64,000 bases of DNA from Gemmatimonadales bacterium (GCA_036265815.1 DATAOI010000028.1:1-64000), one strand, 5' to 3'. Shown: positions 1 to 64,000, numbered from the stretch's first letter. Made by a program: numbers and translations. Notes: a model not told the origin generated them from the sequence alone.

Positions 1-2
1 GC

Positions 3-428
3 GGCATCGCCAAGCTGTTCAAGGACATCAAGAAGTACGTGGTTTCGCGCTCGGGCGACGTCGATACCAGTTGGCGGCGCTCGGTGCTGCTGCGACATAT
101 CGCCGATGTGAAGCGTTTGCGGGAAGAAGACGGCCCGAACCTAGTCACCCAGGGCAGCACCGAACTTGTGCACGCCCTGCTCGCCAACGACCTGGTTGAC
201 GCGATGAGCATCTTCACAGTGCCTGTCGTCCTCGGCGGTGGCAAAAAGCTCTTCGCGGACGGCTCCGCGCCACACAGCTACAAGCTGACCACCTCTCGCG
301 TCTCGCGCCCGGGCCTCATGATCGCGCACTATGAGCGCGCTGGCGAGATCAAGATCGGGAACACCGCGCTCGATTCACCGAGCGACGCTGAACGCGCGCG
401 TCGGGAGCGCATGAAGCGCGAGGGCTAG
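3..428 (+). CDS. Dihydrofolate-reductase-fold (RibD C-terminal domain) protein, 5' truncated by window
   Basis: The reading frame is open from base 3, so the N-terminus lies outside the window. The visible 141 residues match the C-terminal half of the RibD_C/dihydrofolate-reductase-like family: a GPNLVTQGSTELVHALLANDLVD segment split by the usual helix, then PVVLGGGKKLF, the glycine-rich nucleotide-binding turn of these small NADPH-dependent reductases. Family members are cytoplasmic and most have no known substrate. The tail after about residue 120 is charged and unlike the core fold. The substrate cannot be inferred. Confidence 0.8.
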   Translation, partial: GIAKLFKDIKKYVVSRSGDVDTSWRRSVLLRHIADVKRLREEDGPNLVTQGSTELVHALLANDLVDAMSIFTVPVVLGGGKKLFADGSAPHSYKLTTSRVSRPGLMIAHYERAGEIKIGNTALDSPSDAERARRERMKREG

Positions 429-526
429 CCCAACCGGGTGCGCAGAGTTCATGCATGACTAGAACCTCAGTGGGCGTTGCGGACGCCGCCTAAGGCAGCG
501 GCATTACTCGAACCACACGGTTCGCC

Positions 527-1072
527 ATGAACTGGCTCATCCTCATCGCGGTGCTTGCCCTCTTGATCGCGCTGCCGGTCTTGAGGCGGTGGATTGCGCC
601 GCCCTCCAGACCCACGACCGGCCCCCAGGTACTCGGCGACGCGGAAGCGTGGCAGGTTCAAGGCATCAAGGCCGCTCAGGAGTTCTTCCTTCAAGTGCCT
701 TCGCTATTGCCAGACGCGACGGTGCTGTACCTCGAGGGATCGCCAACTCCAGATGTTGTCCAGTTTCTGCGGAGCCATGCTGAGCAAACAGACTATGGTG
801 GGCCTATCGGGACCATCTGGTCATGGCCACCCAATGAGCGCTACTCCCTGCGAGCGACGCCTGAGCTCTTTGCCGGCATCGCCGACCTCGCAACGCGGCA
901 TGCCGTACCCGAGCTCTGCTCGCACCTCCACTTCTATCGGCAGGAGGAGCCACTCGCTAACTGGTTCGATGCGTTCGACGATCCTTTTCTCATCTCCAGG
1001 ACTATCCCGCGCGAGCGAGTGGATCAGTTCTGTACCGCACTCGCGGCTACGGTCTCCGAGGCCTCAGCCTAA
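527..1072 (+). CDS. Membrane-anchored hypothetical protein
   Basis: This 181-residue protein opens with an N-terminal hydrophobic helix (about residues 2-20) followed by RR, which fits an N-in single membrane anchor rather than a cleaved signal. The rest is soluble and rich in aromatic and acidic residues, with a short cluster CSHLHFYR near residue 131. I do not recognise a family. The gene stands alone: 98 nt separate it from the reductase upstream, and it converges with the S9 peptidase 26 nt downstream. No clear Shine-Dalgarno sequence precedes the ATG, so the start is moderately certain. Confidence 0.6.
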   Translation: MNWLILIAVLALLIALPVLRRWIAPPSRPTTGPQVLGDAEAWQVQGIKAAQEFFLQVPSLLPDATVLYLEGSPTPDVVQFLRSHAEQTDYGGPIGTIWSWPPNERYSLRATPELFAGIADLATRHAVPELCSHLHFYRQEEPLANWFDAFDDPFLISRTIPRERVDQFCTALAATVSEASA

Positions 1073-1098
1073 GGCGCGCATGCAGCCGGCATGAGCTC

Positions 1099-3225
1099 CT
1101 AACGTGTCGATGCCGCCAACGGATTCTCCCCCCGCCCGCGCACCCAATAGTCGAACCACGCGACGTTCCGCCGATAGCTGTCCTCCCGCAGGAACGGCTC
1201 CTCGATCCCGTGTCCGGTGCGGGGATACACGACCAGCGCCGACGGCACCCGGAACCGCTGCAGCACCCCATACATCTCGATCCCGTCGGGCTCCGCCAGC
1301 GAAGTGAACCCGAACTCGAGCAACGTCGGCGTGCGCACCCGGTCCATCCGGAAGATCCCCGATTGATCCAGCAGGGTCCGTAGCGAATCCGGGTGCCAGG
1401 GGGAGCCGAAGCCGGCCTGGTCGTGCAGAATGGCGACCCGGTCGCGCTGCCCGGCGACCGTCACCGCGTAGCGCAGAAAGTTGGCTGGACCCTCGTTGAT
1501 GGACGCCGCCCGGAAGCGGTCGGTATGGGTGATGGTGTACGCGCTGAGCGCGCCACCGTAACTGAAGCCCATGACGCCCATCCGGGTGGAATCCACCATC
1601 CCCGATCGGATGAGGTGGTCCACCCCGGCCATCACGTCCTCGAAGGGGCCGGGCAGGAAGTCCGAGTGCTCCGGCATGGACTGCCGGTACCCCGCGCCAT
1701 AGCCCGGCCGCCCGCGGCTGCCGGGCGCGAAGACGAGGTAACCCTTATTGGCGAAGGCGATCAACGGATACGCCGCGGGGTCGTCGAGCTGGAACCCGGC
1801 CCGCACCGACGAAGGGCCGCCCTCCAGGAACACCAGCAGCGGGTAGCGCGCACCCGCGACGGTGTCCGACGGCCGGATCAGGAGACCCTCGACGTCGAAT
1901 CGGCCGTCCCGGCTTCGCCAGGAGACGGTGTCCACCCGCGGCTTCGGGAACGCGGCCCAGCCCGGATTGACGTCGGTTAGGCGCCGCGGCGCGAACCCCT
2001 CGAGCGGGCTCAAATACACGTCCGGTGGGGTGACCGGATCTTCCACCGTCACCGCGATCGCCGACGCGGCCGGTGCGAGACTGAAGTGGTCCAGGAAGCG
2101 GGTCCCTCCGGTCACCGGCGTGGCCGGCGCGCCGTCGAGGCCGGCCCGGTAGACATGGTGCCCCAGGCGGACGTAGGCATATAAATAGAGACTCCGGCTG
2201 TCCGCGGCCCAGCCGAGGAGGTGCGGCCAGTTGCCCACTTCCTCTTCGAAGCCCGGGGCGAGATACCGGGGCTCGCCGCCCTCGGGCGAGAGAACTGCGA
2301 GATACGAGCCGTAGTTCCAGTCCACCCTGCCCCGCTGCGACTCGAAAGCGATCCACCGGCCGTCGGGCGACCACTGCGGCGCGGCGTCCCACCCTGGCTG
2401 GGCCAGCAGGAGCTTCATCGCCCGGCTCCGCACGTCCAGCACATAGAGGTCGGACTTGTAGGGCACGTCCTCCGGCCGGGCGCCGGCCGACAGCGCGATC
2501 CGGGACCCGTCGGGAGACCAGGCGATATCGGCCACATGCAGCGAATCGTCGGTGAGACGGCGCACTCGCCGAGAGCCGATGTCCACCAGCCACAGCGATG
2601 CGTTGGTCGTGGTCCGCGCCCCCGGCAAGCGGTTCTGCTTGGTCCAGTCCACGCCGACCGACTGGCCCCGGGTCATGGTGTTGGGGTCGCGCGCCGAGTC
2701 GGGCGGGATCGGCCAGAACGCGGCGAAGGCGATCGAGCGGCTATCGGGCGACCAGCGGAAGAACGCGGGCTGCACGGTGCGCGGGTCCACCGCCTGCCAG
2801 CGGGCCAGCCGGGTCAGGCGCTCGGTCGCCCGGGTGTCCGGATTCAGCAGCCAGATCTGGTTCGAGCCGTCGCGGTCGGAGAAGTAGGCGAGGCGGCGCG
2901 AGTCGGGCGACCAGCGCGCCTGGAGCGACTGGTACGCCGAGGTCGTCGGGGTGCCGGTGACGAGCTTGACCGGTGTGCCGCGCGCATCGGTCGAGCGGAG
3001 CCAGAGCTCGGTGACGTAGCGGTTGGACGCCCAGCGGGTGCGGCGGACCTCGTACACCACCCGCTTCCCGTCGGGCGAGAGCTGCACCTCGATCACCTGG
3101 GCGACGCCGATGATGTCGCGGAGCGAGGGGCCCGGGCCGGTCGAGTCGCCGCGCTCCTGCGCCGCGCCCGCCGCCCGGACCGTGAGGCAGGCGACGGCCG
3201 CGAGGACGAGCGCGCCGGACCTCAC
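1099..3225 (-). CDS. Secreted S9-family prolyl oligopeptidase-like serine peptidase
   Basis: The 708-residue protein has a signal peptide (residues 1-22, ending AAGAAQ), a WD40-like/TolB-type beta-propeller at about 40-400 (repeated SPDGxxxxF/Y or WSPDSR motifs) and a C-terminal alpha/beta-hydrolase. The nucleophile motif GFSYGG places Ser at about 555, the acid is probably Asp647, and the His is in RTGHG (about 672). S9 peptidases cleave short peptides, often after proline, here in the periplasm. The GTG start overlaps the stop of the TonB receptor (GTGA), so the two are translationally coupled. With the sigma/FecR genes upstream this suggests capture and hydrolysis of peptides. Confidence 0.9.
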   Translation of the reverse strand: MRSGALVLAAVACLTVRAAGAAQERGDSTGPGPSLRDIIGVAQVIEVQLSPDGKRVVYEVRRTRWASNRYVTELWLRSTDARGTPVKLVTGTPTTSAYQSLQARWSPDSRRLAYFSDRDGSNQIWLLNPDTRATERLTRLARWQAVDPRTVQPAFFRWSPDSRSIAFAAFWPIPPDSARDPNTMTRGQSVGVDWTKQNRLPGARTTTNASLWLVDIGSRRVRRLTDDSLHVADIAWSPDGSRIALSAGARPEDVPYKSDLYVLDVRSRAMKLLLAQPGWDAAPQWSPDGRWIAFESQRGRVDWNYGSYLAVLSPEGGEPRYLAPGFEEEVGNWPHLLGWAADSRSLYLYAYVRLGHHVYRAGLDGAPATPVTGGTRFLDHFSLAPAASAIAVTVEDPVTPPDVYLSPLEGFAPRRLTDVNPGWAAFPKPRVDTVSWRSRDGRFDVEGLLIRPSDTVAGARYPLLVFLEGGPSSVRAGFQLDDPAAYPLIAFANKGYLVFAPGSRGRPGYGAGYRQSMPEHSDFLPGPFEDVMAGVDHLIRSGMVDSTRMGVMGFSYGGALSAYTITHTDRFRAASINEGPANFLRYAVTVAGQRDRVAILHDQAGFGSPWHPDSLRTLLDQSGIFRMDRVRTPTLLEFGFTSLAEPDGIEMYGVLQRFRVPSALVVYPRTGHGIEEPFLREDSYRRNVAWFDYWVRGRGENPLAASTR

Positions 3226-5888
3226 CAGCGCGCCCGCAAGCCGACAGTGCTGATCCGTCCCAGCGACGGCAGGTAGTCGAACTCCTCCCCGGTGTTGTTG
3301 TTGCTCAGGTTCTCCACGGTGAGCAGCGCCGAGATCCCCGGGGTCAGCGTCTGGGTGACAGTGAGGTTGAGCTTGAAGAACGGATCGTAGGTGACCCAGG
3401 CGTCGCGCGCGGGGGTGCCGTTGAAGAGCGCGACGTAGTCGTAGCTGGTGCGCTTGCCCACGAAGGTGAGCCCCGTGGCGATGCTGGTCCGCTGGAAGAG
3501 GGTGAAGGCCGCGGTGGCCCCCGCGCTGTGCTTGGGGATCTCCAGCACGTAGTCGCCGGGGAGCAGCTCCCCCAGGTAGCCCACGGCCAGCTCGCGCACC
3601 TGGCTGCTGGTGTAGGCGTAGTTGCCGGTGAGCTGCACCGCGCCGAGGCGCATCCCCGCCTCCAGCTCGAGCCCGGTGTTCCGCACCTTCCCGGCGTTCT
3701 GGTCCTGGAACTCCGGCACGCCCTGGGGGGTCACGCCGATGAGCACGCTTTGGATCAGGTCCTGCGCGATCTGGTGGTAGTATGTCACGCTGACCGTCCC
3801 CCGCCCCGAGGCCAGGTCCACGCCCGCGTCCACGCCCTTCTGCCGCTCGGCCCGGAGATCGAGGTTGGGGAGGTTCCGGATGAAGCCCAGGTCCAGGCCG
3901 AGCCGCGACAGCGCCTCCGGCGCCCGGATCGCCTCGCCGTACCCGCTCCGGAGCTTCACCGTCACGCCGCCCACCGGCCGGCTCCAGGCGAGCCCCACCC
4001 GGGGCGACACCGGATGCTCGCCGCCCAGCACGGTGTTGTCGTCCACCCGGAGCCCGGCAGTCAGGAAGAGGGCGTCGTCCAGCCCGAGCTGAGTCTGGCC
4101 GAAGAAGCCGGTGTTGCTGGTCGGGCTCCGGATCGCGGTGATGGGCAGCGCCGGGTCGGGCCGGAGGACGCCCTCGAAGTTGTCGGAGAGCCCGGCGATG
4201 AAGGAGTTGTCGTCGGTGCTGAAGTGATCGAAGCCGGCGGTCACCACCGCCGAGATCCGCGAGGCGGTCGGCAGCGTCACCGAGGTGTTGTAGGCGATCG
4301 ACTTCTTGCTGGACTCGCGGTTCACTACCTGCAGCAGGGTGTCGTCAGGGGTGAGCAGCCGGGGACGGGTGTTGTACTGGCTCCCGTCGAACGCGTCCAC
4401 CCCGACCGTGAGGTTGTGGTGCCACCAGGTGACCGGGGTGTAGCCGACGTGCGCGCCCAGGGTGGACTGGTGGTAGTGCCGCTCCTCGTAGCGCGGTGCC
4501 GGGCTCTCCAGGCCGGCCGCCACCAGCCGCGGCGAGTTGGGGATGTTCTGGTCGGTGCCGAAGTACCGGCCGCTGATCTCCACCTGGACCGGACCCTGGG
4601 TGAGCTGGGCCCCGCCGAAGACGCTGGGCGTGCGCAGGCGGAACTCCGGCAGCCATTCGCCGGTGCGGCCGTAGGAGGCGCCGACGTTGTAGCCATAGGA
4701 GCCGCCACCGCCGCGGATGGCCGCGCGGTAGTCCTGCCGCAGCGCGCTGCCGTTCTTGAACTCGCTCTCCACCATGCCGGCCGACGCCTGCGCCTCGTAC
4801 TCGGGGCGGGCGCGGGCGGGATCGCCCTTCTTGGTGAACACTTGCATCACCCCGCCGATGGCGCCGGGCCCGTAGATCGTCGCGGCCTCGGGGCCCCGGA
4901 TGATCTCGACCCGCTCGATGCTGGTGGGGTCGATCAGGGTGAAGGTGGTATTGGCGACCTCGACCCCGTCCACGAAGACCTTGACCCCGGTGCCCCCGGT
5001 GAACGAGCTGGCGCCGCGGATGGTGATGGCGGTCTGCTCGGGGCTCTCGCCCAGGTCCCAGGCCACGGCGCTGGGGACGAAGATCCGAAAGAGCTGGTCG
5101 GTCCGGCGGAGCTGCTGCTGCTCGATGTCCTTGGCGGTGATCACGCTCACCGGCGAGGGCAGCGCCTTCACCTCCGTCGGCACCACAGTGCCCACGCTCA
5201 CCAGCTCCTCCAGCTCGGTCGCCGCTGGCGCGAGGGCCAGGTCCAGGTTGAGGTCCTGGTCGGTCGCCACCGTGATCGGCCGGGTCTGCCTCCCGTAACC
5301 GATGCGCCGAGCCACGAGGGTGTAGTCGCCGGCGGCCACGTCGGCGAGCCGGTAGCGGCCGTCGGCCGAGGTGAGGGCCCGCCAGCGGGTACCTTGCAGC
5401 AGCACCTCGACCGACTCGAGTCCCTGCCCGGTCTGCGCGTCGGTGACCTGACCGGACACGCTGCCGATCCGGGGCGCCCGGCGCTTCACCAGGGCCGCGC
5501 TCCCGTCGGTCTTGAACACCACGTCCACGCCGGCATCGAACAGCACGTCGGTCAGCGCCGCGGCCGCGGTGACCGCCTCGGCGCGGAGGTGCACCCGGTT
5601 GCCCAGGGGGACCACGTCGTCGCTGTAGGCGAGGACCAGCCCCGACTGCGCGGCAATGGCCTCCAGCGCCTCCTTGAGCGTCGCGCCCTCGAGCTGGAGG
5701 GAGAGGCGCCGGGCGAGCGTGCGGGTCCGGCTCACGTCCACCGGGACGAGCTCCGTCGCGGTGGCGAGGAGGAAACGGGGCCCCCGCTCGTAGGCGGCGG
5801 TCGCGACCGCCTGTGCCCGGGCGGGAGCGGCGGACAGGGCGAGGGCGGCGGCGAGGGTGTGGGCAACCGCGATCCGCAATCGGTGCAT
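3222..5888 (-). CDS. TonB-dependent outer-membrane receptor with N-terminal STN signalling domain
   Basis: The 888-residue protein has a signal peptide (1-25), a secretin/TonB short N-terminal (STN) domain at about 55-125, a carboxypeptidase-regulatory-like beta-sandwich at about 140-225 (SVSGQVTD...DGRYRL), a plug at about 240-350 (VFVDGVEV, IEIIRGPEA-like) and a 22-strand-type barrel to the C-terminus. Such receptors import a large ligand with TonB energy, and the STN domain signals to a FecR-type anti-sigma factor. It lies 4 nt after fecR and overlaps the peptidase gene. The ligand is unknown; the linked peptidase hints at peptides, which is inference. Confidence 0.93.
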   Translation of the reverse strand: MHRLRIAVAHTLAAALALSAAPARAQAVATAAYERGPRFLLATATELVPVDVSRTRTLARRLSLQLEGATLKEALEAIAAQSGLVLAYSDDVVPLGNRVHLRAEAVTAAAALTDVLFDAGVDVVFKTDGSAALVKRRAPRIGSVSGQVTDAQTGQGLESVEVLLQGTRWRALTSADGRYRLADVAAGDYTLVARRIGYGRQTRPITVATDQDLNLDLALAPAATELEELVSVGTVVPTEVKALPSPVSVITAKDIEQQQLRRTDQLFRIFVPSAVAWDLGESPEQTAITIRGASSFTGGTGVKVFVDGVEVANTTFTLIDPTSIERVEIIRGPEAATIYGPGAIGGVMQVFTKKGDPARARPEYEAQASAGMVESEFKNGSALRQDYRAAIRGGGGSYGYNVGASYGRTGEWLPEFRLRTPSVFGGAQLTQGPVQVEISGRYFGTDQNIPNSPRLVAAGLESPAPRYEERHYHQSTLGAHVGYTPVTWWHHNLTVGVDAFDGSQYNTRPRLLTPDDTLLQVVNRESSKKSIAYNTSVTLPTASRISAVVTAGFDHFSTDDNSFIAGLSDNFEGVLRPDPALPITAIRSPTSNTGFFGQTQLGLDDALFLTAGLRVDDNTVLGGEHPVSPRVGLAWSRPVGGVTVKLRSGYGEAIRAPEALSRLGLDLGFIRNLPNLDLRAERQKGVDAGVDLASGRGTVSVTYYHQIAQDLIQSVLIGVTPQGVPEFQDQNAGKVRNTGLELEAGMRLGAVQLTGNYAYTSSQVRELAVGYLGELLPGDYVLEIPKHSAGATAAFTLFQRTSIATGLTFVGKRTSYDYVALFNGTPARDAWVTYDPFFKLNLTVTQTLTPGISALLTVENLSNNNTGEEFDYLPSLGRISTVGLRARW

Positions 5889-5892
5889 GCAG

Positions 5893-6906
5893 CTACCTCC
5901 GAGGTCGGAGCGTCACCGCCCGGCCGCTCCGGTTCACTTCCAGCTCGAGCGAGAGCCCCAGTAGTGCCAGCACCTGGGACACCGACTGGTTGCGGAAGGT
6001 CGCGGTGAAGCGGCGGCGGCCGAGCGAGCTATCGGCGAGACGGATGTCCACGTCGTACCAGCGGGCGAGCTGGGGGACGACCTCGCGGAGCGGTGTGCCG
6101 TCGAACACCAGCGCACCGCCGGTCCACTTGAGGTACGATGCCGGATTCACCCGCCGTACCTTGGCGGTGCCCAGCGAGTCGAGTTGGCCCAGGTCGCCGG
6201 GGGAGAGGGTCATCAGGGGCAGTGAATCGGCGGAGGTCGGCTGGCGGAGTCCCACCTTCCCCTCGGCGACGACCACGCGCATCCCGCGGGTCTCGGCGTA
6301 GGTGGAGACCACGAACTCAGTCCCCAGGTCCTCGGCGGTGCCGAGGCTCGTGACGACGCGGAAGGGGCGCAGGCGGTCGTGCCGGACGACGAAGTAGCCC
6401 TGACCGTCGAGGCGCACTTCGCGTGGCGACCCGGGCTTGCCATAGGCCGCGGGGATGGTGAGCCGGCTCTCGGCGCCGAGGATGATCCGCGAGCCGTCGG
6501 CGAGGGTGAAGGCGGCCCGCTCCCCGCGCCGGGTGGCGACCTCGCGGGCGGCCGGGGCCGGCGCGATGTGCTCGCGCGGCGCGAAGAAGTAGAGGGAGGA
6601 GCCCGCTGCCGCCGCGAGCGAGGCGGCCAGCGCCCAGGGGAGCCAGGCCACCGCCCGCCGCCCCGGACGGATCAGCGGTGGGCGGGTGTACCAGGGCATC
6701 CGGCGGGAGACCTTGCGCCAGGCGGCGTCGGTGTCCCACATGCCACTCGGCTCGCCGCTACGGCCCGCCGTACGCATCCCCTCGGCGAGGGCCGACAGCT
6801 CGGGGTTGCCGGCGACCCAGCGGTCGAGTTGGGCCAGCTCCTCGGCGGTGCCCTGGCGGGTGAGGTAGCGCTCCAGGCGCTGCCAGTCGTGGTCCGATAG
6901 CTCCAT
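5893..6906 (-). CDS. FecR-family anti-sigma factor / transmembrane regulator
   Basis: The 337-residue protein has an N-terminal cytoplasmic segment (1-85) with WDTDAAWRKV, as in FecR-type anti-sigma domains, one membrane helix at about 88-110, a periplasmic FecR domain at about 130-225 (GERAAFTLADGS, LGTEFVV, VAEGKV) and a C-terminal STN-like/DUF4974 module at about 265-335 (LREVVPQLARWYDVDI...VSQVLALLGLSLE). It should hold the sigma factor encoded 49 nt upstream until the receptor's STN domain signals ligand occupancy. Order sigma-FecR-receptor is the classical arrangement for such systems. Confidence 0.93.
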   Translation of the reverse strand: MELSDHDWQRLERYLTRQGTAEELAQLDRWVAGNPELSALAEGMRTAGRSGEPSGMWDTDAAWRKVSRRMPWYTRPPLIRPGRRAVAWLPWALAASLAAAAGSSLYFFAPREHIAPAPAAREVATRRGERAAFTLADGSRIILGAESRLTIPAAYGKPGSPREVRLDGQGYFVVRHDRLRPFRVVTSLGTAEDLGTEFVVSTYAETRGMRVVVAEGKVGLRQPTSADSLPLMTLSPGDLGQLDSLGTAKVRRVNPASYLKWTGGALVFDGTPLREVVPQLARWYDVDIRLADSSLGRRRFTATFRNQSVSQVLALLGLSLELEVNRSGRAVTLRPRR

Positions 6907-6955
6907 ACCGGAACAACGACTCAGACCGGTGGACCCCTAGGTCGGGGTCGGGAAG

Positions 6956-7573
6956 CTACGGCTTGAAGGCGGCCAGGCGGTCCCGGAGCGCGGCACGCGC
7001 ACGGGTGAGGTGGGCCTCGACCGCCTTGACCGACACACGCAGCGTCTGGGCGATCTGGCGGTGGGTGAGCTGATGCTCCCAGCGGAGGATCGCGGTGGCC
7101 CGGCAGCGCTCGGGGAGCCGGTCGACGGCATCGCGGACCGCCTGGGCCAGCTCCGCGAGCTGGGCGGCTTCGTCGGGCGCGGGGGGCGGCGCACCGAGGG
7201 CGGGCGCCGGCTCGCCGGCGGCCCCGCCCGTGCTCTCGGTGCGCTCGACCACGCGCCGGTGCTTCAGGTGATCGAGCGACCGGTTACGGCAGGCGGCGAA
7301 GAGCCAGGCGGCGACGCCCGCGGCGGGGTCGAATGCTTCCCGCGTCTCCCAGAGCCGGAGGAAGACCGTCTGCACCAGCTCTTCGGCGGTCTCGCGCGAG
7401 CGCACGTAGGACCGCGCGAAGTCGCACAGCGGCTGGTAGTAGGCCCGGAACAGCTGCTCGAACGCCGGCTCGTCGCCGGAGCGGATCCGGTCGATCAGGG
7501 CCGACTCCGCCGGTGCGGCCGGCGGGGTCGAGGGGGCAGGCGCGAGGGAATCGCGCTGGGGAGAGGTGCGCAT
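6956..7573 (-). CDS. ECF RNA polymerase sigma factor (FecI-like)
   Basis: The protein is 205 residues from ATG 7573. Region 2 is at about 40-110 (FEQLFRAYYQPLCDFA, ETAEELVQTVFLRLW, AAWLFAACRN) and region 4 at about 145-200 (LPERCRATAILRW, LTHRQIAQTLRVSVKAVEAHL). It redirects RNA polymerase to a few promoters, probably including its own operon. An in-frame TTG at 7618 would add 15 residues, but that TTG is the first base triplet of a good -35 box (TTGCGC-17-TAAGGT), so ATG 7573 is chosen. It is the first gene of the sigma-FecR-receptor-peptidase operon. Confidence 0.92.
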   Translation of the reverse strand: MRTSPQRDSLAPAPSTPPAAPAESALIDRIRSGDEPAFEQLFRAYYQPLCDFARSYVRSRETAEELVQTVFLRLWETREAFDPAAGVAAWLFAACRNRSLDHLKHRRVVERTESTGGAAGEPAPALGAPPPAPDEAAQLAELAQAVRDAVDRLPERCRATAILRWEHQLTHRQIAQTLRVSVKAVEAHLTRARAALRDRLAAFKP

Positions 7574-7589
7574 GATCGTGGAGGAGACC

Positions 7590-7618
7590 ACCTTAACGGC
7601 AGGGACGGCATCGCGCAA
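7590..7618 (-). promoter_or_regulatory. Candidate promoter of the sigma/FecR/TonB-receptor operon
   Basis: Reading the minus strand, TTGCGC (7618-7613) is followed after exactly 17 nt by TAAGGT (7595-7590). Transcription would begin about 7 nt later, leaving a 5' untranslated region of only about 10 nt before ATG 7573. The match to sigma-70-type boxes is direct sequence observation; use in vivo is inference. Confidence 0.45.
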
Positions 7619-7680
7619 CGACCGATGCTCGGTGCCGTGCCTTCAGAGCTCTCGCCCGTGAGGGCTGCGCGACCTGGATT

Positions 7681-7701
7681 CCGCTCGTCCATAGCGAGCG
7701 G
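7681..7701. other. Perfect inverted repeat in the divergent intergenic region
   Basis: CCGCTCG (7681-7687) and CGAGCGG (7695-7701) form a perfect 7-bp stem around a 7-nt loop. It lies about 60 nt upstream of the sigma-operon promoter and 190 nt upstream of the lipoprotein gene on the plus strand. There is no U-run, so it is not an obvious terminator; an operator or chance GC-rich repeat are both possible. The rest of 7702-7887 holds nothing I can assign. Confidence 0.25.
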
Positions 7702-7887
7702 CTCGCGGCCGGGATAACCAGCTAGCCGGAGGACTACTAGATTCAGCAGGTTGATAGATACACGGCAGCATCACTTCCGGGGGACTTATCCAGCGATCAG
7801 CAGACGCACCCGGCGTACTGGTATTCCCCCCGCTGCTCTTTGGGCGAGCCCAGTGCTGGACGAGCGCATTGCTTGCGGGAAGTCGTC

Positions 7888-8292
7888 ATGGTTAGTCACT
7901 GCGCGCTCGGGACATGGATCGTTCTCGCAACGGCCACAAGCCTCGCTACCGCCTGCGGCTCGCCGACCGACCCATTTACCTCAGGTCCAGCCCATGCCAG
8001 CGTGACCGGGCTGGTCACAGCCCACGAGGGGACTCCCCTCCCCGGAGCTACGCTCCGCATTGGCTGCGCCGGCGGCGGGTCCGCCGTGGTTATGCTGACC
8101 GACTCCACCGGCCACTACGTGGCTAACTTGGAGACCGGCTCAGACCCCTTTGACGGCGCCAGCGGAGACGTTCTCTGCCATTTCGCGGAACCGGCCGCGG
8201 AGAACGTCCGGGTCCAAGTGGACACGTTGTTGGGCTTCGCCCGAGGCCCGCTGCTGGCGGCGCTTCAGTTCGTTGACCTCCACGAGCCGTAG
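7888..8292 (+). CDS. Small lipoprotein with carboxypeptidase-regulatory-like beta-sandwich
   Basis: From ATG 7888, preceded by GGGAAG 6 nt upstream, the product is 134 residues. A lipoprotein signal ends at SLATAC (Cys at about residue 23). The mature part contains VTGLVTAHEGTPLPGATLRIGC and DSTGHYVANL, the pattern of CarboxypepD_reg-like folds, in which a variable strand pair is followed by a glycine turn. Such domains are structural or adhesive modules on secreted proteins. An upstream ATG-less extension (7840) is in frame but lacks a better ribosome binding site. Function unknown. Confidence 0.65.
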   Translation: MVSHCALGTWIVLATATSLATACGSPTDPFTSGPAHASVTGLVTAHEGTPLPGATLRIGCAGGGSAVVMLTDSTGHYVANLETGSDPFDGASGDVLCHFAEPAAENVRVQVDTLLGFARGPLLAALQFVDLHEP

Positions 8293-8336
8293 GGTGGGTG
8301 GCAGCTTAGGGGTCTCGCCGAACATCGCAATGAAGA

Positions 8337-8756
8337 ATGCCCGCTGATCTAGCGCCAGGCGACCGTACTGTGCTCGAGAGCGTTGTCGGCCAGCTTCAGG
8401 CCGCTTGGAACGCCATGGACGGCTCAGCGTTCGCTGCCCCCTTCGCCCACGATGCCGATTTCGTCAATATCCGCGGCGAGCATTTCCGCGGCCGGCCAGC
8501 GATCGCCGCGGGTCATGCCGCGATCTTCCGGACCATCTACGCCGGGAGCACCGTCCAGTTCACCGTCGAGGGTGCCCGACTGCTGCGCCCGGACGTCGCT
8601 CTGCTGCACGTGCGCTCGGTGCTGGACGCTCCCCACGGGCCGCTCGCCGGGCGGCACGGAGCGTGTTTCTCTTTGGCCCTCACGAAGGAGCCCGGCGGCT
8701 GGGAGATCGCCGCATTCCACAACACGCTGGAGGCTGAGCAGGGGCCGCCCCGCTGA
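8337..8756 (+). CDS. SnoaL/DUF4440-type NTF2-like protein (SgcJ/EcaC family)
   Basis: The 139-residue protein has the NTF2-like cone fold signature: an N-terminal helix (LQAAWNAMDGSAFAAPFAHDADFVN), then IRGEHFRGRPAIAAGHAAIF and a mixed beta sheet ending GGWEIAAFHNT. This matches the SgcJ/EcaC branch, whose members are small cytoplasmic proteins annotated as putative oxidoreductases or steroid-isomerase-like without proven substrate. No signal peptide. GAAGA lies immediately before the ATG. It follows the lipoprotein gene by 44 nt and may be cotranscribed with it. Confidence 0.8.
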   Translation: MPADLAPGDRTVLESVVGQLQAAWNAMDGSAFAAPFAHDADFVNIRGEHFRGRPAIAAGHAAIFRTIYAGSTVQFTVEGARLLRPDVALLHVRSVLDAPHGPLAGRHGACFSLALTKEPGGWEIAAFHNTLEAEQGPPR

Positions 8757-8785
8757 TCGCGGACAATGACATGATGGGAGTGCAC

Positions 8786-9190
8786 ATGGCATATCTAGTC
8801 GGGGCGCTTCTGGCACTCGGGGTGGGCGCCATGGCCACGCTTCTTCGCCTCGATCGGGATCGGGCCTTCTATCCCACCATCCTGGTTGTCATCGCCTCAT
8901 ACTATGCCCTGTTCGCCGTCATGGGCGGCTCCAACCACGCTTTACTCAGTGAGAGCGCGGCGATCACCGTCTTTCTGGCTGCCGCAGTCGCAGGGTTCAA
9001 GCGTTCGTTATGGCTCGTCGTAGCCGCGCTGGCGGCGCATGGCATCTTCGATGCGTTTCACAACCAACTGATCACCGATCCTGGCGTACCGTCATGGTGG
9101 GCACAGTTCTGCCTCACCTACGATGTCGTGGCGGCCGGATACCTCTCCTCTTTGCTCCTACTCCGGGCAACTCCAGCGCATGCGCGCTAA
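8786..9190 (+). CDS. Polytopic membrane protein, DUF6010-like
   Basis: The product is 134 residues from ATG 8786, which has GGGAG 7 nt upstream; an ATG at 8771 is in frame but worse placed. About four or five hydrophobic helices cover nearly the whole chain (for example YLVGALLALGVGAMATLL and ITVFLAAAVAGF). The segments HGIFDAFHNQLITDPGVPSWW and FCLTYDVVAAG resemble the DUF6010 family of inner-membrane proteins of unknown role; this assignment is from memory of the pattern. Its 3' end overlaps the next lipoprotein gene by 11 nt. Confidence 0.6.
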   Translation: MAYLVGALLALGVGAMATLLRLDRDRAFYPTILVVIASYYALFAVMGGSNHALLSESAAITVFLAAAVAGFKRSLWLVVAALAAHGIFDAFHNQLITDPGVPSWWAQFCLTYDVVAAGYLSSLLLLRATPAHAR

Positions 9191-9596
9191 CCAGCGCGGG
9201 CAGGACCTTCGATCGTTCTTTTGCGCAGCCATGAGCTTGCTCGCACTCGGGTGCGGCTCCGAGCCAAATGGCTTTGAGCGAGGCTGTGAAACCGCCGTCA
9301 GCTTTCAGGTAGGCGCGGGCCTCACTCCCCAGATCGATTGGTCACCGGACTGCAAGCTCGGTGTACTCCGCATCAGTGGGGTCAACGGCATCATGTGGCA
9401 GCTGCGGGCTCGTGACCAAATGGGACCTGACAACCTGATCGCCCCCGCGTTGCGTTACGGCGAGCCTCCTGCCTCCACCACGGTGGAGGCAGGGCCTCTA
9501 CCCCTGGTCACGGGCGAACAGTATGGCATTCAAGCCTGGGTGGTTGATCTGAATGGGCAAGCCATCGGTGCCGGAGAAGCCTCGTTCCAGAGGTAG
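9180..9596 (+). CDS. Hypothetical lipoprotein
   Basis: From ATG 9180 the 138-residue product has a signal region with basic residues then FFCAAMSLLALGC, a convincing lipobox (Cys at about residue 28). The mature part has two further cysteines (RGCETA and PDCKLG) that could form a disulphide, and a beta-rich sequence with VTGEQYGIQAWVVD. I recognise no family. The start overlaps the end of the preceding membrane-protein gene, which suggests coupled translation. Confidence 0.6.
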   Translation: MRANQRGQDLRSFFCAAMSLLALGCGSEPNGFERGCETAVSFQVGAGLTPQIDWSPDCKLGVLRISGVNGIMWQLRARDQMGPDNLIAPALRYGEPPASTTVEAGPLPLVTGEQYGIQAWVVDLNGQAIGAGEASFQR

Positions 9597-9729
9597 CGCT
9601 CGCGTCCTGGCACCACCGTCCCAGCGGCCGAAGCGGAAACAAGGGTTTGTGCGGGCGCAGGCACGAGGGTCCGCAGCCGATGGGCGAGTCGTCAGGCGCC
9701 GGAGGTCAGAGTCGTGGCAATCCCTGGGA

Positions 9730-10215
9730 GTGAACATTGGCAGGGCAACTGGAGCAGACCTAGACGGCATTATGGAACTGCAAGCAGCAAACCAGCCCGA
9801 GCGCGGAGGCATGCTGTCCGCAAACCTATCGCGTTCCCGTGTCGCAGCGATGATGCTTGGGAGGCCCCTGATCGTTGCGCGCCGGAGTCGGCGCGTTGTC
9901 GCCTTCCTCATGAATAGTACGCGGGAGATGAATGACGATGTCCCCATCATTCGCGCAATGCTGGACGCGTATCCGGGGTCGGCTGACGCGTATGTGTATG
10001 GTCCCATATGCGTGAAGGAAGAGGAACGTGGCAAAGGGCTAGCTCAGGCCATGTTCGCGGAATTGCGGCGCCTAGAGCGGGGGCGTGAGGGCATTCTGTT
10101 CATCCGGCGTGACAATGCGTCATCCCTGGGTGCGCACACAAGAATGGGCATGCGCGAGGTGGGTGGGTTTGTTTTCGGTGGAATCGATTACGCTGTTCTC
10201 GCGTACGTCGGCTGA
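9730..10215 (+). CDS. GNAT-family N-acetyltransferase
   Basis: The catalytic domain spans about 160 residues from GTG 9730 (VNIGRATGADLDGIMELQ). Motif A is recognisable as VYGPICVKEEERGKGLAQAMF, with the acetyl-CoA-binding R/Q-x-x-G-x-G/A pattern as RGKGLA. Motif B follows as LFIRRDNASSLGAHTRMGMREVG. Acceptor substrate unknown. The open frame extends upstream to 9553 but that part is basic and low in structure, so a start near 9730 is more likely; the exact codon is uncertain. Confidence 0.75.
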   Translation: MNIGRATGADLDGIMELQAANQPERGGMLSANLSRSRVAAMMLGRPLIVARRSRRVVAFLMNSTREMNDDVPIIRAMLDAYPGSADAYVYGPICVKEEERGKGLAQAMFAELRRLERGREGILFIRRDNASSLGAHTRMGMREVGGFVFGGIDYAVLAYVG

Positions 10216-10227
10216 GACCCTCACTGA

Positions 10228-10605
10228 CAAAACAGCGCCAACAATTCTCTGCAGAAACGGGGGGTTCGGTCCGGGCTACGGAACGTACGGATTGATTACC
10301 GGCGCGCGCCCCACGACCAGGGGCACGTCGCCCTGCAGATCTACGAGACCTTCAATCAAGTGGACCCTGAGGATGCAGGGTGGCATTGGCCTTCAGAGCT
10401 CGTGCCGATCGCGCACTGGGGATGCACGATCCAATCCTGCATCGACGTGTCGAGCTCGGCTGGTCGCATGGTGCGATTCGACCCGAACGATCATGGACCC
10501 GATGAAGGATGGGAAGGCGCATGGTGGGAGGAGGCTGCGACTTCGACCAAGTGGTGGGAGGCGTGGCTGGAAGGCCGGTTGAGCTTCGAGCAGGGGGCTG
10601 CCTAA
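10228..10605 (+). pseudogene. SUKH / SMI1-KNR4-family remnant (5' truncated and frameshifted)
   Basis: Two frames together encode the characteristic SMI1/KNR4 core. From 10253 one frame reads RNGGFGPGYGTYGLITGAR. After about 10310 the match continues in another frame as HDQGHVALQIYETF, then LVPIAHWGCTIQSCID, and ends FDPNDHGPDEGW...WWEAWLEGRLSFE. No start codon precedes the motif in either frame and the N-terminal third is absent, because the GNAT gene ends at 10215. SUKH proteins are often immunity proteins of contact-dependent toxins. As it stands the gene is decayed; a sequencing indel could explain the frameshift but not the missing 5' end. Confidence 0.7.
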
Positions 10606-10612
10606 CCCGCAA

Positions 10613-11074
10613 ATGACTCTCCCTATCCTCTCCGAGGCCGTGGGGCAAAGCCTGCGAGGTCCTGGCACGCGCGCTCAGCGCGCCAGGGCTGTCGCCGAGG
10701 CTATTCAACGCGTGGGTCGCTTTGAGTGGGTTGGGATCTACGACATCACGCCGACCGAGATCGCGGCGATTGCCTGGACTGGCACCGAGCCGCCCGCCTT
10801 TCCCACCTTTCCGCGCACGCAAGGTCTGAATGGCGCGGCGGCTGCGAGCGGCGAGCTGGTGGTGGCCAATGACGTGGCGTGCGATCCGCGCTACTTGACC
10901 ACCTTCGCGCGGACGGGAGCGGAGATGATCGCGCCGGTGCGGGATCAGGCGGGAAAGGTATGCGGAACCCTGGATATCGAGAGCTCTCGAGTTGGCGCGT
11001 TCGGTGACGCGGAGCAGGCCTTGGCACGGGAAGCTGCCGAGTTGATTCGCCCGCTGTGGCAGTGCATGGCCTGA
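10613..11074 (+). CDS. GAF domain protein, YebR-like
   Basis: This 153-residue protein is a single GAF domain: FEWVGIYDI, GLNGAAAASGELVVANDVACDPRYL, MIAPVRDQAGKVCGTLDIES. The shape and length resemble free-methionine-(R)-sulfoxide reductases (YebR/fRMsr), which use cysteines in this region. Here a Cys is present in VACD and another in KVCG, but I cannot align the full catalytic triad of cysteines, so enzymatic identity is unproven. It may instead be a small-molecule sensor. It begins 7 nt after the SUKH remnant. Confidence 0.7.
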   Translation: MTLPILSEAVGQSLRGPGTRAQRARAVAEAIQRVGRFEWVGIYDITPTEIAAIAWTGTEPPAFPTFPRTQGLNGAAAASGELVVANDVACDPRYLTTFARTGAEMIAPVRDQAGKVCGTLDIESSRVGAFGDAEQALAREAAELIRPLWQCMA

Positions 11075-11101
11075 GGGGTTCTCGTTACGCGGAGGAGGGA
11101 T

Positions 11102-11539
11102 ATGCTCTTCGAGCTGGTGGCCACGCTTTGTGCCGGTTTGTTCGCCGGCGCCGCCGTGTACGTCACGCTGGTCGAACACCCGGCACGCCTCGAGTGCGGG
11201 ACTGAGGTGGCCACCACTGAGTTCGGCCCGAGCTACCGGCGCGCGAGCGTCATGCAAGCGTCCCTTGCGGCACTGGGGCTCGTCGCGGCTGTGGTGGCCT
11301 GGGTGCAAGGCCGAGGGGTCGTAGTCTTGTTCGCCGGCGTGCTGCTCGGGATCGCGATCCCCTTCACGCTGCTCATCATTCTGCCGACCACGAAGCGACT
11401 GCTGGATCCCGCGCTCGACGGAAGCTCCGCCGAGGCGGCCGGCTTGCTGAAGCGCTGGGGCCGGCTGCACACCGTACGGAGTGTGGCGAGCACGTTGGCC
11501 TTCGGCTTGTTGCTCTGGCACGCAGTGATGTCGTCCTGA
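11102..11539 (+). CDS. DUF1772-family integral membrane protein
   Basis: The 145-residue protein has four hydrophobic helices, at about 1-22, 58-75, 80-100 and 125-143. The sequence LFAGAAVYVTLVEHPARL followed by FGPSYRRASVMQASLAALG is characteristic of DUF1772 (anthrone-oxygenase-like) membrane proteins. Some fungal members act on polyketides, while bacterial members have no assigned role. GGAGG stands 5-6 nt before the ATG, supporting this start. It lies 27 nt after the GAF gene and may be transcribed with it. Confidence 0.75.
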   Translation: MLFELVATLCAGLFAGAAVYVTLVEHPARLECGTEVATTEFGPSYRRASVMQASLAALGLVAAVVAWVQGRGVVVLFAGVLLGIAIPFTLLIILPTTKRLLDPALDGSSAEAAGLLKRWGRLHTVRSVASTLAFGLLLWHAVMSS

Positions 11540-11542
11540 CCT

Positions 11543-11704
11543 GTGTCGGACTTCTGCGACGAACCAGCCTCCTCCGAGGGTGTGGATCGCTATTTCCCCG
11601 GGCGCTACCAACGAAGCGTCCTGCACGGCGTCGGACATTTCCCTCCCCGGGAAGCTGCCGAGGCCGTGGCCGGAGCCGTCGACAGCCACCTGCGGAGGGC
11701 TTGA
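11543..11704 (+). pseudogene. Alpha/beta-hydrolase C-terminal remnant
   Basis: The frame ending at TGA 11702-11704 encodes SSEGVDRYFPGRYQRSVL followed by HGVGHFPPREAAEAVA. This is the typical C-terminus of an alpha/beta-hydrolase, including the catalytic His in GVGHFPPRE. About 53 residues remain in frame; the upstream frame runs into the end of the DUF1772 gene and has no nucleophile elbow. It is therefore a stranded 3' fragment without start or catalytic serine. Confidence 0.6.
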
Positions 11705-11721
11705 GCTGTCGGGGGATTCTC

Positions 11722-12012
11722 CTATCGGCCCGAGGTGCCTGCGGTTGCTGTCTGTGGCACCTTCGACGGGCGGGCGAACCCCTCTCGGTTCTCTACTGGG
11801 AAGTACTCATTACGGCTGATGCGCCCAAGGAGAGGCTCCAGCAGATTGCGGACAGCATCCACTGAAGCGGCTTCCCAGATGCAGACGGCCCGGGTTCCAT
11901 CGGGTGTGGGAAAGGTGTGGTGGAGCTTGACCTGCGGTGAGAGGGTGTTCGGGTCAGCGGCGTTCCAGAACGCGGCTGGCTCGGAGATCGTGTGCTGGAC
12001 CATGATGAACAT
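11722..12012 (-). CDS. Small hypothetical cytoplasmic protein
   Basis: The 96-residue protein begins MFIMVQHTISEPAAFWN and contains PDGTRAVCIWEAASVDAVRNLLEP and SRNEYFPVE. The pattern of a short ferredoxin-like alpha/beta domain with one Cys resembles small DUF4242/monooxygenase-like dimeric barrels, but I cannot name the family. A run GGGGGG 4-5 nt before the ATG is a good Shine-Dalgarno. It is convergent with the hydrolase remnant and stands alone on the minus strand. No signal peptide or membrane helix. Confidence 0.65.
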   Translation of the reverse strand: MFIMVQHTISEPAAFWNAADPNTLSPQVKLHHTFPTPDGTRAVCIWEAASVDAVRNLLEPLLGRISRNEYFPVENREGFARPSKVPQTATAGTSGR

Positions 12013-12278
12013 GAGTCCCCCCGAGTAAGTAAGGAAAGTTTGGTAGCGGTCGCTACTAGATGGAACTGTTTCTAAGCGTTGTCAAGCCAGGACGCCTGGT
12101 TCGTTGATGGCGGTCGTCATGGCTCGGCTGGACCTCGCTCCGTTGCCGGAACGACAGCGCACCGCTATCCTCGGAATGCGGTCCCATCTGTTCTCGTAGC
12201 ACTTTAAGAACAGCCCTGTCGCAGGGCGACATGGTTGCGAGGCTGCGGCGGTTCGGCGACCGATACGTCGGAGGATCC

Positions 12279-12653
12279 GTGATTCGAAAGATCGCATATT
12301 GGGCCAGCACCGCGATCGTTGCACTGTCCCTGCTGGCTGCTCTCAGCTATCTGAGCGGGAGTGAACAGGTCGTCTCCGGGTTCGCCAAGGCCGGCTACCC
12401 GCAACACCTCAGGATAGTTCTCGGAATCGTCAAACCCGCGGCCGCAATCGTTCTGCTCTTGCCTGGCTTTCCTCTCCTGAAGGAATGGGCCTACGCCGGC
12501 GCGGCCTTCACGTGGGTGATGGCGTTCATCTCAGCGTACACGGGCGGAGAGCAAACGTGGCCAATGCCGCTGGTGCTCCTGGCACTACTGACCGTCTCCT
12601 ACGTAACCCGGCCTGCCAGCCGCCGCCTGGTATTGACACCGGCGGGTGCCTGA
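12279..12653 (+). CDS. DoxX-like integral membrane protein
   Basis: From GTG 12279 (GGAGG at 12270-12274) the 124-residue product has four hydrophobic helices and the DoxX-like features SGSEQVVSGFAKAGYP and LRIVLGIVKPAAAIVLLLP. Family members are inner-membrane proteins linked to redox homeostasis or quinone metabolism in a few cases. The frame is open to an ATG at 12231, but the added 16 residues are basic and lack the ribosome binding site. Stands alone between the small minus-strand gene and the LamG remnant. Confidence 0.75.
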   Translation: MIRKIAYWASTAIVALSLLAALSYLSGSEQVVSGFAKAGYPQHLRIVLGIVKPAAAIVLLLPGFPLLKEWAYAGAAFTWVMAFISAYTGGEQTWPMPLVLLALLTVSYVTRPASRRLVLTPAGA

Positions 12654-12659
12654 TCCCAG

Positions 12660-12891
12660 CTAGCGGCTGAAAAACCTCATCTCGTCAGCTCCCAGCGCTC
12701 GGTTATAAAGGGCCAAGTCGTCGATCCTGCCGTGAAACAGCTTGGTGCTCCCACCGAACTCCCAGTCGCATTTCAAGGTCAAAGGTACAGAGGATCGGTG
12801 ATACGCGATCGGTGCCAGCGGACCGACTTGAAGTGGCGTCACAGGTGCCAAAGTCGTGAGTCCACTCGTTGAGTGGGATCAAGGATCGGAG
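12660..12891 (-). pseudogene. LamG/concanavalin-like domain remnant
   Basis: The minus strand encodes the end of a LamG (concanavalin A-like) domain: FGGSTKLFHGRIDDLALYN followed by RALGADEM, just before a TAG stop at 12660. A further upstream piece, PLNEWTHDFGTCDAT, lies in a different frame at about 12850-12890, as the usual LNxWTHVAxTYD strand. Only the last 70 or so residues of the domain survive and they are frameshifted. The 5' end abuts the end of the CPBP pseudogene. No start codon. Confidence 0.55.
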
Positions 12892-12902
12892 CAAAGGCCG
12901 CC

Positions 12903-13672
12903 TCATGCCCTCAACAGCGGAAGAAGCACGCCGATCAGCACGCCCGCACCATCCATCAGGGCATGCGAAAGCGCCAACGGCACCAGCCGGCGAAGTCGCA
13001 GGTACACTACCGTTGCAAAGACGGTGTTCGGCACCGGCGACAAAAGCCGAAAGGCCATGTACCTCGGATCAAAGGTCAACGGCATGAAACTGTGCTGCAA
13101 CGACCAGGCGAATGCCACGATGGCAACCGCCAGAGTCGTACTCCGGCACACAACCTGGAAGCGGGGTGCCAGATAGCCGTTATAGGTCATTTGCTCGGTC
13201 AGTCCCCAGATGAACGGAAATACCAGCACTCCATAGAGGGCGGCCGGCAGTGGCAGGGATCCATAGAGGTACGGCGGCGTCAGGTCCCGTACCTGAGCCA
13301 GCCGCTGGCGTAGACGCCACCGAGAATGCATGCGAGGCTCGGCGGGATGAGCGCCAAGCCGAGCAGTGCATCGCGGACGAGGCGCTTCCGCTCGAAGCCG
13401 ACCAGGTCGAACAGGCGGATGCCCTCGCGGCGGGTGAGCCGCCATAGCAACGCCAAACATCCGGCGTCGATCAATGTCCCGTACACCGGCAGCTATGGCT
13501 CAGCGTCATGCCATGGAGTCGGCGACGATCGCAGGGCGAAGACGGCCGCGACAACGGCTTGCGCCCCGACAGCACAAGCTGCGCGGGCGAACAGCATCAG
13601 TGCCGGGCCACGCCATGTCAACGTCCCCGCGTCCAGCCGCCCACGGAGGGCATCGTCGGAATTCGGGTCCAT
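12903..13672 (-). pseudogene. CPBP-family intramembrane protease, broken by an amber codon and a frameshift
   Basis: Reading from ATG 13672, the frame encodes an N-terminal helix region (MLFARAACAVGAQAVVAAVF) up to DAEP, then TAG at 13495-13493. Translation would resume in the same frame as LPVYGTLIDAGCLALLW and continue to SGWLRYGT. Near 13,280-13,300 the match shifts frame to PPYLYGSLPLP, then GLTEQMTYNGYLAPRFQ, the glutamate motif of CPBP proteases, and LSHALMDGAG near the end. The TAG may be a TGG (Trp) mutation. Both lesions make the gene non-functional unless they are sequence errors. Intact members process or bind membrane substrates. Confidence 0.75.
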
Positions 13673-13836
13673 CGGGCAATCGTAGTATTCTAGGCGAACT
13701 GTGCACAAGAGACTCGTGCGCGCCAGACGAGCGAGGCAGGTGGGTTTAACGCGCGCTGCGACCGCGTCGCGCGAGAACCGGTGCGACGTTCGTCGCGGTT
13801 TGGGCATCCGACCAGCAGCTTTTCAGTAGGAAGCCT

Positions 13837-14867
13837 ATGCGCTGGTCGATCAGTGGGTTAGGCCTCTTGCTCCTCGGAGCAGCCACGAGGCCAATTACAG
13901 GGCAGGCCCAAACAACGCTCCACCTGGGGCGGCAGGACCGGGTGCGGCTTGCGGAGGTGAGGCGGCTGGCCGAGCTGAGTGAGAGGCTCTGGCCCGGTTG
14001 GGGGCGCACCACGTTAGACGTATTGCTCGTCACCGATTCCGCCGAATTTCTCGTCGGTCACCCCCGCCCCACCGCCGACTTTGCCCGGCTGGGTTACGAT
14101 ACGCTGGTGAAGACCGACGTCTGGACCCGTCCCAGACAATTCTCCCCCAGCCTCCTGGCAACCTTTCCAGCCGTGGGCGGGGTGCCCACGATGTTGTAGG
14201 ATCGGCTGAACGCACAGGGAAGTCTTCGACCGCCTGGGTATTGACACTCCTCCACGAGCACTTCCACCAGTGGCAGTACTCCCAGCCGAACTACTACGCG
14301 GGCGTTGCCGGGCTTAATCTGGCGCACGGCGACACCACTGCGCAGTGGATGTTGGACTACCCCTTTCCGTACGACTCGGCCCCCGTGCGCCGGGCCATGC
14401 GCCGCCTGGCCAATTCGCTGCTTCGAGCCTTAGATGCAAAGCCGACTGCCCGGGTCGGTGCCATAACGGACGTCCTGAGCGCCCGCAACCTGCTCCGCAA
14501 TCGCCTCACAGCGGCTGATTACCGCTACTTCGAGTTCCAACTCTGGCAAGAAGGCGTGGCCCGCTTCATCGAGTACGCCGCTGCTCGGGCCGGCGCGGAG
14601 TCAGGGCAGCCCTCGGCCGAGTTCAGGAGCCTGCCCGATTACGAACCCTATAGCAAAGCCGCCGATCGTGCGCGCCGCATTGTGCGGCGAGAACTCGAGC
14701 ACCTCAACCTCGGGCGGGACCGACGTGTCGCGTTCTATCCTGTCGGCGCCGCGATCGCAATGCTGTTGGACACTACCCGGTCCGACTGGAAGCAGATCTA
14801 CACCGTGTGCCCATTCACACTTCCGCCTCTCGAGAGTGGCATTCGTCCCCGTCCGGAGTGCCGCTAA
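13837..14867 (+). pseudogene. Secreted HExxH zinc-protease-like gene, frameshifted
   Basis: The first frame gives a signal peptide (ending TGQAQ) and about 120 residues, stopping at TAG 14197-14199. From about 14,190 the continuation lies in another frame (GSAERTGKSSTAWVLTL) and includes LLHEHFHQWQYSQ, an HExxH zinc-binding motif encoded at 14253-14267. It ends at 14867 with RPECR. Joined, the product would be about 343 residues, a plausible periplasmic metalloprotease of unknown family. A single-base indel is sufficient to split it, so either decay or a sequence error is possible. Confidence 0.7.
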
Positions 14868-14958
14868 AAGCCGATCCGCACGCCGACCTCCGGTGGGTGA
14901 CGGGTGTGCTCACCTGGAGAGGCGTGGGCCTGGGTGCCCCCGCGCGACAGACCTTCAA

Positions 14959-15432
14959 TCACGGGCCCGCGACCGCGGTGAGCTGGTTGGCGACCTGCTG
15001 CCAGCGGCCGTCGCGATGGACCCAGACCACGAGTGCACGAAACCTGCCGCTCTGGTCCTTGCCGCTGTAGCGGCCTTTGAGGGTCAGCAGCGTCGTGAGC
15101 ACCGCGACATCGCCATACACGCGGATGCTCTCTTCCTTCGGCGCGGGCGCCAGCGAATCGAAGGTCGTCCGGCCGGTGCGCACGTTGGCGAGCCGATCGG
15201 CCCGGGTCAGTCGCTCGCCCCGCGGGTTGACGAAGGTGAACTCCGGCGCCCAAATTCGCTCGAGCGCCGCCACGTCGGCCCGACGCAGGGCGTTGTCGTA
15301 CTGGCGGACAGTCTCGCGAATCGCTGTGATGGCCGCGGAGTCGGTGGTGGCCGCCGATTGGGCGGCGAGGCGAGCCGGCAGCAGGGTGAGCAGCAGGAGG
15401 GCCAGCGGGAGCCGGGGCGGGCGCAGTGACAT
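14959..15432 (-). CDS. Secreted DUF4440/NTF2-like protein
   Basis: The 157-residue protein has a clear signal peptide ending RLAAQS, then an NTF2-like (DUF4440) domain: ITAIRETVRQYDNALRRADV, IWAPEFTFVNPRGE, DVAVLTTLLTLKG, and a closing strand FRALVVWVHRDGRWQQVANQ. Secreted DUF4440 proteins are abundant in soil bacteria and most lack a proven activity. GGAG lies 7 nt before the ATG. It is convergent with the broken HExxH gene and divergent from the VOC gene. Confidence 0.85.
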   Translation of the reverse strand: MSLRPPRLPLALLLLTLLPARLAAQSAATTDSAAITAIRETVRQYDNALRRADVAALERIWAPEFTFVNPRGERLTRADRLANVRTGRTTFDSLAPAPKEESIRVYGDVAVLTTLLTLKGRYSGKDQSGRFRALVVWVHRDGRWQQVANQLTAVAGP

Positions 15433-15519
15433 GAGGTCTCCGGGAGTGTAGGTGCACAGTTGCAGGGTCGTGCGTGAACGTTGCCGGGCGAAGGCCGAGA
15501 CCTATCGATGGAGGGTGGG

Positions 15520-15921
15520 ATGATAACGGCGGACACGGTCCCTCATCCGGCATGTCTCACCGGCATCGCACCGCAATTGCTGGTGGACGATCTCAGTATA
15601 GCCATAGCGTATTATCGGGATAAGCTCGGATTCGACGTCGACTTCTGCTACGACTCGTTCTACGCCGGCGTGAGCCGCGACGGCATCGCCATTCATCTCA
15701 AGTGTGCCCCCAAGACGCTCAGCGACCGAGCACATCGGAAACAGTATGAGCACCTTGATGCATACATCAGTGTCACCGGGGTGGCGACGCTGCACGAGGA
15801 GCTGCGGGCGCGGGGCGCGCTCATCACCAGGCCGCTGGAAGCGCGACCGTGGTCGTGTATCGACTTTTACGTCGAGGACCCCGATGGATACATTCTCTGC
15901 TTCAGCGAGCCGACCGCCTAG
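15520..15921 (+). CDS. VOC-family (glyoxalase/bleomycin-resistance-like) protein
   Basis: The 133-residue protein starts at ATG 15520, with GGAGG at 15510-15514. It has the two beta-alpha-beta-beta-beta modules of the vicinal-oxygen-chelate fold: LLVDDLSIAIAYYRDKLGF and VTGVATLHEELRARG...DFYVEDPDGYILCF. The metal-ligand pattern (an early residue, His in AIHLK, Glu in the last strand) is partly visible. Substrate unknown; relatives include dioxygenases and antibiotic-binding proteins. Its end overlaps the GlxA-type regulator by 20 nt, convergently. Confidence 0.85.
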   Translation: MITADTVPHPACLTGIAPQLLVDDLSIAIAYYRDKLGFDVDFCYDSFYAGVSRDGIAIHLKCAPKTLSDRAHRKQYEHLDAYISVTGVATLHEELRARGALITRPLEARPWSCIDFYVEDPDGYILCFSEPTA

Positions 15922-16915
15922 AATTCAGGATATCTCTCGGACGTCCTCCCCACTGCCGGCTCCAGGCCCTCCGCATCTGAAGCCCCGAGCGAAACCCGGC
16001 GACCTCCGCCGCTCGCGTCACGCTCGCGCCATGCTCGAGCGCCTGCCTGGCCCGCTCGAGCCGGATCGCCCGGAGATACTGAAGCGGCGACACGCGTGCA
16101 TGCTCGATGAAGAGCCGTAGCAGGTGTCGCTCCGTGCTGTGCCCGGCCCGCGCGAGCGCGGCCATGTCCCAGTCACGGTCCGGCTCGTTGATGATGGCGT
16201 CCTGCACTCGGTGCACCGTCGCATGCAGATGCCTCCGATGCAGGTGAAAGGGTGACTGCTCCGGATCCCGATCCGACCGTCTGAGATACACCACCATGTC
16301 CTCCGCGACACTCGCCGCCAGCGGGTCCCCGCACTCCTCGCCAATGAGGTGCAGTGCGAGATCGATCCCAGCCGTGATCCCCGCACTCGATGCGAGCGGG
16401 CCATCCACCACGAAGACCCGGTTATCGACCACCTTCGCTCGCGGCGCGAGGACGCGCAGCGCGGGCAGCAGCTCGTGGTGCGTGGTGCAGCGGCGGGCGC
16501 CGAGCAGGCCCGCGCGAGCCGCGAGCAGCGTACCCGAACAGATCGTCACCAAGCGATGTCCCCCGGCGTTCCCGCACAGCCCATCGCCGAGCTGCCTGTT
16601 CAGCCAGCGCGCCGTGATCGTAACCGCCGGCGTGACGTCGCCGAGGTGCTCGGTCGGCTGGCCGACCACCACGACCCAGGTGGTCGGGGAGAGCTCCTGC
16701 GGTAACGGCTCCATGCCGGCAAGCGACAGTCCGACGGACGTGTCCTGCCTCTCGTTCGGCGCCGCGTAGCGCAGGCGAAAGCGCGGCGGCAACCCGCGGC
16801 GCCCGCGATGCTGATTGGCCAGGCGGAACGCCTCGGCGGGACCCGCGATGTCGAGCAGCAACGAATGCGGGAGGATGACGAACAGGACGTCAATGACCTG
16901 GGCGCGGGTGATCAT
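15902..16915 (-). CDS. GlxA-family AraC-type transcriptional regulator with DJ-1/PfpI domain
   Basis: From ATG 16915 the protein has 337 residues. The N-terminal DJ-1/PfpI-like amidase domain (about 5-195) carries VTICSGTLLAARAGLLGARRC and SAGITAGIDLALHLI. The C-terminal AraC HTH domain (about 235-330) carries DWDMAALARAGHSTERHLLRLF, SPLQYLRAIRLERARQAL and VTRAAEVAGFRSG. Such regulators control catabolic or stress genes; the DJ-1 domain likely binds an effector. An upstream ATG at 17005 would add 30 unstructured residues and was not chosen. Divergent from the M13 peptidase gene, its possible target. Confidence 0.9.
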   Translation of the reverse strand: MITRAQVIDVLFVILPHSLLLDIAGPAEAFRLANQHRGRRGLPPRFRLRYAAPNERQDTSVGLSLAGMEPLPQELSPTTWVVVVGQPTEHLGDVTPAVTITARWLNRQLGDGLCGNAGGHRLVTICSGTLLAARAGLLGARRCTTHHELLPALRVLAPRAKVVDNRVFVVDGPLASSAGITAGIDLALHLIGEECGDPLAASVAEDMVVYLRRSDRDPEQSPFHLHRRHLHATVHRVQDAIINEPDRDWDMAALARAGHSTERHLLRLFIEHARVSPLQYLRAIRLERARQALEHGASVTRAAEVAGFRSGLQMRRAWSRQWGGRPRDILNSRRSAR

Positions 16916-17077
16916 ATGTCCGAAAGTGATCGATACCTGTCGGTCGTCGATGCGACACCTCGCCACGGAGTCGGTACATTCGCGAAAGACATCGGCGACT
17001 CCCATTCAGGGTGCCATCACCTCAAAGCGAGGTCAGCCATCCGCACTCACGCATGCTCACGTGCCGGGCCCCTCAGC

Positions 17078-19093
17078 ATGGCATTGCTCTCCCTGGCCTG
17101 CTGGCCGTTTTCGGCCCTCGCACTCCGGGCGCAGGCACCGGGCGACCGTGCCTATCCGGGGCTGGAAGGCACCGTCGACACCAGCATCAAGCCGGGCAAC
17201 GACTTCTTCGGGTACGCCAATGGTGCCTGGCTCAGCGCGGCGGTCATCCCGCCGGGCAAGGACCGCTGGACAGTCCGCGACGAGATCAATGAGCGCACCC
17301 GGCAACAGATCGCGGGGATCCTCGACGAGGCGACCGCTTCACGGCCGGGCTCCCTCGCCCGCAAGGTCGCCGACTTCCGGTCCGCCTTCCTGAACGATTC
17401 GGCAATCGAGGCAACAGGGCTCGCCCCGCTCGCCCCGATGCTCAGGGGGATCGACCAAGCCAAGGACAAGCTGGCGCTGACTCGCCTGCTCGGCACTACC
17501 ATGCATGCCGACGTGGATCCGCTCAACCTCGGCATTTACACCTCGTCGTCGGTCCTCGGACTCTCCGTGGAGCACAGCATCCACGGGGAGAAGAACTATG
17601 GCGCCTTCCTGGTGCAAGGCGGGCTCGCACTCGGGGATCGGGACCAGTACCTGAGCCAGGAGCGCCAGGCCGTCGAGCAGCGCCGTCGCTATCAGCAGTA
17701 CATCGCCCGCCTGCTGACGCTCGCGGGCTTCGGCCACGTAGCTCAGCGGGCCGACTCTGTGCTCGCGCTCGAGACGGCCATCGCCGAAGCGCAGGCCACG
17801 AGTCAGCAATCAGCCGTGGACCGAAACGCCGACAATCAATGGTCCCGGGCGGCCTTCGCACGCGAGGCGCCGGGCATGGATTGGGATGCCTTCTTCGAGG
17901 CCGCGGGGCTCGGCAAGCAGAAGGTGGTCGTCGCCTGGCAACCCTCGGCCGTAAAGGGGGTCGCGGCCCTCGTGGCCTCTCGACCACTCGCGTCATGGAA
18001 GGACTATCTCCGTTTTCACCTGATCGACGAGTACGCCGACGTGCTGCCGCGCGCATTCGCCGAGGCGGCGGCGGGCATGCGCGGTGAGCAACGCACGCGC
18101 GAGCAGCGCGCGCTGGCGATCACACAGTCGGCGATGGCCGATGCCATCGGGGAGCTCTATGCGGCGCGCTACTTCTCCGCTGGCCAGAAAGCGCGGGTAG
18201 ACGGTATCATCGCGCACGTCGCCACGGCGTTTCGAGAGCACGTGGCACACGCAGCGTGGCTGTCGCCGGCCAGCAGAAGGACCGCGGTGGCCAAGCTCGA
18301 CAGGCTGTACGTGGGCATCGGCTACCCGGACAAGTGGGAGAGCTGGAGCGATCTTCGCATCGACGCCAGCGACGCGGTCGGGAATGCGCAGCGCATCGGC
18401 GACCGCAAGTATCGTCACGCTCTGGCACGACTCGCCAAGGCGTACGATCCGCACGAGTGGGTGCTGACGCCGCAGACCGTGGGCGCGGTCCTTATCTTTC
18501 AGCAGAATGCCTACGAGTTCGCGGCGGCGCTCCTGCAGCCGCCCAAGTACGACTCCACCGCGTCGGAGGCCGCCGCCTACGGCGCCATCGGTGCGATCAT
18601 CGGCCACGACATGAGCCACTTCGTGGATGTGCTTGGGGCTGCCTATGAGCCCGACGGACGGATGCGCCGTTGGTGGACGGGCGATGACTCGGTGAAATTC
18701 GAGGCGGCAGCCGAGCCGATCGTGCGCCAGTTCTCGGAATACCAGCCGCTGCCCGGCCTCCTGGTGAATGGGCGTCTCACGAGAACGGAGAACGTTGCCG
18801 ACCTCGCCGGCCTCACCGCGGCCTTCGAGGCGTACCGCAGCTCACTCGGCGCCAGGGCCGCGGACAGGGATCATGTACGCCGTGAGGACAGGGAGTTCTT
18901 CATCGCCTTCGCTCAGGCCTTCGGCACGAAGATGACCGAGGCTGCCATGCGTGCGCAGCTCGCGGGCGACCATGCGCCGGAAGCGTACCGGATGGACACC
19001 GTGCGCAACCTCGACGCGTGGTACGAGGCCTTCGACGTCGTGCCCGGGCAGCGGCTGTACCTCGAGCCGACCGCCCGCGTGCGCATCTGGTAG
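17078..19093 (+). CDS. M13-family (neprilysin-like) peptidase with HDxxH in place of HExxH
   Basis: From ATG 17078 the 671-residue protein has a signal peptide (1-17, cutting near LALRAQ) and the M13 N-terminal domain (DTSIKPGNDFFGYANGAW). The zinc motif usually VIGHExTH reads IIGHDMSHFVD at residues 510-514, so the catalytic Glu is Asp511. The downstream zinc ligand motif is intact as TENVADLAG (Glu571, Asp575). M13 enzymes cleave small peptides outside the cytoplasm. Whether Asp511 supports catalysis is unknown; some members may be inactive or altered. Confidence 0.9.
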   Translation: MALLSLACWPFSALALRAQAPGDRAYPGLEGTVDTSIKPGNDFFGYANGAWLSAAVIPPGKDRWTVRDEINERTRQQIAGILDEATASRPGSLARKVADFRSAFLNDSAIEATGLAPLAPMLRGIDQAKDKLALTRLLGTTMHADVDPLNLGIYTSSSVLGLSVEHSIHGEKNYGAFLVQGGLALGDRDQYLSQERQAVEQRRRYQQYIARLLTLAGFGHVAQRADSVLALETAIAEAQATSQQSAVDRNADNQWSRAAFAREAPGMDWDAFFEAAGLGKQKVVVAWQPSAVKGVAALVASRPLASWKDYLRFHLIDEYADVLPRAFAEAAAGMRGEQRTREQRALAITQSAMADAIGELYAARYFSAGQKARVDGIIAHVATAFREHVAHAAWLSPASRRTAVAKLDRLYVGIGYPDKWESWSDLRIDASDAVGNAQRIGDRKYRHALARLAKAYDPHEWVLTPQTVGAVLIFQQNAYEFAAALLQPPKYDSTASEAAAYGAIGAIIGHDMSHFVDVLGAAYEPDGRMRRWWTGDDSVKFEAAAEPIVRQFSEYQPLPGLLVNGRLTRTENVADLAGLTAAFEAYRSSLGARAADRDHVRREDREFFIAFAQAFGTKMTEAAMRAQLAGDHAPEAYRMDTVRNLDAWYEAFDVVPGQRLYLEPTARVRIW

Positions 19094-19203
19094 CGCCCAA
19101 GCTGTGTCGCCACTGCGCTTTCGGTCGTCCTTCCTGTACTCGCCGCGGCGATGCCGCCCAACCCGAAGGGCCGCTCGGGCTCACCCTTTCATGAAGGCAC
19201 CTG

Positions 19204-20400
19204 ATGAGGCAGTCGGCACTCCTCCCGTTCCTCATTCTCGCCTGCAGCAGCGCCACGCCTCCCGAGCGGTACGGCTTCGTCGCCACACTCGGCAACGACA
19301 CCGTCTCGGTCGAGCGCATCGCGCGCTCCCCCAGGCGGCTGGTGACCGACGGCGTGGATCGGTGGCCGTTCGTGCGGCGGCGTCACACCGAGTTCGACCT
19401 GAACAAGGATGGCACCATCCGGCACATGGTGATGGACGTGCGCACGCCGAACGGCCGGACGCCGAGCGAACGGGGACGCCGGGTCACCGCCGACTTCTCC
19501 AAGGACAAGGTGACCATCTCGGTCCGCGACAGCAGCGGCGTGCGGGACACCTCGTTCGCCACGGCCGGAGCCATCACCGTGCCGCACGTGTCGATGATGT
19601 ACAGCGTCATTGAATTGGAGATCGCGGCGGCGCTCCGCCGCGCGGCGGCGACCGGCCTGGCGCCGGGCGACAGCCTGCTGTTCCGGCAGTTCTACCCCGA
19701 CCGGGACGTGGGACCGAGCTTCACGCTGCACCGGGGCTTCGTGCACCCGCAGGCCGGGGGCAAGGTGGAGCTGCGGCACGACTGGCTATCGGGAACCGGC
19801 GATGTGACGGTCGACAGCAGCGGCCGGATGCTGACCTACTCGGGGATGCGCAGCACCTACAAGGTCGCCGTCACACGGACGACCGCACCTCCCGACATCG
19901 ACTCGATCGGGAATCGTTTGGCGGACGCGGAACGCCGCACCGGCCCCTCGCAGCTCAGCGTGCGCGATACAGCCCGCGCAAGCATCGGTGCCGCTACTCT
20001 CTCGGTGGACTACGGCCGTCCCCTGTTGCGCGGGCGCACGCTGCTGGGCAACGTCATCAGCTACGACCGGGTCTGGCGCACCGGGGCGAATGCCGCAACC
20101 CAGCTCACCACCTCGGCGCCGATCACGCTGGCGGGGTTGTCGCTACCGGCCGGGACCTACACGCTGTGGACCGTTCCGCACGTCCGTGGCACCGACCTCA
20201 TCGTGAATAAGCAGACCGGGCAGTGGGGAACGGAATACAGGCGGGCCCAGGACCTGGGCACGGCGCCGATGCGATCGGACAGCGTGACCCCACCGGTGGA
20301 GAAATTCACGATCGCGGTTGAGCCGAGCGACGGCAGGCACGGCACCCTCGCGATGTCGTGGGGGACGTTTCGATGGACGGCGCCCATCGAGGTGCGGTAG
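19204..20400 (+). CDS. Lipoprotein with C-terminal DUF2911 domain
   Basis: The 398-residue protein starts at ATG 19204 after GAAGG and has a lipoprotein signal with LILAC (Cys at about 14). Residues 60-230 form a beta-rich region without a recognised family. The C-terminal 140 residues match DUF2911: ATLSVDYGRPLLRGRTLLG, RVWRTGANAATQLTT, LPAGTYTLWTVP. DUF2911 proteins are secreted and frequent in Bacteroidetes and Gemmatimonadota; function unknown. AlkA-like gene follows after 3 nt. Confidence 0.85.
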   Translation: MRQSALLPFLILACSSATPPERYGFVATLGNDTVSVERIARSPRRLVTDGVDRWPFVRRRHTEFDLNKDGTIRHMVMDVRTPNGRTPSERGRRVTADFSKDKVTISVRDSSGVRDTSFATAGAITVPHVSMMYSVIELEIAAALRRAAATGLAPGDSLLFRQFYPDRDVGPSFTLHRGFVHPQAGGKVELRHDWLSGTGDVTVDSSGRMLTYSGMRSTYKVAVTRTTAPPDIDSIGNRLADAERRTGPSQLSVRDTARASIGAATLSVDYGRPLLRGRTLLGNVISYDRVWRTGANAATQLTTSAPITLAGLSLPAGTYTLWTVPHVRGTDLIVNKQTGQWGTEYRRAQDLGTAPMRSDSVTPPVEKFTIAVEPSDGRHGTLAMSWGTFRWTAPIEVR

Positions 20401-20403
20401 CTG

Positions 20404-21102
20404 ATGATTCGGACAGCAAGGAAGGAAGGGCCTTGGCCCGCGGCACTCCAGCGCGCCTCTCTGCTATCCGGAGTCCGCACGCTCGCGCGACGCGACCCCG
20501 GATTGGCCAGCCTCGTGGCGCGGTATGGGCCCCCGCCACTCTGGGCCCGCCGCCCGGGGTTCGCCACCTTGCTGCGCATCATCCTGGAGCAGCAGGTCTC
20601 GCTAGCCTCGGCCCGGGCACTCTATCAGCGTCTCGCCAGGACGGTGTCCCCCCTCAGTCCCAGCGGCATCCTGACTCTGGGACAGGCGGGGCTGCAGCGG
20701 GTCGGACTGACGCGGCAGAAGGCGAGCTATGCCTGCGCGCTCGCGGACCGAGTGACTCAGGGTACGCTGGACTTTCGCCATCTGACCAGGTGCTCCGACG
20801 CTGAGGCAGGAGAATGCCTCATGCGGGTGCCGGGCATCGGGCCATGGTCGGCCAATATCTACCTGCTGATGGCCCTGCGACGCCCCGACATCTGGCCGCC
20901 GGGCGACTTGGCCCTGCAGAAGGCGTTGGCCCGTTTCCACGGATCGGCCGCGAGGCTGACCCTCGGCGAGGTCGACCAGCTTACGGCTCGCTGGCGTCCG
21001 TTACGCGCAGTCGCGGCTCGCATTCTGTGGCACGCTTATCTGGCTGGATGGTTACCAGCGCCTGAGTACGCAGACGCAACTGGAGTGCAGTCCGTTACCT
21101 GA
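20404..21102 (+). CDS. AlkA-type DNA-3-methyladenine glycosylase (HhH-GPD)
   Basis: The 232-residue protein contains FATLLRIILEQQVSLASARALY, the conserved entry of HhH-GPD glycosylases, and the helix-hairpin-helix LMRVPGIGPWSANIYLLMAL with catalytic Asp at about 168 in PPGDLAL. Enzymes of this type excise alkylated purines in base-excision repair in the cytoplasm. Length is short relative to E. coli AlkA (282), as it lacks the N-terminal beta domain. It lies 3 nt after the DUF2911 gene and was probably cotranscribed. Confidence 0.9.
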   Translation: MIRTARKEGPWPAALQRASLLSGVRTLARRDPGLASLVARYGPPPLWARRPGFATLLRIILEQQVSLASARALYQRLARTVSPLSPSGILTLGQAGLQRVGLTRQKASYACALADRVTQGTLDFRHLTRCSDAEAGECLMRVPGIGPWSANIYLLMALRRPDIWPPGDLALQKALARFHGSAARLTLGEVDQLTARWRPLRAVAARILWHAYLAGWLPAPEYADATGVQSVT

Positions 21103-21113
21103 CAGCGAGGCGC

Positions 21114-21554
21114 ATGAGGATGCCTACTTCCGAGCTCGTCATCAACGCGGAGCCCACGCCCCAGGAGGTCCAGTATCTGGAGGACCGACTGTATGAGTTC
21201 AACTCCAGCGCCACCGGAATCACGGATGGGGAGTGGTTGGCGATCTTCGTGAAGAACGAGGAAGGTGAGATCGTTGCAGGAATCTGCGGGAACACCTGGG
21301 GTGGTTGCTTGGAGATCCGCCAGTTCTGGGTAGAGGAGGCGCGGCGAAAACAAGGGCTAGGGACAACGCTCCTTGGGGCCGCAGAGCAAGAGGCTCGCCG
21401 GCGGGGCTGCCGGCAGATTCTTCTCATGACGTTCACGTTCCAGGCCCCGGTCTTTTACGCCAAGCACGGCTTCGAGGTCATCGCAGTGGTAGATGACCAT
21501 CCGCACGGCCACAAGAACTTGCTGCTACGTAAGCGCCTTGGGGAATCCAGTTAA
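21114..21554 (+). CDS. GNAT-family N-acetyltransferase
   Basis: The 146-residue protein has the GNAT core: IVAGICGNTWGGCLEIRQFWV, motif A EEARRKQGLGTTLLGAAEQEA with the acetyl-CoA loop RKQGLG, then QILLMTFTFQAPVFYAKHGFEVI. The pattern LEIRQFWVEEARR matches GNAT enzymes related to antibiotic or small-molecule acetylation, without a specific assignment. ATG 21114 and ATG 21120 are both possible starts. It follows the glycosylase by 11 nt. Confidence 0.85.
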   Translation: MRMPTSELVINAEPTPQEVQYLEDRLYEFNSSATGITDGEWLAIFVKNEEGEIVAGICGNTWGGCLEIRQFWVEEARRKQGLGTTLLGAAEQEARRRGCRQILLMTFTFQAPVFYAKHGFEVIAVVDDHPHGHKNLLLRKRLGESS

Positions 21555-21796
21555 CGCTCGAACTATTCGAGAGCTCAGCTGTTGGCTGTTGGTCGCCCTT
21601 GCCGTTCCGAGGCCGTCCCCGTCGGCGGCACCACGCCCCTCGCGGCCGTGGCCAGGATCTCCGGATCGGCAATCTGGCCATAGCTCGATTCCACCAGGGT
21701 GCCCATACTCCTAGAGTCACCCTGCGCCTCGACAGATGTCACGCGACGTCGGCGCGATCCACCGACCTTGGCGATGGGTTCCACGCGGGAGGGTCA

Positions 21797-22279
21797 TTGG
21801 CACCTCGACGCTCCGCGGTGCTGGCCGGGGCACTGCTGATGGCAGTGGCCCACACCGCGACCGCCCAGCAAGCAGGGCCGGCGCCGGACTCCGCCCAGGC
21901 TCCGGCCCAGATCCGGGCCGTGCTCCGGGCCTTCTACCTCAACCTGGCGAATCGGAACTGGGAAGGGCTGGCGGCCTACGTGCTGTCACCCAAGCTCCTC
22001 GAGCGTCGGGGTAGTCCCGGAGACCTCCAGATGGTCGCCAGAGACCGGGCCCGCGGCCGCGGCTCGTCGCACGCGGTCGAGGCGCCGGAAGCGTGTCCGT
22101 CGAGGACCTCACCCATGATCGAGACGGCGGCGATTCGAGTCGACGGCGACTGGGCGGATGTGTCCGTTCCGCGGTGCAGCGGGGACTCTGCGGGAGTGGA
22201 TGAGTTTGGCATGCTCTACTTCGAGCAGCGTTGGCGCTTCATCTACACGGATCTCTTCCAGGGCGACACGGCGAATTAA
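21797..22279 (+). CDS. Secreted hypothetical protein
   Basis: The likely start is TTG 21797, with GGGAGGG ending 3 nt upstream; no ATG in the frame includes a full signal peptide. From here the 160-residue product has a signal peptide ending ATAQQ (about residue 25) and a soluble domain starting AQIRAVLRAFYLNLANRNWEGL, reminiscent of NTF2-like/DUF4440 folds, ending RWRFIYTDLF. Two cysteines (EACPS, PRCSG) could pair. Family assignment is tentative. Convergent with the outer-membrane barrel gene, 1 nt apart. Confidence 0.55.
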   Translation: MAPRRSAVLAGALLMAVAHTATAQQAGPAPDSAQAPAQIRAVLRAFYLNLANRNWEGLAAYVLSPKLLERRGSPGDLQMVARDRARGRGSSHAVEAPEACPSRTSPMIETAAIRVDGDWADVSVPRCSGDSAGVDEFGMLYFEQRWRFIYTDLFQGDTAN

Positions 22280-22280
22280 C

Positions 22281-24083
22281 TCAGTTCGAGAACACCCACC
22301 GCACCCCGAAGTTGCTCCCGTACGACGGGATCTGGAAGCCGGGGACATAGGCGAGCTTCGTCGCCTGCAGATTCCGTCGGTCCCAGTACAACGTGAAGCT
22401 CTGGAGCTGGATCTCCAGCAAGCTCTCGTAGAAGGTCGCGCCGCGGAGGGTGATCGGCGCGCCCGTCGCGTCGCGGCCGATGATCCCTCGGCCCCAGCTC
22501 TCCATGCTGAACTGCGCCTTCAGATCGAAGATCCCGCTGCGGAACTTGCGCAGGAACTTGGAGCGAATGGTGGCCGTGTTGACCGAGTGGGTCGGCGGAA
22601 CGCCGTCGATCGTGGCATTCCGTGGATCGGCATAGCGGCTCTCGACCGTGAGCCACTGCAGCGGCGCGACCCGGACCCCGAGCGTGAGCCAGTCGACATC
22701 GGGCGTGGGCGCCAGCGAGGCCACCCGGGTGAACTCCGCGTAGGCGAACGGGCTGAACGCCGCCGTGCGGCTCCAGCCCACCTGAAGCCCGAGCCGGCTC
22801 CGGTCCCAGCCGAGCGTCGCCCCGAAGTCGCGCAGCTTCTGCGCGGTGTCGGCCAGGATGGCGGGCGCGGCCACGATGTTTCCCAGCCGCGCGGTCCCGG
22901 TGAGCGCGAGGCCCCGGAGCGGGCTGAGCCCCGCCGCCAGGGCCACATAGTCGCTCTTGCGCCCGCCATCATGGCTCTGGTGCACGGCCTCCGCGCTGGC
23001 GCTGAACGCCGTGAGCGGCGTCCATCCCGCGCTGCCGCGCAGGTCGAGCGAGGTCCACCGGCTCCGGTGCAGCGCGGAGGCGCCGAGCGACACGGTTGGC
23101 GCCCGGAACGAGGCGTAGCCGCCGAGCTGATTGATCTGCTGATCGATGCCCGGGCTGTCCCAGGCAGAGCGGGCGTAGACCAGGTCGACCCCCGGCCCGA
23201 GTCCGTCGTCGCGCGCGCGGAGCGACATCCGGATCTGCGCATCGGTCCGCTTCGCCTTGAAGCCGAGGCCGATGGTGTCGTTGGCGGTGACGTCAGAGAT
23301 GGTGAAGGCGCGGCGGTTGGGTCCGGAGCGGATCAGTTGATACTGGATGCCGAACTTGCCGGACGGCACGTAGCTCCCCTGCCCCCAGAACTGAGTATTG
23401 GAGTACGTGCTGCTGACGCCGCTCGCAGTGGGAGAGCTCAGGTAGTCGGCCGAGAGCGCGAAGCCGATGCCGTTCGCAAAGCGGCGCTCCAGATCTCCCT
23501 CGTAGCGGGCAAACTCGCGGTCCCCCCGTCCGATGCCGATGCTGGAGCGGGAGGAGAGCCGGTTGTGCCGGCGGGTGAAGAGCCGCACCCGCAGCCATCC
23601 CGGCCACCGCTCGACCTCGATCCGGTCGAGAAGGCTGAGTGAGAAGAGCGCGGGGTCCACCCCAACACTGTCGACCCCGGCCGCGACGTAGGGGATGCCG
23701 TCCAGCTCGTATTCCGCCGAGGTGGCGCCGCGGCCCTCGAAGTCGACCGGCTCCGGCCGCCCGGTGAAGCCACCCCGCCAGAGATACACGCCGGGAATCT
23801 GTGCCAGCAGATCGCTCACGGTCGCCGCGCTGCCCCACTCGATGCTGTCGCGGTTGAAGACGATGCGGGTGAGCGGCGGGCGGGGGCCGTGGACGCCCAC
23901 GACCGGGAGCACGGGGAGCAGCACCTCTTGTTCCGCCTGTGCCTTGAGGAACCGAGCTGTGTAATCCACCGTGTCGGGCGGGATGGAGTCGGACGGCAGG
24001 CTGTCCTCGGGAACTTGAGCGGCGAGCTCCCGTCCCGAGGCGGCGAGCAGAATGGCGAGTAACGCCAGGGCGGCCGCGCGCAG
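22281..24083 (-). CDS. Outer-membrane beta-barrel protein with TonB-receptor-type plug, probable CTG start
   Basis: The canonical start GTG 23969 would omit a signal peptide. In frame upstream, from CTG 24083, the coding continues LRAAALALLAILLAASG...LAAQ, a perfect signal peptide, and AGGGGA lies 6 nt before the CTG. The 600-residue protein then has a plug-like region (VSDLLAQIPGVYLWRGGF, YELDGIPYVAAG, LDRIEVERWPGW) and a barrel with alternating strands to the terminal WVFSN. Classical TonB-box features are not clear. It follows pepA by 10 nt. Confidence 0.8.
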   Translation of the reverse strand: MRAAALALLAILLAASGRELAAQVPEDSLPSDSIPPDTVDYTARFLKAQAEQEVLLPVLPVVGVHGPRPPLTRIVFNRDSIEWGSAATVSDLLAQIPGVYLWRGGFTGRPEPVDFEGRGATSAEYELDGIPYVAAGVDSVGVDPALFSLSLLDRIEVERWPGWLRVRLFTRRHNRLSSRSSIGIGRGDREFARYEGDLERRFANGIGFALSADYLSSPTASGVSSTYSNTQFWGQGSYVPSGKFGIQYQLIRSGPNRRAFTISDVTANDTIGLGFKAKRTDAQIRMSLRARDDGLGPGVDLVYARSAWDSPGIDQQINQLGGYASFRAPTVSLGASALHRSRWTSLDLRGSAGWTPLTAFSASAEAVHQSHDGGRKSDYVALAAGLSPLRGLALTGTARLGNIVAAPAILADTAQKLRDFGATLGWDRSRLGLQVGWSRTAAFSPFAYAEFTRVASLAPTPDVDWLTLGVRVAPLQWLTVESRYADPRNATIDGVPPTHSVNTATIRSKFLRKFRSGIFDLKAQFSMESWGRGIIGRDATGAPITLRGATFYESLLEIQLQSFTLYWDRRNLQATKLAYVPGFQIPSYGSNFGVRWVFSN

Positions 24084-24089
24084 TGGCGG

Positions 24090-24095
24090 TCCCCT
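24090..24095 (-). promoter_or_regulatory. Shine-Dalgarno AGGGGA that decides a CTG start
   Basis: On the minus strand AGGGGA begins inside the pepA stop codon (TAG at 24096-24094) and is followed by six bases and then CTG at 24083. No ATG, GTG or TTG exists in the open frame between the pepA stop and GTG 23969. The hexamer therefore supports initiation at CTG 24083 through coupling to pepA. Confidence 0.45.
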
Positions 24096-25578
24096 ACGCC
24101 TGGCGAGCCAGCACGAACTCGCTGAAGAGCCTGACGCCGAGCCCGGTGGGACCCTTCACCCGGGTGGCGTCCTCTCGATCGGTGTAAGCCGTGCCGGCGA
24201 TGTCGAGGTGGGCCCAGGGAAAGCCGTCGACGAACTCCCGCAGGAACCAGCCGGCCGAGATGCTTCCGGCCGGCCGCCCGCCCGCGTTCTTGACGTCGGC
24301 GATGTCGGACTTCATCAGGTCGCGGTACTCATCCCACAGGGGCAGCGGCCAGACCCGCTCGCCGGCGCGCTCGCCCGCCGCGCGCACCTCCTCGAGCAGT
24401 GCGTCGTCGGTGCCCATGACGCCGGTGGCGGTGTGGCCCAGCGCGACGACGATCGCACCGGTGAGCGTGGCGACGTCGAGCACGCACGCCGGCTGATACC
24501 GCTTGGCGTAGGTGAGCGCGTCGCACAGGATGAGCCGGCCCTCGGCGTCAGTGTTGATGACCTCGATGGTCTTGCCCGACGCGCTGGTGATCACGTCGCC
24601 CGGCTTGACGGCCGTGCCGGACGGCATGTTCTCGGTGCTGGGGATGAGCCCCACCACGTGCACCTTGGGCCGGAGCCGGCCCAGGGTCTCGAAGGTTCCC
24701 AGCACGGCGGCGGCGCCGGACATGTCGTACTTCATGTCCTCCATGTTCTGCGCCGGCTTGATGGAGATCCCGCCGGTGTCGAAGGTCACGCCCTTCCCCA
24801 CCAGCACGACCGGCGCGCCCTCTGCGCCCTTGTACTCCAGCGCGATGAAGCGCGGCTCCTCCGCGCTGCCCTGCGCCACCGCCATGAGCGCGCCCATCTT
24901 CTCTCGCAGGATGGCCGCCTTGTCGAGCACCGTGATCCCGAAGCCGTGCCGCGCCGCGATCTCTTCGGCGGTGCGCGCCACGTAGCTCGGGGTGCAGACG
25001 TTGCCCGGCAGCACCTGAATGCCGCGGGCCAGGGTCTGCCCGGCGCCGACGGCGGCGCCGATCCGGTGCCCGCTGCTCACCTCGTCGGTATCGGCCGGCG
25101 CGAGGACGTCCACCCGCTCCAGCACCGGCTTCTTCTCCTCGGGCGCGCGGCGCATCTCGCTGAACTGCCACGCGCCCTGCGCCAGGCCCTCGGCAATCGC
25201 CTGCCCTGCCTCGGCCGGTGGGACCCCGCCGCGCGCTTCGGCCGGCAGGTGAAACGCCGCCCGCGGCACGCCCAGCGTCCGGGCCCGCTTGGCCGCCACC
25301 GAGGCCGCGCGGCGGATGCTGCCGCGGGTGACCTCGTCCGGCTTGCCGAGTCCGACGAACAGTACCCGGGCGACCTTGCCGGGTGGGTAGACGAGGGCGC
25401 TCTCGTCTCGCTTGCCGCTGAAATCACCCGAGGAGAAGAGCCGCTCGATGGCGCCGCCGCTCGCCTTGTCCAGCTCGGCCAAGGAGGGCGGGAGCCCGCC
25501 GCGCGTTACCGCGATGGCCAGCAACGGCGTCTCGTGACCCAACGGGGAGGCGGGCACAACGGCAGTCTCGAACGGCAT
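24094..25578 (-). CDS. pepA: Leucyl aminopeptidase (M17)
   Basis: The 494-residue protein is typical in length for cytosolic leucyl aminopeptidases. The catalytic C-terminal domain has VGKGVTFDTGGISIK (Lys262 and Asp267), DMSGAAAVLG, and the family signature NTDAEGRL at 342-349 (Asp and Glu zinc ligands, Arg348). The N-terminal nucleotide-fold domain spans about 1-170. It removes N-terminal residues, preferentially Leu, from peptides using two divalent metals. It lies 99 nt after the RND gene; minus-strand TTGCCG and TAGCTT boxes, 18 nt apart in that gap, could be its own promoter. Confidence 0.95.
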   Translation of the reverse strand: MPFETAVVPASPLGHETPLLAIAVTRGGLPPSLAELDKASGGAIERLFSSGDFSGKRDESALVYPPGKVARVLFVGLGKPDEVTRGSIRRAASVAAKRARTLGVPRAAFHLPAEARGGVPPAEAGQAIAEGLAQGAWQFSEMRRAPEEKKPVLERVDVLAPADTDEVSSGHRIGAAVGAGQTLARGIQVLPGNVCTPSYVARTAEEIAARHGFGITVLDKAAILREKMGALMAVAQGSAEEPRFIALEYKGAEGAPVVLVGKGVTFDTGGISIKPAQNMEDMKYDMSGAAAVLGTFETLGRLRPKVHVVGLIPSTENMPSGTAVKPGDVITSASGKTIEVINTDAEGRLILCDALTYAKRYQPACVLDVATLTGAIVVALGHTATGVMGTDDALLEEVRAAGERAGERVWPLPLWDEYRDLMKSDIADVKNAGGRPAGSISAGWFLREFVDGFPWAHLDIAGTAYTDREDATRVKGPTGLGVRLFSEFVLARQA

Positions 25579-25677
25579 AGGCCTGGGGACTGAAAGGAAT
25601 GGTGATGAGGGAACCGGCGAGGTCGGAAGCTACACGGACCGGGCGGTCAGCGGCAACCGAGGCACGAGGCCCGAGCG

Positions 25678-28600
25678 CTACTCGGCCGGGGCCGGTTCCG
25701 GGCTCGGCATGGCGACCGGACGGGTGTGCGCCGGCGCCCGCCCGAACCGCGCGCCCACCCAGGTGCGGAAGTCGTCCAGGATCTCGTAGACCGTGGGGAT
25801 GACGAGCAGCGTCAGCAGCGTCGACGTGAGCACGCCGCCGATCACCGCCCGTCCGAGCGGCGCCCGGAAGTCCGCGCCCTCGCCGTGACCGATGGCGACC
25901 GGGATCATCCCGGCGATCAGTGCGAATGTCGTCATGATGATCGGCCGGAGCCGGATCCGCCCTGCCTCGATCAGCGCCTCGCGCAGCTCCAGCCCCCGCT
26001 CCCGAGCCCAGATGGCGAAGTCGATCAGCAGGATCGCGTTCTTGGCCACGATCCCCATCAGCAGGATCACCCCGATGAGGCTCATGATGTTGAGCGTGTC
26101 GCGGGTGATCCAGAGCGCCAGCACCACGCCGATGAGGGAAAGCGGCAGCGAGACCAGGATCGCGAGCGGATCGAGGAACGAGCCGAACTGCACGACCAGG
26201 ATGAGGTACATCAGCAGCACCGCCACGCCCAGCGCCGTGAAGATCCGGGTGAAGACCTCCGCCTGGTCGCGCGATTCGCCGCCGAAGGTGATGGCGTAAC
26301 CGGGCGGCAGCTGGAGCCGGGCCAGGCGCTCCTGAATGCCCCGGGTCACCTGGGTGAGCGGCTGGCCCTCCACGTTGGCCTGCACGATGACCACCTTGTC
26401 CCGGTCGAGGTGGTCGATCTGCGCCGGGCCGAGCCCCTGGGTGATCGTGGCCACCTGTGAGAGCGGCAGCGTGGTCGGCGCGCCGCCGGGGGCGGTGCCG
26501 GCCACCAGCGGAAGCTGCGCCAGATCGGTCACCCGCTCGCGATACTCCGGAGCCAACCGGACGGTGACATCGCGGGTCTCGCCGGAGGGATCGACCCAGT
26601 CTCCCGCGTCGATCCCGGCAAAGGCCGGCCGGAGCGACTGCGCCACCTGCCCGACGGTAATGCCAAGCGAGCCGGCCAGCCCGCGGTTGAGCTGGACCTC
26701 GAGCTCGGGCTTCTGGCCTCGGGTCGAGAGCCCCACGTCGACCGCGCCGGGCACCTTCCGCACCTCCTCGGCCGCGCGCTGGGCCAGGGTGGTGAGCACC
26801 CGCGCGTCGGTCCCTTTCATCTGGACCTGGATCGACTTGATCGCCCCGCCGAATCCGCTGGTGAAGACCGCCACCTGTGCCCCGCCGATTCGGGCCATCT
26901 CCCGGCGGAACACCTGGCCCAGCTCGTCCTGGCTGATGTGCCGCTCGGCCTTGGGCCGGAGGCGCACATAGACCAGCGCCTGGTCCACCGACGGCGCCTT
27001 CCCTGGCACCGATGCGCCGACCGTGGTGTAGGTGTAGAGCACCTCCGGATGGGCGCGGGCGCGGCTCGCCGCCTCCTCCGCCTTGATCCGGGTGTACTCG
27101 ATGTTGGAGCCGGGCGGCGCCTCCACGGTCATGCTGATCTCGCTCCGGTCGCTGACCGGCACGAAGCCGGCGCCGACCTGCATCACCACCGGCACCCGCG
27201 GCAGGAGGGCGCCCATGGCTCCGACGATGAGCACCACCCCAACGAGCTTCATCCCGCAGCTCGACAGCAGTCCGAACCGGCGACGGAGCGGCAACTGCAG
27301 CAGCCAGGTGACCGCGCCGATTCCCGCCAGGATCACCAGTGCCGCGAGCACGCCGCGGGCCGGGATGGCCAGCGCGCCGGCGAAGCTCGCGATGGCGATG
27401 CCCACCATGGCCAGCCGGTGGTCGAGGCTCCAGGCGATGACGCCCTTGTAGCGGTCGGCCGTGCGGTCGAACCACTTGTTGAACCGCTCGAGCGTCCGGG
27501 CGATCGGGTTTCTCCGCTCGTGGGCCTCGGTCTGCGGGTCGGCCCAATAGGCGGAGAGCATCGGGTCCAGGGAGAAGCTCACGAACAGCGAGACCAGCAC
27601 CGAGCAGGCGATGGTCAACGCGAACGGCTTGAACCACTGTCCGGCGACGCCGTACATGAACCCCACCGGCAGGAAGACCGCCACGATGGAGAACGTCGTC
27701 GCCGCGACCGCCAGCCCGATCTGATCGGTGCCCTGCCGCGACGCCTCGTAGTGGTCCATCCCCATCTCGATGTGGCGCACGATATTCTCGCGGACCACGA
27801 TGGCGTCGTCGATCAGGATCCCGATGGCGAGCGAGAGGCCCAGCAGCGACATCGTGTTGAGGGTGAAGCCGAAAGCCCAGACCGCGATGAACGACGCCAG
27901 CACGCTCACCGGCAGCGCCAGGCCGGTGATGACCGTCGAGCGCCAGGAGTTGAGAAAGAGAAACACCACCAGGACCGTGAGCAGCGCGCCCTCGATCAGC
28001 GCTTCCTGGACGTTTCGCACCGCGTGACTCACCCGCACGCCGGCGTCCTGCACGATCTCCAGCTTGGCCCCGCGGGGCATGCGCTGCTGCAGCTCGGTCA
28101 CGTGCTGGTGGATGATGTCGGTCACCTGGGTGGTGCTGTAGCCCTTGGCTTTGAGGACCTCGATGCCCACGGCATCACGTCCGTTGAACAGCGCCTGAGT
28201 GCGCTGCTCCTCGGTCCCATCGAACACGTTGGCCACCTGACCCAGCCGGATGAGCCCGCCGTTCCGCTCGGCCACTACCAGGTTGCCGAAGTCCTCCGGC
28301 GTATCGAGCCGGCCGCGGAGCCGGATGGCGCGCTCGTCCAGCGCCCCGTTGAGCCGGCCCACCGGCGCCGCCAGGTTCTGCTGCTCCAGCGCCTGGACCA
28401 CCTGGGCCACGCTCACCCCGGCAGCCTGGAGATCGGCGGGGCGCACCTGCACCGTCATCTCCCGATTGATCCCCCCGACCACGGTCACCTGGGCGACGCC
28501 GGGGATGGTTCGGAGGTCGCGCACGATCATCGGATCGGCGATCCGGGTGAGCACCGCGGGGGCAATGCCGGTGGCGGTGAGCGCCAGGGAGACGACCGAC

Positions 28601-29013
28601 TGCTGCGACGGGTCGAACCGGGTCAGCACCGGCTCCTCCATCTCGGTCGGGAGATCGGCGCGCTTGGTGGAGATCGCGTCGCGGATGTCCTGGCTCGCCT
28701 CCTGGATGTCCTTCTCGTAATCGAAGAAGACGATGAACTGGGCCAGGCCGTCGGTGCTGCTGGCCTGGGTCTTGGCCCAGTCCACCCCGCTGATCGAGGA
28801 GAACGACTCTTCGATCGGGTCTACGATCTCCCGCTCCACCGTCTCGGGCGACGCGCCGGGATAGCTGATCGTGACTCCGATGATCGGCTGCTGGATGTCG
28901 GGGAATTCGTCGGTCTGCAGTCGGATGAGGGCGGCCACGCCGAAGGCCACCAGCGCCACCATCGCAGTGATGGTGACGATGGGACGCTGGATGGCGAAAT
29001 CCGAAATGAACAT
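25678..29013 (-). CDS. RND efflux inner-membrane transporter (HAE-1 type) with an extra membrane insertion
   Basis: This 1111-residue protein is the proton-driven pump. Proton-relay aspartates are Asp402/Asp403 in IGILIDDAIVV, and the TM10 Lys is in MGIVAKNAILLIDFA. Domain order is standard until the end of TM7 (about 551). Residues 551-605 then carry two additional hydrophobic stretches (GVLAALVILAGIGAVTWLL and VGVVLIVGAMGALL) before the second periplasmic half starts at FVPVSDRSEI. Usual RND pumps are about 1040 residues. Start overlaps the MFP stop by 1 nt (TAATG). Confidence 0.95.
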   Translation of the reverse strand: MFISDFAIQRPIVTITAMVALVAFGVAALIRLQTDEFPDIQQPIIGVTISYPGASPETVEREIVDPIEESFSSISGVDWAKTQASSTDGLAQFIVFFDYEKDIQEASQDIRDAISTKRADLPTEMEEPVLTRFDPSQQSVVSLALTATGIAPAVLTRIADPMIVRDLRTIPGVAQVTVVGGINREMTVQVRPADLQAAGVSVAQVVQALEQQNLAAPVGRLNGALDERAIRLRGRLDTPEDFGNLVVAERNGGLIRLGQVANVFDGTEEQRTQALFNGRDAVGIEVLKAKGYSTTQVTDIIHQHVTELQQRMPRGAKLEIVQDAGVRVSHAVRNVQEALIEGALLTVLVVFLFLNSWRSTVITGLALPVSVLASFIAVWAFGFTLNTMSLLGLSLAIGILIDDAIVVRENIVRHIEMGMDHYEASRQGTDQIGLAVAATTFSIVAVFLPVGFMYGVAGQWFKPFALTIACSVLVSLFVSFSLDPMLSAYWADPQTEAHERRNPIARTLERFNKWFDRTADRYKGVIAWSLDHRLAMVGIAIASFAGALAIPARGVLAALVILAGIGAVTWLLQLPLRRRFGLLSSCGMKLVGVVLIVGAMGALLPRVPVVMQVGAGFVPVSDRSEISMTVEAPPGSNIEYTRIKAEEAASRARAHPEVLYTYTTVGASVPGKAPSVDQALVYVRLRPKAERHISQDELGQVFRREMARIGGAQVAVFTSGFGGAIKSIQVQMKGTDARVLTTLAQRAAEEVRKVPGAVDVGLSTRGQKPELEVQLNRGLAGSLGITVGQVAQSLRPAFAGIDAGDWVDPSGETRDVTVRLAPEYRERVTDLAQLPLVAGTAPGGAPTTLPLSQVATITQGLGPAQIDHLDRDKVVIVQANVEGQPLTQVTRGIQERLARLQLPPGYAITFGGESRDQAEVFTRIFTALGVAVLLMYLILVVQFGSFLDPLAILVSLPLSLIGVVLALWITRDTLNIMSLIGVILLMGIVAKNAILLIDFAIWARERGLELREALIEAGRIRLRPIIMTTFALIAGMIPVAIGHGEGADFRAPLGRAVIGGVLTSTLLTLLVIPTVYEILDDFRTWVGARFGRAPAHTRPVAMPSPEPAPAE

Positions 29014-30116
29014 TACCGCTCCGCCTCCTCCTGCAGCACGCGCACCCGGCTGCCCGGCGCCACGCCTTGGGCCGAGCCCAGCAGCAGGGTATCACCCTCG
29101 GTCACACCCGCGCTCACCTCCACCATCTCCGCCGCCTCGTCCCGTACGCCAAGCTGCACCGGCACCTCGGCCACCCGCCCGTCCTTGACCCGATGGACCG
29201 TCGTGCTGGTGCCTCGATTATCGATGGCACTCACCGGCACGGCCACCGCGCGCTTGGTGTCGGTGGCCACCCGCCCCTGCGCAAAAAGTCCAGCCACCAG
29301 CGACCGGTCACCGTTGGGGATGCTCACGTAGATCTTCACCTGCCGCGTGTTGGGGTCCACCACCGGATTGATCCGCTCGATCTTCCCGATGAAGCGCCGG
29401 GCGAATCCATGGACGGTGAACTCGACCGCAGTGCCTTTGCGCAGCCGCCCGATCTGCTCCGCCGGCACGCTCGCCTCGAGCTTGAGGCTGGTGGGATCGA
29501 CGATGGAGAAGAGCGCGCCACCGACCTGGAGCACGTCGCCCGCATCCGCCTGCCGCTCGCTCACGATGCCGGTGAACGGCGCCCGCACCGTCGTGTGCGC
29601 CAGCTGCTGCTGCGCGGAGGCGAGGCGCGCCTGGGCATCGGCCAGGGCACCCTCGGCGGTGGACGCGGTGACCCGAGCGGTCTCCAGGTCCCGTTGCGCT
29701 ACCGCGCCGGCCTGGGCCAGTCGCTCGGTGCGCTCGGCATTTCGCTTGGCCAGATCGAGCGATGACTCCGCCGCCCGCACCCCGGACTTGGCCGAGAGAT
29801 AGGCGTCGCGCACCGCGGCGTCTTCCAACCGGGCGAGCAGTGTGCCCTTGTGGACCGGCTGGCCGGCCTCGGCGTAGGTCTCGAGCACCGAGCCGCCCAC
29901 CTCCGCGCGCACCGTCGCGGCCTGCTGCGGCTCGAGCGAGCCCGAGATGGCCGGCCCGCTCCGGAGCTCGGTCATCGTGGCGACCGCCAGGTTCTCCCGC
30001 CCGACGGCGACCACCGGCTCGCTGGCGGCCGTCGAGGTGGCGTCGCCTTTGCCGCCGCAGCCGGCCAGCGCCAGGGCGGCGGCGGACGCGAGCCAGCGCA
30101 ACGTGATCCGCGTCAT
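29013..30116 (-). CDS. RND periplasmic membrane-fusion protein (lipoprotein)
   Basis: From ATG 30116 the 367-residue protein has a lipobox LALAGC (Cys at about 20), a biotinyl/lipoyl-like domain split by a helical hairpin (about 65-190, AGQPVHKGTLLARLEDAAV ... VRAPFTGIVSERQADAG), a beta-barrel domain (about 200-290) and a membrane-proximal domain. It couples the inner-membrane pump to TolC. The start overlaps the TolC stop (ATGA) and its own stop shares a base with the pump's ATG. The open frame extends far upstream of 30116 within the tolC region, but that is a shadow. Confidence 0.95.
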   Translation of the reverse strand: MTRITLRWLASAAALALAGCGGKGDATSTAASEPVVAVGRENLAVATMTELRSGPAISGSLEPQQAATVRAEVGGSVLETYAEAGQPVHKGTLLARLEDAAVRDAYLSAKSGVRAAESSLDLAKRNAERTERLAQAGAVAQRDLETARVTASTAEGALADAQARLASAQQQLAHTTVRAPFTGIVSERQADAGDVLQVGGALFSIVDPTSLKLEASVPAEQIGRLRKGTAVEFTVHGFARRFIGKIERINPVVDPNTRQVKIYVSIPNGDRSLVAGLFAQGRVATDTKRAVAVPVSAIDNRGTSTTVHRVKDGRVAEVPVQLGVRDEAAEMVEVSAGVTEGDTLLLGSAQGVAPGSRVRVLQEEAER

Positions 30117-31795
30117 TGAGACATCGCCCCGGTTTGGGTCAGGCCGCCGGCACCGGACGGCTGCGGCGTCAGACTGCCGCCGGTCAGGGTGCTGCCGGTA
30201 TTGCTGGTCCCGCCGGTCGGGGCCGCGGTGCCGCCCGCGGCGCTGGGGGCGGTGGACGTCGTCGAGGTGGTGACGGCGCCCGTTTGCCCGGGGAGCGGAA
30301 GCGCCGGGAGCAGGGCGAGCCGGATCTTGGCCACCTGGAGGTCGCGTGCCGCTCGAGCCCGATTGCTCTCGGCCACGGCGAGCTGGATGCGCTGATCGTT
30401 GAGCTCGGTCTGGGTCGAGATCCCTTCCCGGAAGCGGACCTCGGCGATCTGGTAGGCCCGGGTGGCCTGTTCGGCCGTGCCCTCGCTCGCGGCCCACGCC
30501 GACACCGCGGACTGCACCTGGATCGCCACGCTCCGCGCGTCCAGATCGGCCCGCTCGCGGGTCTGCTGCAGCCGGAGACGGGAGGACTCGAGATCGGCCC
30601 GGGCCGCCTCCACCTGACCTCGGATTCTTCCGCCGGTGAAGATGGGCAGCGAGAGTCCGACCGAGACCGTCCAGTCGGACAGGTAATCGGTGCCGATGGG
30701 TGAGCCGTTGCCGGGATATCCCAGCTCGGCGAAGTCGGAGGCGACCGTGACCTGCGGCAGGTGCTGGGCCCGCGCGGCCCGGAGCAGCCCCTGCTGGGAG
30801 GTGACGGCTTCCGCCGCCTGGCGCACCGGCAGCCGGGCACCGGGCGACGTGTCGCCAGCCGCCGCCACCACGGCCGCCAGCTCCGGCGCCCGCACCAGGC
30901 TGGTATCGCCCAGCGTGGTGGTCAGCGCCAGCGGTTGCTCCAGCGGAATGTTGAGCAGCTGCTTGAGGCGGTAGTACGCGATGTCCCGCTCGGCCCGCCG
31001 CTGGATGACGACCGGCCGCTGGTTGTCGCGCGTCACCCTGGCGCGGAGCAGCTCGAACTCCGACTGGTTCCCCACCTGCTGCGCCAGCTGGCTCTGGCTC
31101 AGGGTCGTGTCGCTCTGCTCCAGCGTGGCCTCGGCGATCCGGACGAGCTGGTCGCCCAGCGCCGCGTCGTAGTACGCCTGGGTCACGTCGAGCAGCACCT
31201 GCGCGCGCGCCGAGGTGAGCCCGAGCTCGGCGCTCCGGACCGTGGCAGACGCCGATTGTGCCTGGCCCGAGACTCGGCCACCGCTGAAGAGCACCTGGGA
31301 TGCCGAGAGGCCAAAGCGGTAGGTGTTCTCCCGGCCGAAGGGCAGGTCGCCCAGCGCGGCGAACGGATTGGTGTTGCTGGCACACTCGACGGCGGTCTCC
31401 AGCGAGTCGAGCCGCTGCTCGACGCTGAGTCCGGGGCGTGCGGTGAACTTGGCGCACTCGGCCGGCGGCGCAGCGGCGGAGTCGGTAGTGTCGCGCTGAA
31501 AGACGGAGAACTGGCTCCGGAGGGCGCGCTGGTAGGTCGCCGTGCCGGTGAGCTGGGGGAAATAGCCGCTCCGCGCCTGGCGGCGCTGCCCTTCGGCCCG
31601 CGAGATGTCGCTCCGGGCGAGACCCACGGCCTCGCTCTCGCGCTCCGCGAGGGCAAGCGCCTGCAGGAGCGACAGCGGGTGCGCGGTCGAGTCGGGGCGC
31701 GCGGCGGGGGATTGTGCGCCGAGCGGACCGGCCGCGAACAGGGCGATGGCGGCACAGGAAACAACACTCCTGCGCACCCGGTCACCGCGCCTCAT
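30113..31795 (-). CDS. TolC-family outer-membrane efflux protein with a Ser/Thr/Gly-rich tail
   Basis: From ATG 31795 the 560-residue protein has a signal peptide (cleavage after PLGAQ), two outer-membrane-factor repeats with long coiled-coil segments (LLQALALAERESEAVGLARSD..., TQAYYDAALGDQLVRIAEATL) and terminal helices. After KIRLALLPALPLPG comes an unusual 60-residue low-complexity tail rich in Thr, Ser, Ala and Gly (TTSTTSTAPSAAGG). It completes the tripartite pump. Start and stop overlap tetR and the MFP by 4 nt each. Confidence 0.93.
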   Translation of the reverse strand: MRRGDRVRRSVVSCAAIALFAAGPLGAQSPAARPDSTAHPLSLLQALALAERESEAVGLARSDISRAEGQRRQARSGYFPQLTGTATYQRALRSQFSVFQRDTTDSAAAPPAECAKFTARPGLSVEQRLDSLETAVECASNTNPFAALGDLPFGRENTYRFGLSASQVLFSGGRVSGQAQSASATVRSAELGLTSARAQVLLDVTQAYYDAALGDQLVRIAEATLEQSDTTLSQSQLAQQVGNQSEFELLRARVTRDNQRPVVIQRRAERDIAYYRLKQLLNIPLEQPLALTTTLGDTSLVRAPELAAVVAAAGDTSPGARLPVRQAAEAVTSQQGLLRAARAQHLPQVTVASDFAELGYPGNGSPIGTDYLSDWTVSVGLSLPIFTGGRIRGQVEAARADLESSRLRLQQTRERADLDARSVAIQVQSAVSAWAASEGTAEQATRAYQIAEVRFREGISTQTELNDQRIQLAVAESNRARAARDLQVAKIRLALLPALPLPGQTGAVTTSTTSTAPSAAGGTAAPTGGTSNTGSTLTGGSLTPQPSGAGGLTQTGAMSQ

Positions 31796-32388
31796 GCGAG
31801 CGCCCTCTCGCTGGGCACGGCCACCCCGATCGCGCGGGCGAAGAGTCGCACGTATTCGACCAAGGATTGCTCGGGACCGGTCCGGAACATCTCGGGCACG
31901 ACGTCCCGGCCCATGGCGTCGCCGAACAGCGCGCCCATCAGCATGGCGGCCGCTGCCTCCTCGTTGAACTCCGTGGTCGCGATGTTGAGCTCGCGCAAGC
32001 GACGGAGATAGCCCGCCAGCATGCGTGCCGCCTGTGCGGGTGGGCTCTCCAGGGACGAGGAGACGAGGCCCGGGTGCTCCTCGATCTCTCCCATGCAAGT
32101 GCGGATCAAGGATCGCCGTTGGCGAAGGGCCGCGATGTGAGAGGTGGCCCAGTCGGTGAGCTCGGCCAGCGGATCGCTGGGGTGCTCGGGGAGAGCGTTC
32201 CCGAGGAGGGCGCCGCCGGCGCGGTCGATCGCCTCGCGCAGCAGCGCGTCCTTGGAGCCGAAGTGGCGGAAGAGGGTGATCTCGTTGACGCCGGCCTCGA
32301 GGGCGATCCGCCGGGTGGTGGCGCCACGGTAGCCCACTTCGGCATAGACCCGCGCGGCGGCGGCGAGGAGCTGGTCCCGGGGATTCAT
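31792..32388 (-). CDS. TetR/AcrR-family transcriptional repressor
   Basis: From ATG 32388 the 198-residue protein has an N-terminal TetR HTH (about 1-50): MNPRDQLLAAAARVYAEVG, ATTRRIALEAGVNEITLFRHFGSK. The C-terminal ligand-binding part is helical and varies, as usual. It presumably represses its own efflux operon. Its ATG lies 8 nt after a -10 box, and a perfect 18-nt palindrome overlies the -35 box (see the promoter entry). Longer in-frame starts exist but would begin upstream of the promoter. Confidence 0.95.
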   Translation of the reverse strand: MNPRDQLLAAAARVYAEVGYRGATTRRIALEAGVNEITLFRHFGSKDALLREAIDRAGGALLGNALPEHPSDPLAELTDWATSHIAALRQRRSLIRTCMGEIEEHPGLVSSSLESPPAQAARMLAGYLRRLRELNIATTEFNEEAAAAMLMGALFGDAMGRDVVPEMFRTGPEQSLVEYVRLFARAIGVAVPSERALA

Positions 32389-32396
32389 GGGGGGCG

Positions 32397-32438
32397 AGTA
32401 TAGTGGTAGGCGTGGGGGGATGCAAGTAGGTGCTTGCA
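32397..32438 (-). promoter_or_regulatory. Promoter and TetR operator of the efflux operon; probably leaderless
   Basis: On the minus strand TTGCAT (32425-32420) and TATACT (32402-32397) are separated by exactly 17 nt. The perfect palindrome TGCAAGtaggtgCTTGCA (32421-32438) covers the -35 box, where a bound repressor would block polymerase. The ATG of tetR begins 8 nt after the -10 box, so transcription should start at or within 2-3 nt of the initiation codon. The box match and palindrome are observed; binding is inferred. Confidence 0.6.
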
Positions 32439-32576
32439 GGCGGGGCATCCAAGCCGCGCGAGGCCCTCTGCCAGTGCTCCGAGGCCACGCTGGCCTGCCG
32501 GACTCGTCCGCCATAGAGTTCGGCGCATCCCGGCTGCCTGATCTGCTCCCCCACCATTAACCAACGAGACCCGCCA

Positions 32577-33989
32577 ATGGCTCAGCAGTCAGGCGAGCGG
32601 GAGCCAGCGGGGGTCGGCTGGAAGGCGCTCGCTTTGGCGGCCCTGCTCACTTGCGCCGTCGCCGTGTACAACGGCTTCCCCCTCACCTACCCCGATACCG
32701 GCAGCTACGTCGATAACGCCATCGACCTGCTGCGTGTGAAGAAGCCGTGGATCTTCTTCCGTCCCCTGACCTACGGCGCACTGCTGGTGCCGTTCGCGAA
32801 CCGTCTGACGATCTGGCTGCTTCCTTTGGTTCAAGGCGCGCTGGTTGCGGCCGCGGTGGCCCTGGCCTTGACCATGGCGCGGGTTCGGCTTTCCTCGCGC
32901 GCGTTCGTGGCCGTGTTCGCGGGCCTGTCGCTGCTCACCAGCCTCTCCTGGTTCTCGGGCCAGATCATGCCCGACGTCTTCACGCCGATCGTGATCCTGC
33001 TCGCGTCTGCCGTCGTGTGGACGCCGGATCCGGTGGGCTCGCCGCGGTTCTGGGGGATCACCGTCCTCCTCGCCCTGGGGATCGCGAGCCATCTGAGCCA
33101 TTTCCCGCTGTACGCCATGCTGCTGCCCGCAGCGATCGTCGGCCGGCTCGCCCTGGATCCCGCCGCGCGCTCATGGCGCCGCGCTGCGATGCTCGCAATG
33201 CGGGGCGCCGCTCCGCTGCTGGCAGCCGGGCTGATCGTGATCGCGCCCAACTACGTGTTGTACCGGAAGGCGGTGCTCTCCCGGGGCTCACCGCTCTTCG
33301 CCCTCGGACACCTGGTGGGCGACGGAAGCGTCCAGCGCTACCTCGAGCGAGCCTGCCCCCAGCACCCCTATGCCCTCTGCAGTGACCTCGCTACCCTGCG
33401 CCCGGATGTGGATTGGTTCATGTGGGACCCGAATGGACCACGCGCGCGCTCTGCGGCAGCCATGGCGCACGGGGACTCTACGCTGCTGCGTGAGGCCCCG
33501 CTGATCGTGGCGGGCACGCTGCGCCAGGAATGGCCGGCCGTGATTCGGCACTCCTTCCGGGATACAGCGGTCCAGCTGGTGACGTTCGGGGTCCACCCGG
33601 GAGAGCAGGCGTACTCCGCCGCCGTGGAAGCCTCCATGCGTCGTCTGGGCCCGTCGGTTGAGGCTGCCTATGCCGAATCTCGACAAGCCCGCGGCGCCAT
33701 CCCCGCCGCCACCGTTTCCCGAATCCATTATTGGGTTGTATGCGCGGGGCTGCTGGGGTTGCTGCTGAGCTTGCCCGCGCTCCGCGACCCGGTGCACCGG
33801 CCATTGTGGGGCCTTGCGGTCACCGCCGCGATCGGAGTGGTGGCGAACGCGGCCATTCTCGCGAGCCTTTCGACGGTCCATCCCCGGTACCAGAGCCGGG
33901 TGATCTGGCTGGTTCCTCTGCTTGGCACGGTTGCGGCCCTGCGGTGGCTGGAGCGCGGACGCGCTGATCGGCGGGGCGATGAGGCGTAA
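32577..33989 (+). CDS. Polytopic membrane protein, GT-C-like
   Basis: The 470-residue protein has about ten hydrophobic segments. The first loop carries NGFPLTYPDTGSYVDNAID, with a conserved Asp where GT-C glycosyltransferases have a catalytic acid, followed by LVPFANRLTIWLLPLVQGALVA. A large soluble stretch (about 240-390) sits between the membrane halves, as in many GT-C enzymes. No specific substrate can be inferred. The gene is divergent from tetR; the intergenic interval contains its start without a clear Shine-Dalgarno. Confidence 0.6.
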   Translation: MAQQSGEREPAGVGWKALALAALLTCAVAVYNGFPLTYPDTGSYVDNAIDLLRVKKPWIFFRPLTYGALLVPFANRLTIWLLPLVQGALVAAAVALALTMARVRLSSRAFVAVFAGLSLLTSLSWFSGQIMPDVFTPIVILLASAVVWTPDPVGSPRFWGITVLLALGIASHLSHFPLYAMLLPAAIVGRLALDPAARSWRRAAMLAMRGAAPLLAAGLIVIAPNYVLYRKAVLSRGSPLFALGHLVGDGSVQRYLERACPQHPYALCSDLATLRPDVDWFMWDPNGPRARSAAAMAHGDSTLLREAPLIVAGTLRQEWPAVIRHSFRDTAVQLVTFGVHPGEQAYSAAVEASMRRLGPSVEAAYAESRQARGAIPAATVSRIHYWVVCAGLLGLLLSLPALRDPVHRPLWGLAVTAAIGVVANAAILASLSTVHPRYQSRVIWLVPLLGTVAALRWLERGRADRRGDEA

Positions 33990-34016
33990 GGGAGCCGGGA
34001 TGACAACGCGGCGGCG

Positions 34017-35966
34017 TTACCCTCCCGCCGCCTGGGTGGCGGCTTCCCAGCGTTCGAAGGCCTGGTCCAGCGCGCGCCGGGCCTGTTCTAACTCCTGTCC
34101 CAGCATGCCTGCGCGCCTGCCGCCATCGGGCGTGAGGTAGAGGTCCGGATCCTCCAGCCGCGCCGTCACCAGTGCGAGCCGAGCCTCGCACTCAGACACC
34201 TGTGCCTCGGCGGCGCTCACCTCGCGCTCGGCGGTCTTGGCGCCCCCGGTCTTCCGCTTGCGATCGTCGCTCGGTGCCCGCGTCTGTTTTCGATCCCGCA
34301 CCCGGCGCAGCGATTCCGCCTCGGCGGCCGCGACAACGGCCGCGTGAGCCCGCTCCGCGCTCGCGACCTCCCATTCAGCGAACGATCCGGGAAAGTCGGT
34401 GATCCGCCGGTCGTGCAACACCCAGACCCGGGTGGTCAGCGTGCGCAACAAGGCCCGGTCGTGACTCACCAGCAGCACCGTGCCGTCGTACTCCTCGATC
34501 GCGTCCTCCAACGCCTCGATGGATTCCACGTCGAGGTGATTGGTTGGCTCGTCGAAGAGGAGCAGGTTGGCGCCGGAGAGCATCAGCATCGCCAGGGCCA
34601 CCCGGGCGCGTTCTCCCCCGGAGAGCGTTCCGGCCTTCCGCAGCACCGTGTCGCCGGAGAACCCGAATCGGCCCAGGTGGCCCTGAATGGGGCCGCGCCC
34701 CCACGCGGGGCGCAGGTAGGCGATGATGTCGTACAGCGACCTGTCGGGTGGGACCTGCGCCAGGTCCTGCCGGTAGTACCCGATTTGTACAGAGTCGGGC
34801 ACCTGGAGCGAGCCGTGGTCGAGCGCCCGTTCGCCGGTGATGGCGTACAGCAGCGTCGATTTCCCTGCTCCATTGGGCCCTACCAACCCCACCACCTCGC
34901 CCCGTTGGAGCCGGGCCGTGAAGCCGGTGAGCAGGGTGCGCCCGGCCACCTCCAGGCGGACCTCCCTGGCGGCGATCACTTGGTCGCCGCCCCGCTCGTC
35001 GGCCGTCAGCCGGAGCGCCATGGCTCCCTCGTCCCCCGGTGGCGGGCTCAGCCGCTGCACCCGCTCCAGTCGCCGCCGCCGGCCTTTGGCCTGGGCGCTG
35101 TTCTGGCCCGCGATATTCCGGCGGATGAAGTCTTCCTCGACGGCCAGGCTCCGCGCCTGGGTGGTGAACGCGCGCTGCTGGGAGAGCCTGCGTTCGGCGC
35201 GCTGGCGGAGAAAGGCCTCGTAGTCCCCCTGGTAGATCACCGCGGTCTGCTGCTCCAGGTGCAGCACGTGATCCACCACTGCCTGGAGGAACGCGCGGTC
35301 ATGGCTGATGAGCAGCACGGTGGCATCCAGGCCGCGGAGGTATTCCTCCAGCCAGCGGGTGGTCTCCAGGTCGAGATGGTTGGTCGGCTCGTCCAGCAGC
35401 AGCACGTCCGCCTGGGTGACGAGCTGCTGCACCAGCCCCAGGCGCCCCCGCTCGCCGCCGCTCAGGCCGGCCAGTGGCCGAGTGCGGGCGACATCCGGAT
35501 CGAACCCGAGACCGTCGAGCACGGCGTCGATCCGCGCCGACAGCGTGTAGCCGCCTTCCCGCTCGAACCGCTCGAGGTCTCGATCGTAGCGCGCCAGCAT
35601 CTGGGGAGTGCACCGGTCGCCGGCCTCCGCCAGCGCGGCTCCCTGCTCTGCCAGCGAGCGCTCCAGCGACAGCAGATCGGCGAAGCCACCGGCGGCGGCC
35701 TCCCAGACCGTCGTGGCGCCGGCGAACTCCCGGTGCTGCTCCATCAGCGCGTACCGGAGACCCGACGCGCGGGCGACCGTGCCTCGGGTCGGCTCGGCCT
35801 CACCGGTGATGATCCGGAGTAGGGTGGTCTTGCCTGAGCCGTTCCGGCCGATGATCCCCCACCGCTCGCCCCGCGCGATGGTGACCGTGACGTCCGCGAA
35901 GAGCCGGGTGGCCCCGAACTCGACCGCGACGCCGGACAGCGCGAGCTGGGTCACCGGCCCGTCCAC
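34017..35966 (-). CDS. ABC-F family ATPase (translation-type, two ABC domains)
   Basis: The 649-residue protein has two nucleotide-binding domains joined by a linker and no membrane segments. The first has GRNGSGKTT, LSGGERGRLGL and LLLDEPTNHLDLE; the second has GPNGAGKSTLLY, LSGGERARVALAML and LLFDEPTNHLDVE. A C-terminal segment after about 555 is coiled-coil (EREVSAAEAQVSECEARLALV). ABC-F proteins act on ribosomes; some confer antibiotic protection. Subtype is not assigned. GTG start overlaps the ArsC-like gene by 16 nt. Confidence 0.93.
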   Translation of the reverse strand: MDGPVTQLALSGVAVEFGATRLFADVTVTIARGERWGIIGRNGSGKTTLLRIITGEAEPTRGTVARASGLRYALMEQHREFAGATTVWEAAAGGFADLLSLERSLAEQGAALAEAGDRCTPQMLARYDRDLERFEREGGYTLSARIDAVLDGLGFDPDVARTRPLAGLSGGERGRLGLVQQLVTQADVLLLDEPTNHLDLETTRWLEEYLRGLDATVLLISHDRAFLQAVVDHVLHLEQQTAVIYQGDYEAFLRQRAERRLSQQRAFTTQARSLAVEEDFIRRNIAGQNSAQAKGRRRRLERVQRLSPPPGDEGAMALRLTADERGGDQVIAAREVRLEVAGRTLLTGFTARLQRGEVVGLVGPNGAGKSTLLYAITGERALDHGSLQVPDSVQIGYYRQDLAQVPPDRSLYDIIAYLRPAWGRGPIQGHLGRFGFSGDTVLRKAGTLSGGERARVALAMLMLSGANLLLFDEPTNHLDVESIEALEDAIEEYDGTVLLVSHDRALLRTLTTRVWVLHDRRITDFPGSFAEWEVASAERAHAAVVAAAEAESLRRVRDRKQTRAPSDDRKRKTGGAKTAEREVSAAEAQVSECEARLALVTARLEDPDLYLTPDGGRRAGMLGQELEQARRALDQAFERWEAATQAAGG

Positions 35967-36298
35967 TCCCGCCAGGCCGGCTCATCGTCCCCCACGGTGA
36001 GCTGCTGCTGGAAGCGGACCAGCGGCATCCGCAGCAGGAGCGGCTCCTCGGCCAGGCGGTCGAGCCAGCGCTCGTCGCTCAGCCGGGCCGCGCCCAGTCC
36101 GAGCTCGGCGAAGCGGCGCGAGCCGCGATCGAGCAGCGCCTGGACCCCGAACTTCTGGGCGAAGCGCTTGAGCTCCCCGGGCGAGGCGGCGCGCTCGAGC
36201 AGGTCAACGAAATGGGTCTTGACCCTGCGCTCGGCGAAGAAGCGCAGCGCCTTCCGGGTGTCGGCGCTCTTGCGGATGCCGAAGATCTGGACTTCCAT
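35951..36298 (-). CDS. ArsC/Spx-like thioredoxin-fold protein lacking the redox cysteine
   Basis: The 115-residue protein aligns with the ArsC/YffB family (EVQIFGIRKSADTRKALRFF, KTHFVDLLERAASPGEL, RMPLVRFQ). In canonical members the motif is GIxxCDTxxKA; here Ser and Ala occupy the Cys position (GIRKSADTRKA), so reductase chemistry via that Cys is not expected. It could be a regulator or binding protein. Its ATG lies 8 nt after TAAATT (36312-36307), the same distance as in the TetR leaderless promoter, although this hexamer includes the MOSC stop codon. Confidence 0.8.
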   Translation of the reverse strand: MEVQIFGIRKSADTRKALRFFAERRVKTHFVDLLERAASPGELKRFAQKFGVQALLDRGSRRFAELGLGAARLSDERWLDRLAEEPLLLRMPLVRFQQQLTVGDDEPAWREWTGR

Positions 36299-36309
36299 GG
36301 GGCGGGAAT

Positions 36310-37113
36310 TTACACCCGGAGGGGCTGGCCGACCTCCAGCGTCCCGGTGCCCCGGTGCACGACATTCTGGCCGAAAAGGATCTTGCTGCCCTGCTTGCGG
36401 TAGGTGGCGAGGGTGCGGAGCGGCTCCTTCCCCCGCTCGGCGGTGGCTTGGTCGGTGGTGGTGATGACGCAGCGGTCACAGGGCTTGACGACATCGAAGG
36501 CGATCTCGCCGATGCGGAAGCTGGTGAGCTCGTCCTCCACGTAGGGTAGGCCGCCTGCGACCACCAGGTTGGGGCGGAAGCGGTTCATCGGGAGCGGGAC
36601 GCCGAGCCGCCCATTCAGATCGGCCAGGGATCCCTCGCTGAGGAGCAGAAAGGGGAAACCGTCTGCGAAGCTTACCCGTGAGCCGTGCGATGTCGGCGGG
36701 GTATACAACGGGTCGGTGGGTCGGACCGAATCCTCTGGCATGTACACCAGGCTGCAGTCGCAGCCCAACACCCTGGAAAACCATTCGGCGGGTCCTGTCC
36801 CGAGCCAGAGCGCCTCACAGCGATCTCGCCAGACTCGGACGGAGGTGCGCACCGGCGACGTGGGCACAAGTGGCAGTTCCAGCGCCGGGCTCGCCTCCGC
36901 CACGACCCGAAGCACCCCCTGGGTGATCGAGGGACGAATCAGGGCGAGACGAGGATGAGTCCGCTGGGTGAGAAACGTTCCGCTCGCGTCGACCACCATC
37001 CACCGGCGGTCGTGATGCAGGCCGAACGCATCCACGTCCCAGGTGGAGAGGGGGATTCCGGCTGCGGATTTGATGGGATAGAGGGTTAGACCCCCGAGCC
37101 TGAGTTCCGACAT
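36310..37113 (-). CDS. MOSC-domain protein (YcbX / mARC-like)
   Basis: The 267-residue protein has an N-terminal MOSC_N beta barrel (GLTLYPIKSAAGIPL, about 8-120) and a MOSC domain carrying the Cys expected to bind molybdenum cofactor in VKPCDRCVITTTDQ. Relatives such as YcbX and mARC reduce N-hydroxylated compounds using a sulfurated molybdenum cofactor with a partner electron donor. No ferredoxin domain is fused here, unlike E. coli YcbX, so a separate reductase is needed. Followed by the ArsC-like gene. Confidence 0.9.
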   Translation of the reverse strand: MSELRLGGLTLYPIKSAAGIPLSTWDVDAFGLHHDRRWMVVDASGTFLTQRTHPRLALIRPSITQGVLRVVAEASPALELPLVPTSPVRTSVRVWRDRCEALWLGTGPAEWFSRVLGCDCSLVYMPEDSVRPTDPLYTPPTSHGSRVSFADGFPFLLLSEGSLADLNGRLGVPLPMNRFRPNLVVAGGLPYVEDELTSFRIGEIAFDVVKPCDRCVITTTDQATAERGKEPLRTLATYRKQGSKILFGQNVVHRGTGTLEVGQPLRV

Positions 37114-37168
37114 GGCGCGATCTCGGCGCCCTACGCGGACCGTCTCATCAGAAGGCGAGCGCTGAGCC

Positions 37169-37780
37169 TCAATCCGAGGCTCGGTGCTGCTCGATCCAGG
37201 CCGCGAAGTGCAAGAGGAACCCGGCGAGAAATCGGCGAGTCGGCTCGTCCGTCAGCCTGCCCTCGATGTCGAAGCGCTCTTGGGCTCGGCCAACCAGGAC
37301 TTCAGGCTGAAGCATTACGGGGCTGTTGGTCAGCACGAACGCCTGGCGAAGCTGCATCTGGCCTCTCGCCGTTCCTGCCAGTCCGGTCGATGCGCCCATG
37401 ATGGCGATCGGTTTCCGTTCGAGGGCACTCCCCTTGAGGGGTTGCGACAGCCAATCAACCGCGTTCTTCAGGATACCGGGGACACCATGGTTGTACTCCG
37501 GTGTGGCGAAGAGGAGACCATCGCACGCCCCGATGGCGGTTCGGAGGTGTGCGACGGAACCGGGAGTACCGGAGGAGTCCAGGTCGGCGTTGAACATCGG
37601 CAGCAGCGCCAGGTCTTCAATCGTGATCATCATTGTGGAGGGCACGAGCTCCTGCGCAGCCCGGAGCAGCGCACGGTTGTAGGAGCCGCTTCGGAGGCTC
37701 CCGGCGACCCCGACCACCCTGAGCAATCTGCCAGCGTTTCCGGCGGTCACGACTGGTCCTTGCCCATTGTTCGTGAGCAC
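37169..37780 (-). CDS. NADPH-dependent FMN reductase-family oxidoreductase
   Basis: The 203-residue flavodoxin-like protein has GVAGSLRSGSYNRALLRAA (FMN phosphate-binding loop), LPMFNADLD, and PEYNHGVPGILKNAVDWLS, the family hallmark. Members reduce quinones, azo dyes or chromate with NAD(P)H. The ORF begins GTG 37780 after an AAGGCAGGA stretch. Its beginning overlaps the truncated methyltransferase remnant on the same strand. The gene marks the last accessory metabolism gene before the polysaccharide region. Confidence 0.9.
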   Translation of the reverse strand: MLTNNGQGPVVTAGNAGRLLRVVGVAGSLRSGSYNRALLRAAQELVPSTMMITIEDLALLPMFNADLDSSGTPGSVAHLRTAIGACDGLLFATPEYNHGVPGILKNAVDWLSQPLKGSALERKPIAIMGASTGLAGTARGQMQLRQAFVLTNSPVMLQPEVLVGRAQERFDIEGRLTDEPTRRFLAGFLLHFAAWIEQHRASD

Positions 37781-38013
37781 TGGTCCTGCCTTACCAAATC
37801 GGAGTCGAAGAAAATCCCGTTGGCAAGGTCATGAACCAGGACATTCGCCGGGAGCGACTTGAACCGCCGTAGACGCTTGCCCCTGATCAGACGTGGAGCG
37901 AGTGCCCTGAGCAATTTGTTCCGGTTCAGCCGTAGGTACATTGACCAGTCGATGTTGATCACCTCGGGCCGCGAGCTGGTGTTGGTGCCACATCCCAGGT
38001 TAAGCACCTTCAT
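37747..38013 (-). pseudogene. SAM-dependent methyltransferase N-terminal remnant
   Basis: The first about 70 residues match methyltransferases common beside polysaccharide genes: MKVLNLGCGTNTSSRPEVIN (SAM-binding GxGxxT-like), then SLPANVLVHDLANGIFFDS. The homology ends abruptly at FDSD, and the next 17 codons (LVRQDQCSRTM...) are foreign to the family and overlap the FMN-reductase start. The C-terminal half, including the catalytic pocket, is missing. This marks a recombination scar at the edge of the glycan cluster. Confidence 0.7.
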
Positions 38014-38374
38014 GTCGACCGGCCTCCGAACGTCAAGGTTGCGTGGCGATTCGAAGTCTTGTCAAGCAAGGATGGCAGCGGCCCGCCCGAGCCACTCGTT
38101 TCATGTCGCCGGCCGTCCGTGGCAGCATCGAGGGCAGCGCCAACTATGGGTGCCAGGTTTTCTTATGGCGTCAGGATAGGTGCTAACCATAACCCTGTCC
38201 TCGGCGGGCACCAACTTTCGTGCAGGCCTGAGTTTGGGCGTCCTTGCAGGGCGGCTCCAAGGCTACCATACTCGGGAGCGACTGACGAGGAAAACGCCCA
38301 AGCACGGCCCCCCGGTCGGGCGTGCCTGAGGCTGGCTGGCCTGTTGATCAGGGTCTCTCTCTCCGAGCAAAGGC
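38014..38374. other. Intergenic region, no gene seen
   Basis: Between the methyltransferase remnant and the first glycosyltransferase I see no coding sequence with family motifs. The short open frames here are GC-rich noise, and no convincing promoter pair is visible in either direction. It probably contains the promoter of the divergent polysaccharide operon starting at 38375, but I cannot place it. Confidence 0.3.
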
Positions 38375-39622
38375 ATGAGGATTCTTTTGTCGGCGTACGC
38401 CTGCGCCCCACATGTTGGAAGTGAGCCTGGCATCGGCTGGGGCGTCGCCTTGGAGCTGGCCAAGCGGCACACCGTGTGGGTGCTAACTCGGGCGAACAAC
38501 CGTCCTGAGCACGAGCGGGCGTTCAGCGAGACTCCCAGGCCGATGAACCTTCACTTCATCTACTACGACCTGCCCGGCTGGCTGTCGTTCTGGAAGAGAG
38601 GGGCACGCGGCTGGCGACTGTATTACTGGTTATGGCAATTGGGCTCCGTTCGGACAGTCCGCCGGCTGCTACGCAGTGAAGAGATCGACCTGTGCCAGCA
38701 CATCACCATCGGCATGGACTACATGCCCTCGGGGCTGGCATTGATCCACAAGCCTTTCTTGTGGGGACCCGTGGGGAGCGAGAACATCCATCCAGACATT
38801 CACAGCTCTCTCCCACTTGGCGAGCGGATGGGTGAGTGGCGTCGTATTCTTTTGCGTTTTCTGGCCCGTTACTGTGATCCCTTCGTCTGGCTGACGCGCG
38901 CGCGCGCAGACCTCATCTTGTGCTTTACCTCCACTGAAAGTCGGGCCCGGTCCTTCTATTTACGTTCGGCACCCAAGGTGATTCCCGTCGTTCAGACCGG
39001 CCTGGAGATCGGTACTGGCAGAGCTCCGGCGGAGCCCGCGGCTCCCCCTCAGCCCTTTACGGTCGTTTTTGCAGGCCGCCTGGTACACTGGAAAGGCGCC
39101 CTGCTGGCCGCTGAGGCGTTCGCAGTGTTCGCGTCCAGGGTCAAAGGCGCACGTCTTCTTGTGATCGGCGAGGGCCCGCTGAGGGGGGCCATGGAGCAAA
39201 CGTTTCGGACTGCCGCGGTGGAGGATCGTGTCGAATTTACTGGCACTGTGCCTCCCGAGATTCTCATGCAGCGTCTCCGCACCAGCGACGTGTTCCTGTA
39301 CCCGGCTTTTCGTCACGGGTTGGCCACCGTTTGTCTCCAGGCCATGGCCTCGGGGCTGCCTGTTGTTTGCCTTCGCGATGGTCCCATCGGGGAGGCGGTG
39401 GGGTCGGAGTGCGGCGTGACCATTCCGGTGACTGCCCCGGAGCTTCCTGCTGCGCTGGGGGCCGCGCTGGCCCTGCTGCACGACGACCCCGAACATCGAG
39501 CCCGCCTTGCACAGAACGCAATCGCTCGGATCCAGCGGGACTACAGCTACCAGGCAGTTGTGCAACGGTGGGAGCCGCTCTATGAGAAGGTGGTGATGAA
39601 ACCACTCGGGTCGACGGCGTGA
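38375..39622 (+). CDS. GT4-family glycosyltransferase
   Basis: The 415-residue protein has a Rossmann-type N-terminal domain (LLSAYACAPHVGSEPGIGWG, the glycine turn) and a GT4 C-terminal donor-binding domain (VVFAGRLVHWKGALLAAEAF, GEGPLRGAMEQTF, RHGLATVCLQAMASGLPVVCL). The usual donor-contact Glu of the E-x7-E motif is in part replaced: the first position is His in RHGLATV. It transfers a sugar in glycan assembly in the cytoplasm; donor unknown. The next gene starts inside its stop (GTGA). Confidence 0.9.
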   Translation: MRILLSAYACAPHVGSEPGIGWGVALELAKRHTVWVLTRANNRPEHERAFSETPRPMNLHFIYYDLPGWLSFWKRGARGWRLYYWLWQLGSVRTVRRLLRSEEIDLCQHITIGMDYMPSGLALIHKPFLWGPVGSENIHPDIHSSLPLGERMGEWRRILLRFLARYCDPFVWLTRARADLILCFTSTESRARSFYLRSAPKVIPVVQTGLEIGTGRAPAEPAAPPQPFTVVFAGRLVHWKGALLAAEAFAVFASRVKGARLLVIGEGPLRGAMEQTFRTAAVEDRVEFTGTVPPEILMQRLRTSDVFLYPAFRHGLATVCLQAMASGLPVVCLRDGPIGEAVGSECGVTIPVTAPELPAALGAALALLHDDPEHRARLAQNAIARIQRDYSYQAVVQRWEPLYEKVVMKPLGSTA

Positions 39623-40626
39623 TCCACCCGCCGGCCCCGCGCGTATCCGTCTGTATCTGTGCCTTCAACGCGGCACGCTTTCTGGACGCGGCACTGGCAA
39701 GTGCTGCTCAGCAGACCTACCGCAACCTGGAAATCCTCGTGATCGACGATGGGTCCTCCGACGAAACGGCGGCCGTCGCGACCCGTTGGTCGGAGACCGA
39801 CTCCCGAGTTCGGCTGCTCCACTTTGCCGAGAACCGGGGCATCGCGTACGCCCGCCAGACCGCGTTAGAGGCCGCCACCGGTGACTGGGTCGTCTTTTTG
39901 GATGCCGATGACGTCGCTCTGCCTGAGATGATTGAACGGCAGATGACCATGGCGCAGAATGACTCCTCGATCGCCGTCGTGGGTGTGGCTGCGATACTGA
40001 CGGGGCCTCGTGGACCCTCGGAGCCGATCGGCGTGCGGCGTGTCGGACCTTCCAGCAAGGACCACTTCCGGCAATTGGTCGAGAACTCCAAACTCGTGTT
40101 CATGGAGACTCCCGCGCTGATGTCGCGCCAGGTAGCCATCGAGGCCGGCGGGCTTCGGCTGTTTGCTTCGGAGCGTGATGCCACTGTGCACATGCGGGAC
40201 TTCGCCGAAGACCTCGATCTCTGGTGTCGCATATCTGATGTCGGTCGGCAGGGACGGTTCATGATCGCGCTGCCGGAGCCCTTGGTGTACATCCGCAAGA
40301 CGGCTGGCTCCCTCTCCTCGGTCAACTCCAGATTGATGGCCATGAAGATGGCCTGGATCAAGGACTGTCTGCGTCGCCGGCGCCAGGGCCGCCCCGAGTT
40401 GCAATACGACGACTTCGAACGGTCCATGACACGAGTGCAGTGGTTGCGATTCCAGTGGAAGGCTTTCGCCGCCCAACAATGGCGAGAGCTGGGTTCGGCC
40501 TACATGGAGCGGAAGTGGGTGGAGGCTGCCTGGCGATTGTTCCTGCTACTCCTGGTCAATCCACGTCGCTTGATACGGGGCCGAGTCCAGCGCATCCAAC
40601 AGCCAGCGAAGGTCGAGGACTCGTGA
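39619..40626 (+). CDS. GT2-family glycosyltransferase
   Basis: The 335-residue inverting GT-A enzyme starts PRVSVCICAFNAARFLDAAL, has VIDDGSSDETAAVATRW and the metal-binding DxD as FLDADDVALPEM, and a catalytic region with AEDLDLWCRI, the ED acid pair. It adds a sugar from a nucleotide donor to a lipid-linked glycan. GTG start overlaps the upstream GT4, and its own stop overlaps the flippase start, so three genes form a tightly coupled set. Confidence 0.93.
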   Translation: MIHPPAPRVSVCICAFNAARFLDAALASAAQQTYRNLEILVIDDGSSDETAAVATRWSETDSRVRLLHFAENRGIAYARQTALEAATGDWVVFLDADDVALPEMIERQMTMAQNDSSIAVVGVAAILTGPRGPSEPIGVRRVGPSSKDHFRQLVENSKLVFMETPALMSRQVAIEAGGLRLFASERDATVHMRDFAEDLDLWCRISDVGRQGRFMIALPEPLVYIRKTAGSLSSVNSRLMAMKMAWIKDCLRRRRQGRPELQYDDFERSMTRVQWLRFQWKAFAAQQWRELGSAYMERKWVEAAWRLFLLLLVNPRRLIRGRVQRIQQPAKVEDS

Positions 40627-41993
40627 GGAATGTGCAGGATGTGCTGATCCGCGCCCAGCCGGACTGGGTGAGGCGCTGGGTCGCGAAGGCATCATGGGCC
40701 GTGGCCGACCAGGCGTTTTTCGCGCTGTCGCAGTTCGCGATGAGCATCATGCTGGCACGGTGGCTCACGCCGCCGGAGTACGGCGCCTATGCAATGGTGT
40801 ACGGCGTGTTCCTCTTCATTGCCAGTCTGCACACCTCCCTCCTGACCGAGCCAATGCTGGTTTTCGCCAAGACCCGCTTTTCCCATGATTTCCAGCACTA
40901 TTTGAGCGCGCTGCGGCGGGCGCATCTGACGCTCACCGGTGTCGCGGGAGCATGCCTGCTCCTGGGAGCCGTCTTGGCGCGTGGTCAGACCGGCACGCCG
41001 GCAGCGCTCGGGCTGGCGGCGCTGGCGGCCGCGCAGCCGCTCATCCTGTTGGCATGGCTCTACCGCCGGGCATGCTACGTCCATGGTCACCCGGCCATGG
41101 CCGCGAGCGGAGGGTTGCTGCACCTCATCATCGTGGTCGCCGGAGTCATCCTGTTGGAAGCCTTGGGTGCGCTGTCCGTGCCCGGAGCGTTCTTGGTGTT
41201 CGGTGGTGCTGGCCTGGGCGCGTCTCTCTGGCTCGCCTGGCGCCTGAAGCGCGAGGACCTTACCGGGAACGAGCGTCGACCGCTGGTCCGGCGTGAAGTG
41301 CTCGTGGCGCACTGGAACTACGGGCGATGGTCCGTGATGACGGGGCTTATCAGCTGGGCATCGTACAATCTCTACTTTTTCTTGCTCCCGGCCTTCGTAG
41401 GCTTGTCAGCAACCGGTGCCTTCAAGGCTTTCCTCAACCTCGTGATGCCCGCTACACACGCCATTGCGGCCCTCTCGCTGCTGCTGTTGCCCATGCTCTC
41501 GAGAGAGACCGAGCGTGAGCCCTTCCAGCGGCAGATGGTCCGCGCGCTTGCCGTTTTCCTCGCCGGCTGCACATTATATGGCCTGATCGCTGGAATATTC
41601 TGGCACCCGATACTACGGCTCCTCTATGGGAGCGGCTACGTCTCCTACACCAGGTATCTGGGAACGCCGCAGCTCGTCTGGCTGATCGCGTTCCTTCCGG
41701 TTGGCGCGGCCTGTGTGTCGGTCTTGGGCAGTGCCCTCCGTGCAGTGGAACGCCCGGACCGAGTCTTCGGAGCGTATATCTTCTCCGGGATTGTGGGGAC
41801 CCTTCTAGGGATTGCGACGGTCGCTCGTTTGGGTCTGGAAGGCGCGATCATCGGGACAGCCCTGTACACCTGCGCCACCTCATTGGCACTGTATTGGCAT
41901 CTGCGCCGCGAGCTCGCGCAGTGGGGCCCGCAGTCGCGACGGGCTCCGGTAATGCCGATCGCCTCAGCGCAGAGTCCGACCGCGAGAGAATAG
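40623..41993 (+). CDS. Polysaccharide flippase (Wzx/MATE-like, MOP superfamily)
   Basis: From GTG 40623 the 456-residue protein has about 12-14 hydrophobic segments. Typical opening is WAVADQAFFALSQFAMSIML and PPEYGAYAMVYGVFLF, and the MOP-superfamily pattern continues with FLLPAFVGLSATGAFKAF. It should translocate lipid-linked repeat units across the inner membrane. An upstream frame to 40440 runs inside the GT2 gene and is a shadow. A GT2 stop and flippase start overlap (GTGA). Confidence 0.9.
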   Translation: MRNVQDVLIRAQPDWVRRWVAKASWAVADQAFFALSQFAMSIMLARWLTPPEYGAYAMVYGVFLFIASLHTSLLTEPMLVFAKTRFSHDFQHYLSALRRAHLTLTGVAGACLLLGAVLARGQTGTPAALGLAALAAAQPLILLAWLYRRACYVHGHPAMAASGGLLHLIIVVAGVILLEALGALSVPGAFLVFGGAGLGASLWLAWRLKREDLTGNERRPLVRREVLVAHWNYGRWSVMTGLISWASYNLYFFLLPAFVGLSATGAFKAFLNLVMPATHAIAALSLLLLPMLSRETEREPFQRQMVRALAVFLAGCTLYGLIAGIFWHPILRLLYGSGYVSYTRYLGTPQLVWLIAFLPVGAACVSVLGSALRAVERPDRVFGAYIFSGIVGTLLGIATVARLGLEGAIIGTALYTCATSLALYWHLRRELAQWGPQSRRAPVMPIASAQSPTARE

Positions 41994-42062
41994 CTTCTGA
42001 CGAACTGCGGCCCGGTCACCTCCTGGCCGGTGCCGCCGAAGCTCCCTCCTTCACACGATTTC

Positions 42063-42866
42063 ATGAATCTCGAGCAAAACCTGCCGCAGCTTGATCCGGC
42101 ACCATGGCTCCCGCTGCTCCGGCGACTGACCCAGATGTCTTCCTCGTGGTGCGTGTGGAAGAATGTGGATCGCGCGCTTGCCGGCTTCGGGGACATCGAC
42201 TCAGCTTCCATCCCCGCAGATCGGGAGAGGCTGCTCCGTGAGTTTCGCGAGTGGGCCTCGAGCCACGACATGGGACCGATCTTTGTCTGCCATCACTTGC
42301 CCGGCTCCGTCCTGGGGATCGCGGTGCGAGCCCGGGCGGAGCTGATCGAGCTGCAGCTGTGCGAGCAAGCGTTTTTTCGCGGCGCGGTGCTCTTCGCGGC
42401 CCATGACCTCGCACCACTGATGGAGATGGATGAAAGAGGGTTTCGGCGGCTGCGTCCGGGCTCCGAGGGTCTCCTGCTGCTGTTCTACAACTCGATGAAG
42501 CGGGGCGGTCGCCCATTGGTGGAAGGAGACAAGGCTGCACGCCCCCTCGACTTGATGAAGCGTGACCCGAAAGGCGTGGAGCTGGCAGCTCGGCTCTTCG
42601 GCTCGGTTCGGGCCCAGGCCCTGAGGGTCGCCAGCTGTGCCATGGAGGGCCGATGGGATCGGGGATCGGCCCTCCGGGTGGAGCTGTGGGCCATGGGACG
42701 GGGTCCGTTGAATCCAGTTCTGTTGGCCGCTCGACTGAAGCTCCGAGCCATGAATCTCGGGGTCTGTCCCCTGCTCCCGGTACTCAGTCGCGGCCGAAGG
42801 CTGCAGGGGAATGTCGACGAGTATCTTCGCAGCGTTGCGCGCACTCACGAGCCCATCGGCCCCTGA
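42063..42866 (+). CDS. Nucleotidyltransferase-like hypothetical protein of polysaccharide clusters
   Basis: From ATG 42063 the protein is 267 residues. It contains WCVWKNVDRALAGFGDIDSA near the N-terminus, with GDID reminiscent of the GDxD-type acidic pair of small nucleotidyltransferases, and DERGFRRLRPGSEGLLLLF further on. I recall similar proteins near dTMP-kinase-like genes in exopolysaccharide loci, but the nucleotidyltransferase call is weak. No signal peptide or membrane helix. GTG 42030 is an alternative start. It follows the flippase by 69 nt. Confidence 0.45.
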   Translation: MNLEQNLPQLDPAPWLPLLRRLTQMSSSWCVWKNVDRALAGFGDIDSASIPADRERLLREFREWASSHDMGPIFVCHHLPGSVLGIAVRARAELIELQLCEQAFFRGAVLFAAHDLAPLMEMDERGFRRLRPGSEGLLLLFYNSMKRGGRPLVEGDKAARPLDLMKRDPKGVELAARLFGSVRAQALRVASCAMEGRWDRGSALRVELWAMGRGPLNPVLLAARLKLRAMNLGVCPLLPVLSRGRRLQGNVDEYLRSVARTHEPIGP

Positions 42867-42941
42867 GCTCGGCTGCTGAAGCAGGAGGAGACCTCGCCCC
42901 TCTTGGTCCGTCAAATGCCAGCCTCAGGCCTGAGCTGGGCT

Positions 42942-43802
42942 CTATGATTCTGCGGCTGGCAGCCGGGTCAGCGTGCACACGAGCACCTCCGGATCCGCGA
43001 ACCAGCGGAGCGGCAGCACAACACAACCCAGGCCGACGCTGACGATGAGTGTGCGATCCGAGCCGAGGTCGAAGCGACCGCGCGCGTACCGGCGGGACAA
43101 GGGGCCATGGGGAACCACGATTGGGATGCCGCTTGGCAGCGCGAGTTGACCGCCATGCGTGTGTCCGCACAGGGCGAGATCGAAGCGCTCGTCACCCAGG
43201 TCGAGCAGACCCGACGGCGAGTGCATCAGGATGACGCGAATACCCTCCGCGCCGGCGACTGCGGCAGCGGAGTCGGGACTTCCGCACCAATGATCGTCGA
43301 TCCCACAGATCCATACTTGACTGAACGGTGGCCGCAGCTGCACGCTCCGATTGGTCAGCACGGTGATGCCGGCTGCCTCGAGCTGGCGAACAATGTAGCT
43401 GGCGTCAGCCCACCAATCGTGATTGCCCAGGACCGCAAAGCGGCCGAAGGGCGCGGGAACAGCTCCGAGGGCAGGCGCCAGCCAGTCGATTTCGGAGCGG
43501 ACGTGGGTGACGAAGTCTCCTCCAAGGAGCAGAACGTCTGGAGCGAGGCGGGCCAACTCTCCGCACGCGGTGCGGAGAACGCTCGAGTCGGTCGTGGGGC
43601 CGGCATGAAAGTCTGAGGCATAGGCCAGCCGAAGCGGTGGCATCGGCGTAGACCCGCCATGGACCGACACCGCGTGAGAAATCGTCCGGACGGGCGGGTG
43701 GATCCCGAGTGCGCGAACCAGGCGAACCGGCCAGCCTCCGCCGTACAACATGGCCTCGAGGCGGCTCACCCCGTAGGCAATCCCGGACCGTTCTCGTCTC
43801 AT
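42942..43802 (-). CDS. Metallophosphoesterase (YkuE/calcineurin-like)
   Basis: From ATG 43802 the 286-residue protein has the five metallophosphoesterase motifs: ASDFHAG, LLLGGDFVTH, GNHDWW, LMHSPSG and GHTHGGQL, with all metal-binding Asp, Asn and His residues in place. The HAG of motif I and the wide N-terminal leader (about 1-60, LEAMLYGGGWPVRLVRALG) resemble YkuE-type membrane-proximal phosphodiesterases, some of which act on UDP-diacylglucosamine or phospholipid headgroups. Convergent with the preceding hypothetical gene. Confidence 0.85.
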   Translation of the reverse strand: MRRERSGIAYGVSRLEAMLYGGGWPVRLVRALGIHPPVRTISHAVSVHGGSTPMPPLRLAYASDFHAGPTTDSSVLRTACGELARLAPDVLLLGGDFVTHVRSEIDWLAPALGAVPAPFGRFAVLGNHDWWADASYIVRQLEAAGITVLTNRSVQLRPPFSQVWICGIDDHWCGSPDSAAAVAGAEGIRVILMHSPSGLLDLGDERFDLALCGHTHGGQLALPSGIPIVVPHGPLSRRYARGRFDLGSDRTLIVSVGLGCVVLPLRWFADPEVLVCTLTRLPAAES

Positions 43803-44234
43803 TCTCTCGGCAGTCTGAACGCAGGCGGGAGCAACAGGCACCCCTGAGGAGGTTTTGGGCGCAGCCACGCGGCCCTCTCGAAGGTACACGGCCACCTAGA
43901 GTCCCGAAACCTCCGCCCGGCACCTCGAATTGCCTCGGAACGGATTTTGCGCGACCGTCACATTCAATCCTCGCATCGGGCAAGAAGTGCCAGAGACGTG
44001 AAGCTGCTCCGCGTCTCGGCGGGCCCAATTATTCGGTCTTGCATAGTCACGGAATCGATCCAGATTTGATCAGTCGACTCACGTCGTTCTTTCCTACGCT
44101 TGCTCGCCCGACCTGCTTCTACGGGATGTTCAGTCAAGGGGTCCCAGGCAGCGCCGCCGGTCTCGATCCTACCGGGTTGTGCGGATCGCCCAGAAAAAAC
44201 GATTCGGCAAATTGCCTATAAGACATTATGTGTT
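43803..44234. other. Divergent intergenic region with a -10-like box
   Basis: Divergent between the phosphoesterase and the deacetylase-GT2 fusion. The 3' part (44,190-44,235) is A+T-rich and contains TATAAG (44217-44222), 12 nt before ATG 44235. No convincing -35 box is present at 17 nt. An in-frame longer start at 44100 for the fusion is possible but would cross this segment. Nothing else seen. Confidence 0.3.
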
Positions 44235-46091
44235 ATGGAGTTAGCGCGTGACCAGAGCTCCAAAATCTTTTCGTCGGTGAGTTCGGCACCCATGCCGTTT
44301 GCCACCCAAGTCGGACCAGGTGGCGGCTCGGACGAGGTCCGGAGCCGCCACGGCACTGAGCCGGCGACGGGCACTCACGTCCTGACCGTAGCCCTCGAAG
44401 ACTATTTTCACGTCACCCCGCTGGAAGCCGTCGTCACCCAAGAGCGCTGGTACCGGTTCGAGATGCGCCTGGAAGCCAGCACCCGGCGCACCCTCGATCT
44501 ACTGGAGGAATGTGGGGCTCGCGCCACATTTTTTGTGCTGGGTTGGGTCGCCGATGCCGCACCCGAGCTTGTACGTGAAGTGGTGAATCGGGGTCACGAG
44601 GTTGCCAGCAAGGGGTACTATCATCGGGACATACGGGGGCTCGGACGGGAAGCCTTCCGGGAAGACGTCCTGCGGGCCCGGGAGGCCATCGAGCGAGCGA
44701 GCGGTCGCCGGGTCCTCGGATATCGACTGCCGCAGCAGTGGCTGCGTCCTGCCGATCTCTGGATGCTGGAGGTCCTTGCGGAGACCGGTCATTTGTACGA
44801 CTCCAGCGTCCGCCTGGTGTTCCGCACCTACGCCGCGGAGCCGTGGCGGCAGTTCCCCCACCGCCCAATGGTCAGGGGCCGGCCCTTTCTCGAAGTACCC
44901 CTCTCATCGATTCGCGTCTGTGGGCTGCACCTTCCCATTGCGGGGGGAAACTACTTCCGGCAGTTTCCCGATCGGCTGATGCGTCGTGCCGTCCGCTATT
45001 GGGACCGGCACTATTCCTCGCCGTACGTCATGTACTTCCATACCTGGGAGATGGATCCTGACCAGCCCCGGATCAAGGGCGTGTCGCTCCCGCAGCAGAT
45101 CCGCCAGTACCGCAATCTGGCCAAGATGCAGGCCACAGTTCGCCACTATCTGGAGAGCTATCGATTCACCAGCATCGCCGACTTTTTCGGGCTGGCTGAT
45201 GCCAGCGGCCCGGACGCCGGGTTGAGCCGGACACGGGAGCCAGCCGGTACACCAACCAGCACTCTCCATCCGGAACAGACGTCCACGGCCGCTCCGCTGA
45301 CGGCCGTCAGCATCGTGGTGCCCTGTTATAACGAAGAGCAGTCGCTTCGCTACCTCGCCAACACACTCGGGAGCGTCCGGCGCCGTCTGGACGAGAGATA
45401 CCAGACCACCTTCATCTTTGTGGATGACGGGAGCACCGACGCTACCTGGCAGACACTCCACACGGTCTTTGGCGCATGGCCGAATTGCGAGTTCGCCCGA
45501 CATCCCGGCAACCGCGGCGTGGCCCAGGCGATTCTCACGGGTATTGCGCGGGCGCCATCCGAGGTGGTCTGCTCCATAGACTGCGACTGTACCTATGACC
45601 CGCATGAACTGGAGCACATGATTCCGCTCCTTGGACCCGGGATCGACGTCGTCACCGCCTCGCCCTACCATCCGGCCGGTCGGGTGAAGAACGTGCCCCA
45701 GGGGCGTCTATTCCTTTCAAAGTCCCTCTCACGTCTCTACCGGGTGCTGCTGCGTCAGCGCATTCACACGTATACCAGCTGCTTCCGGGTGTACCGGCGC
45801 AGTGCAGCCCTGCACCTCCCACTTCATCGAGGGGGATTTCTGGGCATCGCTGAGCTGCTGGGCCGGCTGGATCTGAGCGGTTCGACCATCGCTGAGTATC
45901 CGACAACTCTGGAGTCGCGAATCCTTGGCCGGTCGAAGATGAAGGTCGCGAGGACCATCGTCGGCCATCTCGGGCTCTTGCTGGAGCTCGCGGTCGTGCG
46001 ACTTCGGACCCAGCGTGGCCAGCACTCGTCTGCAGACGCAGCGGCTTCCGACACATCGGCGTCCGACGCTCATGCCGGTGCACAGCCGTGA
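44235..46091 (+). CDS. Polysaccharide deacetylase (NodB/DUF3473-like) fused to a GT2 glycosyltransferase
   Basis: The 618-residue protein has an N-terminal NodB-type domain (about 45-325: LTVALEDYFHV, ARATFFVLGWVADAAPELVRE, VMYFHTWEMDP) and a C-terminal GT2 domain (about 355-600: AVSIVVPCYNEEQSLRYLAN, FVDDGSTDATWQTL, the DxD as SIDCDCTYDP). Standard NodB residues are altered: the first Asp of TxDvED is Ala (VALEDY) and the first metal His of HGYSH is Lys (ASKGYYH). A deacetylase role is therefore uncertain. The FAD-oxidoreductase start overlaps its stop. Confidence 0.88.
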   Translation: MELARDQSSKIFSSVSSAPMPFATQVGPGGGSDEVRSRHGTEPATGTHVLTVALEDYFHVTPLEAVVTQERWYRFEMRLEASTRRTLDLLEECGARATFFVLGWVADAAPELVREVVNRGHEVASKGYYHRDIRGLGREAFREDVLRAREAIERASGRRVLGYRLPQQWLRPADLWMLEVLAETGHLYDSSVRLVFRTYAAEPWRQFPHRPMVRGRPFLEVPLSSIRVCGLHLPIAGGNYFRQFPDRLMRRAVRYWDRHYSSPYVMYFHTWEMDPDQPRIKGVSLPQQIRQYRNLAKMQATVRHYLESYRFTSIADFFGLADASGPDAGLSRTREPAGTPTSTLHPEQTSTAAPLTAVSIVVPCYNEEQSLRYLANTLGSVRRRLDERYQTTFIFVDDGSTDATWQTLHTVFGAWPNCEFARHPGNRGVAQAILTGIARAPSEVVCSIDCDCTYDPHELEHMIPLLGPGIDVVTASPYHPAGRVKNVPQGRLFLSKSLSRLYRVLLRQRIHTYTSCFRVYRRSAALHLPLHRGGFLGIAELLGRLDLSGSTIAEYPTTLESRILGRSKMKVARTIVGHLGLLLELAVVRLRTQRGQHSSADAAASDTSASDAHAGAQP

Positions 46092-47443
46092 ACGGCTGCA
46101 AGGTCGCAATCGTCGGTGGAGGCATTCTGGGATTGGAGCTCGCCGCCCGGCTGAGCGCCGACGGATGCGCCGTCACCGTGTTCGAGGGCGCCTCGCAATC
46201 AGGTGGTCTCGCCGCGCCGGCTCCGATTGGGACCTACACCTGGGATCGGTTCTATCATGTCATTCTGGGCTCGGATTCGTACCTGCAGGCCTTCCTGAAT
46301 GACCTCGGGCTCTCGCACCAGCTTCGGTGGGGCACGACACGCACCGGTTTTTATGTGGACGGACGCCTGTACTCGATGTCGTCTACCCTCGAGTTCCTCC
46401 GCTTTCCTCCGCTATCTCTGGTGGACAAGGCTCGGCTTGCCGCGACCATCTGGCATGCGTCCGGGATCAAGAACTGGAAACCGCTCGAATCCCTGCTGGC
46501 CACGGAATGGCTGCGGACGTGGTCCGGGCAACGGACGGTCGATCGCATCTGGCTGCCGCTCCTGCGAGCAAAGCTGGGGGACAATTATCGCCGGGCAAGC
46601 GCCGCCTTCATCGGGGCGATCATCACGCGAATGTACGCGGCCAGGCGGTCAGGCATGAAGCGCGAAGTGTTCGGCTACGTCGAGGGCGGGTACGCAACCG
46701 TCTTGCGCGCCTGCGAGGACCGGCTTCGGCGACTGGGCGTAGAGCTACGGGCCGGCCGTGCGGTGACGGGAATACGCAGCCGTCCTGATGGCGTAACCCT
46801 CGATTTCGCCGGCGGCCCGTCCGAAGAGGTCGACCGGGTAGTCTTGACCATTCCGTGCAGCCGCATCGCCGATCTTTGCCCGCAGCTCACCGCGGCGGAG
46901 CAGACCCGACTGCGCCGGGTGACCTATCAAGGCATCATCTGCGCGTCATTCCTGTGCCGGCAGCCACTGGCAGGCTACTACGTCACCAACATCACTGACT
47001 CCTGGGTGCCATTCACCGCGGTCATCGAAACAACATCCCTGGTCGACCGGGCCACCTTCGGAGGCAACAACCTGGTCTATCTCCCGCGGTATGTGACCCA
47101 GGATGACCCGTTCTGGAACAAGAGCGACGCCGAGATCCAGCGGGAGTTCCTCGCTGCGCTCCAGCGCATGTATCCCCGGTTCAGCTCGACGGATGTGATC
47201 GCTTTTCAAATCGCGCGCGTGCGGGAGATGTTGGCGGTGTCCACACTCGGCTACTCGGATGAGGTGTTGCCACCGGTGCGCACTTCGCTCGACAATGTGT
47301 TCATCGTCAATTCGGCTCAGATCGCCCACGGGACGTTGAACGTGAACGAGACGCTGGCGCTCGCGGTGACGAAGAGTGCGGAGTTGAGTCCCTATCTGCG
47401 CCCGGCTTTGCCACGGGTGTCAGCGGCCGGGGTCGCATGCTGA
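46088..47443 (+). CDS. FAD-dependent amine-oxidase-like oxidoreductase
   Basis: The 451-residue protein starts with the dinucleotide-binding fold CKVAIVGGGILGLELAARLS and ends with NSAQIAHGTLNVNETLALA, the FAD-binding C-terminal strand of the amine-oxidase/protoporphyrinogen-oxidase superfamily. UDP-galactopyranose-mutase-like enzymes share this fold and are frequent in glycan clusters. The substrate is unknown; a sugar or lipid carrier is possible. GTG start overlaps the fusion gene (GTGA), and it overlaps the next gene by 7 nt. Confidence 0.88.
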   Translation: MNGCKVAIVGGGILGLELAARLSADGCAVTVFEGASQSGGLAAPAPIGTYTWDRFYHVILGSDSYLQAFLNDLGLSHQLRWGTTRTGFYVDGRLYSMSSTLEFLRFPPLSLVDKARLAATIWHASGIKNWKPLESLLATEWLRTWSGQRTVDRIWLPLLRAKLGDNYRRASAAFIGAIITRMYAARRSGMKREVFGYVEGGYATVLRACEDRLRRLGVELRAGRAVTGIRSRPDGVTLDFAGGPSEEVDRVVLTIPCSRIADLCPQLTAAEQTRLRRVTYQGIICASFLCRQPLAGYYVTNITDSWVPFTAVIETTSLVDRATFGGNNLVYLPRYVTQDDPFWNKSDAEIQREFLAALQRMYPRFSSTDVIAFQIARVREMLAVSTLGYSDEVLPPVRTSLDNVFIVNSAQIAHGTLNVNETLALAVTKSAELSPYLRPALPRVSAAGVAC

Positions 47444-48426
47444 AATCACTGGCGAGCGTCTCGTTCGATCTGGACAACCTCTGGTCCTACCAGCAGACCC
47501 ATGGGGATGCCGAGTGGCGCCAGTACCGGTCATACCTGCCCAGCCTGATGCCACCGCTTTTGGAGTGTCTCGACCGGGTTGGCTGCAAGATCACTTTCTT
47601 CGTGGTGGGCGCCGATGCAGCACGGGAGAACAATCTCCGAGAGCTGCAGATGATTCCCGCACATGGGCACGAGGTAGGCAACCATAGCTTCAACCACGAA
47701 TGCTGGCTGCACCTCTACACCAAGACCCAGCTCCAGGAGGAGCTCGAGCGGGCCGAGGCCGCCATCATCGCGGCCACCGGCCAGCGGCCCACGGGGTTTC
47801 GGGGGCCAGGATACAGCTGGAGCCCGACGCTGCTTGAGGTGCTGGCGGAGCGCGGGTACAGCTACGACGCGTCCACCCTTCCGACCTACCTCGGTCCGCT
47901 CGCTCGACTCTATTTCCTCCGATCGACGCGCATGCCAAGGGAGGAGCGGGAGCGCCGACATGCGCTGTTCGGATCTTTCCGGAACGGCTTCCGCCCCTTG
48001 CGGCCCTATGAGTGGCGGCTGGCCAGCGGGCGCCGCCTCCTGGAAATTCCGGTGACGACCATGCCCGTCCTGAAACTGCCGTTTCATATGAGTTACTTGC
48101 TGTTCCTGGCCGGCATGTCGGAGCGACTCATGTATGGCTATCTGGATACCGCGCTGGCGCTCTGCAGAGTTGCCAGGCTCGAGCCCAGCTTTCTCCTGCA
48201 TCCGCTCGATGTCCTGGGACGAGATCAGGTGCCCGAGCTGACATTCTTCCCCGGCATGGACGTTCCGAGTGCGCGGAAGCAACAGTTGCTGGCGCGAGTC
48301 CTGGAAGTGCTCGCCGGCCACTACCAGTTGGTACCCATGGGCGTTCACGCCCGGGCGTTGACCGAGGGCAGCCGCCTCCGGTCGCTGAAGCCCCATCTTA
48401 CGGCTCGGAGGGAGACGGTGCTATGA
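47437..48426 (+). CDS. Polysaccharide deacetylase (NodB domain)
   Basis: The 329-residue protein has an intact NodB active site: SVSFDLDN (catalytic base and metal Asp), NHSFNH (the HxxxH metal pair, residues about 85-89) and GFRGPGYSWSP (RxxP motif). The C-terminal half (about 180-320) is less conserved. It has no signal peptide, so it probably acts on cytoplasmic or lipid-linked sugars, removing N- or O-acetyl groups. It overlaps the epimerase start (ATGA). Confidence 0.9.
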   Translation: MLKSLASVSFDLDNLWSYQQTHGDAEWRQYRSYLPSLMPPLLECLDRVGCKITFFVVGADAARENNLRELQMIPAHGHEVGNHSFNHECWLHLYTKTQLQEELERAEAAIIAATGQRPTGFRGPGYSWSPTLLEVLAERGYSYDASTLPTYLGPLARLYFLRSTRMPREERERRHALFGSFRNGFRPLRPYEWRLASGRRLLEIPVTTMPVLKLPFHMSYLLFLAGMSERLMYGYLDTALALCRVARLEPSFLLHPLDVLGRDQVPELTFFPGMDVPSARKQQLLARVLEVLAGHYQLVPMGVHARALTEGSRLRSLKPHLTARRETVL

Positions 48427-49448
48427 CACGGGCTGGTATGCGGCGGGCGCTGGTCGTCGGAGCAGAGGGGAACGTCGGAGCGCCGCTTGCCCGGCATTTG
48501 GCCTCCGAGGGCTACGAGGTCATGGAGGCGGACATCCGCCCCGCCTTGCGGCCAAACTATCTGATGGCCGACATGGGTCACCCGTTAGACCTGCTTCCGG
48601 CATTCGACTGGGGTCCCGACGTGGTGTTTCTGCTGGCGGCCACGGTGGGTCGCATGACGTGTGAACAGGCGGGCTCGCTCGCCATTACCACCAACCTGGC
48701 AGGCGTCAACAACGTGCTGCAGCTCTGCAAGCGCGCGGGCAGCATGTGCGTGTTCTTTTCCACCTCGGAAGTCTATGGGCCGGGCTGCGACTGGCTGGAT
48801 GATTGCGCGACCTCCCCGCGACCCAACAACCGGTACGGCCTGTCGAAGTGGCTGGGGGAGCAACTGGTGGAATACGAGGTGCGTACCGCCGGCCTACGCG
48901 CGGTGACCCTGCGACCGTGCATGCTCTACGACGAAGCGGAGGACATCGGTGATCATCGGTCGGCGATGATCCGATTCGCGTCGAATCTTGCGCGCGGACG
49001 TCCCATCGAGGTGCATCGGGGGAGCGCGCGGGGCTGGCTGCACATCATGGACGCCGTGCGGGCGATCGAAGCGGCCGCGCGGGTCGAGCGCTATGCCACG
49101 ATCAACCTCGGGCACCCCGATGTCGTGCCTATTTGTGAGCTGGCCGAGATGATCCGCCAGGAGCTTGGGGCCGACCCGAGTCTGGTGCGCACGGTCGATT
49201 TGCCAGGACAGATGACCCTCGTCAAGCGACCGAAATTGGAGCGGCAGCGCATGCTGCTGAAGTTCGAGCCGGCGGTTGGCCTGGCTGAAGGTGTCCGCCG
49301 AGTCTGCGCTCATCAGCGGCGGCTGGTCGCCCAGGAGCGGATGCTGCCGCAGGCCGGAGCTCCTCTGTCACCCGCCCAAGACGATCTGGCCGAGGGGAGG
49401 GTGCCGCTGCTCGAACTGCGAGAGCTGATCGCGCCTGAGCCGACCTGA
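48423..49448 (+). CDS. NAD-dependent nucleotide-sugar epimerase/dehydratase (extended SDR)
   Basis: From ATG 48423 the 341-residue protein has the Rossmann motif RALVVGAEGNVGAPLARHL (GxxGxxG), the catalytic Ser in STSEVYGPG and Tyr-Lys in YGLSK, and C-terminal substrate-binding loops. It probably converts a nucleotide sugar needed for the glycan; the exact reaction is not readable. The upstream open frame beginning 48012 is inside the preceding deacetylase gene and is a shadow. The downstream methyltransferase lies 16 nt away. Confidence 0.93.
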   Translation: MTRAGMRRALVVGAEGNVGAPLARHLASEGYEVMEADIRPALRPNYLMADMGHPLDLLPAFDWGPDVVFLLAATVGRMTCEQAGSLAITTNLAGVNNVLQLCKRAGSMCVFFSTSEVYGPGCDWLDDCATSPRPNNRYGLSKWLGEQLVEYEVRTAGLRAVTLRPCMLYDEAEDIGDHRSAMIRFASNLARGRPIEVHRGSARGWLHIMDAVRAIEAAARVERYATINLGHPDVVPICELAEMIRQELGADPSLVRTVDLPGQMTLVKRPKLERQRMLLKFEPAVGLAEGVRRVCAHQRRLVAQERMLPQAGAPLSPAQDDLAEGRVPLLELRELIAPEPT

Positions 49449-49464
49449 GGAGCTGGGGCGTTCA

Positions 49465-50289
49465 GTGTCTGTGACCGTTCGGACGAGTCCATGGCCCGCT
49501 GCTGCCACTGATAACGGCGGCGGGCCACAGGCATGCTCACTCGTTCCAGCCGAGTGCTGCATCTGCGGCGATCATGATGCCGAACCGGTCGCGGTCGGTA
49601 GAGACTTTGCCCGCCCCAGCGAGCCAGAGAGCTTTCTGGCCAGGCGGTGTACCGGGTGCGGACTGATATATCTCGATCCTACCATCTCGGTAGCCAATGA
49701 CCTCAGAATCGGGACTCAGGCTCCGAACCCGGCATCGGCCACTGCACGCCGATGGTTGAAGCGCTATCCTCCCGATGCCCGGGTCCTCCTGATCGACGGC
49801 TCGGCCCCTGACTCAAGACGCAAGCCCGCACAGTACGATGTCATCCTTCTGGGTGGCCAGCTCGAGCGCGCCGTGTCGCCGCCCGACCTCCTCCTGGAGG
49901 CACGCGGGATGCTCGCACCCGAGGGCCGAATTGTTGTGGTTACCCACAACACCGACTCCCTGCAATTCGCTCTGTTTGGCGGCAGACACTGGAGTGGCTA
50001 CGAGTTTTCACGGCACCGCAACCTCTTCGGCATCGCCTCGCTTCAGGCACTCGCGCGTAAGACCGGACTCGAGATCGTTTCCGTGACCACCGCGAGCAAC
50101 CCCGAAGGGTGGCGCCGCTCGTTGCGCAACCTCGGGACGGATTGGGCGTTCCCCGGCTATCTCGTGCGTGCGCTCGCGGTGACGGCTCTCGCGGGGCGGG
50201 CAGTGGAGGCTTTCGCTCGCCTCCGCAAGCGAGGCGGATTCCTGGTGGCCGAGCTGAGGCACGCCCCCGGGCGCCGGTCGGAGACCTGA
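49465..50289 (+). CDS. Zinc-ribbon methyltransferase-like protein lacking the SAM-binding core
   Basis: The 274-residue protein has an N-terminal zinc ribbon (CCICGDHD and RRCTGCGLIYLDP), as in methyltransferases of this group. The expected SAM-binding motif I (GCGxG) and the following 60-70 residues are absent: the chain passes from RWLKRYPPDARVLLIDG directly to AQYDVILLGGQLERA, which is motif IV. Late motifs (THNTDSLQFALFGGRHWSGY, FSRHRNLF) are intact. The reading frame is preserved. A catalytic role is doubtful. The FAD protein follows after 7 nt. Confidence 0.75.
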   Translation: MSVTVRTSPWPAAATDNGGGPQACSLVPAECCICGDHDAEPVAVGRDFARPSEPESFLARRCTGCGLIYLDPTISVANDLRIGTQAPNPASATARRWLKRYPPDARVLLIDGSAPDSRRKPAQYDVILLGGQLERAVSPPDLLLEARGMLAPEGRIVVVTHNTDSLQFALFGGRHWSGYEFSRHRNLFGIASLQALARKTGLEIVSVTTASNPEGWRRSLRNLGTDWAFPGYLVRALAVTALAGRAVEAFARLRKRGGFLVAELRHAPGRRSET

Positions 50290-50296
50290 GGTGAGA

Positions 50297-51664
50297 ATGA
50301 GCGAGCGTCGACCTCCCGTCGCAATACTCGGCGCTGGCCTGGCCGGCTTGCTGGCTGCCCGGGAGCTGCGCCGACGTGGAGTGGCGGTCGAGGTCTACGA
50401 AGCGGGCAAGCGCATCGCGGGGCTGGCGCAGAGCTTTCGGGACGAGGAGGGGTTCACCTACGACTTCGGAGCCCATTTCATCACCAACCGGCTCGCTGCC
50501 GCCTTGGGGATCGGCGCGCAGTGCCGCGACGTCCGCAAGTACGGAGAGGCTGTTCGGCTCGGCGCAAAGACCTACAGCTATCCCTTCGGACTGATCCGGT
50601 CGCCCCGGTTCGTCGCCAGCGCCATCTCGGGCCGTTTGACGGGATCGGGTCGGGGAGAGCCGCCGAGCTCGGCGGCCGAGTGGTTTCGCGCTGCCTATGG
50701 GGAGCGCCTCGCGGCGGAGGTCGCGATTCCGCTGGTGGAGGCCTGGTCCGGAGCACCGGCGTCCGAGTTGGCCCCCTCGGTTATTCCACCGCAAGTGGAT
50801 CGGGGTACGGGGCATGTCCTGGGGCTGAAGCTTGCGAGTCGCCTGAGCCACCGCGCGGTTGCTAACGGCTACTGCCGAACCCAACCTGAAAGCCCCTCCG
50901 TCTGGCACGTGTACCCGGGAGGGGGGCTCGGTTTTCTGTGCGACCGGCTCGCCGCGGACCTCGAGGGAGTCGTACACCTGGAGTCGCCGGTGGAGGCGAT
51001 TCTGGTCGAAGGCCAAAGGGCCGTGGGCATCAGAGTGCAGGGACGCGACGTGGAGGCGTCCGCCGTGGTGAGCACGGCACCGGTTCATCTTCTCGCCAAA
51101 CTGGTCCGGGGCACGGATGCGCTCCAGCACTTGGCCCGTTTCCGCTATCGGCCCTTGATACTGGTCAACCTGCGCTTCAGCGGCGCCGGCCTCCTCTCCG
51201 ATGTCGTGACCTGGATCCCGGAACGTCGTTTTCCCTTCTTTCGCCTGACCGAAGCCCCCCGCGCGATGCCGTGGCTCGCGCCTGCTGGAAAGACGGTTCT
51301 CACGGTGGACATCGGCTGCGAGGTCGGTGACCCGACGTGGCGCCTGGCGGACGAGGCAGTGGGGGCCATGTGCCTGGACCATCTGGCGGAGCTCATTCCG
51401 GGGGCCAGACAGCGATATCTCGGGTGCCGCGTCATGCGCACGCCCATCGCCCACCCGGTCTTTCTCCGTGAGTACGAGGCGGAGCGCCTTGCGCTGGAGC
51501 ATGCCACGCCGGTCGCCGGTCTCTACAGCATCGGCCGCAATGGCGAGTTTGCGCACATCCTGATGGAAGACGTGTATTGGCGCACCCTGGCGCGCGTGCG
51601 TGAGGTGCTGGCCTTTCTGAGCACTCCCGCCCCGCTCGCCCTGTCGGGCAGCGTCGTGGCGTGA
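50297..51664 (+). CDS. FAD-dependent oxidoreductase, UDP-galactopyranose-mutase-like
   Basis: From ATG 50297 (GAGG at 50288-50291) the 455-residue protein has the FAD-binding AILGAGLAGLLAARELRRRG, FTYDFGAHFITNRL and a C-terminal YSIGRNGEFAHILMEDVYW, features of the amine-oxidase/protoporphyrinogen-oxidase-like proteins in glycan clusters. It is a second oxidoreductase of this fold within 5 kb; the two share little sequence. Exact substrate unknown. Ends 148 nt before the small companion protein. Confidence 0.88.
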   Translation: MSERRPPVAILGAGLAGLLAARELRRRGVAVEVYEAGKRIAGLAQSFRDEEGFTYDFGAHFITNRLAAALGIGAQCRDVRKYGEAVRLGAKTYSYPFGLIRSPRFVASAISGRLTGSGRGEPPSSAAEWFRAAYGERLAAEVAIPLVEAWSGAPASELAPSVIPPQVDRGTGHVLGLKLASRLSHRAVANGYCRTQPESPSVWHVYPGGGLGFLCDRLAADLEGVVHLESPVEAILVEGQRAVGIRVQGRDVEASAVVSTAPVHLLAKLVRGTDALQHLARFRYRPLILVNLRFSGAGLLSDVVTWIPERRFPFFRLTEAPRAMPWLAPAGKTVLTVDIGCEVGDPTWRLADEAVGAMCLDHLAELIPGARQRYLGCRVMRTPIAHPVFLREYEAERLALEHATPVAGLYSIGRNGEFAHILMEDVYWRTLARVREVLAFLSTPAPLALSGSVVA

Positions 51665-51811
51665 CCTCATTTACTCGAATCCGACGGGCGCCGGCCGCCG
51701 GCGCCGTGACCGAGCCGACACGCGTCTCGTAATGTCAACGCCAAACCTTCGCGAGCACCAGCGAGCTCACGAGCCGGGTGTCCGGGTACGATTCATCAGA
51801 TGAGGTGAGAC

Positions 51812-51955
51812 ATGTACATCGATCCGTCGGCTGGATCCATGATCCTTCAGGTAGTTTTCGCGGGTGCGCTGGCAGCCGCGGCCGCCTTCGGCCGGGTTCG
51901 TAAGGCTGTGGCCGACTTTCTCTTTCGCTCCCTGCGACGGCTGCGAGGCAGCTAG
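51812..51955 (+). CDS. 47-residue conserved small membrane-associated protein
   Basis: The frame from ATG 51812 to TAG 51955 encodes a 47-residue protein opening MYIDPSAGSMILQVVFAGAL. A single hydrophobic helix (about 10-26) is followed by a basic tail (KAVADFLFRSLRRLRGS). The MYIDPSAGS opening is, from memory, shared by small proteins that sit beside glycan-modifying genes in many phyla. GAGGTGAG lies 3-4 nt before the ATG. It is encoded 28 nt before the sulfatase-like enzyme and is probably its accessory or assembly partner. Confidence 0.75.
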   Translation: MYIDPSAGSMILQVVFAGALAAAAAFGRVRKAVADFLFRSLRRLRGS

Positions 51956-51982
51956 CCGGGCACGCGGCCTTCGGTCGCGTCC

Positions 51983-53572
51983 ATGAGAGTCCGGGCCACA
52001 CACCTTTACCCGCTTCTTCTCGCCTCCTTCCCCGCGCTGCACCTCGCCGCCGGTAACCCGGGTGAGTACACGCGGCGGGACCTCGCGACCGTGCTGCTTG
52101 CCATCGGCTTCGGGGTCCTCCTTCTGTCCGGTCTGTGCTACGGTCTGGCCCGGCTCGCACTTCGCCGGAGCCATCCTGGATTGACGCCGATGCTGGTAGC
52201 CGTAGTGGTCGGCTGGTGCTTCTTCTATCTGCCGGTCGACAGCAGGCTGTACCGTATGAGCGGCGGAGTACTTCCGCACTGGTTGTTGGCTGGGCTGGGG
52301 CTTGCGGTAACAGCCGGCATCCTGGCCTGGCTGTTGGGGCGTCAGGAGCGTCTCGATGCCTCGGGCCGTTTTCTCTCCGTGCTCGCCACCCTGCTCGTCG
52401 TGTTCTCGCTGATGACCATCGTCGTTGCGCAGGTGCGCTCTTCCCACCGCATCGCGCGGAGCGCGCTCGCGGAGGAACTGGCCCGGCCGCTTGGCGCGAA
52501 CCCCGCGACGGCCGGCGAGCTCCGTCCGCGACCGGACATCTATCTGGTCCTGCTGGACATGTACGCGAGCTCCGCTGTCCTGCGAGAGCGATACGGGTTC
52601 GACAACCGGCGCTTTGACGACAGCCTTCGGGCACTGGGCTTCACCGTCCCGCCGGATGTTCACAGCAACTACAATCAAACCCGCCATTCGCTCCCCTCAC
52701 TCCTCAACTTTGCCCATATGAGCCAGGTGGGTGAGGAGCTCGGAAGCAAGTCGACCGATGCGTCGCTCTCCTACTACTTACTGCGGAACAATCGGGTTGC
52801 CCGGTTCCTGCAGTCTCTGGGGTACCGGTTTCTGTTCTTCCCGTCGAGCTGGTGGCCAGGCACCCACGACAACCCTCATGCCGATGTGCGCTTCGATGCG
52901 TGGGCGGGATCGGGACTGCGCGGAGCCCTCCTCCAAAGCGATCTGCGACGCCACCTACGGTCCCTCACGCCGCTTGGGCTGCTCGACCTCGGTGCCACTG
53001 ATTTCCAGCACCCGAGGAGGACCTTCGAGGGCCTCAAGAAAGTGGCCCACATCCCGGGGCCGACCTTTGCCTTCGCGCACGTTCTCCTGCCACATCCACC
53101 GTTCATCGTCGACCAGGACTGCCGCCCGACGGTCAGAACGCTGCCGCTCGACAGCGCGGAGGCCGCGCGGGCCTACACCCGCCAGTACCTCGACCAGCTC
53201 ATCTGCACCAATCGCATCGTCCTCGACCTGGTCACGACTTTGCTGAGGACCTCGCCTTCCCCGCCCGTGATCATCCTTCAGGGCGATCACGGTGCGACCT
53301 CGCTGGAGCCCCTCGCGCTGGTGCCCCGGAAGCCCCGCTCGGGTGTCGAGGCCCGGGCTGAGTTCGGCGCGTTTGGGGCGTACTACTTGCCGGCGGGAGG
53401 GACTCGCGCGCTGGCTGGCTCGATCACACTGGTCAACCTGTTCCGGGACATTCTCAATTACTACTTCGGCCTGGACATCCCACGTCAGCCAGACAGCCTG
53501 TATTATTTGATAGGCGTGCAGTATCCAAACCGGTTCTTGCGCGTCACTCCGGGGGAGCTCGAGGCTCCTTAG
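51983..53572 (+). CDS. Membrane-bound alkaline-phosphatase-superfamily (sulfatase/phosphotransferase-like) enzyme
   Basis: The 529-residue protein has an N-terminal membrane domain with 4-5 helices (about 1-155) and a periplasmic enzyme domain. This opens PDIYLVLLDMYASSAVLRER (metal Asp and nucleophile region), then HSNYNQTRHSLPSLLNF, and later LQGDHGATS, a metal His/Asp pair. Relatives include phosphoethanolamine and phosphoglycerol transferases and sulfatases. The nucleophile residue cannot be fixed by eye (Ser or Thr in YASSAV). Substrate may be the glycan or its lipid carrier. Confidence 0.85.
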   Translation: MRVRATHLYPLLLASFPALHLAAGNPGEYTRRDLATVLLAIGFGVLLLSGLCYGLARLALRRSHPGLTPMLVAVVVGWCFFYLPVDSRLYRMSGGVLPHWLLAGLGLAVTAGILAWLLGRQERLDASGRFLSVLATLLVVFSLMTIVVAQVRSSHRIARSALAEELARPLGANPATAGELRPRPDIYLVLLDMYASSAVLRERYGFDNRRFDDSLRALGFTVPPDVHSNYNQTRHSLPSLLNFAHMSQVGEELGSKSTDASLSYYLLRNNRVARFLQSLGYRFLFFPSSWWPGTHDNPHADVRFDAWAGSGLRGALLQSDLRRHLRSLTPLGLLDLGATDFQHPRRTFEGLKKVAHIPGPTFAFAHVLLPHPPFIVDQDCRPTVRTLPLDSAEAARAYTRQYLDQLICTNRIVLDLVTTLLRTSPSPPVIILQGDHGATSLEPLALVPRKPRSGVEARAEFGAFGAYYLPAGGTRALAGSITLVNLFRDILNYYFGLDIPRQPDSLYYLIGVQYPNRFLRVTPGELEAP

Positions 53573-53607
53573 CGCCCGGATGGCACCCCGGTGGTGCGAA
53601 CCTGACC

Positions 53608-55155
53608 TCACCGGAATCCGGGGTTCGGTGCTGTGGGCACGCGATAGACCGTGATCTCGCCCACTCGGAACACCTCCGGTGCGCACTTCAGAATTAACGC
53701 CTTCGCCGCTGCATCCTCGCCCGCTTCAAGCACATAATCGTAGTCCTGCCGAATTCGCGCGCAGTTGAGCGGCTCCCAGGACCGCACGCCCCAGGAGCCG
53801 TCTGGCAGGTATGCGCGTCGAAGCACGCGGAAGTGACTGAAGTGGGGATAGGCGGGTTGGCTCGGTCGAGCGCCGGAGGCAGAGAACAGGCCCGGGACTC
53901 GACCCTGCTTCCGAATGATATGCCAGAGCGTGTAGTGGAGATAAGGCTGCACCCGCCCGTGCCTATCCTGATCGGAGATGAGCGGGAGTACACGTGTTCT
54001 CGCCGGCAGCTGTCCCAGTGCGTGATCCAGGTCGGTGAGCTCAGCATCGATACCCACGGCGTTCCATCGGACGATGCCGGCGTGAATCAGACACAAACCG
54101 AATAGAGCGTAGAGCACCGTCCTGGATGGGCGTGTCCGACCGGGCATGCAGAACGGGAGGAGATACGCGGCGGGTAGCCAGCGCGTATCTACGTCTCCCG
54201 CTGCGCTGGCAACGCCGGGAGAGATAGTGTAAAGCAGGAGGAACATGAGCCCGGAAAGAAGGAATGCGTTCGCCCAGGCCTCTCGGCGATTCTGGAGCGC
54301 GAAGGCAATCAGAGCGAAGAGATACGCTCCAGCCATCGCAGTGAGTTGCAGCAGCGACAACGAGTAGAACGGCGCAACCAAGTGGGTCAGTTTCGGCAGG
54401 GCACCCCGGAACTCGGCCGGTGGCACGGCAGTGCGCACGCTCGCGGTAGCGACCTCGATCATGGCCCAGGCCAAGGCGACCCCGGCCGTGATGAGCACCG
54501 TGTTCAGGACCCGCGAGGGCTGCGAACGGCGCGCCTCCTGGTCGCCCCGCCAGCTGTTCCAGAACCCGAGCATCGTGTCGACCCACACAACTACCAGGAC
54601 AATCAGTGGGGCCGAAAGATGGATGAACAGCAGAGCGATACATCCGGCAGTCAAGCCAAGCTGCCACGACCACGAGCGACTGGCTCTCCGAGGCCACCAA
54701 AGGGCCAGCCACGCAAGCGCCAGTCCCAAGCCAATGCTGTAGTTCAGAAAGCCGGACAGATAGTACCACGAGAGGCTGAGCAGAGTTCCGACGAGAGCCC
54801 AGCCTCGCTGCGAAGGAGCGGTGACACGAAGCAGGCAATACATCCCCGCAGGGAGCAGCAGCAGCGGCAAGACACCCATGACCCGAAGTGTGGCCGTCAC
54901 GCCCAGGAGGTGGACCAGCGCGACGCCGAGAAGATCGGTCCCGATGTAGCTCGTCGGCACCAGCCGGACCTGCAGCCAGTCGACGGCTCGTCCGGACAGG
55001 ACCTGATCCATCAGAAAGTATCGGGTCAGGTGATTGACGACGTCCTGGTAAGGAAAATGCGCGGAAGTAAGGGCGACCAACACATTTACGGCAGTGGCGG
55101 CGGCGAGGGTCAGTTCCTCAACGGGCACCCGCCTCCCGCGCACCGGACCCTTCAT
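53608..55155 (-). CDS. Polytopic membrane protein, GT-C-like
   Basis: The 515-residue protein has about 11 membrane segments. The first periplasmic loop, SAHFPYQDVVNHLTRYFLMD, places an Asp in the usual GT-C catalytic position; WYYLSGFLNYSIGLGLALAW and repeated aromatic loops are typical. The soluble C-terminal about 130 residues (from TDLDHALGQLPARTRVLPL) form an extracytoplasmic domain. The family is not named. It probably transfers a sugar from a polyprenyl donor. Converges with the phosphotransferase-like gene. Confidence 0.65.
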   Translation of the reverse strand: MKGPVRGRRVPVEELTLAAATAVNVLVALTSAHFPYQDVVNHLTRYFLMDQVLSGRAVDWLQVRLVPTSYIGTDLLGVALVHLLGVTATLRVMGVLPLLLLPAGMYCLLRVTAPSQRGWALVGTLLSLSWYYLSGFLNYSIGLGLALAWLALWWPRRASRSWSWQLGLTAGCIALLFIHLSAPLIVLVVVWVDTMLGFWNSWRGDQEARRSQPSRVLNTVLITAGVALAWAMIEVATASVRTAVPPAEFRGALPKLTHLVAPFYSLSLLQLTAMAGAYLFALIAFALQNRREAWANAFLLSGLMFLLLYTISPGVASAAGDVDTRWLPAAYLLPFCMPGRTRPSRTVLYALFGLCLIHAGIVRWNAVGIDAELTDLDHALGQLPARTRVLPLISDQDRHGRVQPYLHYTLWHIIRKQGRVPGLFSASGARPSQPAYPHFSHFRVLRRAYLPDGSWGVRSWEPLNCARIRQDYDYVLEAGEDAAAKALILKCAPEVFRVGEITVYRVPTAPNPGFR

Positions 55156-55651
55156 CTAACGGCGACGAGAAAATAGGAACCTGGCAGCGGCAGATAGTCT
55201 TGTCTCCTGGGCAAGCCTGGGGTTAAACACGGGTGCATGATCTCAGTTCCCATGCGGGGCGAGGCCAGCGTTCTCGTCTGGTTGGGCTCCCCGAAGCTAG
55301 CGCACGAGGCCGGACGAGTCACTGGCGACACCTCGGAGGTGGATCTGGGCAACTCCACCCCGCCAGCAAACCTCCGTTCAAGTGGCCCAGAGACGGCTTC
55401 AAAAGGTGCAATTCCGGATACTTACTGAGCAGAATGTTGACAGAAAATTGTTACATTTGATGGATGACGATTCCGTAACTTCTTGCTGCCAATAGTATAG
55501 CGTGGAAGTGTAAATAAGTGAAGCAACAAACTGTATAAAAAGAGGACTCTTTACTGCGCGGGCATTACTTCGATATTACGGGAGAACCCAAGGGCGGTGC
55601 CTGGGACGTGAACGGTTGGGCTCCCACACAAGGAATCGTATGGAGAGGTAG
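55156..55651 (+). promoter_or_regulatory. A+T-rich intergenic region with possible promoter boxes
   Basis: Between the GT-C-like gene and the first beta-helix gene, GC falls sharply over about 55,430-55,560. TTGACA occurs at 55437-55442 but no good -10 lies 17 nt downstream. Another pair is TTCCGT followed after 16 nt by TAGTAT, and TATAAA is at 55534-55539. Which is used is not determinable. GGAGAGG stands before ATG 55652. The first half of this segment holds nothing assignable. Confidence 0.35.
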
Positions 55652-57469
55652 ATGAACTACACATTCAAGCTGTCGCGACGCCTGTCAATGCTCCGTATTG
55701 CCGGCATGTTCCCCGCGTTGCTTTTAGCTTGGGCCTGCACTGACACCGATCCGACCGGGACGGGCGATTCCAGCCCGGGGGTACCAGTCGCCGTCGAGTC
55801 GACTTTCAAAGTCGGCGGGCAAGGTCGAGGCCACGGCAAACCCATCTCGACACCGACGGTCATCCTCACTGTGTCGCCAGATACAGCGACACTCCTGCCG
55901 GGAGCGCAGCGCACGTTTGTCGCCGCCCTCCGGCTGAGCGACGGCACCCCAACCAACGACAGCATTCGGTGGACCGCCTCGGGCGGTACCATCGACGCCG
56001 GCGGTCTATTTACCGCCGGCAAGACCAGCGGCAAGTATCGGGTCTCCGCCGTCGCCGCCACCAGCGGCGCGGGAGATAGTGCCGCGGTTGATATCGTTCC
56101 ACCGACGCCGGTGCTGCAGCGCGTCCTGATAAGCCCGGCAAGCGTCTCCCTGCAATCCGAGGCCACACAGCAGTTCCTGGCGAGCGGAGTAGCGACGGAC
56201 GGATCTACCGTCCCGGTGGCGGTCTCCTGGGCAGCGACGGGTGGCACCATCAGCAGCTCGGGTCTCTACACCGCGGGATCGGCCTCCGGCAATTTCCGCG
56301 TGGTGGGGCGGGATAGCGCCTCCGGGCTAGCCGACACGTCCCTCGTAAGCGTCACCGCGCCCGCGCCGCCACCCCCGCCCAGCGGGTTCGACACTACGGG
56401 CTGGGTCGTGCTCCACCCTGGTGATGATCTGCGGGCCGAGGTCTCTGCCAAGCCTGCCGGGACCCGCTTCTACTTCCGCGCAGGTACCTATCGCCAGCAA
56501 GGCACCTCGGTCAAGGACAACATGGTATTCCGCGGCGAGCCGGGCGCGATCCTGGACGGCGAAAACGTCGCACCCTACGCATTCGAGACCCTGACTTCCA
56601 TACCCAAAGCGGTCCGCATCACTGGGCTGGTCATCGAGCACTACAATCCGCCGCACCAGCAGAGCGCGATCCAGGGCGATAATGGGCAGGGCTGGACCGT
56701 GGATTCCAATGAGATCGCCTATAATGGTCAGCATGGCGTCCGATTGGGCGTGAATTGGATGCTCCGGGGGAACCACGTCCACCACAACGGGACGGTCGGA
56801 ATAACCTGCTACAAGTGCGCTGGCGCGCAGGTGATCGGAAACGAAGTGGATCACAACCCGGCGACCACGATCACTGAGACCGGCGCTCTTGCCGAGGCGG
56901 CAAACATCAAGCTCCTGATCGTCACCAATGGCCTGGTCGTGCGGCGAAACTACGTTCACGACGGTCTCAATAAAGGCATCTGGCTGGACACCGACAACCA
57001 GAATTATGTCGTGGACTCCAACACGGTCAGCAATCACGGACAGGCCGGCATCTGGATCGAGGCCAGCCTCGCTGGGGTGGTTCGCGGCAACACGGTCACT
57101 ACGTGCGGCACTCGAGGGAATAGTTGGCTCGATGGCGCCGGTATCCAGGTGACCAACTCCGGTGGCGTTGAGATCGCGAGGAACACAGTGAGTGGCTGTG
57201 CGAACGGGATCACCGGGATGTACGTCTATGCCACCAGCGGGAATTACGCCAAGGCACTCCAGAACCTTTGGGTGCATGACAACAATGTGACCATGACCAA
57301 GGGCGTGACCGGGGTCGGCACTTCGGGCACAACGTCGACGGCGGTCTGGGACAGTCAGAACAATCGATTCGTCAACAATACCTATCAGCTGACGCCCACG
57401 GCTCCCTTCCGTTGGCGGCTTAACGCGACGCTCACGCAAGCACAGTGGCAGGCGGCCGGACAGGACTGA
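55652..57469 (+). CDS. Right-handed beta-helix lipoprotein with N-terminal Ig-like domains
   Basis: The 605-residue protein has a lipoprotein signal (LLLAWAC, Cys at about 29), two Ig-like/BIG-type repeats (about 70-145 and 150-235: VILTVSPDTATLLPGAQRTF, VLISPASVSLQSEATQQF), a proline-rich linker, and a C-terminal beta-helix (about 255-585) with recurring NxVxxN-type coils (NHVHHNG, NYVHDG, NNVTM). Parallel beta-helix proteins are often polysaccharide lyases, epimerases or adhesins. No catalytic residues are identifiable. A paralogue follows at 57864. Confidence 0.85.
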   Translation: MNYTFKLSRRLSMLRIAGMFPALLLAWACTDTDPTGTGDSSPGVPVAVESTFKVGGQGRGHGKPISTPTVILTVSPDTATLLPGAQRTFVAALRLSDGTPTNDSIRWTASGGTIDAGGLFTAGKTSGKYRVSAVAATSGAGDSAAVDIVPPTPVLQRVLISPASVSLQSEATQQFLASGVATDGSTVPVAVSWAATGGTISSSGLYTAGSASGNFRVVGRDSASGLADTSLVSVTAPAPPPPPSGFDTTGWVVLHPGDDLRAEVSAKPAGTRFYFRAGTYRQQGTSVKDNMVFRGEPGAILDGENVAPYAFETLTSIPKAVRITGLVIEHYNPPHQQSAIQGDNGQGWTVDSNEIAYNGQHGVRLGVNWMLRGNHVHHNGTVGITCYKCAGAQVIGNEVDHNPATTITETGALAEAANIKLLIVTNGLVVRRNYVHDGLNKGIWLDTDNQNYVVDSNTVSNHGQAGIWIEASLAGVVRGNTVTTCGTRGNSWLDGAGIQVTNSGGVEIARNTVSGCANGITGMYVYATSGNYAKALQNLWVHDNNVTMTKGVTGVGTSGTTSTAVWDSQNNRFVNNTYQLTPTAPFRWRLNATLTQAQWQAAGQD

Positions 57470-57518
57470 GGGCATGCGCGTCCCAGACCTGACTGACGCA
57501 GTAGATCTAGCCACGCGC

Positions 57519-57549
57519 GAACCCGGTATTCCAGGTGGATACCGGGTTC
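57519..57549 (+). terminator. Terminator-like hairpin after the first beta-helix gene
   Basis: GAACCCGGTAT (57519-57529) and ATACCGGGTTC (57539-57549) form a perfect 11-bp stem with a 9-nt loop, 49 nt after the stop codon. No T-run follows, so it would need Rho or be an RNA-stabilising structure. It separates the first beta-helix gene from the promoter of the second. Confidence 0.45.
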
Positions 57550-57579
57550 GAGTGTATAGAATCTGACAGGCTCCCCCGC

Positions 57580-57608
57580 TTGACACGACTTGCACGCGGT
57601 GCGATACT
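57580..57608 (+). promoter_or_regulatory. Sigma-70-type promoter of the second beta-helix gene
   Basis: TTGACA (57580-57585) and GATACT (57603-57608) are separated by exactly 17 nt. This is the best consensus match found in the window. Transcription would start near 57615, giving a leader of about 250 nt before the GTG start at 57864. The segment 57616-57863 shows no gene. Confidence 0.6.
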
Positions 57609-57863
57609 CTGACCCGTCGCGAGCTCTGAAAACGAGATTGCGCTCTCCCGGGCGCCGTTCCATCGCGATCTGCCGACACCTCCTAGTCGCCAGCTAACTC
57701 CCGGTACACCTAAATCGAGCCTCCCGCCCTTCAGCGGGAACCACGTGCCGCCTTGCGTCACGTTTGCTCGGCCTGCGGCCGCAGGCTCTGCCATGCGGCC
57801 CAGTGCTCCGGGCCGTGCCACGGGCGTGCTCAACTCCGTACCCGGAAAGGGACTCCTACGTCC

Positions 57864-59156
57864 GTGCCCAACCGCCACTCAGTAACCCAGCGGCTGCCCA
57901 TCATCGCCGCCCGACTCCGTGATCGATTGCTGGCGACTGTCATCGCCGCTGGTCTCCTCGGCGCCTGCGCCGAGCCACTCGACCCAATCACCCGCGACGA
58001 GACCAATTCAAGTGCCCCGGCGACTTCTGACCCGAGTCAACTCCTGTCCACCACTGATGGGGTCCCCATCTATCCTGGACAGAGCATTCAGTCAGCGGTG
58101 AACGCCAGACCGGCTGGCACCAAGTTCACCATCAAGGCGGGAACGCATCACCGGCAGAGGGTCGTGCCAAAGGATTATGACAAATTCGTAGGCGAGCCAG
58201 GCGCGATCCTGGATGGCGACAAAATCACCTATTATGCATTCGAGACCCTGCGGAGTGCACCCAGGGGTGTCGTCATCCAAGGCCTCATCATTCAGAACTA
58301 CGCGACCAGCGACGCGGGGCAGGCCGTCATACAGGGCGATAACGCTATCAACTGGACGGTCGAGGCCAACGAGATCCGGTACAACACCCGGACGGGTCTG
58401 CATACCGGGGATGGGATGAAGGTCCTCCGCAACAAGATTCATCACAACGGATTGTCGGGTATTAACGGCTACCGGTCGGACAACGTTCTCGTAGAAGGCA
58501 ACGAGGTTTCCTACAATAACGCCTCAAATTCGACGTCCACCCCTTCGCTAAGCTCCATGGCCGGCATGAAATTTCTGCAGGGGCAGAACCTCACAGTCCG
58601 GAACAACAACGTGCATGATAACACGGGCAAGGGGATCTGGACTGATCACATGTATCTGAACACCCTGATCGAGGGCAACCAGGTCACGGCCAACCGCGAT
58701 GCCGGCATCTGGCACGAGGCCAGCTACAGCGCAATCATCCGGAATAATCTCTGCCAGAAGAATGGTGCGGCGGGCAGTGGCTGGCTGGCGAACTCTGGGA
58801 TCCAGGTCTCCAATTCCCCGAACGTCGAGATCTACGGCAACACTGTCGCATACAACGGCAACGGCATCGGTGTGATGTACGCGTCCGGATACCCCACTAC
58901 GGGACCATACGGCGCGCTCATCGTACAGAATTTGTACGTGCACGACAATACGGTGAAGATGTCCAGTGGAAGGACCGGACTGGTCACCAATACCGGCGAC
59001 AAATCCATCTACACCAGCCGAAACAACCGGTTCGTGCACAACACTTACTATCTCGGCTCGAGCACGACCACGTACTTCACCTGGAACGAAGTCAACAGGA
59101 CCCCTGCCCAGTGGCGGGGGATTCCGGAGGATGCCACCGGCACGTTCAATTACTGA
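57864..59156 (+). CDS. Right-handed beta-helix lipoprotein, paralogue of the upstream gene
   Basis: From GTG 57864 the 430-residue protein has a lipoprotein signal (AAGLLGAC, Cys at about 34) and a beta-helix without the Ig-like repeats. Aligned with its neighbour, the shared blocks are GEPGAILDGDKITYYAFETL, VIQGDNAINWTVEANEIRYN and GIWHEASYSAIIRNN. The two are tandem duplicates, one with Ig-like repeats. An upstream frame to 57753 lacks signal features. Its stop overlaps the convergent GT4 gene by 7 nt. Enzymatic role unknown. Confidence 0.85.
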   Translation: MPNRHSVTQRLPIIAARLRDRLLATVIAAGLLGACAEPLDPITRDETNSSAPATSDPSQLLSTTDGVPIYPGQSIQSAVNARPAGTKFTIKAGTHHRQRVVPKDYDKFVGEPGAILDGDKITYYAFETLRSAPRGVVIQGLIIQNYATSDAGQAVIQGDNAINWTVEANEIRYNTRTGLHTGDGMKVLRNKIHHNGLSGINGYRSDNVLVEGNEVSYNNASNSTSTPSLSSMAGMKFLQGQNLTVRNNNVHDNTGKGIWTDHMYLNTLIEGNQVTANRDAGIWHEASYSAIIRNNLCQKNGAAGSGWLANSGIQVSNSPNVEIYGNTVAYNGNGIGVMYASGYPTTGPYGALIVQNLYVHDNTVKMSSGRTGLVTNTGDKSIYTSRNNRFVHNTYYLGSSTTTYFTWNEVNRTPAQWRGIPEDATGTFNY

Positions 59157-60364
59157 CCGGCCGGAAGCCCAAGGACTGCTGCGAACTTCTCTCGCAGCAG
59201 CCCTCGGGCATGGCTCCCGTCGAGGTTGGATGTGGTCGTCAGCGATGGCTGGCGGACGAAACGCTTCATGGCATCGCCGATTCGGCGGGCGGTCTCCTCG
59301 ACATTCCCAGGCTCGATTATCTCCATACGGCTCATGTCCTTGGCAGTCTCCGCCAGGACTCGTGCTCCGCCATGGCCGAGCACGATGACCGGTACGCCTC
59401 CCGCCATGGCCTCAGCGAGTGCGATCCCGCCTTCCTCCCGTAGGCCTGTGAAAACTGCGGCGGCGGCACGAGCCAGCAAATTCATTACTTCCGAGCGGGG
59501 CAACGCCCCTCGTAGCTCCAGCCGGTCTGCCACCCCCAGACGGCGAGCCAGACGAAGCAAAGCACCGCGTTCGGGCCCGTTACCTACCATCACAAGTCTC
59601 ACGTCCTCCGGAGCGTGTGCGAGTGCACGCACAGCCAGGCGGGGACCCTTCCTGGACTCAAGGGCGCCGACGTAAAGGCAATGGTTCCCAGGTGCATTCC
59701 GTGGTACCGTGGGCACCTCGAGCAACAGGCCATGGTTCAGGATGGCTGCCCGAGAGCGAGTGGACGCCGGCAAGCGAGCGAGAGTGGCCTCGTTTTGGAT
59801 GAGGCACACGGATGCCCGTTGCCAAGTGCGCCGAGTCGCCGGGAGCCAACTCATCATGCGTACACTCACTCTGTCGAGGATTTCGTCCCACACTCCACGC
59901 CACCCGAGCAGCGGCCAGAGCCGCAAGGGAGTGGTGACTGCACCCCCAACCGGACCCCACACGCTGGGCACGTCATAGTCGGTGGCCGGTGAGGGGAGCC
60001 AGTAGGTGGAATAGCTGACGTGGCAAACCGCGTCGAATGGCTGCTCCCTGTGCAACTGTCGCCCTATTTGGTTCGCGCTGTGGAGCCATCGCAGGTAAAG
60101 CAAGAACCAGGTCACTCGATGGCCCTTGGCCAGCAATCCCCAGCGGGGCTCGCCGACCTCTATGAACTGCAGCCCCGCACGATTAGCGGACGCTTGCCAC
60201 TGCCGGATACCGTCGGTGTGCTCCGGACCTACCAACACGGTGCAGTCGGCGAGCTCGGAGAGCTCCCGCACCATGCCCCAGCCGGCACCGGGCTCCGAGC
60301 CACGCCCCGGTTCACAGGCATAGGCGAAGATCAGAATTCTTGGGGCGCTTGAAGGCCAGGTCAT
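59150..60364 (-). CDS. GT4-family glycosyltransferase
   Basis: The 404-residue protein has the GT4 fold: N-terminal RILIFAYACEPGRGSEPGAGWG and C-terminal CLYVGALESRKGPRLAVRAL, VMVGNGPERGALLRL, and the donor loop GLREEGGIALAEAMAGGVPVIVLG with its Glu residues intact. It probably transfers a sugar to the growing chain; donor not assignable. It is the last gene of a minus-strand set (dTMP-kinase-like, APH-like, GT4) with 14-nt and 4-nt junctions, and converges with the beta-helix gene. Confidence 0.93.
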   Translation of the reverse strand: MTWPSSAPRILIFAYACEPGRGSEPGAGWGMVRELSELADCTVLVGPEHTDGIRQWQASANRAGLQFIEVGEPRWGLLAKGHRVTWFLLYLRWLHSANQIGRQLHREQPFDAVCHVSYSTYWLPSPATDYDVPSVWGPVGGAVTTPLRLWPLLGWRGVWDEILDRVSVRMMSWLPATRRTWQRASVCLIQNEATLARLPASTRSRAAILNHGLLLEVPTVPRNAPGNHCLYVGALESRKGPRLAVRALAHAPEDVRLVMVGNGPERGALLRLARRLGVADRLELRGALPRSEVMNLLARAAAAVFTGLREEGGIALAEAMAGGVPVIVLGHGGARVLAETAKDMSRMEIIEPGNVEETARRIGDAMKRFVRQPSLTTTSNLDGSHARGLLREKFAAVLGLPAGQ

Positions 60365-60378
60365 CCGCTAAGGCATCA

Positions 60379-61296
60379 CTATGTCGAGCGATCGCGGGCG
60401 ACACTGCGCTGCTCTAACGCCGCCGCAAGGCCGCGCGCCAGTCGTAAATCACGGGCATTGCTCGGCCGCTGGTTGATCCGTTCACGCCAGAAACGCATCG
60501 CCTCCGGACTCCCCCGTACCTCTCTCGCGCTGTTACTTAGTGCAGCAGCAGTGGCACGGTAGAATACCTCGTCCGCACCAGCCGGGCCCCACCCCGCAAA
60601 TTCCCAGTCGATCAAGAAAAGTGCTCCGCCGCGCATCTGCCGAAGATTCCAGGGCGCGAAGTCTCCATGCATTGGCCGCCATCCCGGCGCGATCCCATGC
60701 GGCTTCGGGCAGCCGGCTAGCGCGAGTTCCACCTCCCCAAGGATCTGCCCAAGCGGCGGGTGCGAGGGCACGCGGTGTAGTTGGGCGGGCAGCGGGGTAA
60801 CGGCGAGGTATTGCCACCCCTTCACGACACCTGATCCCAAAGGAGTCGGTACTCGAAAGGTACGGGGGTGATAGTCCGCGAGTACCCGGAGCGCACGTTC
60901 CTCATTGGTCAGCGACTCGGAGTTGCCTTTCCGAACCTTGACGAATGCTCTGGGTACGCCCCGAGCCAGGAGAAGCAGTGCCAGCCCAGGTCTAGCCGCC
61001 TGCATTCGATTATAGCCGGCCAATGAGTCGAACGGTCCTACCAGATCCCGCAAGGTCTGCGAAAGTTCCTCCCAAGCCGCGTCGACGGGAGGGCTCCAGA
61101 CAACAGAGCGGCCGGGTAAGCTGGTAGGGCCGAGCAGTCGAATCCATAGCCATGCGGCTCGCTGAAGCCACATGGCCCGAGGGCGGCAAGCCGAGTACAG
61201 AGCGAGACCGGCAAGTGCGGCTTCACGAGAGGATAAAGGTATCTTGAGATGATCCCAGCCCGGCGGGAAGTCTTTGTAACGCATCGGGGTCGTCAT
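60379..61296 (-). CDS. APH/choline-kinase-like phosphotransferase
   Basis: The 305-residue protein has the APH-family catalytic loop WRPMHGDFAPWNLR (HGDxxxxN, catalytic Asp and metal Asn) and the metal motif LIDWEFAGWG, plus the lysine-type strand RAFVKVRKG. The N-terminal 110 residues are not conserved with known APH enzymes. It probably phosphorylates a small hydroxyl- or amino-bearing substrate, perhaps a sugar or choline-type headgroup. Its GTG/ATG start overlaps the dTMP-kinase-like stop (ATGA), so it belongs to the glycan operon rather than being a resistance gene. Confidence 0.85.
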   Translation of the reverse strand: MTTPMRYKDFPPGWDHLKIPLSSREAALAGLALYSACRPRAMWLQRAAWLWIRLLGPTSLPGRSVVWSPPVDAAWEELSQTLRDLVGPFDSLAGYNRMQAARPGLALLLLARGVPRAFVKVRKGNSESLTNEERALRVLADYHPRTFRVPTPLGSGVVKGWQYLAVTPLPAQLHRVPSHPPLGQILGEVELALAGCPKPHGIAPGWRPMHGDFAPWNLRQMRGGALFLIDWEFAGWGPAGADEVFYRATAAALSNSAREVRGSPEAMRFWRERINQRPSNARDLRLARGLAAALEQRSVARDRST

Positions 61297-61907
61297 AAAG
61301 CCTCAAGGATCCTGACCGCGATGCTGGCCGGATCCTCGGTCGCATCGAATGTCTTCATCGGGCAGTAGGGCAGTTGGGACCACGCCATCAATTCCCGAGA
61401 TATCTCGGCACGGGTCAGCTCCTGCTTCCTGGCGAGCACAACTTCCGAGGGAGCACTCAGGTTGACGACGAGATCCGGGCGTGGGAGAAGGCCGATCGCG
61501 GCAGTCGCAAGGGACGCCGGCCCATAAAAGCGGAGCGCCGCAGGCTGCACAACATAGCCGTACGCCCACCGGTCGGCGATCACAAGGCTCCCCCGTCGCA
61601 GTGCCGGCCGAATGGCAATCGCATACCCGATCCAACAGCGGCCCCAGTTGCGGATCAGGCGACACCAGCCAAGGACTCGTGAGCCAGTCGGATTTATCAC
61701 GGGACGCCGTGTTGCCTCATGCGCTGGCGGCTTTGTAAGGAGCTGCCTGCGAAGCGGTGGCATGAAGTGAAAGTACGCGGTGGGTCCCCCAAATGAGTTG
61801 GCCAGGGCCCTCGCCACGCTGGTTTTCCCCACGCCATCGGGTCCTACAAGGACGATGAATGCGCCCGAGTGGCCGCGGTGAGCGATAACTGAAGCAACCC
61901 GTATCAC
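61293..61907 (-). CDS. dTMP-kinase-like P-loop kinase
   Basis: The 204-residue protein has the P-loop VGPDGVGKTSVARALA (residues about 21-36), LVIADRWAYGY (the DR motif of thymidylate kinases) and a C-terminal LMAWSQLPYCPMKTFDATEDP. The usual lid and dTMP-contact residues are poorly conserved, so the substrate may not be dTMP. Similar proteins are seen in exopolysaccharide loci. GTG start. The following APH-like gene overlaps by 4 nt. Confidence 0.8.
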   Translation of the reverse strand: MIRVASVIAHRGHSGAFIVLVGPDGVGKTSVARALANSFGGPTAYFHFMPPLRRQLLTKPPAHEATRRPVINPTGSRVLGWCRLIRNWGRCWIGYAIAIRPALRRGSLVIADRWAYGYVVQPAALRFYGPASLATAAIGLLPRPDLVVNLSAPSEVVLARKQELTRAEISRELMAWSQLPYCPMKTFDATEDPASIAVRILEAL

Positions 61908-62144
61908 TATTTGAACTCACAGTCTGACTGTCCGAACCCGGCGGGCTGGAGCTTACGGTGCGGTAAGCCCCAGGAGCAAGCCATGGGTGAGTTGGGACTG
62001 TACTGATAAGTGTCTTGTCCTGGGCAGCTGCGAGACTTTAACACGGTAGACTCCAATGAACCGCTGTCGCTCGCCGCCGAGCCTCGAGGCCTACAGGGCG
62101 GCTCTTCTACTGGCCGGGTGAACCGTCATTCGGACTTCAGCAAC

Positions 62145-63296
62145 CTAAGCCATCCCAAGGACCCGCATGTACTCGCTAGCGATTCGAGCAGGGGCATAGT
62201 ATGCCCGTATGTCACGCACGTCGTCTTCCGTAGGAAGAAACAGGTCGCGCTTCTCAATGATTTCCAGCATCCGGCAGGCGAACTCCTCGACATCGAGCGG
62301 ATCGCTGACGTAGGTTGCCTTCCCAAGAGTCGTTTCTGGGAGGGCCGCGCATCTGGTCGTGAGCGTCGGAACCCCCATCCCGAGGGCCTCCACGGTGGGC
62401 ATGCCGAAACCTTCGAACATTGATGGCAGCACGAAGAGATCCGCGCCGCGATAAAGGGAGCCCAGAACGTCATCCGGCACGTGGCCCAGAATCGCAATTC
62501 TGTCGCCTAAGTGGAGCTCCGCAATCAGCCCCGCTATATCATCTGCTGCTCCCCGCTTGATCCCCTGGAGGTTACCCCTCAGCTGTCCCGCGAGCACCAA
62601 ATTGTGTGGAATTCGATGCCGAAGTGAAGCAAATGCCCGTATAAGCGTTGCGAGATTCTTGTGGGGATAGTGTGATGCGACGGTGAGGATATAGGTAGAC
62701 GTTCGATCGTGGAGGGGCGACGCACGGGGTTCGCTCGAGGCCTCGAATCGCCCCCACGCGATTGGATTGGGAATCACGCACAGCTTGGACTCGTAGGTAG
62801 CTCCGTAAGCGTTCAACACGTCGTCCCGCACGAACTCGGAGATCGCGATTACATAATCGGCTGATCGTAGTGTCAAGCGGTGCGCGAAATTAAGCCATAG
62901 CCGCTTCCGCCGGGAGAAGTTGTCGGGCAGATGTCTGTACTGGATGTCGTGGATGATGGTGGCGGTTCTCACGCTGGGAAGCTTTGGAGGGGTGTAGTAA
63001 TTGGCGAACAACATCGATGCGAGCCCCCGCCGGTAGGCCGCTAGAGGAACATTGATGGACTCCTTGACGAATCGATTCCCGCGACCCTGGACTTCCACCA
63101 AAGACAGGCCCAGCCGATCGCGCAGGCTCTCCAACCGGCGCTGGAACACGGGATCGAGCTCCCCTACGCTTTGGACGAACAGCGTGGTGCCCCAGGCCTC
63201 GGGATGCTGCGCTAAGCCTTCCAGGAGGTTGTAGAGCATGTACTCGGCGCCGCCCACCCGACCGGTACGGATGAATAGTCCGCTCACGCCTAGCAT
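62145..63296 (-). CDS. GT4-family glycosyltransferase
   Basis: From ATG 63296 the 383-residue protein has LFIRTGRVGGAEYMLYNLLEG at the N-terminus and ILTVASHYPHKNLATLIRAF, LAGQLRG, GHVPDDVLGSLYRGADLFVLP and PSMFEGFGMPTVEALGMGVPTLT, a complete GT4 donor site with the two Glu residues. A longer start at 63398 adds 34 unstructured residues. It stands 111 nt after the ligase-like gene and ends 237 nt before the kinase operon. Confidence 0.9.
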   Translation of the reverse strand: MLGVSGLFIRTGRVGGAEYMLYNLLEGLAQHPEAWGTTLFVQSVGELDPVFQRRLESLRDRLGLSLVEVQGRGNRFVKESINVPLAAYRRGLASMLFANYYTPPKLPSVRTATIIHDIQYRHLPDNFSRRKRLWLNFAHRLTLRSADYVIAISEFVRDDVLNAYGATYESKLCVIPNPIAWGRFEASSEPRASPLHDRTSTYILTVASHYPHKNLATLIRAFASLRHRIPHNLVLAGQLRGNLQGIKRGAADDIAGLIAELHLGDRIAILGHVPDDVLGSLYRGADLFVLPSMFEGFGMPTVEALGMGVPTLTTRCAALPETTLGKATYVSDPLDVEEFACRMLEIIEKRDLFLPTEDDVRDIRAYYAPARIASEYMRVLGMA

Positions 63297-63407
63297 ACGC
63301 AACTGCCTTGACCAAGCCCTCCCCCCCCAAGTTGGCCCTTGCGCATCGGTCCTCGCTCCCGGTTTCGCCTCCCAGTTCCGATCCTCAGAGATCGGCAACC
63401 GGGACGA

Positions 63408-64000
63408 TCACCGCAGGAACTGCGGAGTGTAAGTTCGCCCCGCCGATCGAACACTTGGCCGCTGTGGATCGGTCGCCACGGCCGGTGCTCGCGTCTGGTT
63501 TGCAATAAGGATGCAGACCAGAAGCAGCAGCAGGTCGAACCCCGGTGCGGCGGCAAAGCTTTCGAATGTGACCGAGTTGACCGTCAGGTACACAGCGGCC
63601 GAGAAGGCGCTCGCCTGGCACCATACCGCCTCTCGTGAGAGCCCCTCTATCGGCCGGCAGGTGACCACGAGACAGTACACCAACGAGCCCCACAGCAGCA
63701 CCGCGCCCAGCACTCCCAGGTCGAGGAGAGTCTGCAAGAGTGCGTTGTGGGCATAAGAGGCCCAGGGTACCGCCGCCAATAGGGCAGCGCGCGACCCCTG
63801 GAAGCCAACGCCCAAAACCGGATGCTTGACCAGGAGGGGCCATGCCGCTCGCCAGACGTCGGTTCGCCCGGAAAAGCCCTCCAGATCTCGGACGGATTGG
63901 CCTCGCAATATGAGCTCGGCGACCCGAGGGTCGGTACTCGCGATCCGGGTAAGCAGATCGGCCATGGTTTCGCCCTTGGAAGCAAACAGCACCAGGAGCG
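63408..64000 (-). CDS. O-antigen ligase/Wzy-like protein, 5' truncated by window
   Basis: The open frame runs past base 64000, so only the C-terminal about 197 residues are visible. The segment GFSGRTDVWRAAWPLLVKHPVLGVGFQG, split here across motif positions, with YAHNALLQTLLDLG is the hallmark loop of the O-antigen ligase/polymerase family, followed by two or three membrane helices. It should ligate or polymerise lipid-linked glycan on the periplasmic side. Transcription continues toward the GT4 gene at 62145. Confidence 0.85.
   Translation of the reverse strand, partial: LLVLFASKGETMADLLTRIASTDPRVAELILRGQSVRDLEGFSGRTDVWRAAWPLLVKHPVLGVGFQGSRAALLAAVPWASYAHNALLQTLLDLGVLGAVLLWGSLVYCLVVTCRPIEGLSREAVWCQASAFSAAVYLTVNSVTFESFAAAPGFDLLLLLVCILIANQTRAPAVATDPQRPSVRSAGRTYTPQFLR

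Follow-up and report, generated by a model that had tools for sequence, protein, structure and literature searches.

Among the closest described counterparts of the enzymes considered here is lic1-type phosphocholine decoration, which comprises the choline kinase LicA, the cytidylyltransferase LicC, and the transferase LicD. Another kinase known from a glycan assembly locus is WbdD, a kinase-methyltransferase with a coiled coil and a protein-kinase-like fold that is encoded in loci for ABC-exported O antigens. The way in which bacteria encounter hosts, phages, and surfaces depends on their surface glycans, and both immune systems and phages recognise phosphate-containing groups carried by these. 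The window, by which we mean the whole analysed stretch of 64,000 nucleotides (it opens a 110.7-kb contig of a draft genome of 4.59 Mb), resembles lic1 in having a choline-kinase-like protein of the APH type and a predicted pol-beta-fold protein (NT) in a surface-glycan locus; it differs in that the set includes an extra kinase resembling thymidylate kinase (Tmk-like), to which NT is fused in other loci. The kinases very probably belong to a dedicated surface-glycan module of APH, Tmk-like, and NT proteins plus a dedicated GT4, as argued by co-occurrence relative to EPS and tmk controls, collinearity with a sister locus (L089), and gene fusions. The best overall explanation, a tentative one whose chances we put not far short of even, is that this conserved glycan module transfers a phosphate group onto the glycan or its lipid carrier. 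Many phyla carry it under annotations such as "hypothetical protein", "thymidylate kinase", or "phosphotransferase", and a glycan-locus-specific module would let annotators predict a shared modification. We found no description of polysaccharide loci that encode Tmk-like, APH, or NT proteins in the open-access literature (an open-access-only search and hence weak evidence), nor any description of the module in open-access work on LicD and choline kinase; the kinase-NT module is apparently undescribed in the literature searched.

The surrounding cluster is of the Wzx/Wzy-dependent surface polysaccharide type, with flippase, polymerase/ligase, glycosyltransferase (GT), and Wzc/Wza co-polymerase and export genes. 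It extends beyond the window end, where Wzy, WecG, epimerases, Wzc, and Wza are encoded (names read partly by eye and partly from scans), and its portion inside the window also includes a flippase-like protein, a Wzy_C ligase/polymerase, FAD oxidoreductases and deacetylases (two of each), and several GTs. The G+C content falls from ~71% before 36 kb to 60-65% across the cluster (36000-64000); such a drop is a common feature of horizontally acquired glycan genes. The features are:

38375-39622, + strand: GT4, second copy of the module-linked subfamily (31-48% identity to the module-adjacent GT4 in >20 other loci)
39619-40626, + strand: GT2 glycosyltransferase (PF00535, 2.6e-36)
40623-41993, + strand: Wzx-type flippase (PF13440, weak; 39% identity to the L089 copy)
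42030-42866, + strand: NT, predicted pol-beta-like nucleotidyltransferase-fold protein, 278 aa, GDIDSAS, stand-alone (homology and predicted fold)
42942-43895, - strand: calcineurin-like metallophosphoesterase (PF00149, 2.5e-7; 32% identity to the L089 copy)
44100-46091, + strand: fusion of an XrtA-type polysaccharide deacetylase (DUF3473) and a GT2 (54% identity to L089)
46088-47443, + strand: FAD-dependent amine-oxidase-like enzyme, PRK07233 family (65% identity to L089)
47437-48426, + strand: polysaccharide deacetylase (PF01522; 59% identity to L089)
51812-51955, + strand: 47-aa small companion of the sulfatase-like enzyme (ORF only)
51983-53572, + strand: alkaline-phosphatase-superfamily (sulfatase-like) membrane enzyme (PF00884, 28.0 bits vs cut-off 25)
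59150-60364, - strand: GT4 of the module-travelling subfamily, AYACEPGRGSEPGAGW (Pfam and subfamily comparison)
60379-61296, - strand: 305-aa APH/choline-kinase-like kinase with intact HGDFAPWN and IDWE motifs (PF01636, 35.9 bits)
61293-61907, - strand: Tmk-like P-loop kinase, 204 aa, GTG start, window-type variant DRWAYGYVVQPAALRFYGP (motifs and homologues)
62145-63398, - strand: GT4 of a different subfamily (Pfam and subfamily comparison)
63408-63998, - strand: Wzy_C polymerase/ligase, C-terminal part, running past the window (PF04932, 6.4e-14; full ORF L010:409-1932)

A sequence-only reading had described the kinase pair as translationally coupled and running into a GT4, had labelled its members dTMP-kinase-like and APH/choline-kinase-like, and had placed a sulfatase-like membrane enzyme with a small companion, together with flippase, ligase-like, and oxidoreductase genes, in the same region. 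These descriptions agree with our results: the two ORFs share an ATGA overlap and the GT4 begins 14 bp past the APH stop, the APH-like protein passes the PF01636 cut-off (23.2 bits), the Tmk-like protein falls narrowly below that of Thymidylate_kin PF02223 (24.6 vs 27 bits), the 47-aa ORF lies just upstream of the sulfatase-like gene, and the remaining genes are all present by profile matches.

The window Tmk-like protein has a GPDGVGKT P-loop, DRW, and an ARKQELT lid, and is 43% identical to its homologue in Streptomyces NBC_01320 and 54% to that in L089. Its score for the NCBIfam dTMP kinase equivalog TIGR00041 (28.4 bits) is far under the cut-off of 83, as is that of the L048 homologue (34.3 bits); the L044 and L045 homologues narrowly exceed the PF02223 cut-off. 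The modelled Tmk domain of L048 matches S. aureus TMK with a Z of 19.2 (2.7 A, 173 aligned), and this model and the window motifs together predict a Tmk fold with P-loop and DR motif. The family thus shares P-loop, DR motif, and overall fold with dTMP kinase (PF02223/TIGR00041), but the window protein is below the family cut-offs, the conserved loop after DRY differs, and the genes have glycan genes, not housekeeping ones, as their neighbours. In the main family, this loop is conserved as DRYYxDxxVDPxRYR, from which the loop after DR in dTMP kinases differs. The window protein, which is without D116 and R123 of the family motif, has in its place the variant DRWxYxYxxQP; the same variant occurs in the Streptomyces and L089 proteins, which points to a subfamily rather than to random decay, and the window copies may accordingly act on another substrate than the main family does. 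If the Tmk-like protein were a paralogue of dTMP kinase that supplies dTDP-sugar synthesis, this would account for the Tmk fold, and rfbABCD is present in the Leisingera locus L043. Against such nucleotide supply, to which we give the slimmest of chances, stand the low equivalog score of L048 and the conserved loop unlike that of dTMP kinases, and it leaves NT and APH unexplained; just 3 of the 42 loci have RmlA close to the module, and on this ground a role in dTDP-sugar supply was rejected.

The invariant APH residues H209, D211, N216, D229, E231, and D241 are all present, giving the HxDxxxxN motif and the downstream Asp. Among solved structures, the best match to a profile of 18 APH homologues (alignment A6; an iterated profile drifted into membrane proteins and was set aside) is the bacterial choline kinase 4r77 (E 9e-8), and the single APH-like sequence gave no match to the PDB with phmmer. 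By profile similarity to 4r77 alone, the APH may be a LicA-type choline kinase, and its presence in one set with a predicted pol-beta-fold protein fits with phosphate chemistry. At E 0.01, none of 24 NT proteins matched LicD (PF04991). Among the best 25 of 63 neighbour families, no LicC-type gene was recurrent, NTP_transferase being matched by 1 of the 72 neighbour ORFs that had no other assignment. A lic1-like CDP-alcohol route is therefore without support, given the absence of a LicD match and of a recurrent LicC-type gene among the families listed.

Searching plasmids with tblastn located both kinases within one EPS locus of Streptomyces NBC_01320 and found that glycan loci of Leisingera, Legionella, and Agrobacterium encode a longer form of the Tmk-like protein, in each case close to an APH-like gene. 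What these long proteins have in addition at the N terminus is homologous to a gene that stands by itself in Streptomyces and to window ORF 42030-42866, that is, NT, which is 30-33% identical to Streptomyces L042:17612-18427. By these comparisons, NT is a third partner in the set beyond the two kinases first flagged, and its homologous domain is elsewhere usually fused to a Tmk-like protein. The window NT has no Pfam match. VIA-align matched its model (pLDDT 76.6) to MenT1 (8an5, Z 11.3, 3.6 A, 165 aligned), H. pylori 4ok0 (Z 10.9), and ANT(2'')-Ia (Z 8.5), Foldseek by itself gave no match at E<0.001, and there is remote profile similarity to NTP_transf_5 (PF14907; hhalign probability 45%, E 2e-4). 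On the VIA-align result, the DxD motif, and the PF14907 similarity, we predict a pol-beta nucleotidyltransferase core fold. All 24 homologues compared have the DxD motif, and nearly all a third Asp, in place of which the window copy has Gln. NT shares the predicted fold and the DxD motif with NTP_transf_5, MenT1, H. pylori JHP933, and ANT(2'')-Ia, but differs from NTP_transf_5 in that PF14907 matches only 1 of the 24 homologues, weakly, and not the window protein.

Fusions tie the partners to one another: NT is fused to the Tmk-like kinase in 36 of 64 loci and APH in 9 of 64. In single cases, a Tmk-like domain is fused to a priming sugar transferase (L054) and APH is apparently fused to a flippase-like protein (L057; N-terminal part read by eye). 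C-terminal extensions of Tmk-like proteins were also seen by eye to resemble a hexapeptide acetyltransferase and a GT11-type transferase (L056:10580-11095; L063:2384-3343). A regulatory role, in which parts of the assembly machine and not the glycan would be sensed, or modified through AMPylation or phosphorylation, by NT and the kinases, is suggested by the toxin-type nucleotidyltransferases MenT1 and MenT3 among the closest structural matches of NT. These matches are at fold level only, and the fusions to sugar-transfer enzymes and the coupling to GT4 better fit a biosynthetic role, making regulation very improbable. Somewhat less improbable is capping, in which the kinases would phosphorylate the non-reducing chain end and halt elongation; WbdD has this role in E. 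coli O8/O9a. Capping would suit an assembly-locus enzyme of APH/protein-kinase fold whose motifs are intact, as well as the flippase fusion in L057. WbdD, however, belongs to ABC-transporter systems that export O antigens, whereas the module loci carry Wzx, Wzy, and Wzc, and capping leaves NT and the Tmk-like kinase without a role. An anti-phage defence function was also rejected, the PADLOC matches being to the P-loop only (19-24 bits).

In a second genome from this order, the sister locus L089 is collinear with the window (identities: Tmk-like 54%, Wzx 39%, Wzy 34%, GT4 37%) and also keeps the deacetylase (59%), FAD enzyme (65%), deacetylase-GT2 fusion (54%), and metallophosphoesterase (32%), with a stand-alone NT and APH inside the same 20 kb. 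This collinearity supports the assignment of the window NT (42 kb) and the kinases (60-62 kb), 18 kb apart, to one cluster. A set that is partly decayed and without current function in this genome could explain the spread across 20 kb and two strands, the lost third Asp of NT, and the lost D116/R123 of the Tmk-like protein. Every frame is open, though, the P-loop and APH motifs are intact, and the DRWxYxYxxQP variant is common to the Streptomyces and L089 proteins; there is accordingly little likelihood of decay. The metallophosphoesterase is a further phosphate-handling enzyme kept in both loci. The deacetylase-GT2 fusion, FAD oxidoreductase, and second deacetylase (44100-48426) form a tightly overlapping trio with 54-65% identity in L089; its GT2 part weakly resembles polyprenyl-phosphate sugar transferases, and its deacetylase scores just below the XrtA-system cut-off. 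The fetched part of L089 contains no sulfatase-like enzyme, epimerase, methyltransferase, or second FAD enzyme. Between the window's sulfatase-like gene and the module lie a 515-aa membrane protein (53608-55155), which matches no Pfam family and for which the other loci examined yielded no homologue, and two right-handed beta-helix proteins (55652-57469 and 57753-59156), of which one carries an Ig-like domain; L051, L072, L076, and L079 have a beta-helix gene as well.

A single-sequence search of 298 same-phylum genomes returned canonical tmk only and no APH partner, so the kinase pair is rare in its own phylum; L089 surfaced in a later profile search. Viral contigs gave no match. Scanning genome contigs added at least 21 loci, many of them in metagenome bins, which by record titles belong to Binataceae, Nitrospiraceae, Alpha-, Beta-, and Deltaproteobacteria, Acidobacteriaceae, Sulfurimonas, Microthrix, Acidimicrobiales, Lentisphaeria, Verrucomicrobiales, Vampirovibrio, Prevotella, and Candidatus Brocadia. 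Profile searches matched 23 of 296 Actinomycetota genomes (E<=1e-15; the label derives from L054, Microthrix, the centre of that search) and 14 of 395 own-phylum genomes (E<=1e-12). The recurrence of the same partners in other genomes indicates that the kinase pairing is beyond chance.

Partner counts, which are approximate because they rely on home-made profiles and six-frame ORFs, separate Tmk-like loci from controls. Among 41 strong Tmk-like loci (E<1e-30), NT was present in 40, APH in 30 (undetected in 11, some on short contigs), and the window's GT4 subfamily in 23; in 40 EPS control loci without a Tmk-like gene, the corresponding counts are 0, 1, and 0. Wzc-anchored EPS loci of the own phylum, one of the two control sets, had none of the three (0/20 each). 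The Actinomycetota loci are an independent test, since only the two earlier locus sets supplied sequences for the NT and APH profiles: 14 strong loci outside profile building had NT in 14, APH in 10, and GT4 in 5, compared with 0, 1, and 0 of 20 phylum-matched, sugar-transferase-anchored EPS loci (p 7e-10, 7e-5, and 7e-3). The GT4 association bears on the second-best reading, that the module makes an unusual activated donor for GT4: APH would act as an anomeric sugar kinase (AmgK/NahK-like), NT and the Tmk-like kinase would yield a nucleotide- or diphosphate-activated sugar, and the final glycan would be phosphate-free. The APH family includes anomeric sugar kinases, and the GT4 subfamily is confined to the Tmk-like side of the comparison. 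It went undetected, however, in 18 of the 41 strong loci, the APH profile is nearest to choline kinases rather than sugar kinases, and we know of no pol-beta-fold enzymes that make NDP-sugars; we consider a special donor unlikely.

The sequence-only reading had named kinases occurring mostly outside glycan loci as the finding that would count against it. At least one glycan-assembly gene lies within ~10 kb in 33 of 38 profile-sampled Tmk-like loci and at least two in 27, while among 20 canonical tmk loci there was no such case (Fisher p 3e-11 and 8e-8, respectively), so the idea survives. Its candidate phosphoglycan pathway is supported in part: the two kinases form a conserved surface-glycan module with NT and a GT4, and the phosphate linkage itself is conjectural. 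The sulfatase-like enzyme, which it had included, falls outside the conserved set: it is present in the window only, among 42 loci, as well as being absent from the fetched part of L089, and was rejected as a member.

For the preferred reading, a module that transfers a phosphate group onto the glycan or its carrier, the observed basis is the family-wide conservation of catalytic motifs, together with the folds, the fusions, and the genetic association. The combination of a choline-kinase-like enzyme, an NMP-kinase-type kinase, and a pol-beta-fold protein suggests stepwise phosphorylation followed by phosphate-group transfer. In the cytosol, prior to flipping of the lipid-linked repeat unit, the APH-like kinase would phosphorylate a small alcohol or sugar, the Tmk-like kinase would then add a further phosphate or energise the product, the NT domain would move the phosphate-containing group onto the glycan or its lipid carrier, and GT4 might add the modified residue or act on it. 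A cytosolic, pre-flipping location is probable, given that no signal peptides were noticed by eye and that the fusions are to cytosolic-side enzymes. Transfer of a phosphate-containing group by the module, taken as a statement about chemistry, is possible at somewhat less than even chances. It is distinctly unlikely that NT, Tmk-like, APH, and GT4 constitute an undescribed pathway of about ten bacterial phyla in which, in place of the CDP-alcohol route, a pol-beta-fold transferase fed with a diphosphate-activated substrate by the Tmk-like kinase attaches a phosphate-containing group to lipid-linked glycans. As a small set of apparently soluble enzymes, the module is directly assayable.

Weaker Tmk-like matches (E 1e-12 to 1e-28) are mostly near glycosyltransferases and mostly without APH; they are other subfamilies. 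The own-phylum loci L091-L098 and L101 encode a second Tmk-like subfamily of ~265 aa with the motifs SGLDGAGKSTLI, DRYFYDTLVDV, and RKGEYSV, in GT-rich surroundings without APH or a fused NT, and some of these loci also carry another Tmk-like protein of ~534 aa.
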